This document shows, piece after piece, positions 1-64,000 of a DNA stretch of 64,000 nt. Positions within the stretch are counted from its first letter, which is position 1, and every line of letters begins with the position of its first letter. The notes beneath the pieces are model-generated. The model searched no databases. It had not been told where the DNA came from and saw nothing but the letters and a program-made list of their open reading frames with translations. A program made the translations under genes and the position numbers. Origin of the DNA: Isoetes taiwanensis (lineage: Eukaryota; Streptophyta; Lycopodiopsida; Isoetales; Isoetaceae); NCBI GenBank assembly GCA_021234155.1, contig JAJEKV010000226.1, positions 310,001 through 374,000 on the forward strand, in the 5' to 3' direction.

Positions 1-576
1 CCCACAAAGCAGCTTGAATCAAGGGAAACTAGCGTTGCAATCCTCTCGAGAATAGATGGGGGGCGGTTTTGGTTGTTGAGGCGACCAAAAGCGAGTTCTA
101 AAACCCTAGAAAGCGAAAATGGGCAAGTTAGGGTTCTCCTACTTAAATAGACAAGGGGGTTGGCTAGGGTTTCCAATTATCCCCTTTAGGCATGTGGGAT
201 AATTGGGAAAAGGGCCCACTTGCCTTTAAGGGCTAGGTGGCCAAATGTGCCCACATGGAAATGTATTGCACCCAAATGTGCTCACATGGAAATGTGTGCA
301 CATTAATGAATGTGTACATTGGAAAATGTGCACATTAATTACACCTATGGGTATGGCCCACTTGGCATCAAGTGGCCACATGGAAAATGTGTGCCCACAT
401 TAATGTGTACATTGGAAAATGTGCACATTAATACTAATGCACATTCTTAGCAAGTTGCCCCCTAGGGGCTACCCATTTGGCTACACGTTGGCGTACCGTC
501 GACCGAGGGTGGCGTGTGCAGCGTGGCATTGGCGGTACAATATCGCCGGGGCGTATCTTTGTCTTGGGGCGTCACA
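1..576 (-). repeat. 3' LTR of a minus-strand LTR retrotransposon, truncated by the window edge
   Basis: This stretch is closely repeated at about 9790-10350 in the same orientation, as expected for a pair of LTRs around an internal region of about 9 kb. Read on the minus strand it begins TGTGACGCCCC at 576, directly after a purine-rich tract (577-589), which fixes it as the 3' LTR of a minus-strand element. The far end lies outside the window. Inside are many short self-complementary words such as CACATGGAAATGTG and repeated TGTGCACATTAAT, so the LTR RNA should be highly folded. Confidence 0.75.
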
Positions 577-589
577 TTCTCCCCACCTT
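577..589 (-). other. Polypurine tract of the minus-strand retrotransposon
   Basis: On the minus strand this reads AAGGTGGGGAGAA and abuts the TG that opens the LTR at 576. That is the usual arrangement of the plus-strand primer next to a 3' LTR. A similar CCCCACCTTG string recurs about 30 bases to the right (about 612-626). Confidence 0.7.
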
Positions 590-689
590 GAAATGATGTC
601 ATCGGCATCATGGTTCTCCCCACCTTGGAATCTTTCTAACACTTGCAATCAACCCGATGCATACGATATACTACTATAATACTTACACA

Positions 690-1180
690 TTTATTACGAT
701 TACCTTAAGATAATATTTTTAAATCATTATTACGCCATTACATTATCAAATAAGTTGTCAATTCGTAACTTCTACTAAAATAAGGTACTTATTGGTTTCT
801 ATTATCACAACATTTAGTTTATCACCATTTAACACTTTCATATACAATTATTATTTAAGGTACTCTTCATTCCTTGCAACACATTCCAACAAAATTTGTA
901 AAGGGGTCTTCTTTACCTTTAAAATCTGCATTAATTTTACAATATCTATAATTACATACTTACTATCTTAAAAATTAGAATTACTCTAAGGTAATGTTTA
1001 AGACATTACTATTTCGTTATCCTATTAACTTATCACATCATAACTTTAATCCACGCCAAGGTAATTATTAACCTTACTTAATACAACATTTAAGTTTATC
1101 AAAGTTTATCAATTTCATACAAAATTTACACTTCTAAGGTACCCTTCATCCCTTGCAACACATTATAACAAAATTTGTGT
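690..1180 (-). repeat. AT-rich tandem repeat, period about 280 bp
   Basis: Two diverged copies are visible. The clearest shared block is the string containing TTCATCCCTTGCAACACATT (857-900 and 1136-1178, 279 bp apart). A second shared block carries CTAAGGTAAT followed by ATTACTATT-like sequence (near 700-740 and 984-1022), with a third partial copy near 1808-1850. The block lies between the polypurine tract and the coding remnant, in what would be the 3' untranslated part of the element. Confidence 0.6.
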
Positions 1181-1205
1181 TGCAAGCCTTCGTAGTTCGA
1201 CCTCC

Positions 1206-2326
1206 TTGCCCTCAGGAGCTCTATTGGCGGCAGGTGCATCGACACTACCTATTATTAATTATTACAAAAATTTTGGTTATATGGTGACCACCCCACCTAT
1301 CTACATGGATGCATGGCTAATCTCCGTAGGAAGAGGGTGGATCTTCCATTATGGCGTGGAGCGGCCTTTATATGCCTATATGCGGCTCATGCCTACACCT
1401 CTAGTTGCCCAGCGTGGAGGATATCCTTCCCGCATGGGGGGCGTGAAGGATAGATTCCTCCTATCAAAGCATATATGGGGCTAAAGGTGCCTTTCCTATC
1501 AATGCATTCCTTAATGACCTCCTTTCTCTCGAGGTCATCTACTCCGATGGGGCCATAGACTTTCTAATCTACCTTCCACTTTCGTCCGGCGGAACGCGGT
1601 CATGCCTACATTGACATTACACCACGCCCTAGAGATCACCGGTAGTGGTCTCATCGCCGGATAACAACGCATGCAATCCATACCAAGCATAGGTTGCATG
1701 CGCGTGATTAATCTTAACTACACATGAAACTAATCTAAACACAAATCAACATGCCTGAGCCAATTTTTTTTTTTTCTGGCTCCCTTAATGCATGTGATTA
1801 ACATAATTACCCTAAGGTAATATTTATGAATTAACATTATCATAGTATTGGATATATTACTTCCGATAGTACAATTAAATTTACTCTAAGCTTTGCAATA
1901 TTTAACGACTTTTTAGATGCGATTATTTAAACAATAACCCTACTTCCGACCTATTGTTACATAGACAAGGTTTTTAATTATCATACACAAGAATTAGATG
2001 TGCTTCTTATTCTCTTCCTTGGGTCTGCATTACCCTTGGAAATATATCCCTAAGATATACTTAAGTATATCCGAATTCTATTTTCTATCTATATTTATAA
2101 GGACCCCGAGGTCATATAGCTATCCTTGGAAGGAATTGCGTCCTTGCGAAGGATCAATTAACATGCTACCTCACATTATCGTTGTTATTTAACTTATTTC
2201 TCTATGATACATATACATGCAACAATTTCTATGCAGTTATTAGGATCTATATTTAACTTATCAATAAGACACATTAAAGCTTATAATACATGCACACCTT
2301 ACCTAAGGCTAGAACGCATTCACCCA
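1206..2326. other. Non-coding part of the retrotransposon; no gene seen
   Basis: Mostly AT-rich with a GC-richer patch at 1280-1700. The short open frames here have no protein-like composition and no continuity on either strand. Confidence 0.5.
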
Positions 2327-5300
2327 TTATTTGGCGTTGAGTACTTTGGAGATGACTTGGTCGTTGCATTGCTCCCATAGCTTGCCATAGTTTTGCTCCA
2401 CTTCATTGGTGTAGTTAGCTACTACGTCGGTCTCCGACGTTGAAGGCCTCGGCGAAAAGGTATCTATCTATTTTACGCTCTATTCGGCCGCCATTGCCGG
2501 AGTGAACTCTATTCTCTGGTCGGTCAATTCGATACAAGTACGTTCAATCATAAGATTGAGCCCTCCCACTTTCTTGAAAAGAAATTGGTCTGCACCTTCA
2601 ATGGCGTTGTACACAGCGTCATATCTATTCTCTCCCTTAAGAGGTTATCGCTTCTTATTTCGCATGGGTTACCTACTTAGTTAGAACAATTCTAAACCAC
2701 AAGGTTTTGTCATCATGACAATTCCTTTTGTCTCAAAAGACTATTTGATTACTATAATTCTTATTTTAGATGTACCTTGCATGTACTATTATTTTATTAT
2801 TCTAGAGATTCCCCTTTCTTAGTTATTTAAACTCTTGGAATATTCCTACCAATCGAATTGATGTCATAAGTAACAAGTTGGCGGACTTGTTAGATTACTT
2901 CTTTTCTTTCAGGTTGGATTATTCTTTAGGAGATACTAGATTTATACATGGTCAACAATTATCCTAGTAATGATTCCTTCTTAGTGAGGAGATCAATCTC
3001 ACCAAGTGGTTTCAATACATTGGATGTGCGTTAACAATGTCGTGTATAATTATAGTTACTCCTATGCATTTCCTTCCCAATCTTCACGCTTAGCTCAATA
3101 TTGGGGCAATCCTTTGTGAGAATATGGAAATGCCTTCTAATCCCAATATGGATGTTACCATCCATACATTTTAACCTACTAGGCCCCGTGGCCTTAGATC
3201 TTTGAGCTTGCTAGAAGCTCATCCGGCTCGTTACTGCTTGAAGGAGCAAGGTAACGTTCTTAGAATATTTCGATACTTGGTCTCCTTGGCGGTGTTTGCT
3301 CTTTGAAGTAGAGGTTGGCGTTGTTTCGCTAGGAGCCTCTCATTCTTTGGTGGCTTTGATGGCGTAGTTGATCGCTTGAAATCTTCCATGCCGCTTTTCA
3401 AAAGCCTGAAGGTGGGCCCGTTGAAAGAGATCTTTCATCTTGAACTCTTTGTCTTGGCGACTAAAGGGGCGACTCGGTATCCGATATTGTTTCTTGACTC
3501 CATCGATGCCTCATCGTCGAGTTGCAGAAGAGTGTTGGCGATGTTGATTGCTTCACCCTTGCAACTTGCATAACATCTCTTCCTTTGATCTGTTACGCTA
3601 TGGGAGGGAAGGAATAACAAGGGAACTATACATGCAAAACATATAGCTTACATAATTACAATTATACTACTAGAGCTATTAGGTCTCCCTTGTGCCTCCC
3701 CTTGAGTTGCGCACCACCTCCTTGGCAATGTCATCGGTGTTCCTCAGGTGCAATGGTGTTGACGATCTATATCCTCCTATTTATGCGTCCCGCATACCCC
3801 GGGTAACTTGTTGAAATACTTGGGCCCTCAGGCGTTTTTGTATGGCACTGTAGCTTTGCATCACATTCTAACTAAGGTGTGCTTGTCGTTGATGCTCAGG
3901 CATTTCGATGCGCTTCTTGATCCTGTTCTCGGGCAATAATTGTTCCCCCCTTCATGATACTTGAAGCTATTTGAGGCGTCTCTTGAGGTCGTGCGCGATT
4001 CCTTTGGCTATACTCCTCTTGGGTTGTTCTCTTCTAGATTGTTCTTTGAATCGTTCATCCTTGGGTTCACCAAGTTGCATGCAAGGCAGCGTGCAAGTCA
4101 TCGGCTTCGCCTCACCTAGTTGGTTTTTCCATCGAGCTTCCAAACTTCCTCGTTTGATCCCTCGATCGCATGGCTTGGGCGTTAACACGTTCGCGGTGCT
4201 ATCGTCTTCTTGCCTTGAGGTACCCTCCGGTGGCTTTGATTGTGCTTTTGGTTTTGGTCCTCCTGTTGCCTCTAGGGAGCTCGTGGAAGAAGTCGGTTGC
4301 TAGCACTTCTCCGGCTTTGAGTTCGACCTTTGTCCCTCTATGCATGTCGGTCTCTCACGGCAAGTAAAGCATCATGGCTCTCCTCCTGCTGGCTATATTG
4401 TCGGGATGATGGATCCTTATATACGCACATCTTGACCCTTGAGTTGAAGAAGTACACGCCTTAGATATACTCTTGTCGTTGAATAAAGCTTGGCTATTAT
4501 CTTGAACTCTCTTTTTGCGAAGGTGCTTGGTTGCTATCCTTGTCGTTAAGGTGTCGAATGCTTCTACCTTGGGCGTTTGGCGTGCCACATGTCGGGAGAT
4601 ATGGTGGCTTCTTCTCTTCTAATTCTTGGTAGGAGTACGTGAAGCCGTCACCTAGTTGTTGGAGGCATGTCTCCTCATGCGGTGCCTTTAAGTAAGTGCA
4701 TCTCCATCTAATACCGTGTCATAGCGCATCACCTATATTACCACAAAGGTGGAATTATGGTCGTCGAGATGTTGCCTTCTTAGTTGGCTCGTTGATGTCG
4801 GGGTGTTCCTCCTTCCATTGTTGAGGCCACTCATGTCATAAGTTGGCGTCAAGTGCTGCCACTTTGCTACAAGAGGTAGTGTTGCGCCACGGCGATGTCA
4901 CGGTGCCGCGTTGATGATCTTGACATGATCGATTGTTGTCTCTTATTCTAACATTGGGTGGCGGCGGTCTTACGCTTGAGGGCATTTCGAAGTGTTTGGA
5001 GTTGAAGGTTTGCTTGGCCTCTCGTCGTTTCTCCCTTGTAGTTGCTCTTCCATTTTGATCTTGGGCTATAGTTGTGCCTCCTTGCTTCCTCCTTTGGTAG
5101 TCGAAGTGAAGGAGCTTCGATCTAAGCGCTAAATCCGTAAAACATGACTTTAAACCCATGTTTCTCCACTATATATGTGGACATCCTAGATATACAATAG
5201 ACATATCGCATTTACATTGGGAATTTAATTCATCCACTTTTTGCAAAACAACTCACGAAGATCTACCTAATTATTTATACTCCTCTAGGTTTTCCCTTCC

Positions 5301-6780
5301 TCCTATCGCATTTGATTCTTAGGGTTTTCTTTGCATCTTCTTGATTCGGGTTGACTCAGGGATTCCTTGAGATCTTTGCTACTATTGTTGAGCTTTATGT
5401 ACGATCGAGCTGATCACCTCAAGTTTGCGAAGAGTGTTCGTCGATGTGATCCTTGAAAAAGATGCTCCTCCTTGTTGTGTATGTTCGTCAGCGAGGAATC
5501 GGTAACCGCTCCGTCCCTACATGCGGTGTGTTGTTGCAAGATTGCTGATTGTGGTGCCATTGATCGAGCTTGAGTAGGGTCACCTGGCTGTTCGCGGTCG
5601 GGCATTCTTGAATGTCTTTGAAGCTCGAGATCGTGGTCGGTGGCGGGCATTGTCATTCCCAGCGGGTTGAATTTACGAGTGCGACTCTGTTGCTTGGGCT
5701 TTGCTTCATTCCGAGGTGGCTCTCGTGCCCGGAAGTGTGGTCATCTCCATTGCACTTACCATAGCTCCTTCTGGTGTAGCTTTTGCGTGATTTCTACCTG
5801 CTGGCTAGGTCGTCTCCTCCGTCCTTTGGGTCCTAACCATTCAGTCTGCACTCCTTGGTGACATAGTAAAGCCGTCCCTTCCTTTGGTTTCTAGGTGTTC
5901 ACCGGTCCGGGAATTCTGTTTGAGCAGAGAATATTCTCCTCCTTGGTCTTGCCCCTAGTCGTCTGAGGGCCTTCGAGTGGAAATGTTCCTTGATATCGTC
6001 TCCCTCCCTCTCATGGTCTCCTACCTTTTGGAACCGATGAAAGTTCTCTATTTGGTGCAAGGGGCTGGGAGGCTCATCTTGGTCAGCCTTAGGTGCTTTG
6101 TGGTTGCCTAGCTTGGTTACTCCTTTTGTTGGCGTTGCGCTTTGAGGCTGGCTGGGCTGCAAGGTGGTGGTGATCTTCCCTCCGGTTTCCTGCTCGGCTC
6201 GTGCGCCATGGGTTGTCTCCTCGGCGGAAGATTATGCCCTCGGCCTAGCTTCGTGATGCTAGCGCGACATCGATGCCTAACATCTTCTGTACGTATTTTT
6301 GTTGTCTGGCGTTCTTCCATTTTGAAACTCATGCGTCGAGTTGGTGAAGGCGTTGAGATCCTCTTCGATGTGTGAGCTTCGTGGGCGTGGTAGCAGGGAG
6401 GTTGACATCTAGAACATTCTTGGTGCCGTTGGTTACCAATATTCTTCCCATTTGATGGAGATTGATGATAGGTCGGTGGTGTCCTGTTCTACTCGTTTGT
6501 CGGTTGAGGTGTTTGTCGTTGTGCTTCCCTCTCTTGGGTCTGCTTTTCGGTCTCCTCTTCTTATCTGTTTGTACATCGGCTGGGACCTTGATGTCTTCAA
6601 GAAGTTGCGCCTCTCGCTCGTCTGTGGCTCTGGCCCTGTACTTCGAAAGCAACTCTCGTATATCCTAGAGTCTAAGGGTCTACTTGAAGGGCTCTCCTAC
6701 CTTTTTGGGCTCTATAAGCAAGCAAGATGGCTCGAGCAGCATTGTGGAACATCTCTTTAATCTACAAGTCTATGGACATT
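2327..6780 (-). pseudogene. Decayed minus-strand coding region of the LTR retrotransposon, family not recognised
   Basis: Read right to left, this holds many short stretches with clear protein character broken by stops and frameshifts. Near the N-terminal end (6780-6560) are EMFHNAARAILLAYRAQKGRR and, after a shift, ELLSKYRARATDEREAQLL. At 3700-3930 is a charged stretch including NVMQSYSAIQKRLRAQVFQQ, and at 4310-4590 VARQTPKVEAFDTLTTRIA and VELKAGEVLATDFFHELPRG. At 2490-2640 is AIEGADQFLFKKVGGLNLMI, and the last block ends NDQVISKVLNAK at a TAA at 2327. I see no RT, RNase H or integrase motif and no CCHC knuckle. The charged, helical composition would suit a Gag-like or accessory protein of a non-autonomous element, but that is inference. 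Frame changes are too many to give a single product. Confidence 0.5.
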
Positions 6781-7375
6781 AGGCGTGTGGTATGGCATGA
6801 AATGAGGGTTTGTTTTGCAAAGCCCTCATGGTGTTTGAGTATACTCTAAGGTCCTAGCAAAGTTGGTTTGGGGGTCCAATCTCTACACATGGAATGACTT
6901 GGGCAGCTCTAGGCTCTAGCTCCTTTCTAGGTATCCTGGCAATAGGGAGTGTCAATGTGGTGGCTATATAAGTCAAACTCTATTAGAAGGACCTGAGGGG
7001 AATTAGGTCAAGGTTTATGCCTTTGGCTCGGCGAGAGGTGGTGTACCAACTTGGTTGGACTTGGGTTGCTATGCTAAAGGTCTAGATGACTATAACAAAG
7101 GGGTGTTCTGAGCACTTCTACCTAGGAGTAAGGCATCAGCTTTGAGCGAGATCAATACTTGCGAGCTACTAATGGGGTATGCTTCTATTTACAACAAACC
7201 CACGGTTTGGGAAAACAATTCAAGGGTTTGAGCAATTTTGGTCATTTTGAGATGGGGTTTGACATTTCTATCCTAATTTGAGGTCATAAATGGATTCTAG
7301 GCTGTAGCGGTCCCTATTGCAACAAATTTCAGGTGATTTGGACTCTGTAGCTCAAGTTATGGGGTTTGAAAAATT
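6781..7375. other. Leader side of the retrotransposon; no gene seen
   Basis: About 600 bases between the start of the coding remnant and the hairpin-repeat array. I see no protein-like frame or known element here. Confidence 0.4.
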
Positions 7376-8466
7376 GGATGTCTCTAAGAGTCTTGTGAGG
7401 GGGTGTTAGGTTGGGACCTAAGTGGCCTCTGGCGCACTCTTGGAGTCATTGGCCTATCTACGCCCTAATGGATGCCAAGAATCCATTTGGGAGGGGTAAA
7501 TTCCTATTAGTTTTCTTCCTAAATGCAAGTTTCTTTGTTTTATTACTACGTTTGGAGCAAGTAGGGCTAATCAAGGCCCGGTTGGTTGGATGACTCTAAG
7601 AGTCTTGTGAGGAGGGGTTAGGTTGGGACCTAACTATGCTCTGGCGCACTCTTGGAGTCGTTGGTCAAAATCGCATTTGCTCGGATCGTACCTAATGAAT
7701 ACACATTTTTTAAACAACTATATATCTTTATTATTGAAATTTTCATACATCACATATAAACACATTGTAGTTACTAAAAAGGCTTGTGTTCTATTTATCG
7801 TCCTCTTGATATGCCATGAGTCTCATGTCTCGGTGTCTTTTGCGTGGGGCGTGCGCCAATGAGTCTTCAAGTGTTGCGACCTCCATCTACGCCTTGCTTA
7901 ATTTCTTGGTTTGTTGATGAAATCCTCCATATCTCGAATCGAAGCTAGGTCTTCTTCAACCATTTTCTCTCGAACCCCTCTAAGCATCTTGTGAGGAGGG
8001 TATTAGATCCAGACCTAACTATGCCCTTGGGCGCACCCTTAGAGGTGTTGTCCCTTTCCGCTCTAAACTTATCCCCTTTACACAATTTAACATCGTTTCC
8101 CACTAATTTAATCATTATAAACAAGATTCTATTATTACCTTTACCATTTGAGTAAGTTATGATCAATTTTTGAGGTCACTTTTAGGGATGACTCTAAGAG
8201 TCTCTTGAGGAGGGGTTAGGTCGGGACCTAACTATACTCTGGCACTCTTGGAATCGTGTTCAAAAGTGACTTGTATAATGTTTTTCGATGTTTTAACATA
8301 TAATTCTAGCTATTTCAAGCCTTTTTGATTGGGATTTCATCTTTTATTTTACCATTTGGAGTTCCTAAGGCCAAGTTCTAGGGTTCATATGGGGTGACTA
8401 CTCTAAGAGTCTTGCGAGAGGGCCATTAGGTCTGAACCTAACATGCTCTGGCGCACTCTTGGAGAA
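7376..8466 (-). repeat. Five copies of an 80-bp hairpin-forming repeat spaced in steps of about 210 bp
   Basis: Copies at 7376-7450, 7588-7664, 7976-8050, 8186-8256 and 8393-8466 share a core with GACTCTAAGAGTC, then TTAGGTTGGGACCTAA, then CTCTGGCGCACTCTTGG. Starts are 212, 388, 210 and 207 bp apart, so the spacing is near 210 bp with one double step. The middle word is an inverted repeat in four copies (TTAGGT/ACCTAA with a 4-base loop, or 7-bp arms in the copy at 8186), although the loop bases differ. Between cores the sequence is not obviously conserved. It sits in the leader of the minus-strand retrotransposon. Confidence 0.75.
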
Positions 8467-9789
8467 TCATTAATAAGAGTGCCTGAAATTTAGTAGGATC
8501 TCTTAAGTGTCTATGTTCTCTAATTATCCTAATCTTAGATAATTACTAGCTCTACCAGGGAAAAAAATTTCCGCTTTCGAGGTTTGAGGATCCTATCAAG
8601 TTAGTACTCTTGGGGCATAGTCGGTGCTTTGCTCTTGGTCTCCAAGAACATTGCTCACGATACCTTTGTGGCGTCCCCTACTCATATCGGTGCCCTCACC
8701 ATATACAAATGAGGAGTTCATCCCCCATACCAGCTCCATGCTAATACGGGGCCCTCCACATGACCTTTGCAACCGTGGCGGGTTCGGTGGGAAGAGTGGA
8801 AGGGTCATTGCGCCCGTCTCCCTGGGGGCCTACCTAGGCTGCGGGCGTAAACATACATGTCGTAGCAGCATACATCAACATCATATGACCATCACGAAGG
8901 ATGGTCCTCCACATATCTGCATAGACAAAGATCGGCACATCACATAGGGAATCCTACCCAAGGCTCGGACTCAAAGGGATGGCCCGGCGGCTTGGGTCTC
9001 GAGTTCATTGCGAGGCCGAGAATTCATGGCAATGGATTTGGTGGCATATGAACATGGCTTAAGGTTGTCCCTCCATCCGCCCCTCACATGCACACTTTGC
9101 AGTGGTGCGAAAAGTGTCGGGACTGGCAGTAGCCGGGATGCATAGCCAAAAGGGCTACTCACGGGCTCATCCTCCCGATTTAGATGGGGCAGGTAGGGAT
9201 CCTCCCTCAGAGATCTACATGCTGACTCAAGGTGACTAGAGGGGCCCTTGCCCGTGTCGGTGAACCAGCGGAAAGTGAACACCACTTCCGCAGGGTGTCG
9301 AGCCCATGCCTTGCCCACCGCAGCGGTGGCAAGCCATTGGACCTAGTCACAATGATCCCGTTGAGGCTTTACACACGGAGGATGGTTCAAGAGTGGGGAC
9401 ATGAACCTCCTTCTCGGCCCGGTCGGCCCCTTCACCCACATCCGGTGTGGCTCTTGTGCCTGAGGCGAGATCTACGAGTGTGCTAGAGAGGCTACTCTAG
9501 GAGCATCTACTACCAAGCTTGAAGTCTCTACCCCCCTTCCCAATACAAAGGAGTTCATAGAGATACATCATACATATACTTCTGAGAGAGAACTAAAGAA
9601 CTAGATCTAATCTACATCATAGAGTTAGGTTCTTTTAGTTAGAATCTACTATCTAGAGATCTAGAGGGGCTGCTATGGGCAATTTAAGAGGCTAAACCCT
9701 ACTGATTCGATGGCTGAAATGGGGTTTAGACTACTAAATTACCTAAATACTGATCCTTGAGTTCCTCCTCGACTGAGCTTCGCCCATCT
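8467..9789. other. 5' leader of the minus-strand retrotransposon; no gene seen
   Basis: A GC-richer stretch with open frames on both strands at 8600-9490 but no recognisable domain. I looked for a primer binding site next to the LTR boundary near 9790. The minus strand there reads TGGCCAGATGGGCGAAG, which begins TGG as a PBS should, but I cannot match it to a tRNA. Confidence 0.4.
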
Positions 9790-10350
9790 GGCCAAACAGC
9801 TTGAATCAAGGGAAACTAACGTTGCAATCCTCTCGTGAGGTGTTGCGGGAGGCGGTTTTAATTTGTTGAGGCAGCCAAAAGCGAGTTCTAAAACCCTAGA
9901 AACGAAAATGGGCAAGTTAGGGTTCTCCTACTTAAATAGACAAGGGGTTGGCTAGGGTTTCCAATTATCCCCTTTAGGCATGTGGGATAGTGGGGAAAGG
10001 TCCCACTTGCCTTTAAGGGCTAGGTGGCCAAATGTGCCCACATGGAAATGTGTGCACCCAAATGTGCTCACATGGAAATGTGTGCACATTAATGAATGTG
10101 TACATTGAAAAATGTGCACATTAATTGCACCTATGGGTATGGCCCACTTGGCATCAAGTGGCCACATGGAAATGTGTGCCCACATTAATGTGTACATTGG
10201 AAAATGTGCACATTAATACTAATGCACATTCTTAGCAAGTTGCCCCCTAGGGGCTACCCACTTGGCTACACGTTGGCGTACCCGTCGGTCGGGGTGGCGT
10301 GTGCGGCGTGGCGTGGTGTTACAATAATATCGTCCCGGGGCGTATCCGGC
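9790..10350 (-). repeat. 5' LTR of the minus-strand retrotransposon
   Basis: Matches 1-559 almost throughout, including CTTGAATCAAGGGAAACT, the AAACCCTAGAAA block and the TGTGCACATTAATACTAATGCACATT block. Similarity stops after GGGGCGTATC (about 10350), whereas the partner copy continues to its TGTGACGCC terminus. So the outer end of this LTR has been lost or replaced next to the miniature element that follows. Confidence 0.7.
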
Positions 10351-10364
10351 TGGAATGTCCCTGA

Positions 10365-10778
10365 TAGTCACTTCTATCCATTTATGCCGGTGTCTCGGGA
10401 ATGCCCCACAGGCACATTCAAGGTTCGAATACTCGAGCAGTCTACCATGGGCCCGTTACAGTCTCTCCCACTAGAACTATGCTCGTCCTCGAGCATTCAG
10501 GGCTATACCATGTCTATGTCATACTATGTCACAATGATTACCAAGTCTTTACCAAATTACCCATGCATATAGGCACCCATAGAAACTTCGAACTTCGAGA
10601 CACCTTTCGATACCAAGCTGTGGCGTTCCTAACCGGCATGCCCTTAACCAAGCTGGGCAAAACCGTCCTAGGCGTTTATGTGTAGTCACTTCTACCCATT
10701 TATGCCGGTGTCTCGGGAATGCCCCACAGGCACATTCAAGGTTCGAATACTCGAGCAGTCTACCATGGGCCCGTTACA
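10365..10778 (-). mobile_element. Miniature LTR element (TRIM-like) or internally deleted LTR retrotransposon
   Basis: Two 96-bp direct repeats (10365-10460 and 10683-10778) differ at a single position by eye. On the minus strand each begins TGTAACGGGCCC, a typical plant LTR start. The left copy is immediately preceded on that strand by TCTAGTGGGAGAGAC (10461-10475), a good polypurine tract. The internal part is only about 220 bp and codes for nothing. This fits a TRIM, or a larger gypsy element that lost its middle. I see no clear target duplication or primer binding site. Confidence 0.6.
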
Positions 10779-12346
10779 GAAGATGGATGAAACTTGAACT
10801 TAACTAGATATCTTTGATAAAATAGAATAGAATAGAATAGTTTTTTTAACGTCCACGGAGACCAATAGGTCATGGGACCCATACAATGGGCTAGTACAAT
10901 CATTACTACTAGGATTAAAAACCCCTGCCTCGAAAGGTTGTCAAGGGAAAAACCTTTGCAGTAATGATGATACTAGACAAGCGGAGATAATGACTACTGA
11001 GGGCTCAGTAAGTGCAGACGTTTATCTAGAACCTCAAGTATGTACAATGCCAAGTCATGTACAGATGGTGCTCTGAGAAGTTGTAGAAGCGTGTCTCCTA
11101 TCTTGATGAGCATCATTTCTTTGCTCTAGCACCTCCTTGTCTCCTTTTAATGTTAGGAGGTTCTGCGTGTTCCATTTTCTACAGAATCTCATGAGAAATT
11201 TCACTTCCCTTATAGGGCATTAATGGGTAAGTTTTGTTTAATGGTATACAAAAAAGCATGTCGCGACATTAGTGCTGGCGAGGTGCTTTTTGCACTTCAT
11301 CGAACTTCTTCATGCCCGTCACCTATTTTTTTCAAGGCCGAATCGGTTCTTTGCGATCACCGTAATTTCCTTCCCATCATCCAGAACGGTTGATCAGCAG
11401 GCCATCTCAGCAATCCGGAATCCTCAAGCCATCTCATCAATCCATCTCATCGATCCCGAATTTGATGCTGCAGAATCATGGTTTCAATTTTGAGTAAGTG
11501 GAAAGATTGGCGGGCAATTGAGAGAGAATGGCGGGCTACCACAGTTTATATTGTTTGAATTGAAGTGCTTTCTTTTGGTGAATTTGCCATGAATTGGGAG
11601 GAAAGATTTCTCCAATGCGCCTGAAGCATAGTGTCACTTTTGATGCTAAAGCTCGATAAAAGCGATTATCCGTGATTTGGAACAACAATCAGGAATTTTT
11701 ATGCTTATGTTCTGCTTGGGGGATAATTTTCTCCATTCAATTGAGAATTGCCCCCTACGTGAGTATTCTTTTTCTTCTATTTGTGAAAGGGCAAATATCG
11801 CTTACAATAGTAATATCCCATCGATCCGAGAGACATGGATGCCATTCTAGAATGGGGCGAGCATGCATGTTTTGCATGCATGCGGTAGCGCATGCGGATT
11901 CACAGTTGGGAGTTCGCTATTTTAGGCTGGCGTTTACGCCGACTTCTCATCGGTAGCTTCCTCTTCTCTCTCAGCGGTACCTTATTCTCTTTGAACCACC
12001 CTCCCCCTTCTTTGTTATTGTATTTTTATCGCGTGCACGCCATCGAATCCCCTCCACTCGGGAGGTTTGTTTTGTCTTGTTGTTTTGTTGGTGATGTGCA
12101 GTGCGGGTTAGCGGCGGCATCTGTTTGACTTTTCCATTCGTGGGTTTTGGGATCGATTTTTATGCCTTACGTTTGTCCAAGCCCCTTGCCAGAGAAGGCT
12201 TATCACTAGGGTTTTTCCTCGAAAACCCGAAAAGGCGGGTTTTTAATCCGGTGATAAGCTTCGGCGAATTACCTAACCAGTCTCTATTAGCATTGTATTT
12301 TGTTGGGGTCCAAATGATATAATTGGATTTTCCCTTTATTTTTTAT
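10779..12346. other. Intergenic stretch without a recognisable gene
   Basis: Contains a short AATAG pentamer run (about 10823-10841) and several short frames at 11270-12320 with no domain. At 11231 the string TAATGGGTAAGTTTTG resembles the terminal sequence of element C, but no partner end was found. Confidence 0.4.
12198..12259. repeat. Nested hairpin
   Basis: Outer arms GCTTATCAC (12198-12206) and GTGATAAGC (12251-12259) enclose a second perfect hairpin, AAAACCCG (12222-12229) and CGGGTTTT (12236-12243), with a 6-base loop. It is too short and unpaired in the middle for a typical plant miRNA precursor. It may be the remains of a small inverted-repeat element. Confidence 0.55.
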
Positions 12347-12373
12347 GGGTAGTTCGCATGTGTGCGGCTACCC
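12347..12373. repeat. Palindromic GGGTAG...CTACCC tip, candidate left end of element B
   Basis: A 27-bp imperfect palindrome opens GGGTAGTTCGCATG and closes TGCGGCTACCC. Its first eight bases equal the terminal inverted repeat of element A. It lies about 115 bp before the coding exon of the element B transposase-like gene, close to the distance seen in element A (about 145 bp). I could not find a matching right end after 24.6 kb, so B may be truncated. Confidence 0.5.
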
Positions 12374-12462
12374 ACTATCCACCATTGTAGAAAATCTGCT
12401 GAGATGAATGAGAAGCATCTAGAATCTTGAATTACTGATCAATTGCTTGCAAATTATGATAG

Positions 12463-12909
12463 CTAACTAGTAAGCCTAATTTTTCAAATGAAGATGAGGC
12501 CAATAGTCAATTCGGACTAACAGATAATTGGAATCTTGTTGTTGGTGAAAGAACTGGAAATTGTGAAGAGGAATTTCGATTGAACACTCGGTTTGATGTT
12601 TGTGATGCTACCATTAAATCAGAGCCACCAAAGGCATCCAATCTTGAACTAAAATGTGATGGTTTTCAGGCAGTTTGTGATCTACCTACAAATTTTGGTA
12701 AGTGCTTGAAAACTGCTTTTCCATGTTAAACAGTCTTGAAATACTAGTTTGCTAATTGTTTTAAAGGTGTTGTTGAGATCCAGCATGAACATGGGTTTGA
12801 AGATCAGGAATCACTCTATAGAAAATTGCATGCAATGAAAAGGAGAGAACAAAGAGCAAAGAAAAGAGCAAGAGAAGCAGACTTAAAGAAAGATGGCTCC
12901 AGCAATGGA
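12463..12909 (+). pseudogene. Element B transposase-like gene, 5' part (two exons)
   Basis: Exon one (open from 12463 to 12697) encodes an acidic stretch including SNEDEANSQFGLTDNWNLVV and ends in a GTAAGT donor. The intron (12698-12766, 69 bp, GT-AG) joins in frame to exon two, whose product runs from VVEIQHEHGFEDQESLYRKL into a basic helix, MKRREQRAKKRAREADLKK. The reading frame then hits the CTAA target duplication of element A and resumes at 21935 as SKRRKQQISKKN, so the two parts belong to one gene. No in-frame ATG remains upstream of exon one, so the true start may be lost or lie on an earlier exon. The basic region may bind DNA or target the nucleus (inference). Identity as the N-terminal part of the transposase-like protein rests on this continuity and on position next to a GGGTAG end. 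Confidence 0.65.
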
Positions 12910-12913
12910 CTAA
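12910..12913. repeat. Target site duplication of element A, left copy (CTAA)
   Basis: CTAA directly precedes the GGGTAG terminus and is repeated at 21931-21934 directly after the CTACCC terminus. Removing element A with one copy of CTAA restores a continuous reading frame across the junction. Confidence 0.85.
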
Positions 12914-12934
12914 GGGTAGTTGCACGAAAGGGTG
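12914..12934 (+). repeat. Left terminal inverted repeat of element A
   Basis: Twenty-one bases, GGGTAGTTGCACGAAA then GGGTG, identical to the reverse complement of 21910-21930. Confidence 0.85.
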
Positions 12935-13057
12935 TCTCATATTTCTTGTATAATGTAATAATAGGTTACACTAGGTTAGTGTAGTTAGGGGGAAAAAATT
13001 AGATTTTACATGACATTTAATGCTTAGCAACCAACGTGAAAGATTCCATATTTAATT

Positions 13058-16000
13058 ATGGTAACTAACAAAATTCGTGCAATGAATTTGAAATTGGAAT
13101 CACCTTCGATTTCGGACTCCCTCGAATTCTCCTCCCAACAGATTCAATCGTTTCCCGGATCAATCGAACCTAAAAAATCGAGAAAGCCCCATTTTGATCT
13201 TGTTTTCAAATGGCGAGAATTCATTGTTTTGGGTGACGAAGCTATGGAAGAAGGTAGGTTGGAAGCAAGAAGAGGAAGACTCTCTTGATGAATCGGATCG
13301 GGGCAAGAACCCAACAGGTTCCCAAAGGGAAGTCAAAACGAAAATCTTGTGATCTTTGGATATGTGACAAAAGGTGTAAGAAGAAAGGTGAATGAAGTTG
13401 TTGATCTTATTGTGCAACAAGTCTCTAATTTGGACCCAAAACACCAAATTACTTTTGCCAAAAGACTCTTGCAGGATAAAAGGTTATGTTTTTAAATTCG
13501 AACCCATCCTTGGGAAGCTTTGAAGAGGCTATTGTGAAGGAAAAATGGTAAAAATCTCGGGGATGGCCTTCAAGAGGTGAAAAGAGCAAATAGCAATGAT
13601 AAACTTGCCGCTAAACACTCTGTTCTTGCTATGGTAGTTGGAAAAGAGGAGAATCATTGAAGCGTACAAAGGCTGACCAAATTGTTGAAATTACATCCAC
13701 GGAATATGAGCCTTGCAAAGCAAAAAGAAGGAAGGAAATGTCATTAGGTGGAGCAAATCTATGGGCATTAGCGGTCGAAAACCGGAACAAATGTTGTAGA
13801 TCAGGCTATGAAGAATTTGATTGCCCAATTTTGGTTGGATAACACAAAAAAGTCTCACCAAAAGTTAGAGATGTGATGAAGAAAAGGACCACGAGGCAAT
13901 TCAATACATTGACATTACGGTACAAATTATACATTGCCTTGATTTGATTATACAAATATATGTACTTGGGTGTTATTCTTTACATTGAAACAATATTCAT
14001 AATTCTTTCTAATTTACCTTATGAGTGTAATAATAGGAAAATTTACTTTGCTTTATGGTTGTACAAGTTTGAAATTACATTTTACATTTCTTCCCAATTG
14101 TTCAAATTCATTCTTGAGGTAGACTCTTGAAAGTAAGGATGTGAAAGATGTAGGATGTGTAATAGATGTGAAAAGCTGTAATAAATGTAGGATGTGGACA
14201 AGATTGTAATTTGTATGTGAAGCTATAGTAGATGTATTTGAAATCTTGAAAATGTATTGATGTAAACTCTGTTTCTATGCATTTTCTGCTGAATTATATC
14301 GAACTTTGTGGATCAGCATCCAGATGTTGGAATTGGCATTAGGCAGTTTATATACTTAAACCAACATGCATCACGGAAGCTAAAAGAAAGAAACACTTCT
14401 TTGTTGTGTCAAACACGAGCAAAAGGCAGATTTGTTTAGGAAAGCATTTAATATGATGAGGTCAAAAGTCCATGAGAACTGCTCTTGCAAGCTGTAGAAT
14501 TTGCAACTTCGAGAAGACAATCTTTGGAATTTGTCGAGGCAAAGAAAAGGACATTTGAGAATGTCGGCATGCTTTGGAGAGCCATGGTATGTGATAGAAG
14601 CGAGAAGATGAGGAGTGGCACTATCTAAAATGTATAAGTTCAGCTTGTGGAAATTGTGGAAAAAAAAAGATTGAATTATGTCAAGGGAGAAGAGTGAAAG
14701 CATTGAAGAACACTGTTGCATGGCAAGCCTATAGCTATGTGAATGAACCTTGAAGAAAGGAAGTTCTCGAAGGCTGATTTATGATTGACAAGAACAGCGA
14801 TTACAAAATGCATGTTAGATAATATGTTTGATCATATGGCTAAATTTGTACATCATAACTTTGTGGCACATTGGCAAAGCAAGCAATTCAAGGAATCCAT
14901 TAGAACACCGGGATGATCTTTGTACTATCGGTTGTTGATTTCTCGAGAGAATTATACTCTGAAACCATTCAATGAGATCAAAGCGCAACATTGGTACAAC
15001 GAAAGCGGATCAGCATTTTAGTTCATATCACAATGTTCAAGGTTAATAGAAAAATGAGGAAATGTGTGCACTTCTTCATTTCGGATGATAAGACACATGA
15101 TACTCACTTTGTGCGAGGGATGCATTCGGGTTGCATCTTAAGTGGTTTGCAAGAAAACGATGGCGGTGAGAAGAAGTTTCACTTAGTTTGGTGCGACGGG
15201 TGTGCAGCCCAATTCAAATCGAGACGAGCATTCTATCATGTAACCCAGGTATCATCATGAACATAAAATAAGAATGCAATGGAATTTTTTGGTTCGGGGA
15301 CATGGTAAAGGCACACATGATGGAGAAGGGGCTATTAGCGAAGCTATGGCTTGAGGCGAGAACAAAGAAAGAAGGAGGGCAAGGTGGTCATAAATGCTAA
15401 AAGCGCTTGTGATGTTTTGAGAGAAAAAAAAATCAGATGTGGAGCGGGTTTTTGGGAGGTTACTAACATTGAGAAGACAAAGACTTGGCGTGTTGCCAGT
15501 CAAAGGTGTGCAGACAATTCATTGCGTCTCATCGATAGACCCTAGTGATCCAACCAAGCTACTATGCAGGTCTCTTTCATGTTTTTGCAAGGCATGCATA
15601 AGTTTTGATTGGCCTGCTTGTGAGAATGTTGGCCATTGTGGTAAGTGGGATTTAAGAAAACTAGAGCCTACAAATCAGAACAGTCTAGGAGATGATGAGA
15701 ATGAGCTACAAGACTTGTGGGCAAATGACATAGACAATGTGGATGAGACAATCCAAGTTGGAGATTACTTAGGATCATTAGCGACTCAGGACAATTATGA
15801 AGGGGTGGCCTATTATATCATACAATGCGGAAGTGAAACATGCTCTTGAAGTAGGCGTCATGGATGACTATGGGAATCAATTTTACCGTGGTGATGAAGT
15901 TATATCAGGTGAATATTTTCAGCTAATACCTGGCTGCCATCAGAAGTATAAATTACTTAAAGGAAAGAAGGTCCTTGTCCATCCCGAGTCCGTGATAGGG

Positions 16001-16105
16001 GCGAGATTTCCATTGGAGCCAGTCCAGCATAAAATAAAAGGTGTTGCTTATGCATATGAATTATCCAATTCTTGGCACGAAATGCTTTTGGAAATGCGAG
16101 ATTGA
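13058..16105 (+). pseudogene. Element A DDE-like transposase candidate, broken
   Basis: Plus-strand blocks align in order with the genes in elements B and C. An N-terminal segment (13058-13290, LESPSISDSLEF...) leads to a helical block at 13375-13490 (VRRKVNEVVDLIVQQVSNLD) and a domain with a Q/I-A-Q-FW-x-DN core (about 13590-13880). Then come MLWRAMVC (about 14570), FVHHNFVAHWQSKQFKE (14843-14893), the VVDF-ENYT block (about 14925-14960), SDDKTHD (15081-15101), CDGCAAQFKSRRAF (15192-15233) and GHGKGTHDGEGA (15299-15335). A Cys-rich tail follows (IHCV...CFCKAC, 15515-15660), and the product ends near 16105. Aspartates in DFSENY and DGCAAQF are candidate catalytic residues (inference). At least five frameshifts or stops are visible. 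I recall similar ENY/DGC/HGKG proteins in animal genomes but cannot name a superfamily. Confidence 0.7.
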
Positions 16106-16912
16106 TTGTAGATCGTATGTAAACCGAAGACGAGTTTTTTATGCACGGTCCTAAGGCGAAAAAAATGACCGTCACATAAAATTGTTTACCATATTTCTTG
16201 TATTCATCATTTTCATGCCAAATCAATTGTATTGTGTGTGCTCTCTTTGTATGAGGAAGGTTGTGTGAAAAGTCCGGCCGAGATATCTCTAAGCGATTGG
16301 GAGTAATTGAATACATTGACTAGGTCAAAACTAGGTCAATGACCCGACGAATATAAAATACATCGATTTACATTCGGTGGACATCAAATCAAACTTTTAT
16401 GCATGATCTTTTTTTTATGCATGATTTTTTTGTGCCTTATCTTTGAACTGAAAATTGCGGACTTACATGCTACTATACAAGTCAAGAATGTGCAAATATT
16501 GTCATTTAAAAGTGGACAAAATTTTTGTATTTAAAGATGAAGATCGGTTACAATATGTTTTAAGTTTACAATATGAAGAAAAAGTTACAATATGTTTTTA
16601 CAAAATTTCACTTCATCTCATGTCAATATGTTACATGTCAACTCCTTTCACATATCTTCATTTAGTTCCACATGTATGAAGTTGGGGCCGCATCGATAAA
16701 CAACATGAGATGGTTAGTACACGTAATACTTTTACTTAATCTTTAGAAGACTATTAATTAATTACCTCTTAAAGTATGCAAGGCGGGAGCTCATGATGAT
16801 CCGGCGTGTCTAAATATGCCGCCATAGCGGCCGATCTCATCGTCATGGGGGTGGTGATATACGGGCGAGAGCCCGTGCTTTCGCCGAAGAACTTGTCTCC
16901 TCGTCATCGAGG
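16106..16912. other. Spacer between the convergent genes of element A
   Basis: AT-rich, with a short direct repeat ACTAGGTCAA at 16319-16340 and repeated TTACAATATG words near 16550-16600. It presumably holds the 3' ends of both genes. No separate gene is evident. Confidence 0.4.
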
Positions 16913-19900
16913 TCATCGACCATACATGTGTGAGTGCATGCAGCCCGCAATTGCATCCGGGGAACCGCCATACTCATATGTGATCCGCTCCATAACCAAC
17001 TTGTCAAATGCATCAATTGGTGAATGAAACGGGTGATCCCTCACGTATGTTGAAATCTCATCCGCATTGCGGAGCCCTTCAATCCAGAAGTAGAGTGCGG
17101 TCATAACGTTAGCATTTTGTTTGTTAAGTGTCCATGGTGGTATACAAATGTATGAGTATAGGGGATTTAATGAGCACTTGTATTGTGCATCATCAAACAG
17201 CAGAGCCCTCCTATGATACTTGGGAAATTCAGTTGAAATAACTTCCAAGTTCTTCACATAAAGATTTTTTGACGGGTTTATTCTAAATGGAAGCACCCAA
17301 TATGAATTTCAGATCCGGAAAGCCCTCTACTTTTAGCTGCTCAATTATGCTGCATACTAAACTAAGTGGCAGCTCGGACCATATCCCCAAATCAAAGTTA
17401 ATGGCATGTGCATAATAGAGGAAGACCCTCATGCCAGGCCCGCATATATACACTCTATCCCCTATCTCTATCGGCCTAGCATCTTTGGTTTTTGCAGGTG
17501 AGAACTCATCCTTGGATGTCGACAACCCAATCCTCCATCAATATCAAATACTAAGACCTTTCTTTTTCCCTAAACCTGCCAACAATAAAACATGATAAAT
17601 TTGAATAAAAGAAATGTTTAAATTGAATCGGTTTACATTCCATCTGCTCATGAGAATCGGGTTGACATGCACAATATACCAAATTTATTTAGACCAGAAA
17701 AATATAATTTAAACATTCAAGACTGCAAGTTCAAGGACATGTCGGAGGCCGAAGTGGCATCCAAGGAAGATTTAACTACCAAATGACTCTTCGGTGCATA
17801 CGCCGTGCTTGTTCTATAGAAGCTATCGTTGAGCAGCCACCACTCTCACTAATGAGAGGCGTCTATCAAGACTGCCGTCCGTGAAAGGGCATACTCATAC
17901 ATAAACCAGTCTTGTGTAATCTGCAAGATATAATAATGTGCCAATGTTAGAATTGATCATTAAAAAGGAAATAATGTGCCAATTTCAAATTGATCATTAA
18001 TAATGTACCTTTGAGTCTTTTCCAGAAATAAGTAGGTCAACAAACTTGTGCATAAATGCCATCACAAACAGCCATCAAGATGTCAAGTCAGGTTGTTGTG
18101 GTACTTCAACGTAATTTATACCTTTGATGTTATTTTTCCTCAAGTAATCCATTCCTTTGGATGTCTGACTCATCAAAATCTGCGTGTGTAGTCTGCGCAT
18201 ATAAAATAGTCATGTAAGATTTAGCAAAACATTGAGATTAATTGAAATAAAAAACATATCAAAGGGATGTCATACCCTCTAATTGCCTTTTCATTTGTGG
18301 CAAAGCCATTTAAAGGGTTCGGGATATGCATATTTGGTGCATCGAGAACTTTAGATTTGCTCGGCAAGAAGAGCAAATATGGCCCGAAGTGTTCGTTCTC
18401 AGAAATGCAGTGCGAGGATGTATTGGCATTTAGCCATGACTAGCCCAAAGAAGTCCTTGCTTTCAAGGTCTCTGGCGGCAGACTTGATGCATCATTTCTT
18501 TTCTTGTTGCTTGAAGCCTCCTTGAATAAAAGTAATTGTAGCGGAGAAGATATGGATTCTGCTTTTCCACTCTGCAGCGACTTATCATGAAAATACCTAA
18601 TTGAGCACAAGGTCACAAATAAGAGCATATTCGTAAAAAAGCTTTCCAAATCTTGATAAATGCTTCAAAACACGGAAAGAATGGAAAATCACCTGCCATA
18701 GAGTTCCACAAGGCGGTTTGTCATCCTCGAGTTGGTCATGCTAACAAAGCTTCAATGTCTATATCAACCACTTTCATTGGAGGTTTAGGCTGGCTATTCT
18801 TGAATGGGAAAAGTGGAGTGCGAGCCTTCAATGTCTTCATGTTCTCCACCATTCTACAAAGAATAATAGAATGTTAACTTGAAATGATTACAATTGTTTT
18901 AAAAAACATACACAAATACCTTGCAAGCAGATTCTCGATTGAGCGGTCTTATGCCTACAAAAATAAGTGTATGTAGTTGAGAGATGTATTCATATGCTTA
19001 ATATTAGAATTAGGCATTAGCATAGAAGAGTTAATGATGCCTATAATTACAATTCCAAGAAATTAAACCCTAAACTAAACACCCAAAACAGGCAAGTCTC
19101 ACCTTTTTACATTTGTTGCTTCCTTTCTTGAATCTACCTTTCTTTTTTAACTTTTTTGGCTCGTCCTCCTTTTTCCACGAACATCTCTACAGCCTTTGTT
19201 GCAACTTTGCATGCCCTTTCAAGATCTAGGCTCTCCAATTCAGCTACCCCTTTCACTTGTAGGCTCTCCTCTCCCGTGTCATCTACCACCAACAAATTAA
19301 AACCCCAATACAAATTTGGTATAGAGATAAAGAACATTAAAAAAATATGCACCCGATATTGAATTCTTTTGGTGGCGTTTTTAATGTCATCAGATTGCTC
19401 ACCATTTAAATCAGCCCGTTCACGGAAAATGGCAAGTTCGGGCTTTTGAGTTCAAAGACTAAATTAAAACAAAGAAGAATGTAGTTAGAGACACTTACTA
19501 TTGAATGGCTCGTGTTGCTGCTGCAACAAAGCCAACTCTCTGTTCCACATTTGGGATCTCACCTACAAGTGGGATCTCACCTTCCACATCTTCTATCAAG
19601 TTCTGCTCTGAATGTGCTTTGTCCTCCACATTGTCAAAGATTGTTTCTTTCACAGGCGACCTAGATGTGGATGGAGTTTCACTACCAAGGACATCATCCT
19701 TTCCTGATGTTTCAGCTCCAGAGGACTCCTCGTATGTCAATTTCAACCCTTTTCCATGAAATTTCTTCGTGCAACCTAAACCAAGTAACAATGAAGTCAC
19801 AAACATGCAATGCAAATATACATCAATACTACATACTACCTGTCAATGTGGCTGCTGGTTTCTTGATGCTATCCATATCTACATTGAAGAAATTTGTGAG

Positions 19901-21617
19901 TAAATTAATTGTATTATCTTGTTAACATGTACATCCCAACATGTCAAAAGGTAAATGTAAAGGAAAAATTCATGTCAATGAAAAAAAGCTAAAAAATTTG
20001 CAAACTAGATGTAAATCAGAAGTGGTAAAACAAATGTACACTTATAGTATAATAATATCTACCAACATGACTGCTGTAAATGTAATAGAAAACTAGAAAG
20101 ATAGATGTAATCATAATCTCATTTGCATTCTAGCATGTTATATGTACATATAAAGAGAAAATACATAAACCATTATGAAAATTACGGATGTGAAAAAGAA
20201 CTGCTCAAAACAAAGATCCAATTACAATTAAAATACATTCAAGTGCATTTATTCTAAGGCAAGAAAGATTCAAATCTATGTACAAATGAAACACTTAAGA
20301 CTGTATGTAAAAACTTCAACAGATCCATGCATTCAATAAACAAGGTCTTCTTCGACTGAACCACGGCATTCCAATGATTCGGCGTAACTCTTCCGGCAAA
20401 GAACATTCGTGGTAACGCAAGACCGGTTCGTTGTAGACACCCTAAAGGCTAGACATAATAGGCAGTGAGGGATGTCCACAACATACCATTATCACCATGG
20501 TAGACTCGAGGGGAGTCATTACTGGTTTGGTACATGTTGTAGTCACATGAGATGTGGATGCTATCAGATCTGGTCCATGAACAAAGCGAGGATGCAAATG
20601 ACATTACACCGATTTCTCCATTTGATCTATTATCTCATTGATCCTGCTCATACTACTGTTATTTGCCTCCAGATTTGTCGTTATGTCTTTGATAGAAGCA
20701 TCCAATTCAGCCAATTCATTGCAAAGGTTCTCAATTGGTTTCAGCAAGGCATCCATCTCCATAACCAAACTTTTCTTTTCTTCTTCAAAGTGGCTGCCAA
20801 GGCAAGTTGCAAATCAATTGGTTGCTTGCTTGCTCTTAAGGAGTCCAGCTTGTCCATTTGAACTTTCACTTGAGCATCCTTGCTTTGTATAACTTCGCTC
20901 AAAGTACTCCTTTCAGCCTCTAATTTACATACATCTGATTCTATTATCTTTCTTGTTTTTTAAAAGATTTCAATCGATTGTTCAAAGTTAAGGAGTCATG
21001 GGATCTCCTTTCTAGCAATTCGCCATCAATTTCATGTGTTGCCCTTCTTCTTTGCTGATTTACCATGCATGGCTTTCACATTGGAGGATTTCAAGGTAAT
21101 AACTTCAGTTAGGTCAGACTCCTTATATGAGCAGTTTTAGCAAATGCGCAGGCACTCTCTTTTAGCTCTTCCCAATCAACATTTACGCCCTTGGAATGAA
21201 GAGCATATGCTCGAAGCAAAGTACAGGGGTATATGATGGTTTGCTACCTCTGTCTCTATTAAAACAAACTCATACATTTTAAAGAAGTCTTGCATCCATC
21301 TTGGCTCGATCCTACTCTCCGATAACCCCTCACCGCTGGAGCTTCACTCCCCCAAACTCCTTGCACTATTTGTAAAAGCCCGGATAAAGAGTATCAAAAT
21401 GGTTGCTTCTAAGGTGTTTTCTTCATTTACCTTCTCAAACTCGGGCTGATGTACTTGTAGCTTTCTCTTTCTTTGATGGAGACGTCCCACCCTTCATTTT
21501 CTTTTGCCGCATGCTTTTGGAGACCTTTGCATTGGCTTCAAACGTGGTGATTTCTGGGGAAACACGAGATGGAGGCTTTGTCATGATCCCAAACCTAAGA
21601 ACTAAACCACGATACAA
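16913..21617 (-). pseudogene. Element A protein with coiled coil and C-terminal FCP1/NIF-type HAD phosphatase domain, broken
   Basis: A multi-exon minus-strand gene. Order from the N-terminus: a basic segment (21617-21435); a block with YPCTLLRAYALHSKGVNVDW (about 21240-21150); a coiled coil (20950-20600, ALLKPIENLCNELAELDASI); an acidic Ser/Thr-rich exon (19815-19498); KTLKARTPLFPFKNSQPKPP (18845-18780); and further exons to 17750, including one after a CTTGCAG acceptor near 17925. The last part is an FCP1 homology domain: HAD motif I as VLVFDIDGGL (17558-17529), then LGIWSELPLSLV (17392-17357), then RALLFDDAQYKCSLNPLYSY (17215-17155) with the motif IV aspartates, then EISTYVRDHPFHSP. This family removes phosphate from Ser/Thr in the RNA polymerase II tail or other nuclear targets. 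The usual Thr/Asn after the second motif I aspartate is Gly here. Frameshifts at 17530 and about 17290 and internal stops break it. Confidence 0.75.
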
Positions 21618-21909
21618 GGCTCGGCCTTGACCCTTCTAAGAAGACCAAGAAGCTTATGATGCAGAAGGGAACTAAGAATCGTCAAGTAAGGATTCTAATC
21701 GCCTTTGCTCCAAGACAGAGCTTTGCTAACAGAGAGAGAGTTCGGGAGTGGCTTGTTGAGCGGGACGGAGAAAACACACACGTTCAAAATCCTTCCAAAT
21801 GTGGTTCCCCCCAAACCTCCAACCATTAATTGTGGTATTAATGACCCCCCTCCAAAATATTGCCTACATTTTGCCTTTGTAAATGTAAAATTTGGGCCCT
21901 TTTTTTATC

Positions 21910-21930
21910 CACCCTTTCGTGCAACTACCC
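21910..21930 (-). repeat. Right terminal inverted repeat of element A
   Basis: Ends GTGCAACTACCC at 21930 and is the exact reverse complement of 12914-12934. Confidence 0.85.
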
Positions 21931-21934
21931 CTAA
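21931..21934. repeat. Target site duplication of element A, right copy (CTAA)
   Basis: Matches 12910-12913. The next bases continue the interrupted element B reading frame. Confidence 0.85.
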
Positions 21935-24585
21935 GCAAGAGAAGAAAACAACAAATTTCAAAAAAAAATTGCATTATATAATAATAAGGTATGTGCAAAT
22001 GCATCATAGCAAGACAGGGAAGACATTCTTGAAGGTGCTGCTAAACGACTGCCAGAATACCAGGTATTGAAATTGAAAGAAGTGAATACTTGAGGAAATC
22101 TTTAGCTCAACATAAATATGACAAGAAAACTGATGTGGTCAGAGCTCGAACCTCAGCAATGGTTTATGCTGTTGCCTCAGAAAAAACTAACTGTAGAAGG
22201 CTATCTGAATGTTTGAATTTGAGCAGAAAATATGTAACAACAGCAATACATAGAAGAGCAACAGCAGAAATTGGTGAAGGTCCCTGGTCAATGTTTAAGA
22301 GACAAACCAGATCTGACAAACAACAAAAGCTTGTGGTTGAGTTCTGGACCAATAATTCAAGAGTGTCTCCATGCAAGAAGCATGTGATTAAAATTAGGAT
22401 TGCCAAAGGCAATAAAATATTGCATCCTCTACATTTTTTGGAAGAGACTGAGGTTGGTTTATCTAATTTCCCTTTCTTATTTTTTTAAGTTACCATGCCT
22501 ACAATGCTTACGGTTTTAATGCAGGTTTCATTTTATGAAAGATTTCGAAGAGAGTTTCCAAAATTCGAAGTCTCTTTCTCAGCTTTTCATGCACTAAACC
22601 CAGCTTTATAAGGAAAGTGAAGGACAGGGAGACATGCTGTTGTGTATATCACATGAGGTTAGATTATGTTAGACAAGCAATTAACAAGATGAGGTTGGAC
22701 ACGAAGATTCATGGAACAAAATGTAATTGTACATGTGCTGTATGTGGTCCTGGCCTTAAATGTGAAGCCAACTTGAAGGCATATAAGTCATCAAGTGATA
22801 TGTGGAGGTCATTGGTTTGTGTAAAAGATATAGCAGATGAGTGGTATCAACATAATTGCATGCTATTGAAGTACAATTCTTGTGGTCCTTCCAAATTGCC
22901 CATGTGTCCAAAAGAGTTGAATAGAGGTGCTGCTCACATAGTTGACTGGAAGACATTTGATAGAGCAAACCCTTGCTGTATTATCTACTTTAGTTTGCTG
23001 TTGTATTTCAGAATCTTTCATACTCATTATTAAATGAGTTTTATGTAAAATTACAGGTTTTTGAACCATCTACTGAACCTGATTGAACTGGAGCTTTGAA
23101 AAAGGTAACAAAACCAATAGTTAAGCTCGTGTACAAGACAAGTACTACTGCTGATATTTTGGAGTATGCAAAGAATGTATTGACAGATTTTATTCCTCAC
23201 AACTATGAAGTCAGATGGCAGGCTAAACAGTTCAAGGACTGCTTAGCCACTTTTCCAAAAGACACAGTTGTATCAGTAATAGACTTTGCTGAGAATTACA
23301 CATTCAAAATACAGCAAGAGATCCAAAGTTTGCATTGGAGGAATGATCAATGCACAGCACATCACATACAGACATGCAACTGTTGCAGAGGTTCAAGAGA
23401 ACTGTCTAAGTAAGTGTGAGAGGAACATAATCAAAGAGACTCACTTTTATGTTTCAGATGACAGAGAACATGATTTGTTCAACATTGCCTTAATAAGCAT
23501 GCTCAGTTTCTATACATGAAAGGTGTGGAGTACACCAATCATGTGATGTGATCTGATCGTTGCTCACATCAATTCAAGGGTGCAAGAACATTTCTCTTCA
23601 TTGGTAGATTTTTTAAGACCTCTGGTATTCCATTTAACTGGAATTACTTTGCCTCTTACCATGGAAAAGGTATGCCAGCACTGCAGATTTACTTCAATTG
23701 TATGTCTCCAAAGTAAGCTTCTCTTTTTTGTTTGTAAGTGAACATGATGGGGCAGGGACAGTGATTAAAAGAGCACTTACACATGAAATGTTGAAGAGGA
23801 ATTCTAGACCTTTAAGAAATGCTCATGATGTTGTAATATTCTATCAAGAACACTTCAGTAATTCTGACAAGCACAGGTAAATATTGTGTTCATAGTTGTA
23901 TTTGTAAACAACATTTATGAACTCATTTGTTTGGCTGCAGATTCTTTTGGGAAATAGGCAATGTGCAGGGATGAATTGTTTGAGTGTGCTACTTTGGTAG
24001 GATCTAGCAAGATCCATAGCATTAGACCAGTCAACAACAAGGACCCTACTATGGTTGCACACATGAATTATTTCTGCTTTTGCCACCACTCTTGGTCTGC
24101 TAAGTACAGCAAGTGTGTTAACAAAGAAAGAATAGGGTCATGGGTTTTTTCAGAATTAAGGCCAGGAATTGAGGAAGAAATAGAAGCTTGTGATGGGCCA
24201 GTGTATGAAGGTGATGCTGAGTGGAAGTCTGATATCATAGACATTGGAGAAAATTTTGTTGTTGTTGCTCCAACAGACAATAAGAAGAAAGTTGATTTTT
24301 ACATTCTCAAATGTACTCAGACAAAGCATGTTGTTGAGAAGGCTTTCAAGGACCCCTTGGGGACAGAAGTTTGGAAGGAGAGAAGTTGTAGTAACAGGTA
24401 AGTTCTATAAGTTTGTAGGTGATAATAAGTATGAACTTCTAAGACATGAACCAGACTGCAATGTGTACAGTCATTTGGTTGTATCATGCAACTTCTTGAT
24501 GGAAGACATGGGAGGTAACTGCAATGTGTACAGTCATTTGGTTGTATCATGCAACTTCTTGATGGAAGACATGGGAGGTAACTAG
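21935..24585 (+). pseudogene. Element B DDE-like transposase candidate, 3' part
   Basis: Resumes the frame cut at 12909 with SKRRKQQISKKN. The best preserved exon (22090-22453) encodes KYDKKTDVVRARTSAM and a helical block ending VVEFWTNNSRVSP. An intron at 22454-22524 (GT-AG) leads to SFYERFRREFPKFEVSFSAF. A Cys-rich segment follows (CCCVYHMRLDYV, CNCTCAVCGPGLKC, DMWRSLVC, PMCPKEL; 22620-22930), then FIPHNYEVRWQAKQFKD (23190-23240), VIDFAENYTF (23278-23307), SDDREHD (23455-23475), SDRCSHQFKGARTF (23552-23594, Gly to Arg) and FASYHGK (about 23650-23671). An intron of about 70 bp separates that from EHDGAGTVIKRAL. Another GT-AG intron is at 23876-23940. The tail has CFCHHSW and KKVDFYILKCTQTK, matching element A. 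It is damaged by several frameshifts. Confidence 0.75.
24455..24580 (+). repeat. Perfect 63-bp tandem duplication in the element B gene
   Basis: The 63 bases from 24455 are repeated exactly at 24518-24580. Sixty-three is 21 codons, so the frame is kept and the product repeats NCNVYSHLVVSCNFLMEDMG. Perfect identity in an otherwise decayed gene means a very recent event or an assembly artefact. Confidence 0.9.
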
Positions 24586-25278
24586 ACAAACAATTTTCTA
24601 AAGCAAGCCTACAAACCTCAACAAAATAGCTACTTGAAGTCTGAAATCTTGAAGTAGTTGTGAGCCAGATCATTGCCGAAACCCATCGCAAGTAGGCAAT
24701 GACAAATAACTGCATATGTGGGAAAGCAAAACGGTTGCCACATACCAACTAAAAAAAGCCTTCCTTCCAGCAAAAAATATGGTGCTAATCATAGCTAGCT
24801 TTGTTACATTGGCTCATGCCAATTTGCCAGTTTGAGCGGTCGCGACATGGCTCGACCAGCAACATGCGTGACAAGGAGAATGACGACTACAATAAGCTTA
24901 GGCCTAGTCATGTGGAATATCAGAGTATACTCTAGCATATACCCAGAACATCCCACGATCTAAGCAAGGGCTTGCCCTTAGGTGCAACCCAAACCCAAGA
25001 AGGTATTAATTAAGGCATTGATATTTAATATGGGGTACAAGTAAAAAAGGATCATCGCAAACTTATATTTAAAAAAGGATCATTGCTAGGCCTATACTTT
25101 GCGACAGGGTAGATACCACGTCGGGCATTTGGTTAAGCACACGATCTCTAGAATGTACCAAATGAACCAAATCTCTCCCATGCATTTTGCCTAGACGTGG
25201 GAGGTGGTACATTACTAGGCCTAGCACACGTTTGAGTATCCCAAAGATAAACATTGCAAGTCAAGACGTGACATACAT
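24586..25278. other. No gene recognised
   Basis: Flank of the element B remnant. No FCP1-like partner gene, no CTACCC-type terminus and no other element could be identified. Confidence 0.4.
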
Positions 25279-25514
25279 AGATAGAGAGATTCGCCCATCG
25301 CGGTGGTGGTCTAGTGGTAAGGCCTTGGGTTGGGGTGATCCCCACCAAGGTTTAAAACCCACTGGTTTCAAGGAACTCAAACCACCAGATTCAGATGATG
25401 AAGAAGAAAGTGAAGAAATTGAAGCAGAAGAATTGGAAAAAAAAGGCTACCATTGGGTAGGAGACATGGGCGGGTGCGTGCCTAAAAAAAAAAAAAAAGA
25501 GAAAAGATAGAGAG
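25279..25514 (+). mobile_element. tRNA-derived SINE with target site duplications
   Basis: A tRNA-like head starts near 25289. A-box TGGTCTAGTGG lies at 25307-25317 and B-box GGTTTAAAACC at 25349-25359, 31 bp apart, as in an internal RNA polymerase III promoter. A body of about 120 bp follows and ends in an A-rich tail (25483-25504). The ten bases AGATAGAGAG flank it exactly (25279-25288 and 25505-25514), a direct sign of target-primed insertion. The body contains a run of GAA/GAAG codon-like repeats of no clear meaning. Confidence 0.85.
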
Positions 25515-26235
25515 GTTTGTATCATGAATCCCCTCAACAAATGTATCATATTTTTGTTTGCTGGGCAATCTAAACTAGAATGTGTTGATAACAGAACCAT
25601 TATTATACACCTGAATATTCACGCTGAACAACAAATGAAAGCTAAAAGCTGTAAAGTACCTGGTAAAGTTTGAGCCCTGTAGACTGGATGATTGTAATGG
25701 ATAATGGTTGATACATGATCTATTCAAATGAAAAGGCCCAATTTACTTCACAAGCGCAGAGGAAAAGCTCCTCTGTAATCTTGGCTCCTTAATTTTAACA
25801 GTAGCAGTACCTTAATTTTAACAGTAGCAGTAACTCAAATATACCAATAATTAAAGAAAACATATTAAACACGATCTGCAAAATTATCTAAGGTAAAAGC
25901 CGCCAGAATTGTGTACCTCGTTTATTATCTGAGTCGGCATGACACATAAACATTATGGAAAACTCGAAAATGCCTGAAATGACGTGGGAAAAAAAAAGGG
26001 ACTGCTCTTCAAGAATCGATGTCGTAAATTCACATAGGAAAGAATGGCAGAATTCACAACCCAGTTTAGGAAGAGTAGCAAATTCTCCTGCTGAGAAAGA
26101 GCAGGCCAAAATCTTGATCGTATTGGCCGCCTCTGGACCATAGCTCTTCTACTCCATCTTGTACAAATTACTTACTCATAGCCAGCCCTCCTTAACCGAT
26201 GGTTTTGTTTTACGCGCGATTTGGGTTGGACCTCA
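25515..26235. other. No gene recognised
   Basis: AT-rich. A small direct duplication, CTTAATTTTAACAGTAGCAG, occurs at about 25789-25808 and 25811-25830. No coding signal. Confidence 0.4.
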
Positions 26236-26795
26236 ATGGAAATCTCCCCAATTTTCCGTGGAAACCTCCCCCACTTTCAGTGGAAACCTCCACAACTTTC
26301 GCTGGAAACCTCCCTCATTTTCCTGGAAACCTCCCCACCTTTCCCTTGAAACCTCCCCAACTTTCCAGGCAAACCTGGGGAGGTTTCCATTTTGGAAAAT
26401 AGGGGAGGTTTCCATGCAAACCTAGTTCCATGGAAACCTCCCCACCTTTCCCCGAAAACCTCCCCACCTTTCCCTGGAAACCTCCCCAACGTTCCGGGAA
26501 AACTAGGGGAGGTTTCTATATACGAAAACAGGGGAGGTTTCCCCGGAAAATTGGGGAGGTTTCCCATAAAAATTAGTAAAAAAAAGCCCTCCACGATCTG
26601 CCTCGATCCACGTGCTTTTTTAATATCCACCTTGATGGTTGTGTAAACATGCGCTTATTAATTACATCCGCCTTTATTAACATGCCCTTATTAATTACTC
26701 CCGCCTTTATTAATTACGACCCTTTATTTTTTTTAAATATTTTGGAAACCTCCCCAATTTTCCGAGGAAACTAGGGGAGGTTTCCATAGAATGTT
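26236..26795. repeat. Bidirectional repeat array, unit about 22 bp (GGAAACCTCCCC...)
   Basis: Between 26236 and 26370 about six units of GGAAACCTCCCCAACTTTCC type run head to tail. At 26374-26415 two units appear in reverse orientation (GGGGAGGTTTCC), then three forward units (26431-26500), then three reverse units (26508-26568). A forward/reverse pair recurs at 26742-26793. RNA from this block would fold into strong stem-loops. It is not a CRISPR-like array because there are no unique spacers and units occur in both orientations. Confidence 0.85.
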
Positions 26796-26824
26796 TATAG
26801 TCAACTTGATTTTCCTATGGTTAA

Positions 26825-26964
26825 ATGAAGCCCCATAGGTTCAACGAGGTCCCTCTCATTTTCTTATGGTCGAAACCCAGTAGGTTCAACAAGAATGAAG
26901 TCCCATAGGTTCAACAAGGTCCCTCTCATTTTTTTTATGGTCGAAACCCCAGTAGGTTCAACAA
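26825..26964 (+). repeat. Two tandem copies of a 70-bp unit
   Basis: Copies at 26825-26894 and 26895-26964 share ATGAAG(C/T)CCCATAGGTTCAAC, GGTCCCTCTCATTTT and CAGTAGGTTCAACAA with few differences. The unit also contains an internal repeat of AGGTTCAAC. Confidence 0.8.
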
Positions 26965-27182
26965 AGACGCTTCGTGACATGGTGGGTCTAGTGCGCGCGT
27001 CCAATTTCCAAACCATGAAAAGTTATGATCGCTTATGGTAGTGCTATTTATCTTTTACCTAAGTGGCATCCTATGTGCGATGACACCTTATGTGCGATGA
27101 CAAGTATTAATGTATGTAATGCTAATAATATTTATAACAACAAACGTACATCAAAATATGTCTTGTGAGGCACAAAGTCACA

Positions 27183-28060
27183 TCAGTCAGACATTAATAA
27201 AACAAATGCATGATGTAGTGTAAACGTGGGCACTATGACATCATTGAGCCCGACGTCTGCTATGACGAAGACACAATGCATACAGCAAAGCAATAGCACA
27301 AGAAAGAACTTGTCGCTCCTTAGGAACCACAAAGTCAGCCTGGAACCAATCTTCTCCAACCTAGCAAGAAAAAACATATGACAAAGTTAAATAGCGAATT
27401 CTTAAACCTAATCAGATGCTTATTCGTTCTACCTGAAGTGCTCTACCACCCATATCTCGACGGGGACCCGAACAGAAGAGAGTATCTGCCAACATGCGCA
27501 TCAATAAAGCCACGTGCACACCACAACTATCTGAATCCCTCTGACGTGGCGTATCCATATCACGAATGAAGAGGGGGGCGCAACCCCCTCTCACATCCCC
27601 AGGTGCTCCTCTAATCTGTATATAAAGCCTATACATCCTGCATGTTGTGCAAGTACTAAGAACGGGCCATCCTCGCTATTTAAGTGCATGCGAATAGTGA
27701 TGATGGTCAACTTACCTATTCAACTCTACCACGCTAGGGCGCTCGCCACGGGACCCCTCGACCATGGAATCAAAATATAACCATGACGCGCTCACGTCCT
27801 CCTCAATCCCGAGGTGCTCAACAATATCCATGTCTGACAAAAGGAGGTACAACCACCAATGTCCACTGTAACATTTCAGATGGTCAAAATATATAGCAAT
27901 AAAAGTAGATGGTACATATGAACTAATAACATCACCCACTTGTGCACAGGCCAGAACACTGCACGTACGTCGCTCCACTTCACTCTGGGTCCGTAGTCGT
28001 CCCGAAATACGGGAGTCAACTGTGATGCGGCATCATTCCCTGTCCCGCGTATAAAAATAC
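27183..28060 (-). pseudogene. Ulp1-like cysteine protease (peptidase C48) fragment
   Basis: Minus-strand exons show the C48 layout. VKWSDVRAVFWPVH (about 28000-27960) resembles the strand before the catalytic His. YSGHWWLYLLLSDMD (about 27870-27825) has the His. SWLYFDSM (about 27780) supplies the Asp. DTPRQRDSDSCGVHVALLMR (about 27555-27500) supplies the Gln and the catalytic Cys in an S-C-G context. The family cleaves SUMO-like tags. In plants such domains are common in Mutator- and CACTA-type transposons as well as host genes. The exons are in different frames with intron-like gaps, and the N-terminal part is absent. It could be transposon cargo or a host-gene fragment. Confidence 0.7.
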
Positions 28061-28336
28061 GCGTCCGTTTTAAAAAAAAAAAAAAATAGAAACTTTTCAA
28101 AAAAAAAAAGTTAAAAAGTAGATTCAAATCTTGTACTTTTTCTGAAAAGTGTGTTAGTTGGGACGCCTTCTTGCCGCCATAGCCGCCGGAGTTGAGCATT
28201 CTTGTCGCTGTAGCCGACCTCCATTGTCACCCTGCAACTACCCTAACCATCTAGCGCCCTCGCCTAGCCTCTAGCGCCATCTACCTTAGCTTAAGCGCCT
28301 CACTTCTTCTCCTGCCATCCATTGCTGGTAGTCACC
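28061..28336 (+). promoter_or_regulatory. Upstream region of the H3-fusion ORF
   Basis: Two poly(A) runs (28071-28086 and 28100-28110) are followed by a CT/GCC-rich leader with repeated CTAGCGCC(C/A) words (28251-28280) just before the ATG at 28337. I see no convincing TATA box or LTR border. Confidence 0.3.
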
Positions 28337-29074
28337 ATGCCGCGCTTCAAGCTCACAGTGGACCTAAAGACGTTAAATGTCTTCCAGCTGTACATCGTGC
28401 TAGTAGACCATTTAGGCGATGACCATAGTGACATTGATGTGGTCCTAGACTTGATGGTGAAGCATTTTATTGAGGACCGCCGAATTCCATACCCCATTTT
28501 CCACTTCAATGAGCGGTTCCTCATGAAGTTAAACGCTGCTAACCAACCCTACACTCTTATGGAGCAGCCAGATCAAGCTTTTGCTTTCACAAAGTTTTAC
28601 CCGCTGCCTAGTCCCGAGGAGGATCCCGATGAGCTCATTAGAGCTGAGGCTCAAAGAATTATGCATATGGCTAGGTTAGAGGACCTCCAGCAAATAGCTA
28701 GTGGCCTTCTAGAGGAGCGGGCTAGCCGTTTTTACTACCTTGGTAGAGGCCATGTGCTCATGTGCATGGACCACTACAATCTTCCTCCCTTTTATTGGAT
28801 TGCCGAGTTAAATAGCTTCATTTTTGAGGATATTCCACAGCAGATGACTCAGGACCGCATGGACCTCATTCAGATCGACATGCGAGCTCGACCGGACCGC
28901 TACCATACAGAAATTGCTCGGCGCACACAAGTCTGTTTGAATAAGGAAGCTCGAGATGCTGAGACGGAGCGGATCCGTAGAGCAAAGGAGGTTGCCCAAG
29001 CACAGCAGGGCGCGGATCAAAATATTGATCAGGAGGGGGATCATCATGTGGTGCAAGAAACAGAAGGAAGATAG
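28337..29074 (+). CDS. Novel 245-residue ORF, N-terminal partner of a histone H3-like domain
   Basis: The ATG at 28337 sits in a good context (CACCATGC) and opens 245 codons without interruption, a long intact frame for this window. I do not recognise the family. The product begins MPRFKLTVDLKTLNVFQLY, is mixed alpha/beta-like in the middle (RFYYLGRGHVLMCMDHYNL) and ends in a charged, Gln-rich helix (about residues 185-245). The stop is TAG at 29072-29074. The same frame then continues for 150 codons and encodes a histone H3-like domain, so the two probably once formed one protein, or form one by readthrough. A weak likeness of LVDHLGDDHSD to LEMLGGDDHAR in the next ORF suggests the units may be related (tentative). 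It may be cargo of the neighbouring gypsy element, but no LTR ties it to that element. Confidence 0.6.
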   Translation: MPRFKLTVDLKTLNVFQLYIVLVDHLGDDHSDIDVVLDLMVKHFIEDRRIPYPIFHFNERFLMKLNAANQPYTLMEQPDQAFAFTKFYPLPSPEEDPDELIRAEAQRIMHMARLEDLQQIASGLLEERASRFYYLGRGHVLMCMDHYNLPPFYWIAELNSFIFEDIPQQMTQDRMDLIQIDMRARPDRYHTEIARRTQVCLNKEARDAETERIRRAKEVAQAQQGADQNIDQEGDHHVVQETEGR

Positions 29075-29527
29075 GGTAATAGGAAGAGGAAGCATAAGAA
29101 ACCCACAAGGGGAGGTGTCGGTTACAAAACCCGACTGCAGAAGGATGCTGCAATTGGCAAGAAAACGTCGGCGCAGCGTCGGGAGCAGATAGTGCAAAGG
29201 GCCAAACATCCCTCGACGGCAACTGTCAAGCCAAGGAAGCCCCATAGATTCCGACCGGGCACAGTAGCTCTTCGCGAGATACGTAAGTATCAGAAGACTA
29301 CTGAGCCATTGATACGCCGGCTACCTTTTCAACGGCTTGTCCGAGAAGTTGCCCAAGAATTCAAGACCGACCTGAGGTTTCAGGCTTTTGCTATACTCGC
29401 ACTCCAGGAAGCTGCCGAGGCCTACCTCATTGAGATCTTGAGCACCGCCAACCTGTGCGCCATTCATGCTAAAAGGGTTAGCATAATGCCCAAGGATATA
29501 AGAAGGATCCGAGGGGAATTTTGCTGA
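29075..29527 (+). CDS. Histone H3-like domain, in frame with the preceding ORF
   Basis: The C-terminal 100 residues follow canonical H3 closely: [20 protein letters not shown], then [30 protein letters not shown] and [17 protein letters not shown]. Oddities: after PKDI the next residues are RRIRGE, so the Q-L-A of the last helix is missing. The part replacing the end of the second helix and loop reads IEILSTA instead of the usual acidic LFEDT type. The N-terminal tail aligns in length with an H3 tail but keeps almost none of the modified lysine sites. There is no ATG between the TAG at 29074 and the domain. It resembles ordinary H3 more than the centromeric form, which differs strongly in these helices. 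It could be a captured host gene in a mobile element or a chimeric pseudogene. Confidence 0.8.
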
Positions 29528-29789
29528 CTGTGGAACTTTCTTTGTTCTATTGTAAAAAATTTGTGATCTATATCTATGTAAAATATTTTTTTTGAAGCTA
29601 TAAACTCAAAATCCTGTCTTTTTGCCACTTGGTGTATATTTAAATGTAAATTATTGAGTAAATAATAAATTTTTTTTATAACCTAGGAAAACGTGCCGAA
29701 AAGTATAAAGCCACTTTTTGGCCCATTAGGGTTTCATTTTCGTTTTTGCTTTCAGCGTTTTCCTCCTCCTCCCTTGCGCCTTCTTCCTC

Positions 29790-31162
29790 ATGGCTCGCCC
29801 AACTCTGTGATTGGTACGGATGGTGAACACTTGGGGACGTATGTTCCCTTTGATCTTCTTCGATCCTCATCTGCTCCAGCAAGTGGATCTCATCCACAAC
29901 ATGCAGGCGCACCCCGACTACCTGCTTTTCTTCAGTTTTACTGTGAGGAGATCGTGCCTGCTTGTGTCTTCAATGAAGACGACTCACAGCTCTACCTCGA
30001 TTTCCACACCTTGCTCGAGATGTTGGGAGGTGATGACCACGCCCGGAACGTCATCAAGGGCATTAGGAGGAGAGGGACCGACCTTCCTATCATCACTATA
30101 GATCGGGAACTCTGCTTTGAGGCTCGATTTGCGCTGGCCATCATCATGGACCAATACATAGAGGTTGAGCAAATAGCCGCAGAGCAGTCGTCTACACCAG
30201 TACCCCCTGACCCGGAGGACGATGAAGTTCTCGACGAGCAGGATTTTGCACGGTGGAAGGAGCTAGCTACAGCAGCACCGGCAAGTCGAGAGAAAGCTCT
30301 CAAGCTTGAAGGGCTAAATTTCCTCCCTACCATACTCTTGAACAACCAAGAGTATCTCATCTTGGAGGATATCATGTGGGCTTACCGCGTCATCGCCGAT
30401 ATGCGGGGTCGGCGAAAGATAGGAGTTCTCTACGACCTTGCAGAATACTACCAGGATGACTTCGTCGACTTCACAACACCTGTTGTGCATCCGCCGCAAG
30501 TCCAAGCTTTGTTTGCATTCCAATCAGAGGAGATTGAGCCCGTTGAGACCCTCTTGTCTCTTCGGCAGTTCCTATTGACTGACGCGCCCCAGCCTCCTGA
30601 GGAGCAGTTTGCGGCTCGCATGCGCCCTCCTCCTGCAATTCAGCCATTACAGATCACTATGGGAGAGGTGGATCAGGAGGAAGAAGACCTTTGGGATACC
30701 AAGATGAGTCTTGAAGCAGAGCAGGAGAAGATCCCTGTCAACTTGGAAAAGGAAGCAGAGACCTCCAGGGATCCGCAAATTAGGGCAATGGGCAACCATT
30801 TGACCCGATTCTTCCTTTCAGCCTTCCGGCAAGGTGAGGTCTTGTTCTTCTCCAAGAACTTGGGGCCTTCTTCTGAAGCATCTTGGTGGGCGCTCCGTGC
30901 GTTATCCACCTTGGCGGGCCATAAGAAGATTGACTATCATGCCACCACTATCACCTTGGTCCGACGAGATTTGGTTATAGTGGCATTGGGGGACGTGGCG
31001 GGCTGCGCTAGTATGCGACTCCTTGTCGCAGCACCCTTGGCCACTTGCTTACCACCGGAGGCAGCAGCTCGAGCCACCCTTTCTGCTAGTCCCAGCACCA
31101 CCTTAATGCGTTATCGACCGCCTCCACAGCCTGTGGAGGAAGACGAGGGACCTAGCTCTTAG
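29790..31162 (+). pseudogene. Large acidic ORF of unknown family
   Basis: An open frame runs from about 29940 to 31162, encoding an acidic protein with QLYLDFHTLLEMLGGDDHAR near its start, a Pro/Asp/Glu-rich linker (VPPDPEDDEV), a middle with NNQEYLILEDIMWAYRVIAD and a Pro-rich end. Before 29940 the protein-like frame is another one, starting at an ATG at 29790 and including LLQQVDLIHNMQAHPDYLLF, so one early stop and one frameshift seem to split the gene. No known domain is recognised. It follows the H3-fusion ORF by about 260 bp on the same strand and is preceded by a T-rich tract ending in CTAG that looks like a splice acceptor. Confidence 0.5.
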
Positions 31163-31321
31163 ATATTTTCTTTTACAGATACAAATTTTTGTATTGCGTA
31201 TAAATGTAATCGTTGATTGGCAATTTCCAATTAGCCATCATATAACATATATATGTGTGTCATTTTCTTATGTTTTATTATTGTATCATTGAGTAATTAA
31301 ATTGTCTTTTCCCTACGGTAT

Positions 31322-31855
31322 TTGTCTTCTTCTTTTAGAGTTGGAAGTATAAGAAATCGTTCAGTATTGTATATTCATTCTTGCCGTCTTACAGACGATG
31401 ACCTGGAAGAAATCGAAGATAGAATACCCGAGGAGTTGCAAGGGGAAGATCAGATACCTCCAGAGCAAGACTATGGTCAAGAGTATGTAGAGTGCCAGAC
31501 AGGGGACGTCGATTATGTGGCAGAGGAACCCATGGATGAAGGAGAGCCCTACGATCCAATCAAGGGCTTTGAAATTGTCAACATCCTCCAGGAGCGCGCC
31601 TTCCAGCATCTGGAACACACTCTCCGTCGTACCTGGAATTACTGGGAAATGACGAAGCACGAGGCTTTTGCCGACGCAAATGATCATTTATGGCAGATTT
31701 TCTACGCACTTAGAGACCTTTTTAATTTGCTCATCATTAGTCCTACGTTAGATTACCAGTATGTTATCGTCCAGGCATGGGCTCGTTACAAGGTAGTTAG
31801 GGCAGTACGGGAGAGTATTCGTTACTCTATCCTGTACCCTTTCGCGGAGCCCTAG
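31322..31855 (+). CDS. Acidic ORF of unknown family
   Basis: An open frame of about 177 codons rich in Asp and Glu (DDDLEEIEDRIPEELQGEDQ), followed by a helical part (NILQERAFQHLEHTLRRTWN) ending YPFAEP. There is no good ATG at its start. A pyrimidine tract ending TTTTAG (31332-31338) and a second acceptor-like CTTACAG (31388-31394) suggest that it is an exon joined to something upstream. It is the third ORF unit on this strand before gag. No function can be assigned. Confidence 0.45.
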   Translation: MSSSFRVGSIRNRSVLYIHSCRLTDDDLEEIEDRIPEELQGEDQIPPEQDYGQEYVECQTGDVDYVAEEPMDEGEPYDPIKGFEIVNILQERAFQHLEHTLRRTWNYWEMTKHEAFADANDHLWQIFYALRDLFNLLIISPTLDYQYVIVQAWARYKVVRAVRESIRYSILYPFAEP

Positions 31856-32076
31856 GCCTGATTTTCATAGCCTTTTCATGGCTAAGTGTGTGTTGGTTAA
31901 AATTGTCCAATGTATAATCTTAAGTTTTGTATTGTACAGCCTCAACTTTTTGTTAAAACGACCCTCCAATGTAATTGTCGCTTTGGCTTTTTAATAAAGT
32001 TACTTTCCTTCATTCTCTTGTATTGTCCTTATTGCTATTTCGTGGTTCTATTTAAAATGACCTTCATTGTGACACT
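31856..32076 (+). other. AT-rich spacer before gag, possibly an LTR end or 3' UTR
   Basis: Contains AATAAAG (31994-32000) and ends in a CA-type junction just before a tRNA-iMet-like primer site. It might be the end of a 5' LTR, but no second LTR copy is in view to confirm it. Confidence 0.3.
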
Positions 32077-32084
32077 TGGTATCA
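32077..32084 (+). other. Possible primer binding site (tRNA-iMet type)
   Basis: TGGTATCA matches the first eight bases of the PBS used by many plant LTR retrotransposons (TGGTATCAGAGC) and lies 25 bp before the gag ATG at 32109. The match then fails, so chance is possible. Confidence 0.4.
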
Positions 32085-32108
32085 CATTACTTCCGCTCAT
32101 ACCTTCTC

Positions 32109-33463
32109 ATGGTCAATATAGACGGTGTACGAAATGCTTCTTGGCACACCCCTTCGGATGCGGGCAGATTGACACCCGAGCAAGAGCTCTTGTTGATAAA
32201 GAGACAATTGGTAGAGCTGCAGACCTATGTATTAACACAAATCCTCCGCCGTTCGCACCGGAAATTGGACCCGAGTTACCGCCACCACCGCCAAGTCCAC
32301 CAACCGAGCAGCCACCCGCACCGGCACCAGCACCCGTGACTGTACAAAAGAGACACCATGCCAAGCATCGACGAAGCTCTTCTAGCGAAAGTGACACGTC
32401 TTCACAGACCAACACCTCTGAATCTTCACAATCCTCTGTGTCGTCAGGTCACCATGCTAGGAAAGATAAGAAGTACCGCAAGACGGTGGACACCGCAATT
32501 ACCAGTATATGTTAAAACAGGAAATTGGCTCAGTTTGATGGAAAATCCCGGGGAGGCTTGAATGCCGAGTCTTGGTTAGACGAGATGAAGGAGTTTGGAA
32601 AATCCTATGGGATGACCGAAAAGGATACTGGGAAGGTTGCCACCACCAACCTTACAGGTGCAGCTAGAATTTGGTGGAAAGGCTATGCTAGGGCCAAACA
32701 TCTAGACAGGAGCAGATGCAAGTTTAAAAAGTTTGCCAAGGCTTTTAAGTCGCATTATGTGCTCCGTGCGCACAAGTGCCAACAAATACAGACTTTTTAC
32801 AGGTTAGAGCAGAAGGGTATGTCGGTTCAAGCCTATACGGATGAATTCATGCGCTTGAGGCTGTATGTGCCAGGTATGAATGAGAAGAGGGCAGTGGAGG
32901 GTTATATTGAAGGGTTGGCCCCCTCCATTAAACGAATGGTTAAGGCCATAGACCCGAAATCAGTTGCAGAGGCAGAGGCTAAAGCCTTGAGTCTCGAAGA
33001 GGAGGCACCAAAGAACCAGTACCAGCGTCCTACCTCCTATTCGCAGCCTCGCCCTTATGCACCGTATAAACCTCGTTCTCCAAGTCCTCGGCCCTCTCAG
33101 CAGAACTCTTACGGTCGCCAGGAAAAGAAAGTCACCTTCAACATGCCCGACAAACCGAACAATGTCGGTAACTCAGTTCGGAACCTCTTACAGTCTATTC
33201 CCAAAGAGGCCCGAGAGCAGCTCCGCAAGGAGAAGGCATGTTACAGGTGTATGCGTCCCGGGCACTTCATGCAGAATTGCCCTTATGTCACACAAAGCGC
33301 CCGGTGGCCATGGCCGACCTTGATTGAACGATCTCGAGTCTACACCACACATCGTGAGGAGGCTCAGTATATTCGCAAGGCGTCCCATATCTTTGCAGCC
33401 ATTGAAGCGGCAATCTTTGAAAGTCACTGCCGTTATTTCCACTATAGGTCAAATAGGCGATAA
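32109..33463 (+). pseudogene. gag: Ty3/gypsy Gag
   Basis: The ATG at 32109 opens a helical N-terminus (LTPEQELLLIKRQLVELQTY). A frameshift near 32230 moves into a Pro-rich and Ser-rich basic linker (32260-32490), and a TAA at 32513 interrupts it. The capsid-like domain follows (32525-32960): FDGKSRGGLNAESWLDEM, TNLTGAARIWWKGYA, VQAYTDEFMRLRLYVPGM, typical of retrotransposon Gag. A CCHC knuckle CYRCMRPGHFMQNC lies at 33238-33281. Gag packages element RNA into cytoplasmic particles. Two lesions make it non-functional as read. Pol follows in another frame after a damaged protease. Confidence 0.85.
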
Positions 33464-35120
33464 ACCTTTCATAATTCTTATGGATACGGAAGTACACATA
33501 ATTTTGCTTCTCCTAGAATGGCCCGGGCGTTGCAACTTGAGACTTTGAGATCTGGTGAAACCACGTGACTTTAGCGGTGGTAAGATCGGACATACTAATG
33601 GCGTCGCATTAACCTCAAATGCATCCGCGCGCACCGGTGGCATTGGTTGCCGAAGTTAATGGATATTGGCAAATATGATCGATTGTTGGCATGGAATTCT
33701 TGGCATCTGCAAAGGCCAATATAGACTGCGAAAAACGGGAGGTTACCTTCAATGCAACTAATGGAGCCCGCGTAACTATAAAAGGTGATCCATTAAACCC
33801 CATTATGCAGTCTATGTCCATCAGGCAGTTAAATAAGGCTATGCGCAAGGATAAGCTACTTTGCGTCATCAGACTTGCATCCATTGAGTCAGATGCTAAG
33901 CAGAAGCAAATAGTTGATGCATTGCCAGAGAGCATTGCTAATCTTCTCAGGGAATTTAGCGATCTCTTCCCAGACGAGATCCAGAAACTTCCTCCATTTA
34001 GAGGTGTAGAATGTGAAATAGCTTTGGAACCAGGTACTAAGCCTACCAGTAAGGCCCCGTACCGTATGAGTCCCCCTGAGTTGGCAGAGCTTAAGAAGCA
34101 ACTTCAGGAGTTACTAAACCTAGGCTTCATTCGGCGTAGCATTTCGCCTTTTGGCGCTCCTATCCTTTTTGTTAAGAAGAAGGATGGCTCCCTGAGGATG
34201 TGTATTGATTATCGGCAGTTCAACAAGCATACGATCAAGAATCGTTATGCTTTGCCAGAGCGAGCGATCTTATGGACCCGATTGCAAGGGGCCAAGTACT
34301 TCTCAAAGATTGACTTACGCTCCGGATATCACCAAATAAGAATTAAAGAGGAGGACATCCATAAGTCTGCTTTTCGCACTAGATATGGGCATTATGAGTT
34401 TACCGTTATGCCTTTTGGATTAACTAATGCCCCCGCAACTTTTATGCGGTTAATGAATGATGTCTTCTGACAATACTTGGATGATTTTGTTGTTATTTTC
34501 TTTGACGACATCCTCATCTATAGTAAGACCTTGGAGGAGCATGGCAAACATCTTCGGTTGGCCCTACAAAAGCTAAGACGTCACCAGCTCTTTGCCAAGT
34601 TCTCTAAGTGCAAGTTTGCCACTTCCAAGGTGGATTATTTAGGCCATATCATTTCGGCTGAGGGAATTGCTACAGACCCGGCAAAAATAGAAGTAGTCAA
34701 GGATTGGCCCATTCCAGGTAATGTTTCGAAAGTCCGAAGTTTTTTGGGATTAGCAGGATATTACCGTAAGTTTGTTAAGGATTTTGCCAAGATTGCAGGG
34801 CCTCTCACCGATCTTACAAAGCATGAAAAAGTGAAGGATTGGATTGAGCATTGGAAAGCAAAGGTCCAGGGAAGTTTCCAGAAGCTTAAGGATGCTTTGA
34901 CCTCTGCACCAGTCCTCACATTGCCGGACCCGGACAAGGATAAACTAGTAGCAACGGATGCCAGTAAGATTGCTACCGGTGGAGTCCTAATGCAGGAGGG
35001 GAGGGTTATTGCCTATGATTCAAAGAAAATGAATAAGACTGAACAACGATACCCTACCCATGATCAGGAGTTGTTGGCCGTTGTCCGCGCTCTGCGTATA
35101 TGGAGACACTACCTTCTTGG
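33464..35120 (+). pseudogene. pol: Ty3/gypsy Pol, first part: protease, reverse transcriptase, start of RNase H
   Basis: Protease: LMDT then, after a one-base shift, GSTHNFASPRMAR (about 33478-33525), the aspartic DTG-STHNF motif. RT spans about 34020-34700: [46 protein letters not shown] and the catalytic [21 protein letters not shown] at 34468-34470, probably from a CGA codon, lies just before YLDD. The thumb has [11 protein letters not shown], and RNase H begins with [14 protein letters not shown] and [19 protein letters not shown]. The frame stops where element C is inserted and resumes at 50423. The order PR-RT-RH-IN and the sequence place it in Ty3/gypsy. Confidence 0.9.
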
Positions 35121-35124
35121 TAGA
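35121..35124. repeat. Target site duplication of element C, left copy (TAGA)
   Basis: TAGA here and TAAA at 50419-50422 flank element C. With the right copy taken as the original, the gypsy frame reads HYLLGKRFQLDTDH across the junction, as expected for RNase H, so the left copy has one substitution. Confidence 0.7.
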
Positions 35125-35146
35125 GGGTAAAAGCATGCTGTGGTGT
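35125..35146 (+). repeat. Left terminal inverted repeat of element C
   Basis: Begins GGGTAAAAGCATGCTG and aligns imperfectly, with a two-base gap, to the reverse complement of 50395-50418. The first five bases GGGTA are shared with element A. Confidence 0.65.
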
Positions 35147-35180
35147 ATCAAAAACGTGCATTTTGACGCCACATTTTGGC

Positions 35181-35194
35181 ACCACCTTTGTGGT
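35181..35194. repeat. Left subterminal hairpin of element C
   Basis: ACCAC and GTGGT arms around CTTT. A matching hairpin with loop AAAA lies at 50337-50350 near the other end. Confidence 0.6.
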
Positions 35195-36126
35195 AGAATC
35201 GGGTGGTGCATACCGAAGCGGAGATTGCGGGAGTGCGAATTAATGAGCGTCGATTATTTTGAATTTTATGCCACGTCATTGTCCACCTTTTTGAATTAAA
35301 AAAGAATCACCTCTTCCTCTGTTTTTTTGCCGCTTCTTGCCGATTGAACCCTAATGGAGTCAAAATTGAACGCCACTGGTTACACGATGAAATCTCTCCT
35401 CAAACAAGAGATTGTGCCCCACTAAGATCTAAAGAAGCTTTGGGGTGACAGAGTTCCAAATAAAACTGCTATGTGTATTTTCCCCAAATGTTTTGTTCAA
35501 ACTGCAAAAATTAAGGCATATGTTTTCTTATACGGGTTGAAGAATCGAGCAATGAACAATACAAAGAGTTCATGCAAATTTACAAAAGAATTCTGGGGAA
35601 GCCACATATGGGGGCGGAATGGCTCTCGAACACAGGGGGGCTTATTATCCGCATATATAGGGGGAGGTCATTGGTGGAAGAGCTTCTACCGATTATTATA
35701 AAACTCCCCATGAGAAAGCAGAGGCCAGTTCTTCTAGACCCAAGAGAAAGCATAGGCAAATCCAACGACGAGGGAGGAAAATAGTAAAAGTGACAGGGGA
35801 TGATGAAGATGATAGGGAAAAAACCAAATCAGGTTCCTCTAGACCACACATTCAATCTGAACTCACAATCAAAGCAGTAAAAGCGAGCAATGTTCGAGAC
35901 CAAAATATGCCATTAGGGTATGTTCAATTATTAGTTGTGTTACAATGAAAAAAATCTCAAGCTTGATCTAGTTGTTTCTATCAACACGTAAAAGGTAACA
36001 TCAAATCCACTTCAAGAATCGTGTATGTCTACTACCATTTTGCATCATGTTGGCTGTATTGTCATGTTGTGTCTCTATGATGCCATCGTGGGGCATTTCG
36101 TGCAATGGATGCAGAATGATAGATGA

Positions 36127-36712
36127 GGTATGTGGTGGTGGTGAGTTGTTGGCATCCACCATGTCCCACACCACACCCTACCATCTCCCACCACTACACT
36201 CTACCATCTCCCACCGCCACACCCCACACCACACACCACCACCACACTCCACCACCACCACCACCACCGCCACCACCACCACACTCCACCATCACCACAC
36301 CACACCACCAGACTCCACCATGTCCCACACCACAATCCACCACCACCACACTCCACCACAACCACACCACACCCCACCACCACACCCCACACTCCCACCA
36401 CCACCACACACCACACCCCACCACCACACCCCATCACCACACCCCACCATGTCCCACACCACGGTCCACCACCACCACACACCCCACCACCACCACCACC
36501 ACCAAACCCCACCACCACACCTCACCACCACCACACACACCACCACCACCACCACGCACACACCACCACCACCACACACACCACCACCACCACCACCACC
36601 CCACCACCACCACCTACAAATGTTGTGTGGTGTGTCTTTATCTATGTTGTGTTGGTGTGTGGTATGTGGTGGTGTAGAGACTACCTTGTGTTGTGTGGTG
36701 TGTGATTGTGGT
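36127..36712 (+). repeat. Intronic GTG-CAC-GTG simple-repeat block, left
   Basis: A short GTG-rich start (36127-36143) is followed by about 460 bp of CAC/CCA-rich repeat (36156-36615) and a GTG-rich tail to 36712. The apparent His/Pro/Thr-rich and Gly/Trp/Val-rich open frames here are only translations of the repeat. It begins right after a GAG|GTATGT donor-like site, so it probably lies in an intron of the FCP1-like gene. Confidence 0.85.
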
Positions 36713-38255
36713 TTTCCATCAAGACGCGGGCTTACTATGTTAGGAGGCTGACATATACGTAGTGTTTTGTTTTCTGAGACTATGGCGGCGGACTTGTGAA
36801 GGAATGGTTGGCTGCAACATCAAGCTAGGTTTGATAGATGCAAGCAATGATTGCAAGCAAGCGAGGATAGGAAAAATGATATCAAAAGAAAGATTGAGTT
36901 GATGGAGCATAAAGCATCAGAAATTAGAGCTGATTTGGATGGCAATCAATCATGACACAAACCGAAGCGGCGAGAGGGTGTTCGGGTTGTGTTTAACCAA
37001 AGGATGAAGAGCTAAATGGTACAACGGTGTTGCCCGGGCTGAAACAATTAAATAAAGGAATTAACAAACTGAAATTGAGCTAAAGGCATGTGAAGACTTC
37101 TTCTTGAGCTGCTACCTCGAATGCAAAGATTTGAGATTTTTTTTACGGCGTAGTGGTCATGACACTCCTTTAGATCCCGTGACTTCCAATGCTTCCCGAG
37201 GCAGAAGAAGAGGGTGATGAAGGTTGTCCATTTTGTGGGCGTTATGCGAAATGGGAGGGTAAAATGTTGCGGTTGTGATAGCGAATCGTCCATCAAGATA
37301 TCACATTCCATGTCTATCACACCATTTGAGGTAAATATTATCATCTCTAACCGTCGTCTAAAGACTCTATTGATTTTGAATTTGTTTTGCGGACACTCTA
37401 GAACCTGCTGCAGCCCGGTTTGTGGCCACATTATGAGTGAGACATGGCTTTTGGCTTTTTTGGTGTTCGAGTGGTACCACAAGAACCAATAGACACAAGT
37501 AAATCAAAAAGAGGGGTGAAAGCAAGGTTTGGGAAGTCTCGATGCTTGTACTCGGGTCTCTTTCATCCTGGCTTAGTCTCTTCCATCTCGTTTGGCTTAG
37601 TCTCTTTTGCTTGTCTCATTTATTGTATCTAAAAGTGCCCCCGGTATGAGATCGCTTAAATCATTTTAGGGGCACTTTAGATATATATAAACGAGGAACA
37701 TCAAAAAAAGAGTAAAAAGCCCTGATCGCGTGACTCTCTTGAATGGTTGTCAACTCACGGGCTTGATATTGTTCCTTTGCAAACAATATAGATTATTTTG
37801 CAAACAAGTGCCTTAACTAATGTTTCTTGATGTTGTCACGGGTCTATTGACTTAGTGTTTTGCGAGTGCAGAAATTTGAGACCCACAATTTGCATGTTGT
37901 CACGAGGTCCATGAGTTATCCACGCCTCGATGGGTTATGAGGCGCAAGATACCTCGGTTGTACCTAGAATTCACCCCATTTGATATTCCTAAGTCAATCC
38001 TTACCGGCCGACGGCGTGGAGACTCCAAAACGAAATTTGGATAGTCAATCGAATTGGTCGTATCAAGTAAGTACCGATGCCACATACATGATTTATTTTT
38101 TTGTATTTTTCTGTGGTCTTCCTCATTTCAATTATGTTGCAGAGATAAATGCTACTGCAACTGGAAGCCATCACGAAGAGATTCCTAGTGCATCTGATTT
38201 AGGGGGGAAAATTAATTCCCTTGAGATTCATTCTGTACGGGGTCCTTCACCAGAA

Positions 38256-38752
38256 TGTTGGAATCAAAGACTTTTGAGTCCGGGAATTGAACCCAGAGGA
38301 AAAACCAGACACAATCTTCTCCCTTAATCTTCCTTTAAATCCACAAAGGATTTACCTGTTCAAACCGAATTAAGACCCACAAAGGATTCCACACAGGACT
38401 AAACTATAATATCACAAAGAACTGAAATATTATCACACAGAATCGGACTCTGCCTTTTACTACAGAAACCATTAAATAGCAAAAGATCAGCTTATCAACC
38501 TGCTCCAGCACCAAATCCGGCAGCATATAGGAGCTCCAAGATCGGATTCCAAGAACAGAACCTTCACCGAGATCCGGCCCAAAATCTCCGCGTCGTAAGG
38601 CGTTCTGTTTTCAAAAACCCTTGAACTGTTCACCTGTACATTTTCGTCTACCTTTTTCCCTTTTTTATATTTTTCTTCCATGCAAAATCCATGTCTAAAT
38701 GCTAACCAGGTGTATTGATCAAATGCCACCACTTAGGCATGTAATTCCAACA
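38256..38752 (-). repeat. 3' LTR of the copia element
   Basis: 497 bp, closely similar to 43147-43645. Confidence 0.9.
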
Positions 38753-38767
38753 ATCTCCCCCTCATGC

Positions 38768-40520
38768 CTAAGTGGTAATGTTTCCAATATCTTCTATTCC
38801 TAAATCCTTTTGAAATACCATAAATTTAGATTCTGATAAAGCTTTTGTAAGAATGTCAGCACACTGTACCTCAGTAGGTCTATACAAGACGTTTATTTCT
38901 CCATTCTTCACTTGATCACGTACAAAGTGATTGTGTAGCTCAATATGCTTTGTTCTTTCATGTAAGACTGGATTCTTAGTCATGGCAATACAACTTGTAC
39001 TATCACAATATAATGGAGTTGATCCTGGCAACAGTTTTTTCCCATGTGGTTTTTAATCTGGGCCATGGTGATTATACTTTATTTTGTTTGTAAGGGCTTC
39101 GGTCCATGTTCTGGTTAGGGACTTCGGTCCTGCTTTGTACTTGGGTCCCATAACCCGATTGGGTTCCGCGGACGTTAAAAATTTCTTCCTTCCTTCCTTC
39201 TTGAATAATTCCTAACTCTGCTAGAAGTCGTCTAAGCCAGACAATTTCTCTAGATGCAAGAACAACTTCTTTGCATATTAAACCTGGCGTGGAAAGCGCA
39301 ATAGAGGGTTGTTTCTTACTTTTCCAAGAAATAGCAGACCCTCCTAGCAAGCAGACATATCCCGACCTTGATCTGCGAGTGTCTTAATCACCGTGCAATC
39401 TTATACCATGTTCACGTCTGAATACAAGACCATAATTCTGAGTGCCTTTCAAAAATCTTAAAATACGTTTTGCGCATTTCCAGTGGCCCTCACCAGGATT
39501 ATTTAAAAAATTGGCTTAACACATTTACTCCATATGAAATATCAGGACGTGTACAATTTGATACATATTGAAGACATCCAATAAGCTCTCTATAAGGCCG
39601 ATTCATCATGATATGCTCTTCTTCTTTTGTTTTGGGACACATCTCGTGAGGTGATTCTTTGCCGATTTTGCTCTTGGAGTGCTTCTGAGCTTACACTCTA
39701 TCATTCCAAATCTTTTTAAGCATGCCTAAAATATTTAGTTTTGAGTAATAGCTATAAATCCCTTCTCTTTATCTCTATAAATTTCCATACCTAATAATTT
39801 GTTTAAGTTCTCCCAAGTCCGACATTTGAAATCTTTCCTTTAGAATATCTTTGCAATGATTTAAGCAACCAATATCATTAGCGACCATTACGCAATCATC
39901 TACATAAACTGCAATTATGCAAAAGCATTCATCTTTCCTATAGATATAGACATTTCCATCCATATTTAATTTTCAAACCCATGCGTTTTCAAATGATTGT
40001 CAATACATACATACCCTTGACGTGGAGCTTGCCTTAGGCCATACATATACGCAATTTCCACACCTTATCTCAAATCAACCCGGTATCCGGAGGCTGCTCC
40101 ATATAAATTTCTTCATCCAAGTCTGCATTGAGAAATGCCGTGCAAACATCCATATGATGCAACTCTAAGTTGTGCATGTTAGCAGTAGCCATAATTGCCC
40201 TGACACTTGTTAATTTAACAATTGGGGAGAAAGTTTCATCATAATCAATACCTTCTTTTTGAGTAAACCCTTTCGCCACCAGTTTGGCTTTAAATTTCAC
40301 GAGTTTGCCCATCCGCATTTTGTTTAATTCTAAAAATCCATTTATTTCCAACAACATTTCTGTTAGTAGGTCTGTCAACCAGTTTATACGTTCCTGTACG
40401 TTCAAAAGAGCTTAACTCTGCATTCATTGCATCCTTCCATTTCTCGGAATCTAGACTTTCTATGGCTTCATTATAGTTGCTTGGAGTATCAATTTCTAAC
40501 AGACATACATAGGGGGAATT
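38768..40520 (-). pseudogene. pol: Ty1/copia reverse transcriptase and RNase H
   Basis: RT: KFKAKLVAKGFTQKEGIDYD and HHMDVCTAFLNADLDEEIYM (40310-40100), then VYVDDCVMVAND (about 39920-39885) with the catalytic DD. Between these, about 100 residues are lost or shifted. RNase H: SAISWKSKKQPSIALST (39340-39285) and LYCDSTSCIAMTKNPVLHER, ending RPTEVQCADILTKALSESKF (39015-38810). A foreign stretch splits RNase H at about 39035-39185. Several frameshifts make it inactive. Confidence 0.85.
39035..39185. other. Small foreign insertion in the copia RNase H
   Basis: About 150 bp does not encode RNase H. The coding sequence on either side (LLAELGIIQE and GSTPLYCDST) would join directly without it. The sequence (GGGCTTCGGTCC repeated with one difference at 39096-39107 and 39120-39128) looks like an LTR-end fragment of another element, but I cannot name it. 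Confidence 0.5.
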
Positions 40521-40526
40521 ACCTGT

Positions 40527-42199
40527 TCACCTTCCTCTCTTTCTTACGTTTTGTTCAATGACGCTTTTCCTAGTACTTCTTCCCGTCTCATCTCTTCCAT
40601 ATTGTGAAGTATCAAAAGATATCCCCTCTTTAAGTAATTCAGCTTCAGTCCTTCTCCTACGTCTTATTGTCTCTGGAGCTGGTTCCATTTCGTTATCAGT
40701 ATGCTCAGACAACCCTTCCTGTTCAGCTTCTTCTTCTGCTTGATTGACAATTTCTCTTTCATCCTCATCATCAAAATAATCTATCGGTTCCCAGTTAACA
40801 TCTTTCTCTGCATCTTTATCTGCATCTCGATCCTGTTTATTAGTACTTAAAAGTCGATCTTTGTATAATAAATTTTCAAAGAAAATGACATCTCGACTTA
40901 TAATCACTGTCTTTTTATTTGGATCATAGAGCCTATACCCTTTTGATTTCTTATCGTATCCAACAAAATATGTTTCTTTACTTCTATCATCCAATTTTGA
41001 TATATTATCACCTATTACCTTTGAATATGCTAAACAACCAAAAGCTTTAAAGTCTTTTACCGATTGACGTTTGCCGGTCCATAACTCATCTGGAATCTGA
41101 CCATTTAAGGCTTTGCTTGAGATCTTATTTTGAATATAGAACGCGGTATTTACAGCTTCTGCCCATAAAAATTTTGGAAGACCTGCATGCTTTAACATAG
41201 CTCGAGCTGCTTCCATTACCGTTCGATTCTTTCTTTCAGAGACACCGTTACTGCTTTGAGGAGTACCCTCGCAAGTTAATTGCCTTTTGATTCCACGCTT
41301 CTAAACAAAATCTTTTAAACTTATTTGATAAAATTACTCTCCCCTCTCTCGATCTTAAACATTTTAATTTAGCTTTTGTTTCACGTTTTATACGCAAGAT
41401 AGGCTTTAAACGAGTCGAACACTTGACTTTTATGAGCTAAGAAGTACCACTTAGCTTTTTTTGTATAGTCATCAATAAATGACACAAAATAATATTTTCC
41501 ACCAACACTTCTAACTCTCATAGGCCCACATACATCCGAATGCACTAGAGCTAATTTTTCATTTACTCGTTCACCCTTCAAGGGAAAAGGCTTTCTACTT
41601 TGTTTGCCCAACATACAACCATGACCGCAGGCGTTTTCCTCACTATTATCTATAAAGTCCAAACCATCCAATAGCTTGTGTTTTCTCATAAAAATTATAT
41701 TTTTCAAGTTAGGTGTGGCCTAATCTTTGATGCCATAATTCCATAGAGTTTTCCTTTCCAACTTCACTTGATAAAATGTTTATACTTCTAGGACAAAGCT
41801 CAAAACGATTTCCAATTCTTCTTGCATACAATACTATTTTTCCATTATCATGAACTATGCACATGTGCTTGTCAAACAAGACTTTATAATTTTTATCAAC
41901 TAAATCTGCTACAGAGATTAAGTTTTTTATCATCCCCAATACGCACAATACATTATTAATGGTAATGATTTTTTTCCATCTTCTCCCTCGAGTTCTAACA
42001 CACCACAAGCTTCTACATTTTGTTTTTCTCCATTAGCCATACGCACACATCTGAGCTTACTAGTTTCAAGCTTTCTTAATATCTGCGCACTTTGCATCAC
42101 GGATTTTTCAGCTCCAGAATCTATAACCACGGGGTTAGAAATATTTTCATGACATAAATTTGACAAAACATATGACTTTACCTCCTCCTCAGGAATTTC
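40527..42199 (-). pseudogene. pol: Ty1/copia protease and integrase
   Basis: Protease motif VVIDSGAEKSVM (about 42125-42090, DSG in place of DTG). The GAG-pre-integrase segment has LWHQRLGH (about 41735). Integrase has CMLGKQSRKPF, LVHSDVCGPMRV with the first catalytic Asp, and FVSFIDDYTKKAKWYF with the second (41640-41440). The third region is partly lost near 41380-41220, where the frame breaks, and resumes with MLKHAGLPKFLWAEAVNTAF and the C-terminal domain (FKAFGCLAYSKV...RDVIFFEN), then an acidic linker. Order protease-integrase-RT identifies Ty1/copia. Confidence 0.85.
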
Positions 42200-43032
42200 T
42201 TCTGATACAGAACCTATAGTTGGCTTTGAAAAGGTAACACTCCTGGACGCACCTCTACTAGAAGACCCCCTAAAGCTTCCACGTCCTCTTCCCCTTTTTG
42301 TACACATATTGGCTAGATGGCCAGCTCCTCCACAAGCATAGCATGAACGGCCTCTGATTCTAGTACAATTTGGCTTTATATGTCCAATTTCTCCACATCC
42401 ATAACACGTTACATCCTTACTTCTGCCTCTTCCTCTCCCAAAATATAAAATATTATCTCCCCCTTGATCATAATTTCTTCTTGCCTCTCTTTGTGTAATT
42501 TCAGTCCTTGCAATACTTATAGCTTCTTCTTTAGTTCTAGCCATCGATGCGAATCAAAGATGCAATATTTTCATCATATCGCGCAAAAATACATCGAGAT
42601 ATAAAGAATTTTTGATTGAGCGAGAAGAGGTGCGACACCTTCTAAATCCATAAATATTCCTTCCATTTTATCAAATAACTCAACTAGATCTTGACCACTT
42701 TCATATTTCAACATTCTTAGTTCTTGTTCCAATTTATGTCTACGAGATGCGGTTAACTGTTCAAATTCATTTAACAAATACGCCACATATCTCGATGGAT
42801 CCATATTATGAATTGAAGCTATAATACCATAACCAAGCTTGGAAATGATAATACCTTTTGCTTGAGCTAAATCTTTTTGCGGCGACCTTTGCGACCTTTC
42901 TTTGGTCTGCGGCAGACCTTTTGCCGATTCTGCGGCTTCATTCTTCATAGTTACACGCCTTTGCTTTCGGTTTACGTGAGAGGGCCGGACCAAATCCCAC
43001 AGCCCCGCTTCCAAAGCTTTCTCAACTTTCAT
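42200..43032 (-). pseudogene. gag: Ty1/copia Gag
   Basis: Minus strand. A capsid-like domain includes SRYVAYLLNEFEQLTASRRH and LRMLKYESGQDLVELFDKME (42800-42650), of the type seen in copia Gag. After a break at 42574 the frame resumes (MARTKEEAISIARTEITQRE, 42544) and reaches two zinc knuckles, CYGCGEIGHIKPNC and CYACGGAGHLANMC (about 42410-42300), followed by an Arg/Gly/Ser-rich tail. Two knuckles rather than one is worth noting. The start is uncertain because the region before 43032 is also protein-like. Confidence 0.8.
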
Positions 43033-43146
43033 CTTCCATGCTTGAAAACCGAGCCTCCTTTATACACCTTAGCGTCGACTAGAATAGAAGCGACAATCTT
43101 ATTAGATGCCATCTCCCTTTTAGACTCAACTTGCTCACGATGCGGA

Positions 43147-43645
43147 TGTTGGAATCAAAGACTTTTTGAGTCAGGAATTGAACCCGGAGGAAAAACCAGA
43201 CACAATCTTCTCCCTTAATCTTCCTTTAAATCCACAAAGGATTTACTGTTTTCAAAGCAATTAAGACCCACAAAGGATTCCACGAGGATTCGAACTATAA
43301 TATCACAAAGAACTGAAATATTATCACACAGAATCGGACTCTGCCTTTTACTACAGAAACCATTAAATAGCAAAAGATCAGCTTATCAACCTGCTCCAAA
43401 GACCAAATCCGGTGACATATAGGGCTCAAGATGGGATTGAAATGAATGGACAGGCTTCACTAGATCCGGCCCAAAAATCTCACGTCGGCCGCGTTCCTGT
43501 TTTTCAAAAACCCTTGAACTGTTCACCTGTACATTTTCTTCTACCTTTTCCCTTTTTTTATATTTTTCTTCCATGCAAAATCCATGTCTAAATGCTAACC
43601 AGGTGTATTGATCAAATGCCACCACTTAGGCATGTAATTCCAACA
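43147..43645 (-). repeat. 5' LTR of the copia element
   Basis: 499 bp, closely similar to 38256-38752, with small indels between the two. Confidence 0.9.
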
Positions 43646-44402
43646 CAGAAAAAAGTTTTGGTGCTGAATATGAGCCAAATGCGGATGCAGGTAATGAAGT
43701 TGACAAAAAACCCGGATCTGGACAAGATGCGGGTGCGCTCAACGAGTCCAATACAACCTCAACCAACAAAAACCAAGAGGTTAAGCGAAATTCTCCTTGT
43801 TTACGGATTTTAATGGGGTTTTAGGCAAGTTTTATGACTTGAAAAGAGGATCCTGCATCGGTAGGAGCAGTGACCATCCGTAAATTGAACCATCAAAGTT
43901 CGAGTTTCGTGCCTGGATTTCAGGAGTTCTTAGAATGGTGTTTTTCAAAATTTGAGATTGCATTGTGGTCCAGCATGGCTAAGAGTAATGTTGACTTGTT
44001 GTGAGAAAGTTGATAGGAATATAAGGGCGATTTCTTTTTATTTGGAATGGGATGATCGCACCAACACAAAAATAAAAAAGTGGTTAATAAGCCAATTTTC
44101 CTTAAGGATCATCCAAAGTGTACGTGAAATTTTGGAGATACGGGTGACAAACACATTGTTGATAGATGACGAGATATAAGGGTTCGCCAACCACCGAACA
44201 CAATGATATGTCCAAATAGTTTTGCTCCCGACGGGTTGGATTCCAATTTCTTTTTGAGCAACTCAAACCATGGTGGAGGGACTTAATTAAGGTTTGAGAA
44301 AGTGTGTCGAACTATGTGAAGGAACATCAAATGTGGAACATGTGGGATTCAAGAGTCGGCGCAACTTGCATGAAAATGCTCGACAAGTATTTTCATAAAT
44401 GA

Positions 44403-46030
44403 ATCTTGTAAAACTCTTTGAAAGTCAATATAAGTAAAAAAATTTCTATGATATGTGTTGTACTTTTTACGGATTGTGAGCAAATGTTCTCGTGTGTGTT
44501 TAGAACTAGAGATGATAGAGCTTCTAGCGGTCGACTATCTAAAGCCAAATACACATCCGGAAGTGGTGCCGAGTGGGCCCCGGCGTCGTGATTAGCTCCA
44601 CCAGACATCAAAAATTTTGGAAGGCGATACGCAGTGGTTCAATGATCAATTGATCCTCCTCTTCTCAAGGTGATACTTTCATCTGATTTGTGATCATCAG
44701 GATTGTGCGGATGATATGCATATGTTCTCGGATACATGGAATACTACTTGATTCTCAAGGAATGAGCCATCCCTTTCATTTCTTTGACCCTCTTTTCACT
44801 CGACATTGTCCAAGGACACAAATAGTTACAAAACAATAAGGAAACATGTGAATCGGATAAGTGCGATTACATGTTTTTGCTCGCTTGTGATGGACATCAG
44901 CGAACCTTTTTTCGATTGTAAAGCCGCGGCGTGTCGCCTGAGAGATATAAACCGGGGATATATCACTTTAATAGCTCGGGCTTGCATGGCGGAAAGCGGA
45001 CATGTTGAGGCGTTAGTGCTTGCTCATTGCATTTTGTTGTTGTGGCACAATGACAACAAACTTTGAGTCTGAGTTCACGGAATTGCTTGGACACAATAAT
45101 TTCAGCTTTACAACCTCGGATGTTGTGAAAATTTCGAGCGCCTCTTCAAACCGATGGTCATTCATGTGGCCAGCCTGGGTATGTTAGTTTATGCACAAAT
45201 TTGTGAGGGGTACTTAAAAGGAGTGAATATATTGTTGCCTGATCTAGTAAGTCAACTTAAATGCAGCAGACAAACCAAACTCTGTTATTGACAAAGTGTG
45301 GTTAGCTCGGGGTTGTGGACATTTCAGACCGGGATCTAGTTGATGTTAGAGTGTTCATGCTTGAAGTTTTAAGATTAGAAGCAACAAAGTTTGGGCGAGA
45401 GGAACATATGTATTGGGAAGTATGTAGGTGCATGAGTCACCTGGTACTTAAATCCTTTGATATCTTTCTTATGTACATAATTGTTATTGTAACCTCGATT
45501 CATTTCAATGAAAATTCATATTCAATTCATCTCACAAACAAAGGAATCAAGTGTTCCAGGAAGAATTCAAATCTTCAAAAGAAATCAAGACAAACTCATT
45601 TTTTCACGGTGAAGCACAAGACTTCACATGAGTTCCGAAAAATACGAGAATGGTTTTACATTTCATCATCATCGAAAGAACCGGGTAAATTTCGTAAAAT
45701 TTTCTCCTCATCTAAAGGATCCAGCCTATATCAAATCCTGCTTTGGCGTTTAGTTGGTGGCATGTGAAGTCGATTGCGGATACGTGTTGTGAATACTATG
45801 CCTAAAGGCGTCTTTCTTTGCAAAGATCATAGGCGATGGTTGATCTTGTGCCCTTCTTGTAATACATACCTTCTATGACACTATCACCCGAGGTACCATG
45901 TTCCATTGAGTTGGAAGTCTTTCTCCACTATCCATTTTGGTTTTGTGCACATCGAATCCAAAATTGAACCCTCATCATTCCCTTTCGAGCAACGACGAGC
46001 AAAATTATCACCAACTCTAAGTGCCTCTTG
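44403..46030 (+). other. Spacer of element C with unrecognised protein-like stretches
   Basis: Plus-strand frames at 44806-45066 and 45315-45767 look partly coding (DISDRDLVDVRVFMLEVLRL; KIREWFYISSSSKEPGKFRK) but show no known domain and no continuity. They may be a third decayed gene of element C or a separate small insertion. The matching spacer in element A is only about 800 bp. Confidence 0.3.
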
Positions 46031-47529
46031 CTAACATCGTGGGATTGGAGGAGAACAAGGACCGCTGGATTTTACTTGGTCCTCAATGTTAGCATGCACA
46101 TTGAAGGATGGTACAATAACTTGAAGTTTCCAATCATCAACGTAGTGCTTGTTCACTAACCGTCCCCATGCCATCCAAGCGTAGCTGCGGGAAGCATGAA
46201 AGTTCCCTCGTGTGCAAGCTGCCACGGAGATTGAGGATTGAATGCATGTACACAATGGATGCGCCTAGTGTCCAAAATCCTTTCTGCACCCCATGCTTTC
46301 TTTCTATCTATATCCTCCACCTTGACTTCCCAAAAGAACCTTTTTATATTCTTCCTCTTTATTGGTTTCAGATGTGTTCATCCACTCCCGGATGTTCCAC
46401 AAGTAAACATCTCTTCGGGAACTTCTACCACTTCATGAGCATTACCCAATTTTATGTTCTTTCGTATTTTTAATTGCGGTTGTCTTAACCATCTCTTCAA
46501 CTCGGCAGACTTTGCCATCGTGTTCACCTTTCCGTGGTTAGAACCAAAAAAATTCCACATCATATAGACATCCGATTGTCGTTTGTGTACCTAGCCACAA
46601 AGTAAAATGGTCTAGAAGCCTTGAATTGAGATCTTTGCGCACCATCGAAAACACATAATGTCTTTTGGAACCCTTCCTTTCTGCTCCGGATATTTGTGGT
46701 GCTTCATGAAGCGGTGTCGCCGAACAAAGTATCGTGTTCCCTATCATCGATACATAGTAATGTGTTTCCTTGATAATCTCATCGCCCGAGTCATACTGAT
46801 ATGTTATTTGAACCAAATGGTAATCGGGTTATTGACCCGGTATCGATGTGCACCTCCTCTTGTTCCTTGAATGTATAGTTCTCGCAAAATCCACTACCGA
46901 GAGACATGCATCTGGCGGGAGATTCTCCGAAGCTCCTTAAAGGCATTTTACCGCCATTGGTTTTTGAAATTATCGTTGGAAAGATTTTTAGACGCGCTCT
47001 TTCGGTTTATCCGAAGCTCCTTGGGTTGTCTCATTATCTTGATGAGTCAGGTCTCCTACCGAACTTCGAGGCGTTGTCTTTTTCATAGTCAATGTACTCC
47101 CATTTCCTTTCCCTACCGCCACTTCCTTCCATGGACAGTCTGAAACTTCTTGCTCCCCACGACTCACAATTTCCAGGGATGCACCTTCTTGTGAAACTCA
47201 TCTAATTCACTCTTTGGACACAATATAGATCTCCACAAGCTTCCGTACTTGCAATTTTATCTTTGGTGCCCCTGCATTGACCAAGTTCATGTGATCTACA
47301 AACATGGCGGTTGAAGTGCAATTCTTGGGATGTTTGGTTCTCATCCCATTGAGTCCATCCACTAGCATTTGCATCCTCACGTGTTGAATCACACGGCAAC
47401 TATTGAAGTCCAATTTCACCACAATTCGGGTTTTAGCTTCTCAAAAGCTCGAAGTTGAATCTTAATTTCGGATGTTGGTCGAAACCTCTTGAACAATAGC
47501 ATCTGCATGAAATGAACACTAAGCTGTTA

Positions 47530-48330
47530 GGATGTGTATACCACACCAAAACCATGCACCATACCATACCCCCACACTCATCATATCGAGCGAGCAGCAC
47601 CTTAGTGCGTGTACATTACCACACACCACACCACACCCCATCACACACCATACCATTCACCACACACCATACACCAAATGGTGGAGTGTGGAGTGGTGAT
47701 GGAGTGTGGTGGTGGTGGAGTGGTGGTGGTGGGGGTGGTGGTGGTGGATTGTGGTGGTGGGGGTGGTGGAGTGGTGTGTGGTGGTGGTGGGGGTGGTGGT
47801 GGGTGTGGTGGAGTGGTGTGTGGTGGTGGGGGGCGGTGGTGGGGGTGTGGTGGTGGTGGAGTGGTGTGTGGTGTGGTGGTGGGGGTGGTGGTGGTGGTGT
47901 GTGTAGTGGTGTGTGGTGCTATGATGTGGTGTGGTGGAGTGTGGTGGTGGGGTGTGGTGGGCGTGGTGGTGGTGTGTGGTGGTGGTGGAGTGTGGTGGGG
48001 AGGGGTGTAGTGGTGGTGGTGTGGTGTGGTGTTGTAGATTGTGGTGTGATGTGGTGGTGGTGGGTGTGGTGGTGGTGGTGGTGGAGGGGTGTGGCGTGGG
48101 ATGTGGTGGGATGTGTGTGCATGTGGTGGTAATGTGGTGGTCGCAAAGATGTGGTGGTAGTCTATGGTGGTGGGATAGATGGGGTGTGGTGGGGTGAGGG
48201 GGAGAATAAATAAAATTGAATCACACATATCATACATTAACATGCACACCCACATGACACCATGGACATAAGCAGCCCACACCACACCACACCACCACAC
48301 CATCACGACACCACACATCACATCACATCA
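47530..48330 (-). repeat. Intronic GTG-CAC-GTG simple-repeat block, right (in the sense of its gene)
   Basis: On the plus strand a CAC-rich part (47530-47678) is followed by about 520 bp of GTG-rich repeat (47679-48205) and another CAC-rich part (48270-48330). In the sense strand of the minus-strand gene that is GTG, CAC, GTG, the same order as the block in the other gene of element C. Arms are complementary and could form a large hairpin. Open frames within it are repeat artefacts. Confidence 0.85.
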
Positions 48331-48431
48331 CTTTTATCCTATTTAGGTATGACATAAAAAAATCTGCCTAGCCTGCTCTCATAAACACTTCTGAAATTGT
48401 ACACCACGATAATAATTACATTCCTCTTCTA

Positions 48432-48905
48432 ATGGTTAGAAAGGAACTGGGTCCTAAATCTGTTCCTTTCGATTCGATTTTGGCGTTTCATTTCCCAATT
48501 AGGCCAAATCGAAGAAGTTCATTCGGCAACATGGTAGGATCCATGTTGAGGAGATCCTCTGACTATTGTAGGGTGGCGAGGAGGGCATTGGCACATGTTA
48601 AAGCGGGGCTCGTGATCAATCTCACGAAGGTGGATATGCCTAAATCCACCTTCTTCTTTGATTTCGAATCAACCTAAAGGCATACAACAGACTGGATCTT
48701 TGGGCCTTCAATGGCTATGCTTGGAGTCAGTTGATGAGGAAGAGCTCTTAGACAAGGTCCATCGGCTTATGTTACATCTTTCTTTGCAAGGTAGCTGGTA
48801 TATTTGTTCTCTGTCACTTGTCGCTCGACTCTGCTTGGCGGGTTTTTGGCGAAGTGCGTACTTACCACCGGGGGATCGCGAGGAAGCACTAGCAAACCTC
48901 ATCTG
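48432..48905 (+). pseudogene. Possible LINE reverse transcriptase fragment
   Basis: A plus-strand stretch reads like a non-LTR RT between motifs: ALAHVKAGLVINL, a FFFDFE-type string at about 48650-48667 and, after a shift, KAYNRLDLWAFNGYAW and EELLDKVHRLM. This recalls the LDFEKAYDR..W.F block of L1-like RTs. It is short and broken, and no YADD motif or poly(A) tail is visible. Confidence 0.35.
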
Positions 48906-50336
48906 TTAAATTAGGATACTACGGAAAGCTTAGATGCTTTAGTGCAAAAACAATAATTTTGGATGCACCGGTTCTCGAGCCAGTCCATACCCGGCATTTC
49001 ACATTTTAGGATCATGCATGTAAATTTAGTTCGAAAGTCTGAGAGCTTTCAATGGAAAGCCAAATTTTGTAAAGCCAAATTTTGTAAGATCCTTTTTAAT
49101 ATATCATACTTTCCATGGTAGCTTGCTTGAATCGACAAAAATTGTCTTTATTCAACAAAATTTGTATCTCGGGATGGAGTTAGTTATAGCTCAAATATTT
49201 TTAGGGGTACACACACCCGGTAAAAGGAGTACTCAATTACGTCATGTTCTAATAATATTCCAAACATTAAATATTGCATTTAGGACTAGAGTCAACTACA
49301 CACAATTCACATCATCAATTACACCACAATCAACGTACAACACAATAACCACCACATGCACCAACACACTAAGCACCATAACTAAGAAACATGAATAGCG
49401 AAATAAACTAACACGTGATTCCTCGGATAGTGGTGGCATGTTCTTCTCTTACATTTCTCTCCAATCTTCTAGTTCTAACATCCTTTTGTGTTGGGAGACA
49501 CTCACAGTGTTCTCAATCCAAAATTTTTGAATCTTTTCTATATGTTCATCTGAAAATTGCATCGAATCTTTTAGCCCTCTTGTAAGAAAACCCATTTCCC
49601 ACCATTGTGTCGATCTCTTCCCTCTTTTTCTTTGCCTTTTGCGGGTTTCTTGGGTGAACACCTAATACCTTTCAAGATCTACATTTGGCTGATTTTGTCA
49701 CTTGTTTGAGAATGCGCACGGCGCGTGCATTTATATTACAAAGGCGACTATTCTTGGCTGCTAAGCTGATCATTGCTGGTAGAGAGTTTGATGATGCATG
49801 GAGTCAGGCTCCTTATAACGATGCTCTTGGCTTCCAAATCCTTTAATTCTTCACCTATGAATTTTTTCCAATGTTTTATCCCTCAAAAATCAAGTAAAAT
49901 TTCTTTCGCCGTGCTATCCTCCATTCTTTTTGGTGCGTTTATGGAAAGAGCGTTAGCAAATTAAGGACAATCTGGCGTTTCACTTGCACTTCTTGATGAA
50001 CGGATCCTTACGCTTGGTCGCAAGCTCAATTTTTCTTCTCTTCTTCTTTTCCTCTGGCTTTTCTTCAACATTTCTTGTTCCTTGGTTCTTCTTCATTTTC
50101 TCTGTGCCTAAAATACCGGTTTGTATCTGAGATTACCTCATTGACATCCATATCCACAATGGATTGGGCTTTCCTGTGAGGAGGGGAGCCAAAGAACGGG
50201 GCGTAGGCAAAAAGCGGGAAGGGGCCAAAGAATAGGAATTTGAATTTGAATTTTAGTTTTGAAATTAAATTTCCCCCTGGCCGGCGGGACTCTATTCTTA
50301 AATCGGCCGTTGGCGGTGCCATAATTACACTTTCAT

Positions 50337-50350
50337 ACCACAAAAGTGGT
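50337..50350. repeat. Right subterminal hairpin of element C
   Basis: ACCAC and GTGGT arms with an AAAA loop, the counterpart of 35181-35194. Confidence 0.6.
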
Positions 50351-50394
50351 GGATGCAGCGCCACATTTTGGGGGGGCGGGGGACGGCCGGTGGA

Positions 50395-50418
50395 ACACCA
50401 CGCAGTGCTCTCTTACCC
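50395..50418 (-). repeat. Right terminal inverted repeat of element C
   Basis: Reverse complement begins GGGTAAGAGAGCACTGCGTG. It ends TTACCC directly before TAAA. Confidence 0.65.
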
Positions 50419-50422
50419 TAAA
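50419..50422. repeat. Target site duplication of element C, right copy (TAAA)
   Basis: See the left copy at 35121-35124. This copy keeps the expected gypsy codons. Confidence 0.7.
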
Positions 50423-51175
50423 AGATTTCAACTTGATACGGACCATCGAGTCTCAGTTATCTATCAACAACCCGAATCTCAACCTCCCGTCGGAGAAGAT
50501 GGATGGAATTTATAGGAGTATGATTTTGAAATTATGTATAAGCACGGGAAACATAATGTCGTTGCGGATGCGTTGTCCGCCATCCCTTGGTAACTTTCGA
50601 ACCCATTGTAGCCAATTTCCACACTCACTAGTGAGTTGGAAAAGCAGAGACGGACCTTGGCCCCGAGATCGAGTTCGTGAAGTGTGGGATAGTTTGGCTA
50701 AGGAGTCTTAGAGATAAAGAAGCGTGAGGCTTTTCGGGTTAAGTATAAGAAAGAGGGTAATTTGTTATATTACAAAGATAAGTTGTGTGTACCTAAGGCC
50801 TCGAGTGCGTAAAGCTTATTCTCCATGATACACACTTGACCCTATAGCTGGACATGCAGGGTTTCATGAAGACCTACTTTAAGATCCGCTCGATTATTTT
50901 TGCCGTGTATGAAGAAGGACATTGCGGTATATAAAAGCGATTGTCGGTGTGTCAACAAACCAAAGGTGAGCAATTAAGGATTCGGAGAATTGCAACCTCA
51001 CGGATGTGTCCAATGCCAAATGGGGAAGTGATAACCATGGATTTCATTGTGGGCCTTCCGCGTGCTCTGTGGATATGATGCATTGATGGTAGTGGTCGAC
51101 AAATTGTCGAAAATGGCTCATTTCTTGCCATGTCGTACTGCGGATCTGACCCGATACGCTTTCTTTGTTTACAAA
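50423..51175 (+). pseudogene. pol: Ty3/gypsy Pol, second part: end of RNase H and start of integrase
   Basis: Continues the frame interrupted at 35120. It starts with RFQLDTDHR and goes on to EYDFEIMYKHGKHNVVADAL (about 50518-50577), the usual end of gypsy RNase H. The zinc-binding region of integrase is broken by frameshifts (50780-50990, with LCVPKASS and PIAGHAGF-like traces). The catalytic core starts with WEVITMDFIVGLP (about 51023-51061) and VVVDKLSKMAHFLPC (about 51087-51131), which hold the first Asp and its surroundings. The frame ends at 51175 where CACTACAAAA begins. The rest of integrase and the 3' LTR are not seen in the window. Confidence 0.85.
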
Positions 51176-51219
51176 CACTACAAAAGCGTTGAGCCTTTTT
51201 CGGCGTCTATATCGACCTT

Positions 51220-51605
51220 TGAGCGTCGATGCAGCGTCGATCATCGGCGTTTAAAGAACCGACGGTAAACCTCTATATCGGCCGGCGACCGTCGATCGAT
51301 CGACCAAAAACCGTCAAAATGCGATGTGTCGAAATGGCGTCGATGGTGGCGGCGATGAATCGTCGATCATCGGCCGTCATTGACGATGGCGATGCTGCGG
51401 TGATGCCTAGCCGGCCGTCGGCGTCAGCATGCCGAGCGTCGATGATCGGCGTTAAATTTGGCGTGCCATGGTGGCGATGCCACGGCTGGAGGTTCGGCGT
51501 GCGGTCGTTGCCCGCGGTGGCGTGCCATCTTTGGGCGTCGATGATCGGCGTTGATGGATGGCATTAACGTGGCGTGCCATGGTGGGCGTCGAGCATCGGC
51601 GTCTC
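51220..51605. repeat. Subterminal GTCGAT(G/C)ATCGGCG repeats
   Basis: At least six copies or near copies in both orientations (around 51236, 51290, 51363, 51437, 51536 and 51588) in a GC-rich stretch that contrasts with the AT-rich sequence from 51605 on. Confidence 0.7.
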
Positions 51606-52559
51606 TAAATAAAAAAATTCAAAAATTAAAAAAATTTAATGGGTGCAATTTAAGACATATTAAGTTGTAAAGACTTGAATTTTATTTATCAAATAAAATA
51701 TTTGGTGAAATTTAAATTAATCAATTAAAATCTAATTAAAAACAACTAAAATCTACATTAATCAATTAAAATCTAAATTAATCAATTAAAGGTCGTTCTT
51801 AAAATAGACTTAGGTATCGGTATTACCGTAATCAAAATATAAAAAGTAGTGAAAATATACTTTCAAAATCATATTCAACAAAGTTAATGTATCATTGAAC
51901 TACAAAATCGTAAAATCTATTCACCACACTTGGAGTTGGAGAATAGCGAGACATAACATAAAAATCGAAGAGTTCAGGCTGGGGCTACCGTTATGACCTC
52001 TCGTCTTCCTCGTCGTCACGCCATGAAAACATATCCACGAAGCTTAAAGCTAAATACTTGCAAAGAATTATGTAGTGAATAATACATACATCACCCTTTT
52101 TCACCAAGAGCGATTCGGATGGCCGCCGCGTGCCCAATCGATTAGCCCTTTGGCGATCATCTCTGAGCTGGCCGTTTGGCACAAGCTGTTAAAATTACTA
52201 TAACCACCAGATCGGTCATGTTGGTAGCATAAGCTCAGCTCCAGATTGCGTGGGTACCTTCTTTGCCAAAGGCAGGGAGTTGCCGCTACTCCTCTCGTGA
52301 CAATATGTTGGCCTTGCAAGGCGCAACACAACACAAGTTCTTAGTCCTTTATATTAATCTAGATATCGTCTACGACTTGTGCTAAGCATTAGAGATGTAC
52401 TTCTGAATGACGCCCGTTCATCCAATGGGGTCGATTCGCTTCTTCTACTCGGGACATTTTCCATATCGGCATGTTTTATCGGTCTCTTCTTACGGTGGTA
52501 ATGCATAGCGTAAATCAAACATGAGATGCGATATTGATCGCGATTAAGAACAAGGGAAG
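51606..52559. other. AT-rich then mixed sequence; no gene assigned
   Basis: 51640-51800 is dominated by AATCAATTAAAATCTA-like repeats. A minus-strand stretch at 52100-52330 looks coding (QHDRSGGYSNFNSLCQTASS) but is too short to identify. Confidence 0.35.
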
Positions 52560-55331
52560 GTAATACCTCATGGCTTTAACATGTTGACCAGCTCGCTCAT
52601 CACGGTCTTGGGGACATCTCTCATTTTTGAGCTCGGGATATTCCTCCTCTAGCCTATTCCTTAGTTCTATTTTCTACGCATCAAATGAGTCATCCCTCCA
52701 AGTACCCTTGTGGGCGTTGGTAACAATGTTGTTAGTGAGGGCATTGGTCTCCTATGAAATTCCTCTCCATCTTTAGTAGTGCCCAGTGAACTTGTGTTAA
52801 ACTTCACTCAACAAAGAAAATCAACTTCAAAGTTAATACATATGAATAAGTGTTAGTGAACCATAAATGCGTGAATTGAAGGCGAACTCACTCATATAAA
52901 GTGGTGTGCGTTAGGTGGGCGGTCGAAGCCTCTCTAGCTGAAGCTGAGGAAAGTCGGGGACCTTATTTTGCCGTCGATGCTCATTACCGGCGCTCCTTGG
53001 GAGGTTCGAGGCTCGCATACGATATTCGCCCGGTGTAGGCAAAGCTATGTCGGCGGGGGAACACCCCTCGCCCTAGTTGCGGCGGGGGCCCCCTTGCTGG
53101 CCGGAATTCTTGGCGGCGCTTAGCGTTGGCGTCAGCCCCGGACTGTCGATGGGTGGTGTGCTTTCTTCCCCATTGTATCAGCGTGTGATAAGCCGGAGAT
53201 CCATACTTTCGAGATCGTGGGATCTCGTCCTCGAGATGAGCCCTCGCCTCTTATTCTTCTTGGGCTGCGGTTGCGTCGGGGTTGGTACCAAAGCAGGCCC
53301 CAAATATAAAGGGTGCAACCCAAACACACGAAAAAAGAACAATGGTGGATATGCACCCTACATTTAGAAAAATATTTATTAGAATATATTAGAAATAAAC
53401 TACTAACCTAAATGTTAACCTAGCTAATAATGCATACCAAATCCATAAAATGGTTTAGGTGGCGATTGGGGATCACGTCGAACCAAGTACTTCCCCAAGC
53501 GTGGTGAACGAGCGGGTTTGTTGTCGTCAAGAATGTTGTCAATCCACCAAAGTAGCGGGGTTGGCAACCCATAGTAGAATCCATGCGACTAAAGCTCATG
53601 ATTGCTGGACATGCACAAGTACCCCTAAGTTATTAATATTGAGTGTGTTGAATGACATATTAAGAAATTAAGAAACCTTAATTACATAGAAACTTCATTG
53701 CACATTTAACAAGCTTTGTTTTATTATATTGACAGAATAAAAAAGTTTGACGATATTAACATGGCTCGACTTACAAATGTCTTTAAATATTTACTAGTTA
53801 CACAGCGTTCTAGACAAGGTATACAATGTCTAATTCATTCTTTAAGTCTTTTGCAAACAACAACTTTTGACATCTCCAAGGCATCCATGCACTTCATATG
53901 TCGTCTTTGTCTCACAACCATGGTGGAAGATATTCCAACACTTTGTAAGGCTTCAACAACGGAAGCTTTGCATCGTTGTGTGAACACGTGGCGTGATGAG
54001 CCATCATTCTTGTTTTGCTCCTCCAACTTGTCAAGGCGTCGTTGGTACATATGTGTTGGATTGATGTATTGGCCATTGTCGACATTGTTAAACCCTCCAT
54101 TCGTCGCATAGCTTGCACAAAATCAAGGAGCATGTCATAGATGTATCCCAATGCATAGACATCATGAATTTCGTCCCCAAACACGATCATCATCCTTCGA
54201 TTTCTCAAAGACACTTTTCTCATTACCACCAAGGATATTTAAGCTTGTCCATCTCGAAAGTGAGTATTGGCTCTTCAACATGGGACGGCGTTCTTTGCAA
54301 TAATAATGTATCGTCATCCCAATCACCAATTGCCACCCAAACATTTGTGTACTTGTCGTCAAAATGTAATTTGACTCTTTTGCAATTGAGCTTTGTGTGA
54401 GTAAAGTGGCCCTTGTGGATCTCAATGACACCTTACGCTAGGGCAAGAGCTATCTACGGAACATCTTGATATACAACTCTCATTGAGCCCTAACTTTTAG
54501 CGGATATGTGTTTAGGAGGCCTTTTTAATGTGAAGGCTATTGCGTTTGACCATCTCCTATAACGTGAAAGGTCCTGAGGTAAATGGTCAAACAAGTGTGC
54601 AAGTGTTTCTCCATTCATAAATGGTAGAATCACCATTGGCCCTATGGTACCCGGCTAGAGCTAGCAACTTCATAAGGAAGTCCAATGGGTGTACCCGGTC
54701 ACGGGGATGTGGACTCTTGGGCGTATATATTTTTGGGCCTTCTCATATGACATGCTCCTATCTCCCGAGGGGCTTTATAAACCCATCCGCATAGAACTCA
54801 TCATCTTGGAAGTGTTGTGTTCCAATGATCTTGATTTGATATGTGCTATGAGTTGATCTCTCTTCAATGTCCGGTACATCGACTCTGACCTCTATGGGTA
54901 TGGGTTCGAAGATTGATGTCTTCATGTGATTTTCCAAAGAAAAGTGGGGCATGCTAGGCCTGCTCCACTAGAGCTTCCCCTTGATGCAAAGGCGTTTCTT
55001 ATTATCTCCAAAGCGTGCATTGAGATCCTTAATGATGACATTCTTGTGTGATGCGCGTCGCTTTTGGAGGAATTCCAACTAACTACCATTCCTCGACACG
55101 AGCCTTTGCATTGGGACTTTGGCTGCTTTGAATGGTTCAAACATGTCTCGATTCGACCATGGGGTTTCCAAGCATTGACTTTACATGTGTGTTGTTCGGA
55201 AGAGATGTCAACATTTCCTCGGCACGGCCATTTGATGCTAACTCATTTTGACACTTCCTTTGGACATGCCTTACAAAATGAATTGAGGCGTTGACCGGTT
55301 CGCGTCCATTGTCGGGACTTCGTTGGCACAT
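52560..55331 (-). pseudogene. Minus-strand coding remnants inside the CACTA-like region, family unknown
   Basis: Several minus-strand stretches look like protein. 55060-54760: VIIKDLNARFGDNKKRLCIK, then PHFSLENHMKTSIFEPIPIE and STYQIKIIGTQHFQDDEFYA. 54420-54240: HFTHTKLNCKRVKLHFDDKY and NVWVAIGDWDDDTLLLQ. 54080-53840: QRRLDKLEEQNKNDGSSRHV and ASVVEALQSVGISSTMV. About 52680-52570: LRNRLEEEYPELKNERCPQD. They are separated by stops and intron-like gaps. Plant CACTA elements often carry large proteins of this style, but I do not recognise a specific transposase domain. Their order and number of genes are uncertain. Confidence 0.4.
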
Positions 55332-56100
55332 ATCTCATTTATGAGCACCCGTCTAATCTCGGTATTAAGCATTTGTGTCTTCACATTTGGGGCCATACCA
55401 CAAACCAAATTAAACTAATTTTATCGGCAATGCATAAAAAAATACAAAGAAAAAAGGATTAGGTGGATTAACCTAAATACATTAGCAAATAAATTTACAA
55501 AGAGTAGTAGGTGAGCTTGGACCGAAGCACTTAGTCCCCTCCACTCAAGGTGGGTCGACCATGCCCTTGCCCAAGTCTCCCAAGTTTTTTAAACCCTAAA
55601 CAAAGCATTAAACTTAAGCGTATTAAAATAAATTCTTACGGAATAAGTACAAGGTGTTAGATTTGTGGATTCCAAAAGCAGCATTTTGTTAGGAGTTATG
55701 CATGCAAAACAAGACATCAATGGTTGAAAAAATTACTAAGTAGAAACAAAACATTGCAAGGTTCATGGACCTTGCATTCGAAAAAACAAAATAAAAGGTA
55801 GTCCTTCATGAAGAAATAATAGAGGGCATTGAAGAGGAAAAGCCATCGAAAGAAGGGAATGGATGGAGGAGGAGGAGGAAGAAGAAGAAGAAAAGTGGAG
55901 GATGATGAAGATGAAGAAGAATAGAAAAAGAAAGAAGAAATAGAGGAAAGATGATGATGAGAGAAAGGGATGTAAAAAGGAAAAAGAATATAGAAGAGGG
56001 AGGAGTTGGAAGAAGGAAGAAGAAGCAAAAATTTTGGAAGAGCAAAAAGCCAAGAATAAAAAAGGCATAGCAATATGAGGGATAGAAACATTGGAAGGGA
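55332..56100. repeat. Spacer with a purine-rich GAA/GGA tract
   Basis: 55850-56050 is almost pure GAA, GGA and GAT triplets on the plus strand. The Ser/Phe-rich minus-strand frames are translations of this tract. The rest is AT-rich without a gene. Confidence 0.7.
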
Positions 56101-56475
56101 TCAAAATGGAAGGGGGATGGAAGAATTAACTAAAAGAGGCCAAGATTGATGAGAATGGGAAGAACAAACAACAAGAACATAAATCCTAAAACTTGGAAAA
56201 AACAAGCATGGATTCAAAAAAAGATGGTTGATCAAGCACATTAACAGACTTGCTTGGCAAAGGAAATGGGCTTCAAGACCGATGAGCCAAAAATGTAGGA
56301 ATAAATGCTCCTCAAGTTTCTTGCTTGCTTTCGAAATAGGTCGGGTTTTCATACTGTTTGAGAATATTACTGGCAGCGTCGATGTCGGCGTCGCTGGCGT
56401 CGATATCGGCGATTCATGTATAAACGTCGATGATCCGGCGGATATGGATAAAAGCGGTCAATATCGGCGTTGGCC

Positions 56476-57687
56476 CAAAAAAAAGTTAATTGTACCTACA
56501 AAGGTTGAATTGAAGCAAAACCTGACATCCAAAACCCTAGCCGCTTCAAATATTCTTGGTTGAGGGCAACAGAGCTTGGCAGCTTCACATCTAGTTCTAG
56601 CAAGCATCAGTCTTTGGGGCGATCTAAGGTTATTTTTGTATTTCCTTTCTCTGCAATCCTCCTTGTTCATTATCGTTCTTAGCCCCTTATTTGTAGCTCT
56701 TTTCAATATGGGGATGGGGGATGCTAAGCCCTACTATCTGAATAGCGCCATTGGAAAGGCGTTTGGAGTATGGTTGATGGTATTACCCGGCCGGCGTCCA
56801 CGAAATCCTCAAAGAACTATGCGGATTGAAGATGAAGCATTAGAGGAAATAGAAGACTAGCTAGGCTGTTGAAGAAGAGATGAATACAATAGCTTGCACG
56901 ATAATCGCACCCGTCGGTATTTGGAGATTGGCAAATTATGTCGGGGGATTTGAATTTCTTTGAAGGCATTATTGGATGTCGCGGCGACATTGGTGTGAGG
57001 GCTGTTTCCTCTTCCACCTTTGAGGCAACCTCACGATCTAGAGCATTTTTGGCGTGATATTTGTACTCTAATCATAGTATTTGGCGACATTGGATAAGTA
57101 TTTGAGAATATTTGAGCATTTTGTTTCAAGTTTTGGATCTTTATAATCCGGTTATCTTTGTTCTAGCATTTCTTATACTTATATTCTCATATTCAATCTA
57201 AGGATGTTATTGTTAGATAGGCTCGGTCTTGGATTGAAGTGGGAATAAACATCTCCTCTTTCATATGATTCCCGGACTCATCTACATAGCATTGCAAAAT
57301 CGAAGATCCTATGCTCAAATTGGAATGTGCAATCTCACGGACATATCGACGAATTGGTTTTAGTTTCGATGGGGAGATCTCTTAAAATAGGGTTAGGGCT
57401 CGAATTTAACTCATGGCTTAGATAATCTTTGAGATGGTTGATGACAATCAAAACCAAAGGTAGAAAAGAAAAGGATGGAATTCTTGCCTAGATGATGGCG
57501 ATCAAAGCCAAGTATGTCAAGTATTGAAGATGGAGATAGATTGGGCAGCCAAAATATTGATACATTGCATGGCTTAGATAAAGACAACATAAATGGTGTA
57601 TATCTAGTTCCTTTCTTTGGAGAAATTGGTAAGTGACATGGTCACTAAGCGGGCTGCATTGCAGGGCGCTCACGAGGGGTAGAATCT
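56476..57687. other. No gene assigned
   Basis: Short plus-strand frames (56576-56860, a hydrophobic stretch then an acidic end MRIEDEALEEIED) have no supporting context. I see no remainder of the gypsy integrase here. Confidence 0.35.
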
Positions 57688-60600
57688 CGGGGATTTTAGG
57701 GTCCTCGTGCTCTGGCGTCAACACCCCACTCCCACGTCAAGTCCGGCATAAAGGTCCCGCCGAATCGACAAGGAGGGCCTCCAAAAGCGTAAACCACAGT
57801 GGGTTGCAGGTTCTAGAAGGGTTTGCGTTTTGGGGGTGAGACTGGTTGCACTTGGGACCTGGCCGAAGCTACAACCCGAGAATCTGGAGCAAAGGGAAAC
57901 CGGCGAGTTTGGGCTGTCCTCCTCCCGATGTGGCAAGTAGAAGTCGGGGGCTTTTGATGGCAAGACATTCATAAATTACATAATTAATGCATTGTGCGAA
58001 AATAAATTCTGATTTTTTCCAGCTGGATTCTAATCCATCTCAGCACACAGCCCAATTTTGAGAAATTTTCGGAGAAGGTCAGAGTCAAAGGGTTAGCATT
58101 AGAGCGGTCGGGGCAGCCCGTTGCCAGGGGCAACCGGCTGGCACCCTTCCCCAAGTCAAGCGAGGCCAGGACCTTGCGGGGATCCCTCACAAGGGGGGAA
58201 GTCCAGGACCCCAAGGCGGGATCCAAAAAAAGTTCGAGGCAGCCCTTCTGGCAGCTCCCCGGGGCTGCACGCTAATGACCACCCTCGGGGCGGTTCCCCT
58301 ATCCAGGCCGTTGGATCCCTCCGTTCAAGGCCCCTCGGGAAGGCCCAAAAGATTCAGATCGGTCGGGAGAACTTGTCAAACCGAGGGCGTCACAGCCGGC
58401 CTTGTAAAACACCCTTGGTGTCTTGTCGTTGAGGCAGGGGAGGCTCCGGAATGGTAAATCGACCACGCCAAATGCGTCGAATGGCGAAATTACCCTAGGA
58501 GCAAGTTACAAGGTCGGTTTTGCAAAGAAAAGAAACACTCATGCCCTCCCACGGCCGGTATCCTGCATCATCCTAGGCCAATTGACTACGAGTGTGATGG
58601 AAGTGAGCTACTTTTGGCTTCATGGAGGTGGTGGTCTTCAGCCCGCGGAACTTGGTCCCCGGGAGCAATGTCGGCGTTGAGTCCATTAAGCGAGCCAAAT
58701 CGCGATTCGATTCGGAGGAGAAGTAGCCCGTCGTCCCAGGGGCCTTGGGGAGAGGAAATCCCGGGGCAAGCGGCTTAGGGAGGATTTTAGGGTCCGTGCT
58801 CGGCGTCAACACCCCACTCCGCGTCAAGTCACGGCACAAAGATCCGCCCGAATCGACAAGGAGGGCCTCAAAAGTAAACCACGTGGGTTGCGAGGTTCTA
58901 GAAGGGTTTTGCGTTTTGGGCGAGACTTGATACATTACACTGGGACTGGCAGAAGAGCTGCAGGAATATGGAGCAAGGGAACTAGCGGGCGGAGCTTGGG
59001 CACATCCTCCTCCCGATGTGGCAAGTAGAAATTCGGTAGCTTTTGCGATGGCAAAGACATTCATAAGTCGCAATTAATGCATTGTCACGAAAATAAATTC
59101 TGATTTTTTGCGGTGGATTCCTAATCCATCTCGGCCACCTGACCCAATTTTGAAATTTTCCGGAGAAAGGTCTAGGTCAAAGGGTTAGCATTAGAGCGGT
59201 CGGGGCAGGATTGCGAGGGGCAGAGGCGGCACCCTTTCCCAAGTCAAAGCGAGGCCCGGGACCTTGCGAGGGGATCCCTCACAAGAGGGGAGAGTCCAGG
59301 ACCCAGAGGCGGGGATCAAAAAGTTCCGAGCAGACCCTTCTGGCGGCAGCCCACGAGCAGCAAATAACCACCCTCCCGGGGCCGGTTCCCCTATCCGGCC
59401 GTTGGATCCTCCGTTCGGGGGCCCCTCTTCGGGAAGGCCCAAAATTTCGATCGGTCGGGAGAACTTGTCAAACAGCAGCGGGCGTCGAGGTCGGCCTTGT
59501 AGAAACCGCAATGTCTTGTCGTTCGGGCAGGGGAGGCTCAGGAATGGCAAATCGACCCTGCCAAATCGTCGGGAATGGCGAAATTACCCTAGGGAGCAAG
59601 TTACAAGGTCCGGTTTGCAAAAGAAAAAAAACACTCATGCCCTCCACGGCGGTATCGCATCCACATCCTAGGCCAATTGACTCTGAGTGTGATGGAAGTG
59701 AGGCTACTTTGAAACTTCTTGGAGGTCGGGTGGTCTTCTGCCCCGCGGAACTTGGTCCCCAGGGGCAATGTCGGCGTTTGAGTCCATTGGCGAGAGCAAA
59801 TCCTTGATTGGGAGAGGGGGTCGCCCGTCGATCCCGGGGGCCTTGGGGAGAGGAAGTGGGGCAAGCGGCTAGGGGGATTTTAGGGTCAGGGAGTGCTCAC
59901 GGCGTCAACACCCCCACTCCCCGTCAAGTCACGGCGCAAGGTCCGCCCGAATCGACAGGAGAGGGCCTCAAAAGCGTAAACCACGTGGGTTGCGAGGGTT
60001 CTAGAAGGGTTTTGCGTTTTGGGGCGAGACTTGGTCTGTTGCACTTGGGACCTGGCGAGAAGGTGCAGCCAGAGAATCTACGGAACAAGGGAGGGCGGGC
60101 CGGAGTTTGGGCCTGTCCTCCCTCCCGATGTGGCAAGTAGAAGTAGGCACTTTAGGTGGCAAGACATTCATAAATTACATAATTAATGCATTGTGCGAAA
60201 ATAAATTCTTTTTTTGCCGGCTGGATTCTAATCCATCTCCGGCACACGACCCAATTTTTGAAATTTTTGGAGAAGGTCTAGGTCAAAGGGTTAGCATTAG
60301 AGCGGTCGGGGCAGCCGTTGGGGCAACGTAGAGTGGCACCCTTCCCCAAGTCAAGCGAGGCGGGACCTTGCGGGGATCCCTCACACAAGAGGGAGAGTCA
60401 GGACCCAGGCGGGATCCAAAAAGTTCGAGGCAACCCTTCTGGCGGCTCCCCGGCTAAATGCTAATGACCACCCTCGGACCCGGTTCCCCTATCCGCCGTT
60501 GGATCCTCCGTTCGGGGGCCCCTCTTGGGGGAAGCCAAAAGATTCAATCGGTCAGGAGAACTTGTCCAATGCCAGGCGTCGGAAGCGACCTTGTAGAATG

Positions 60601-63600
60601 GCAATGTCTTGTCGTTCGGACGCGGGGAGGCTCGGAATGGCAAATCGACCCACCAAATCGTCCGGAATGGCGAAATTACCCTAGGGAGCAAGTTACAAGG
60701 TCCGGTTTTGCAAAAGAAAAAACACTCATGCCCTCCCACGACAGTATCCATCCACATCCTAGGCCAATTGACTACGAGTGTGATGGAAGTGAGCTACTTT
60801 GGCGCTTCATGGAGGTCGAGGTGGTCTTCTGGCCCGCGGAACTTGGTCCCGGGGGCAATGTCGGCGTTTGGAGTCCATTGGCGAGTCAAATCGCGATTCC
60901 GGAGAGGAGGTCGCCGTCAGTCCCGAGGGCAGCAAGGGGAGAGAAATTGAGGGCAAGCGGCTTAGGGGGATTTTAGGGTCCGTGCTGGCGTCAACACCCC
61001 CCACTCCACGTCAAGTCACGGCACAAGATCCGCCCGAATCGACAAGGAGAGGGCCTCCAAAAGCGTAAACCCGTGGGTTGCCAGGTTCTAGAAGGGTTTG
61101 CGTTTTGGGGGCGAGACTTGGTCTGTTGCACTTGGGACTGGCCGGCTGCAGCCGAGAATATGGAGCAAGGGAACTAGCGGTGGAGTTTGGGCTGTCCTCC
61201 TCCCGATGTGGCAAGTAGAAGTTGGGGGGCTTTTACCGATGGCAAGACATTCATAAATTACATAATTAATGCATTGTGCGAAAATAAATTCTGATTTTTG
61301 CCGGTGGATTCCTAATCCATCTCCACACACGACCCAATTTTGAAATTTTTAGGAGGGTCTAGGTCAAGGGGTTAGCATTAGAGCGAGTTAGGGGGCGGCG
61401 TTTGCGGAACAGCGGGTGGCCCCTTCCCCAAGTCAAGCGAGGCGGGACCTTGAGGGGATCCCTCACAAGAGGGGAGAGTCCAGGACCCCCAGAGGCGGGA
61501 TCCAAAAAGTTCGAGGCAGCCCTTCTGGCTCCCGGGGCCTGCGCTAATGACCACCCTCCGGGGCCGGTTCCCCTATCCGGCCAGGTTGGATCCTCCGTTC
61601 AGGGGGGCCCCTCCGGGGAAGGCCCAAAAAGATTCAGATCGGTCGAGGAGAACTTGTCAAAAGCGGGGCGTCGAGGAGTCGACCTTGTAGAGCCGGTGTC
61701 TTGTCATTAGGGCAGGGGGAGGCTCGGAATGGCAAATCGACCACACCAAAAATCGTCGGGAATGGTGAAATTACCCTAGGGAGCAAGTTACAAGGTGGGT
61801 TTTGCAAAGAAAAAAACACTCATGCCCTCCACGACGGTATCCATCCCACATCCTAGGCCAATTGACTACGAGTGTGATGGAAGTGAGCTACTTTGGCTTC
61901 TTGGAGGCAGGGTGGTCTTCGGCCCGCGGAACTTGGTCCCCGGGGCAATGTCGGCGTTCCGAGTCCATTGGCGAACCAAATCGATTCTGGGACCAGGGGG
62001 AGGTCCGTTGCCCGTCGGAGTCCCGAGGGGCCTTGGGGAGGGAAGTTGGGGCAGCGAGCTTCGAGGGGGATTTTAGGGTCCGTGCTCGGCGTCAACACCC
62101 CCTCTCCGCGTCAAGTCCGCGGTACGCAGGAACAAGGTCCGCAATGAGGCGGGGAGAATCGACGGGGCCGGGGAGAGGGGCCTCAAAGCGTAAACCACGT
62201 GGGTTGCGAGGGGTTCTAGAAGGGTTTGCGTTTTGGGGGCGAGAGAGGACTTGATGTGTTACGGGACTGGCGAGAAGGTTGCAGCCAGAATACGAAGCAA
62301 AGGGAACAGCGGGCGGAGGCGGAGTTTGGGCTGTCCTCCTCAGATGTGGCAAGTAGAAGTCGAGTGGGCATATCCTTTTGCGATGGCAAGACATTCATAA
62401 ATTACATAATTAATGCATTGTCACGAAAATAAATTCTGATTTTTTGCCAATTTGGATTCCCCTAATCCATCTCCGACACCTGACCCAATTTTTCGAAATT
62501 TACCGAGGAGAAGGTCTAGGTCAAAGGGTTAGCATTAGAGCGGTCCGGGGCAGCAGGTTGCGGGGGGAACAGAGTGGCACCCTTTCCCAAGTCAAAGCGA
62601 GGCCCGGGACCTTGCGGGGGATCCCCTCACAAGAGGGGAGAGTCCAGGACCCCAAGAGGCGGGATCCAAAAAAAAGTTCGAGCTGACCCTTCTGGCGGCT
62701 CCCGAGTGCTGCGCTAATGACCACCCTCCGGGGCGGTTCCCCTATCCGGTAGTTGGATCCTGGATTCGGGGAGCCCCTCCGGGGAAGGCCCAAAAGATTC
62801 AGATCGGTCAGGAGAACTTGTCAAACGCGGGGCATCACGAGGTCGGCCTTGTAGAAACAGCACAGTGTCTTGTCGTTGAGACGCAGGGAGGCTCAGGAAT
62901 GGCAAATGTCGACCACTGCCAAATCGTCCGGAATGGCGAAATTACCCTAGGGAGCAAGTTACAAGGTCGGTTTTGCAAAAAAAAACACTCATGCCCTCCG
63001 CGGTGGTATCGCATCCACATCCTAGGCCAATTGACTACGAGTGTGATGGAAGTGAGCTACTTTGGGCTTCTTGGAGGGGGTGGTCTTACAGCCCGCGGAA
63101 CTTGGTCCCCGGGGGGCAATGTCGGCGTTAAAGTCCATTGGCGAGAGCCAAATGCTTGATTGGGAGAGGGAGGTGGCCCGTCCGTCAGGGGGGCCTTGGG
63201 GAGAGGCACCCTTTCCCAAGTCGGGGCAAGCGGCTTCCGGGGGAGTTGCAGGGTAGTGCTCTGGCGTCAACACCCCACTCCCGTCAAGTCACGGTGCAAG
63301 GTCCGGCGAATCGACAGGAGAGGGGCCTCAAAGCGTAAACCACGTGGGTTGCCGGGTTCTAGAAAGGGTTTTGCGTTTTGGGGCGAGAGACTTGATCTGT
63401 GCGCTGGGACCTGGGAGAAGCTGCAACCGACGAGAATCTGGAGCAAGGGGAACCAGCGGGCGGAGTTTGGGCATCCTCCTCCTCCCGATGTGGCAAGTAG
63501 CTTCGGGGGCTTTTGCGATGCAAGACATTCATAAATTCGCCAATTAATGCATTGTGCGAAAATAAATTCTGATTTTTTGCCATCTGGATTCCTAATCCAT

Positions 63601-64000
63601 CTCCGACCTAGGCGGCCCAATTTTGAAATTTTGGGAGAAGGTCTAGGTCAAAGGGTTAGCATTAGAGCGGTCGGGGCAGGCGGGTTGCGAGGGGGCAGCG
63701 GTGGCACCCTTCCCCAAGTCAAAGCGAGGCCCCAGGACCTTGCGGGGATCCCTCACAAGAGGGGAGAGTCAGGACCCCAAGAGGCGGGATCAAAAAGTTC
63801 GAGGCAGACCCTTCTGGCGGCTCCCCCAGGCTGCTAATGACCACCCTCGGGGCCGGTTCCCCTATCCGACCGTTGGATCCTCCCGTTCGGGGGCCCCTCT
63901 TGGGAAGGCCCAAAAGATTCAGATCGGTCGAGGAGAACTTGTCAAACAGCGAAGCGTCGAGGTTGAGCCTTGTAAGCCGCGATGTCTTGTCGTTCGAGAC
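57688..64000. repeat. Tandem satellite array, unit about 1.1 kb, running off the window
   Basis: Marker words recur in order. GTCAACACCCC lies at 57717, 58805, 59904, 60990, 62091 and 63265 (steps 1088, 1099, 1086, 1101, 1174). ATTAATGCATTG lies at 57983, 59073, 60182, 61265, 62409 and 63543. Each unit also has AAGGGTTAGCATTAGAGCG, a GGGGATCCCTCACAAG block, GGCCAATTGACTACGAGTG and a GGGTTTTGCGTTTTGG block. Units differ by many small indels, mostly in G and C runs. At least five full units and a partial one are present. Open frames in it (up to about 200 codons) are not conserved between units, so I read no gene here. I see no rRNA sequence. Confidence 0.9.

Follow-up and report, generated by a model that had tools for sequence, protein, structure and literature searches.

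Elements at the Locus

The window analysed is a stretch of 64,000 nucleotides (310001-374000) of Isoetes taiwanensis contig JAJEKV010000226.1, and coordinates are positions in it unless another sequence is named. It contains two related DNA transposons, element A being inserted in element B, and the decayed pieces of a third, element C.

11225..12913, +: element B, left part, with left terminus GGGTAAGTTTTGTTTAATGGTATAC at 11225 (blastn to locus L054)
12910..12913: target-site duplication CTAA of A, left copy
12914..21930: element A, 9,017 bp, inside B (termini and CTAA duplication)
12914..12943, +: left terminal inverted repeat of A
14922..15438, +: transposase core remnants of A in two frames, with WCDGCAAQFK and HGKGTHDG (profile matches)
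15421..16102, +: Cys-rich C-terminal part of the A transposase gene (open frames)
16916..17566, −: FCP1/NIF-like domain of A, broken (profile matches)
17189-17203, −: NIF motif IV of A, LLFDDAQYK
17528-17545, −: NIF motif I of A, DIDGGL
20607..20959, −: coiled-coil-like part of the A accessory gene (open frames)
21901..21930, −: right terminal inverted repeat of A
21931..21934: target-site duplication CTAA of A, right copy
21935..24582, +: element B, right part, where its transposase gene resumes; homology to L054 stops at 24582
43806..44235, +: NIF-like remnant of C, from DFNGVL to LLIDDE, near the right end of an LTR element
46462..46751, −: transposase core remnants of C, convergent with its NIF remnant (profile matches)

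The termini of element A start with GGGTAGTTGCACGAAAGGGTG and match at 24 of 30 positions, the first 21 being identical. When the flanks of A are joined with a single CTAA they align by blastn to L054 (809 columns, 92%), where A is absent, and this paralogue of B thus shows the natural empty site of the A insertion. Element B, an older relative of A, has a terminus at 11225 similar to that of L054. Its transposase gene starts in a frame from 12748, is split by the A insertion, and shows transposase-like blocks again at 23222-23874 (+), while no NIF domain was found in B by profile search. An earlier note on this DNA had given A GGGTA termini and a 4-bp duplication. Its outer start at 12347 had to be rejected, since that position falls inside a stretch of 670 bp in B (11754-12423) which corresponds to only 97 bp in L054.

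The genes of A are broken into pieces in different frames and contain stops. They have relatives elsewhere in the genome: the transposase core gives related matches, and the NIF domain, of which one piece (17093-17281, −) is recognized at E 8e-8 in a profile search, has relatives that are about 90% identical. Compared by eye, the Cys-rich frames resemble frames in L002, L048, and L064, and the coiled-coil-like frames match an open frame of L064, a copy of the A family.

Element C is likewise decayed, with pieces in different frames and stops. Its NIF-like piece at 43906-44235 (+) scores E 1e-10, with DFNGVL at 43806, and decayed relatives of it are found across the genome. The neighboring LTR element, which has repeat blocks between 38255-38752 and 43146-43645 and ends near this remnant, is copia-type according to our reading of its frames. 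For C the earlier note had claimed GGGTA terminal inverted repeats with a 4-bp duplication, and this could not be upheld, as a search of 35-52 kb gave no pair of termini above threshold whose 4-bp flanks are equal. The pair ending at 50418, where the note had placed the end of C, has 15 of 24 matches and unequal flanks (TAGA/TAAA) and is no better than three others in a list of five; on the left it begins at 35125, within the final bases of what we read as a reverse-transcriptase-like frame (34477-35130). It was rejected. What does stand is that transposase-like blocks are present in A, B, and C, that A and C have NIF-like pieces, and that in both of these the NIF piece faces the transposase.

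Complete Copies in the Genome

All copies, counts, and trees described here are from the single genome of I. taiwanensis (1,658,258,908 bases in 1,110 contigs), in which the family has hundreds of matches. Nine elements were found with both ends:

Element A: CTAA, 9,017 bp
L005: AGCA, 7,898 bp
L002: ACCT, 7,703 bp
L048: CAAA, 7,357 bp
L047: CACG, 4,264 bp, the majority of the transposase gene being absent
L054: GCTT, 6,866 bp
L001: AGGT, 8,341 bp
L049: TATT, 6,976 bp
A-family copy on contig C1025: TTGC versus TTAC, 9,019 bp

They are 4,264-9,019 bp long, and 18-30 of the first 30 terminal bases match. Except for the left end of L001 (GGGC), all ends begin with GGGT. The 4-bp duplications are identical in eight of the nine elements and agree at three of four positions in the ninth. 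The duplications had been described earlier as containing TA, which is not a general property, AGCA, ACCT, CAAA, CACG, GCTT, and AGGT being among the eight identical ones. The clearest copy is L048, whose termini agree at 30 of 30 positions; in L048 coordinates the frames of its transposase lie at 2040-5360 (+) and those of its accessory gene at 5585-9104 (−). The family has thus been mobile in the past. L001, L002, L005, L048, and L049 are complete elements outside the window with GGGT-type ends, 4-bp duplications, and an open NIF frame. Further copies with the same terminal repeats accordingly do not always lack the NIF domain, the outcome that the earlier note had named as fatal to its pairing of the two genes.

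The Transposase

The transposase displays the conserved acidic blocks DFAENY, WSDG, and HGKGxHDG. In an alignment of 11 sequences the D of VSVIDFAENY and the D of WSDG are invariant, and a further conserved D is seen by eye in HGKG(E)HDG. The protein is thus a putative DDD-type cut-and-paste enzyme. It has no meaningful match in Pfam or PDB, no relatives in the prokaryote genome contigs searched, and none in the viral contigs, which were searched with NIF queries as well. In the transposase tree L054-L060 form one group (98/98) and L062 and L063 join L002 (80/90), the deep branches being weak.

Mutator duplications are 8-11 bp, which does not fit the 4 bp of the present elements. PiggyBac and Kolobok target TTAA, and none of the eight identical duplications has this sequence. 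The elements probably form a large assemblage of DNA transposons that move by cut-and-paste, measure about 7-9 kb, and have two convergent genes.

Pairing of the Two Genes

The search for both genes within 10 kb of each other, proposed in the earlier note, was carried out in I. taiwanensis. Among the 150 NIF and 150 transposase matches listed for clade I, at least 68 NIF matches have a transposase within 10 kb, 66 of the pairs being convergent and two divergent. For clade II the corresponding number is at least 63 among 150 listed, all convergent. Together, 129 of the 131 pairs among the matches listed are convergent and 122 have a gap of less than 3 kb, compared to an expectation of 0.27 pairs per list if placement is assumed to be uniform; the pair counts are lower bounds, and some of the matches are pieces of one copy. 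Among the matches listed, 82 of 150 NIF matches in clade I and 87 of 150 in clade II are without a listed transposase within 10 kb. As a control, the 38 top-scoring host-type NIF matches, classified by score and, where the sequence was read, also by the canonical motif, had no listed transposase within this distance.

For the A family, where 38 of 150 NIF matches and 24 of 150 transposase matches listed were picked by eye, at least 20 pairs were found, including that of the window, and all are convergent. The B family differs, as none of the 33 transposase matches assigned to it, which are part of the 150 listed, has any of 300 listed NIF matches within 10 kb. These counts show the paired convergent layout, and this claim of the earlier note is confirmed: one DNA transposon family repeatedly, and far above chance, carries a transposase together with a convergent FCP1/NIF-type gene.

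The Accessory Gene

The second gene encodes, in order, an N-terminal domain, a coiled coil (according to our own reading), a RING-H2-like finger, and a charged linker, followed in several subfamilies only by a C-terminal FCP1/NIF domain of the HAD type. RING-H2 fingers have the spacing C-x2-C, C-x-H-x2-H-x2-C, C-x2-C, and a loose finger pattern of our own matched six of 24 long sources (L047, L048, L059, L061, L062, and L063) and had no match in L064. Pfam RING matches are below cut-off, the best having E 0.0044, and in L002 and L005 of clade I the finger region appears by eye to be frameshifted.

The NIF domain is clear in L001, L002, L005, L047, L048, L049, and L061, and was not found in the stretches searched of L054, L056, L058, L059, L060, and L062. 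Slices of 6.6-7.5 kb around the eight transposase loci L056-L063 gave a clear NIF in L061 only (E 1.3e-45). A weak match in L057 (E 8e-4) lies upstream of the accessory gene, and one in L062 (E 0.003), covering about 18 profile positions, overlaps the transposase frame; neither was counted. L055, L057, and L063 were counted neither as NIF-bearing nor as NIF-free. The idea that NIF is a universal, constant part of these elements was abandoned: the domain was not found in the stretches searched of most of the supported L054-L060 transposase clade or in that of L062, and is thus dispensable for mobility in some lineages. On the transposase tree, with its weak deep branches, NIF presence appears to have changed at least two times.

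N-terminal or RING parts occur in the NIF-free loci L054, L058, L059, and L062, which would give the accessory protein a core role without NIF. It could then be a structural partner of the transposase in end binding, target choice, or assembly, NIF and RING being interaction modules without a host target, a role that may be likened to that of the MuDR-type second gene, itself poorly understood. The convergent layout, seen in at least 129 of 131 pairs and in 20 of 20 of the A family among the matches listed, agrees with such a role. A purely structural role does not, however, explain why a phosphatase fold and its conserved active-site residues are under constraint, and we regard it as unlikely.

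The NIF Domain

The domain belongs to Pfam PF03031 (NIF), with scores of 69.1 bits for L002, 75.6 for L006, and 60.8 for L061 at a cut-off of 21.8. Three pieces of the window, 16916-17308 and 17286-17537 from A and 43934-44176 from C, were not recognized as NIF by Pfam when used alone. In NCBIfam the domain does not reach the cut-offs set for the subfamilies SCP, FCP1, and UBLCP1.

The CTD-phosphatases have the signature DXDX(T/V) (PMC7281111; PMC8346121), where in SCP1 the first aspartate serves as nucleophile, assisted by the second (PMC7281111). Neither of the two kinds of mobile copy described below shows this signature in the copies sampled. Of 42 domain sequences, two are from the host and seven are duplicates; the remaining 33 are distinct copies, all from outside the A family, and 12 of them belong to groups III and IV, which have another gene context. 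Motif I is DxN in all 33, and the first aspartate is kept in 32. It was at one stage assumed that the second aspartate is always lost, and this was overturned by the A family, where eight of ten copies have DIDGG, retaining both aspartates with glycine at the position expected to be T or V, while two gave no motif match.

The earlier note was right about an FCP1/NIF-type gene, but motif I is not the canonical one, and it is therefore doubtful that the domain acts on the RNA polymerase II tail as proposed. In that proposal NIF would be an active phosphatase that boosts transcription of the element by acting on the polymerase tail or another nuclear protein. The first aspartate, the DD of motif IV, and two lysines are invariant in 10 aligned copies, and the solved structures closest by profile, UBLCP1 (3shq, E 8e-13) and CTDNEP1 (8ujl, E 7e-6), are both phosphatases. 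Against this, asparagine replaces the second aspartate in all 33 copies that are not of the A family, and the main known role of UBLCP1 is that of a proteasome phosphatase. Since the A family keeps both aspartates catalysis may still be possible there, even with glycine in place of T/V. Fungal Tim50, which has an imperfect motif, is described as having no phosphatase activity and working as a receptor (PMC8346121). Judged from its motifs, catalysis by NIF is doubtful and docking likelier; the active enzyme is an improbable reading for the family as a whole and a possible one above all for the A family.

When it comes to the origin of the domain, Mutator-like elements are said to take up host gene fragments (PMC6446971), and the NIF copies could be captured by chance in the same way. 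The trees are close to refuting this: compared with 11 and 10 host sequences, the mobile NIFs form one group of their own (100/100; 100/99), although long branches are flagged in these trees. The comparison with host FCP1-like proteins suggested in the earlier note thus separates the mobile NIFs from the host sequences sampled. The position and orientation of the gene are moreover constant in several subfamilies, and the domain is under selection. Using the Nei-Gojobori method and retaining pairs with dS 0.03-1.5, the median dN/dS is 0.156 in clade I (14 of 15 pairs), 0.272 in clade II (52 of 66), and 0.175 in group III (16 of 45). Close pairs reach 0.53 in clade I and 0.79 in clade II, as expected of decaying copies. 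The values for the A family (0.36-0.90 in six pairs) are from sequences of very low divergence that are too similar to judge. NIF is under purifying selection in clades I and II, and the low dN/dS at deep divergence indicates that it stayed functional through the history of the elements. Chance capture is consequently very improbable.

The same NIF fold is found in a second repeated gene type, which combines ParB-like, methyltransferase-like, and NIF parts. The ends of these ParB-like/NIF genes were not found, and the 3' end common to L052 and L053 is without GGGT.

A Possible Role for the Accessory Protein

On balance we favor the explanation that these are two-gene transposons with GGGT ends and 4-bp duplications, whose accessory protein is a RING-like/NIF docking protein. 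It is probable that the accessory gene works for the element and is not passenger DNA. The NIF domain is constrained, is without the canonical catalytic motif, and follows a RING-like finger, which together favor docking. In the proposed mechanism the NIF domain would dock on a phosphorylated host protein, the RING-like finger would then modify or recruit partners and bring in the ubiquitin system, and expression or transposition of the element would be favored. For the DxN clades, we give about even chances to a NIF whose main activity is to dock on a phosphoprotein of the host, turning it over inefficiently or not at all, while the finger acts on partners in this way. RNA polymerase II as the docking partner is only a guess, and not a likely one.

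A bolder version, which we consider quite unlikely, is that the elements are a plant DNA transposon lineage at the level of a superfamily, with a RING ubiquitin-ligase module and an FCP1-like phosphoprotein reader that dock on and mark phosphorylated transcription machinery or silencing factors. The accessory protein would then be the element's own transcription or anti-silencing device, its NIF fold being common to the ParB-like gene type.

Few accessory genes of plant DNA transposons have been given a role, as VANC of VANDAL has, which counters silencing. A selected FCP1-like domain in a transposon would link mobile DNA to phosphoprotein control, possibly that of RNA polymerase II. The DxD, DxN, and no-NIF lineages are a natural series for testing the role of NIF, and some 'NIF phosphatase' annotations in the genomes of seed-free plants may be transposon genes.

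Comparison with Known Systems

No report of NIF/FCP1 cargo in DNA transposons was found in the open-licence literature searched. The FCP1, SCP, and UBLCP1 phosphatases of the CTD type share the NIF/FCP1 HAD fold with the transposon domain, but this has DxN or DIDGG instead of DXDX(T/V) and is joined to a RING-like finger.

By anatomy, and compared by description, the elements are Sola-like, without being assigned to Sola. Sola elements have 4-bp duplications, terminal inverted repeats, a size of mostly 2-9 kb, and a DDD-type transposase (PMC10741241). The first three are seen here too, and the present transposase is a candidate for the DDD type. Sola has been recorded in a moss and is uncommon in flowering plants (PMC10741241). 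A RING-NIF gene like that of the present elements is not mentioned for Sola in the available part of that description (PMC10741241).

MuDR and VANDAL resemble the present family in having a second gene beside the transposase, which in VANDAL encodes the anti-silencing protein VANC (PMC6446971). Their duplications are given as 8-10 bp, compared to 4 bp here, and the available text does not mention a NIF domain (PMC6446971). One aphid Ghost element, which is Mutator-like, has a separate RING-finger ORF beside the transposase (PMC6446971), and the RING part alone thus has a precedent. The KolobokP composite-like transposons also carry a second enzyme-like gene next to a DDD/E transposase, but that gene is a homing endonuclease and the elements have long terminal direct repeats (PMC9587614).

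Further NIF Domains and Fragments

The FCP1/NIF phosphatase-like (NIF) domain with asparagine at the second aspartate of motif I (groups III and IV) forms the end of a second repeated gene type, present at five loci of the I. taiwanensis genome:

L006:4488-9629, minus strand, NIF-ending gene
L050:5482-9528, minus strand, NIF-ending gene
L051:254-4918, plus strand, NIF-ending gene
L052 and L053, NIF-ending genes

By our reading of the frames, ParB-like and methyltransferase-like stretches seem to precede the NIF domain. In a Pfam search of the submitted stretches only NIF scored above cut-off. No transposase of the studied family was found adjoining these genes in the fetched loci, and the ends looked for around them at L006 and L050-L053 were not found.

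Further NIF matches occur at two loci:

L006:840-974, plus strand, partial NIF match (E 3e-7)
L006:275-880, minus strand, DUF7869 frame adjoining this match
L048:822-1505, minus strand, additional NIF gene (44.7 bits, motif DVNRIF)

The last lies immediately beyond the boundary of the complete L048 element, and it occupies a separate long branch.

Many of the 150 relatives listed genome-wide for the NIF fragment of the decayed element C (window 43934-44176) span residues 1-61 only and have similar stops in common, pointing to a nonautonomous family that would have spread carrying a dead NIF piece.

Other Repeats and Cellular Genes

Three further regions of the window were noted:

27186-28243, minus strand, Ulp1/C48-protease-like fragment (Pfam, portion 27415-27675; E 0.036, below cut-off)
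267-10282, direct repeats (98-99% identity, spacing about 9,786 bp)
57917-64000, tandem array (unit about 1.1 kb; G+C 0.56-0.57 versus 0.41-0.44 in the preceding 6 kb)

The first is possibly another element with protease cargo; the terminus-like GGGTAGTTGCAGGG adjoins it at 28243. The direct repeats are likely those of an LTR retrotransposon.

L003 and L004, copies related to each other within the genome, are cellular FCP1-like genes that carry the canonical motif DLDHT and score over the NCBIfam FCP1_euk cut-off.
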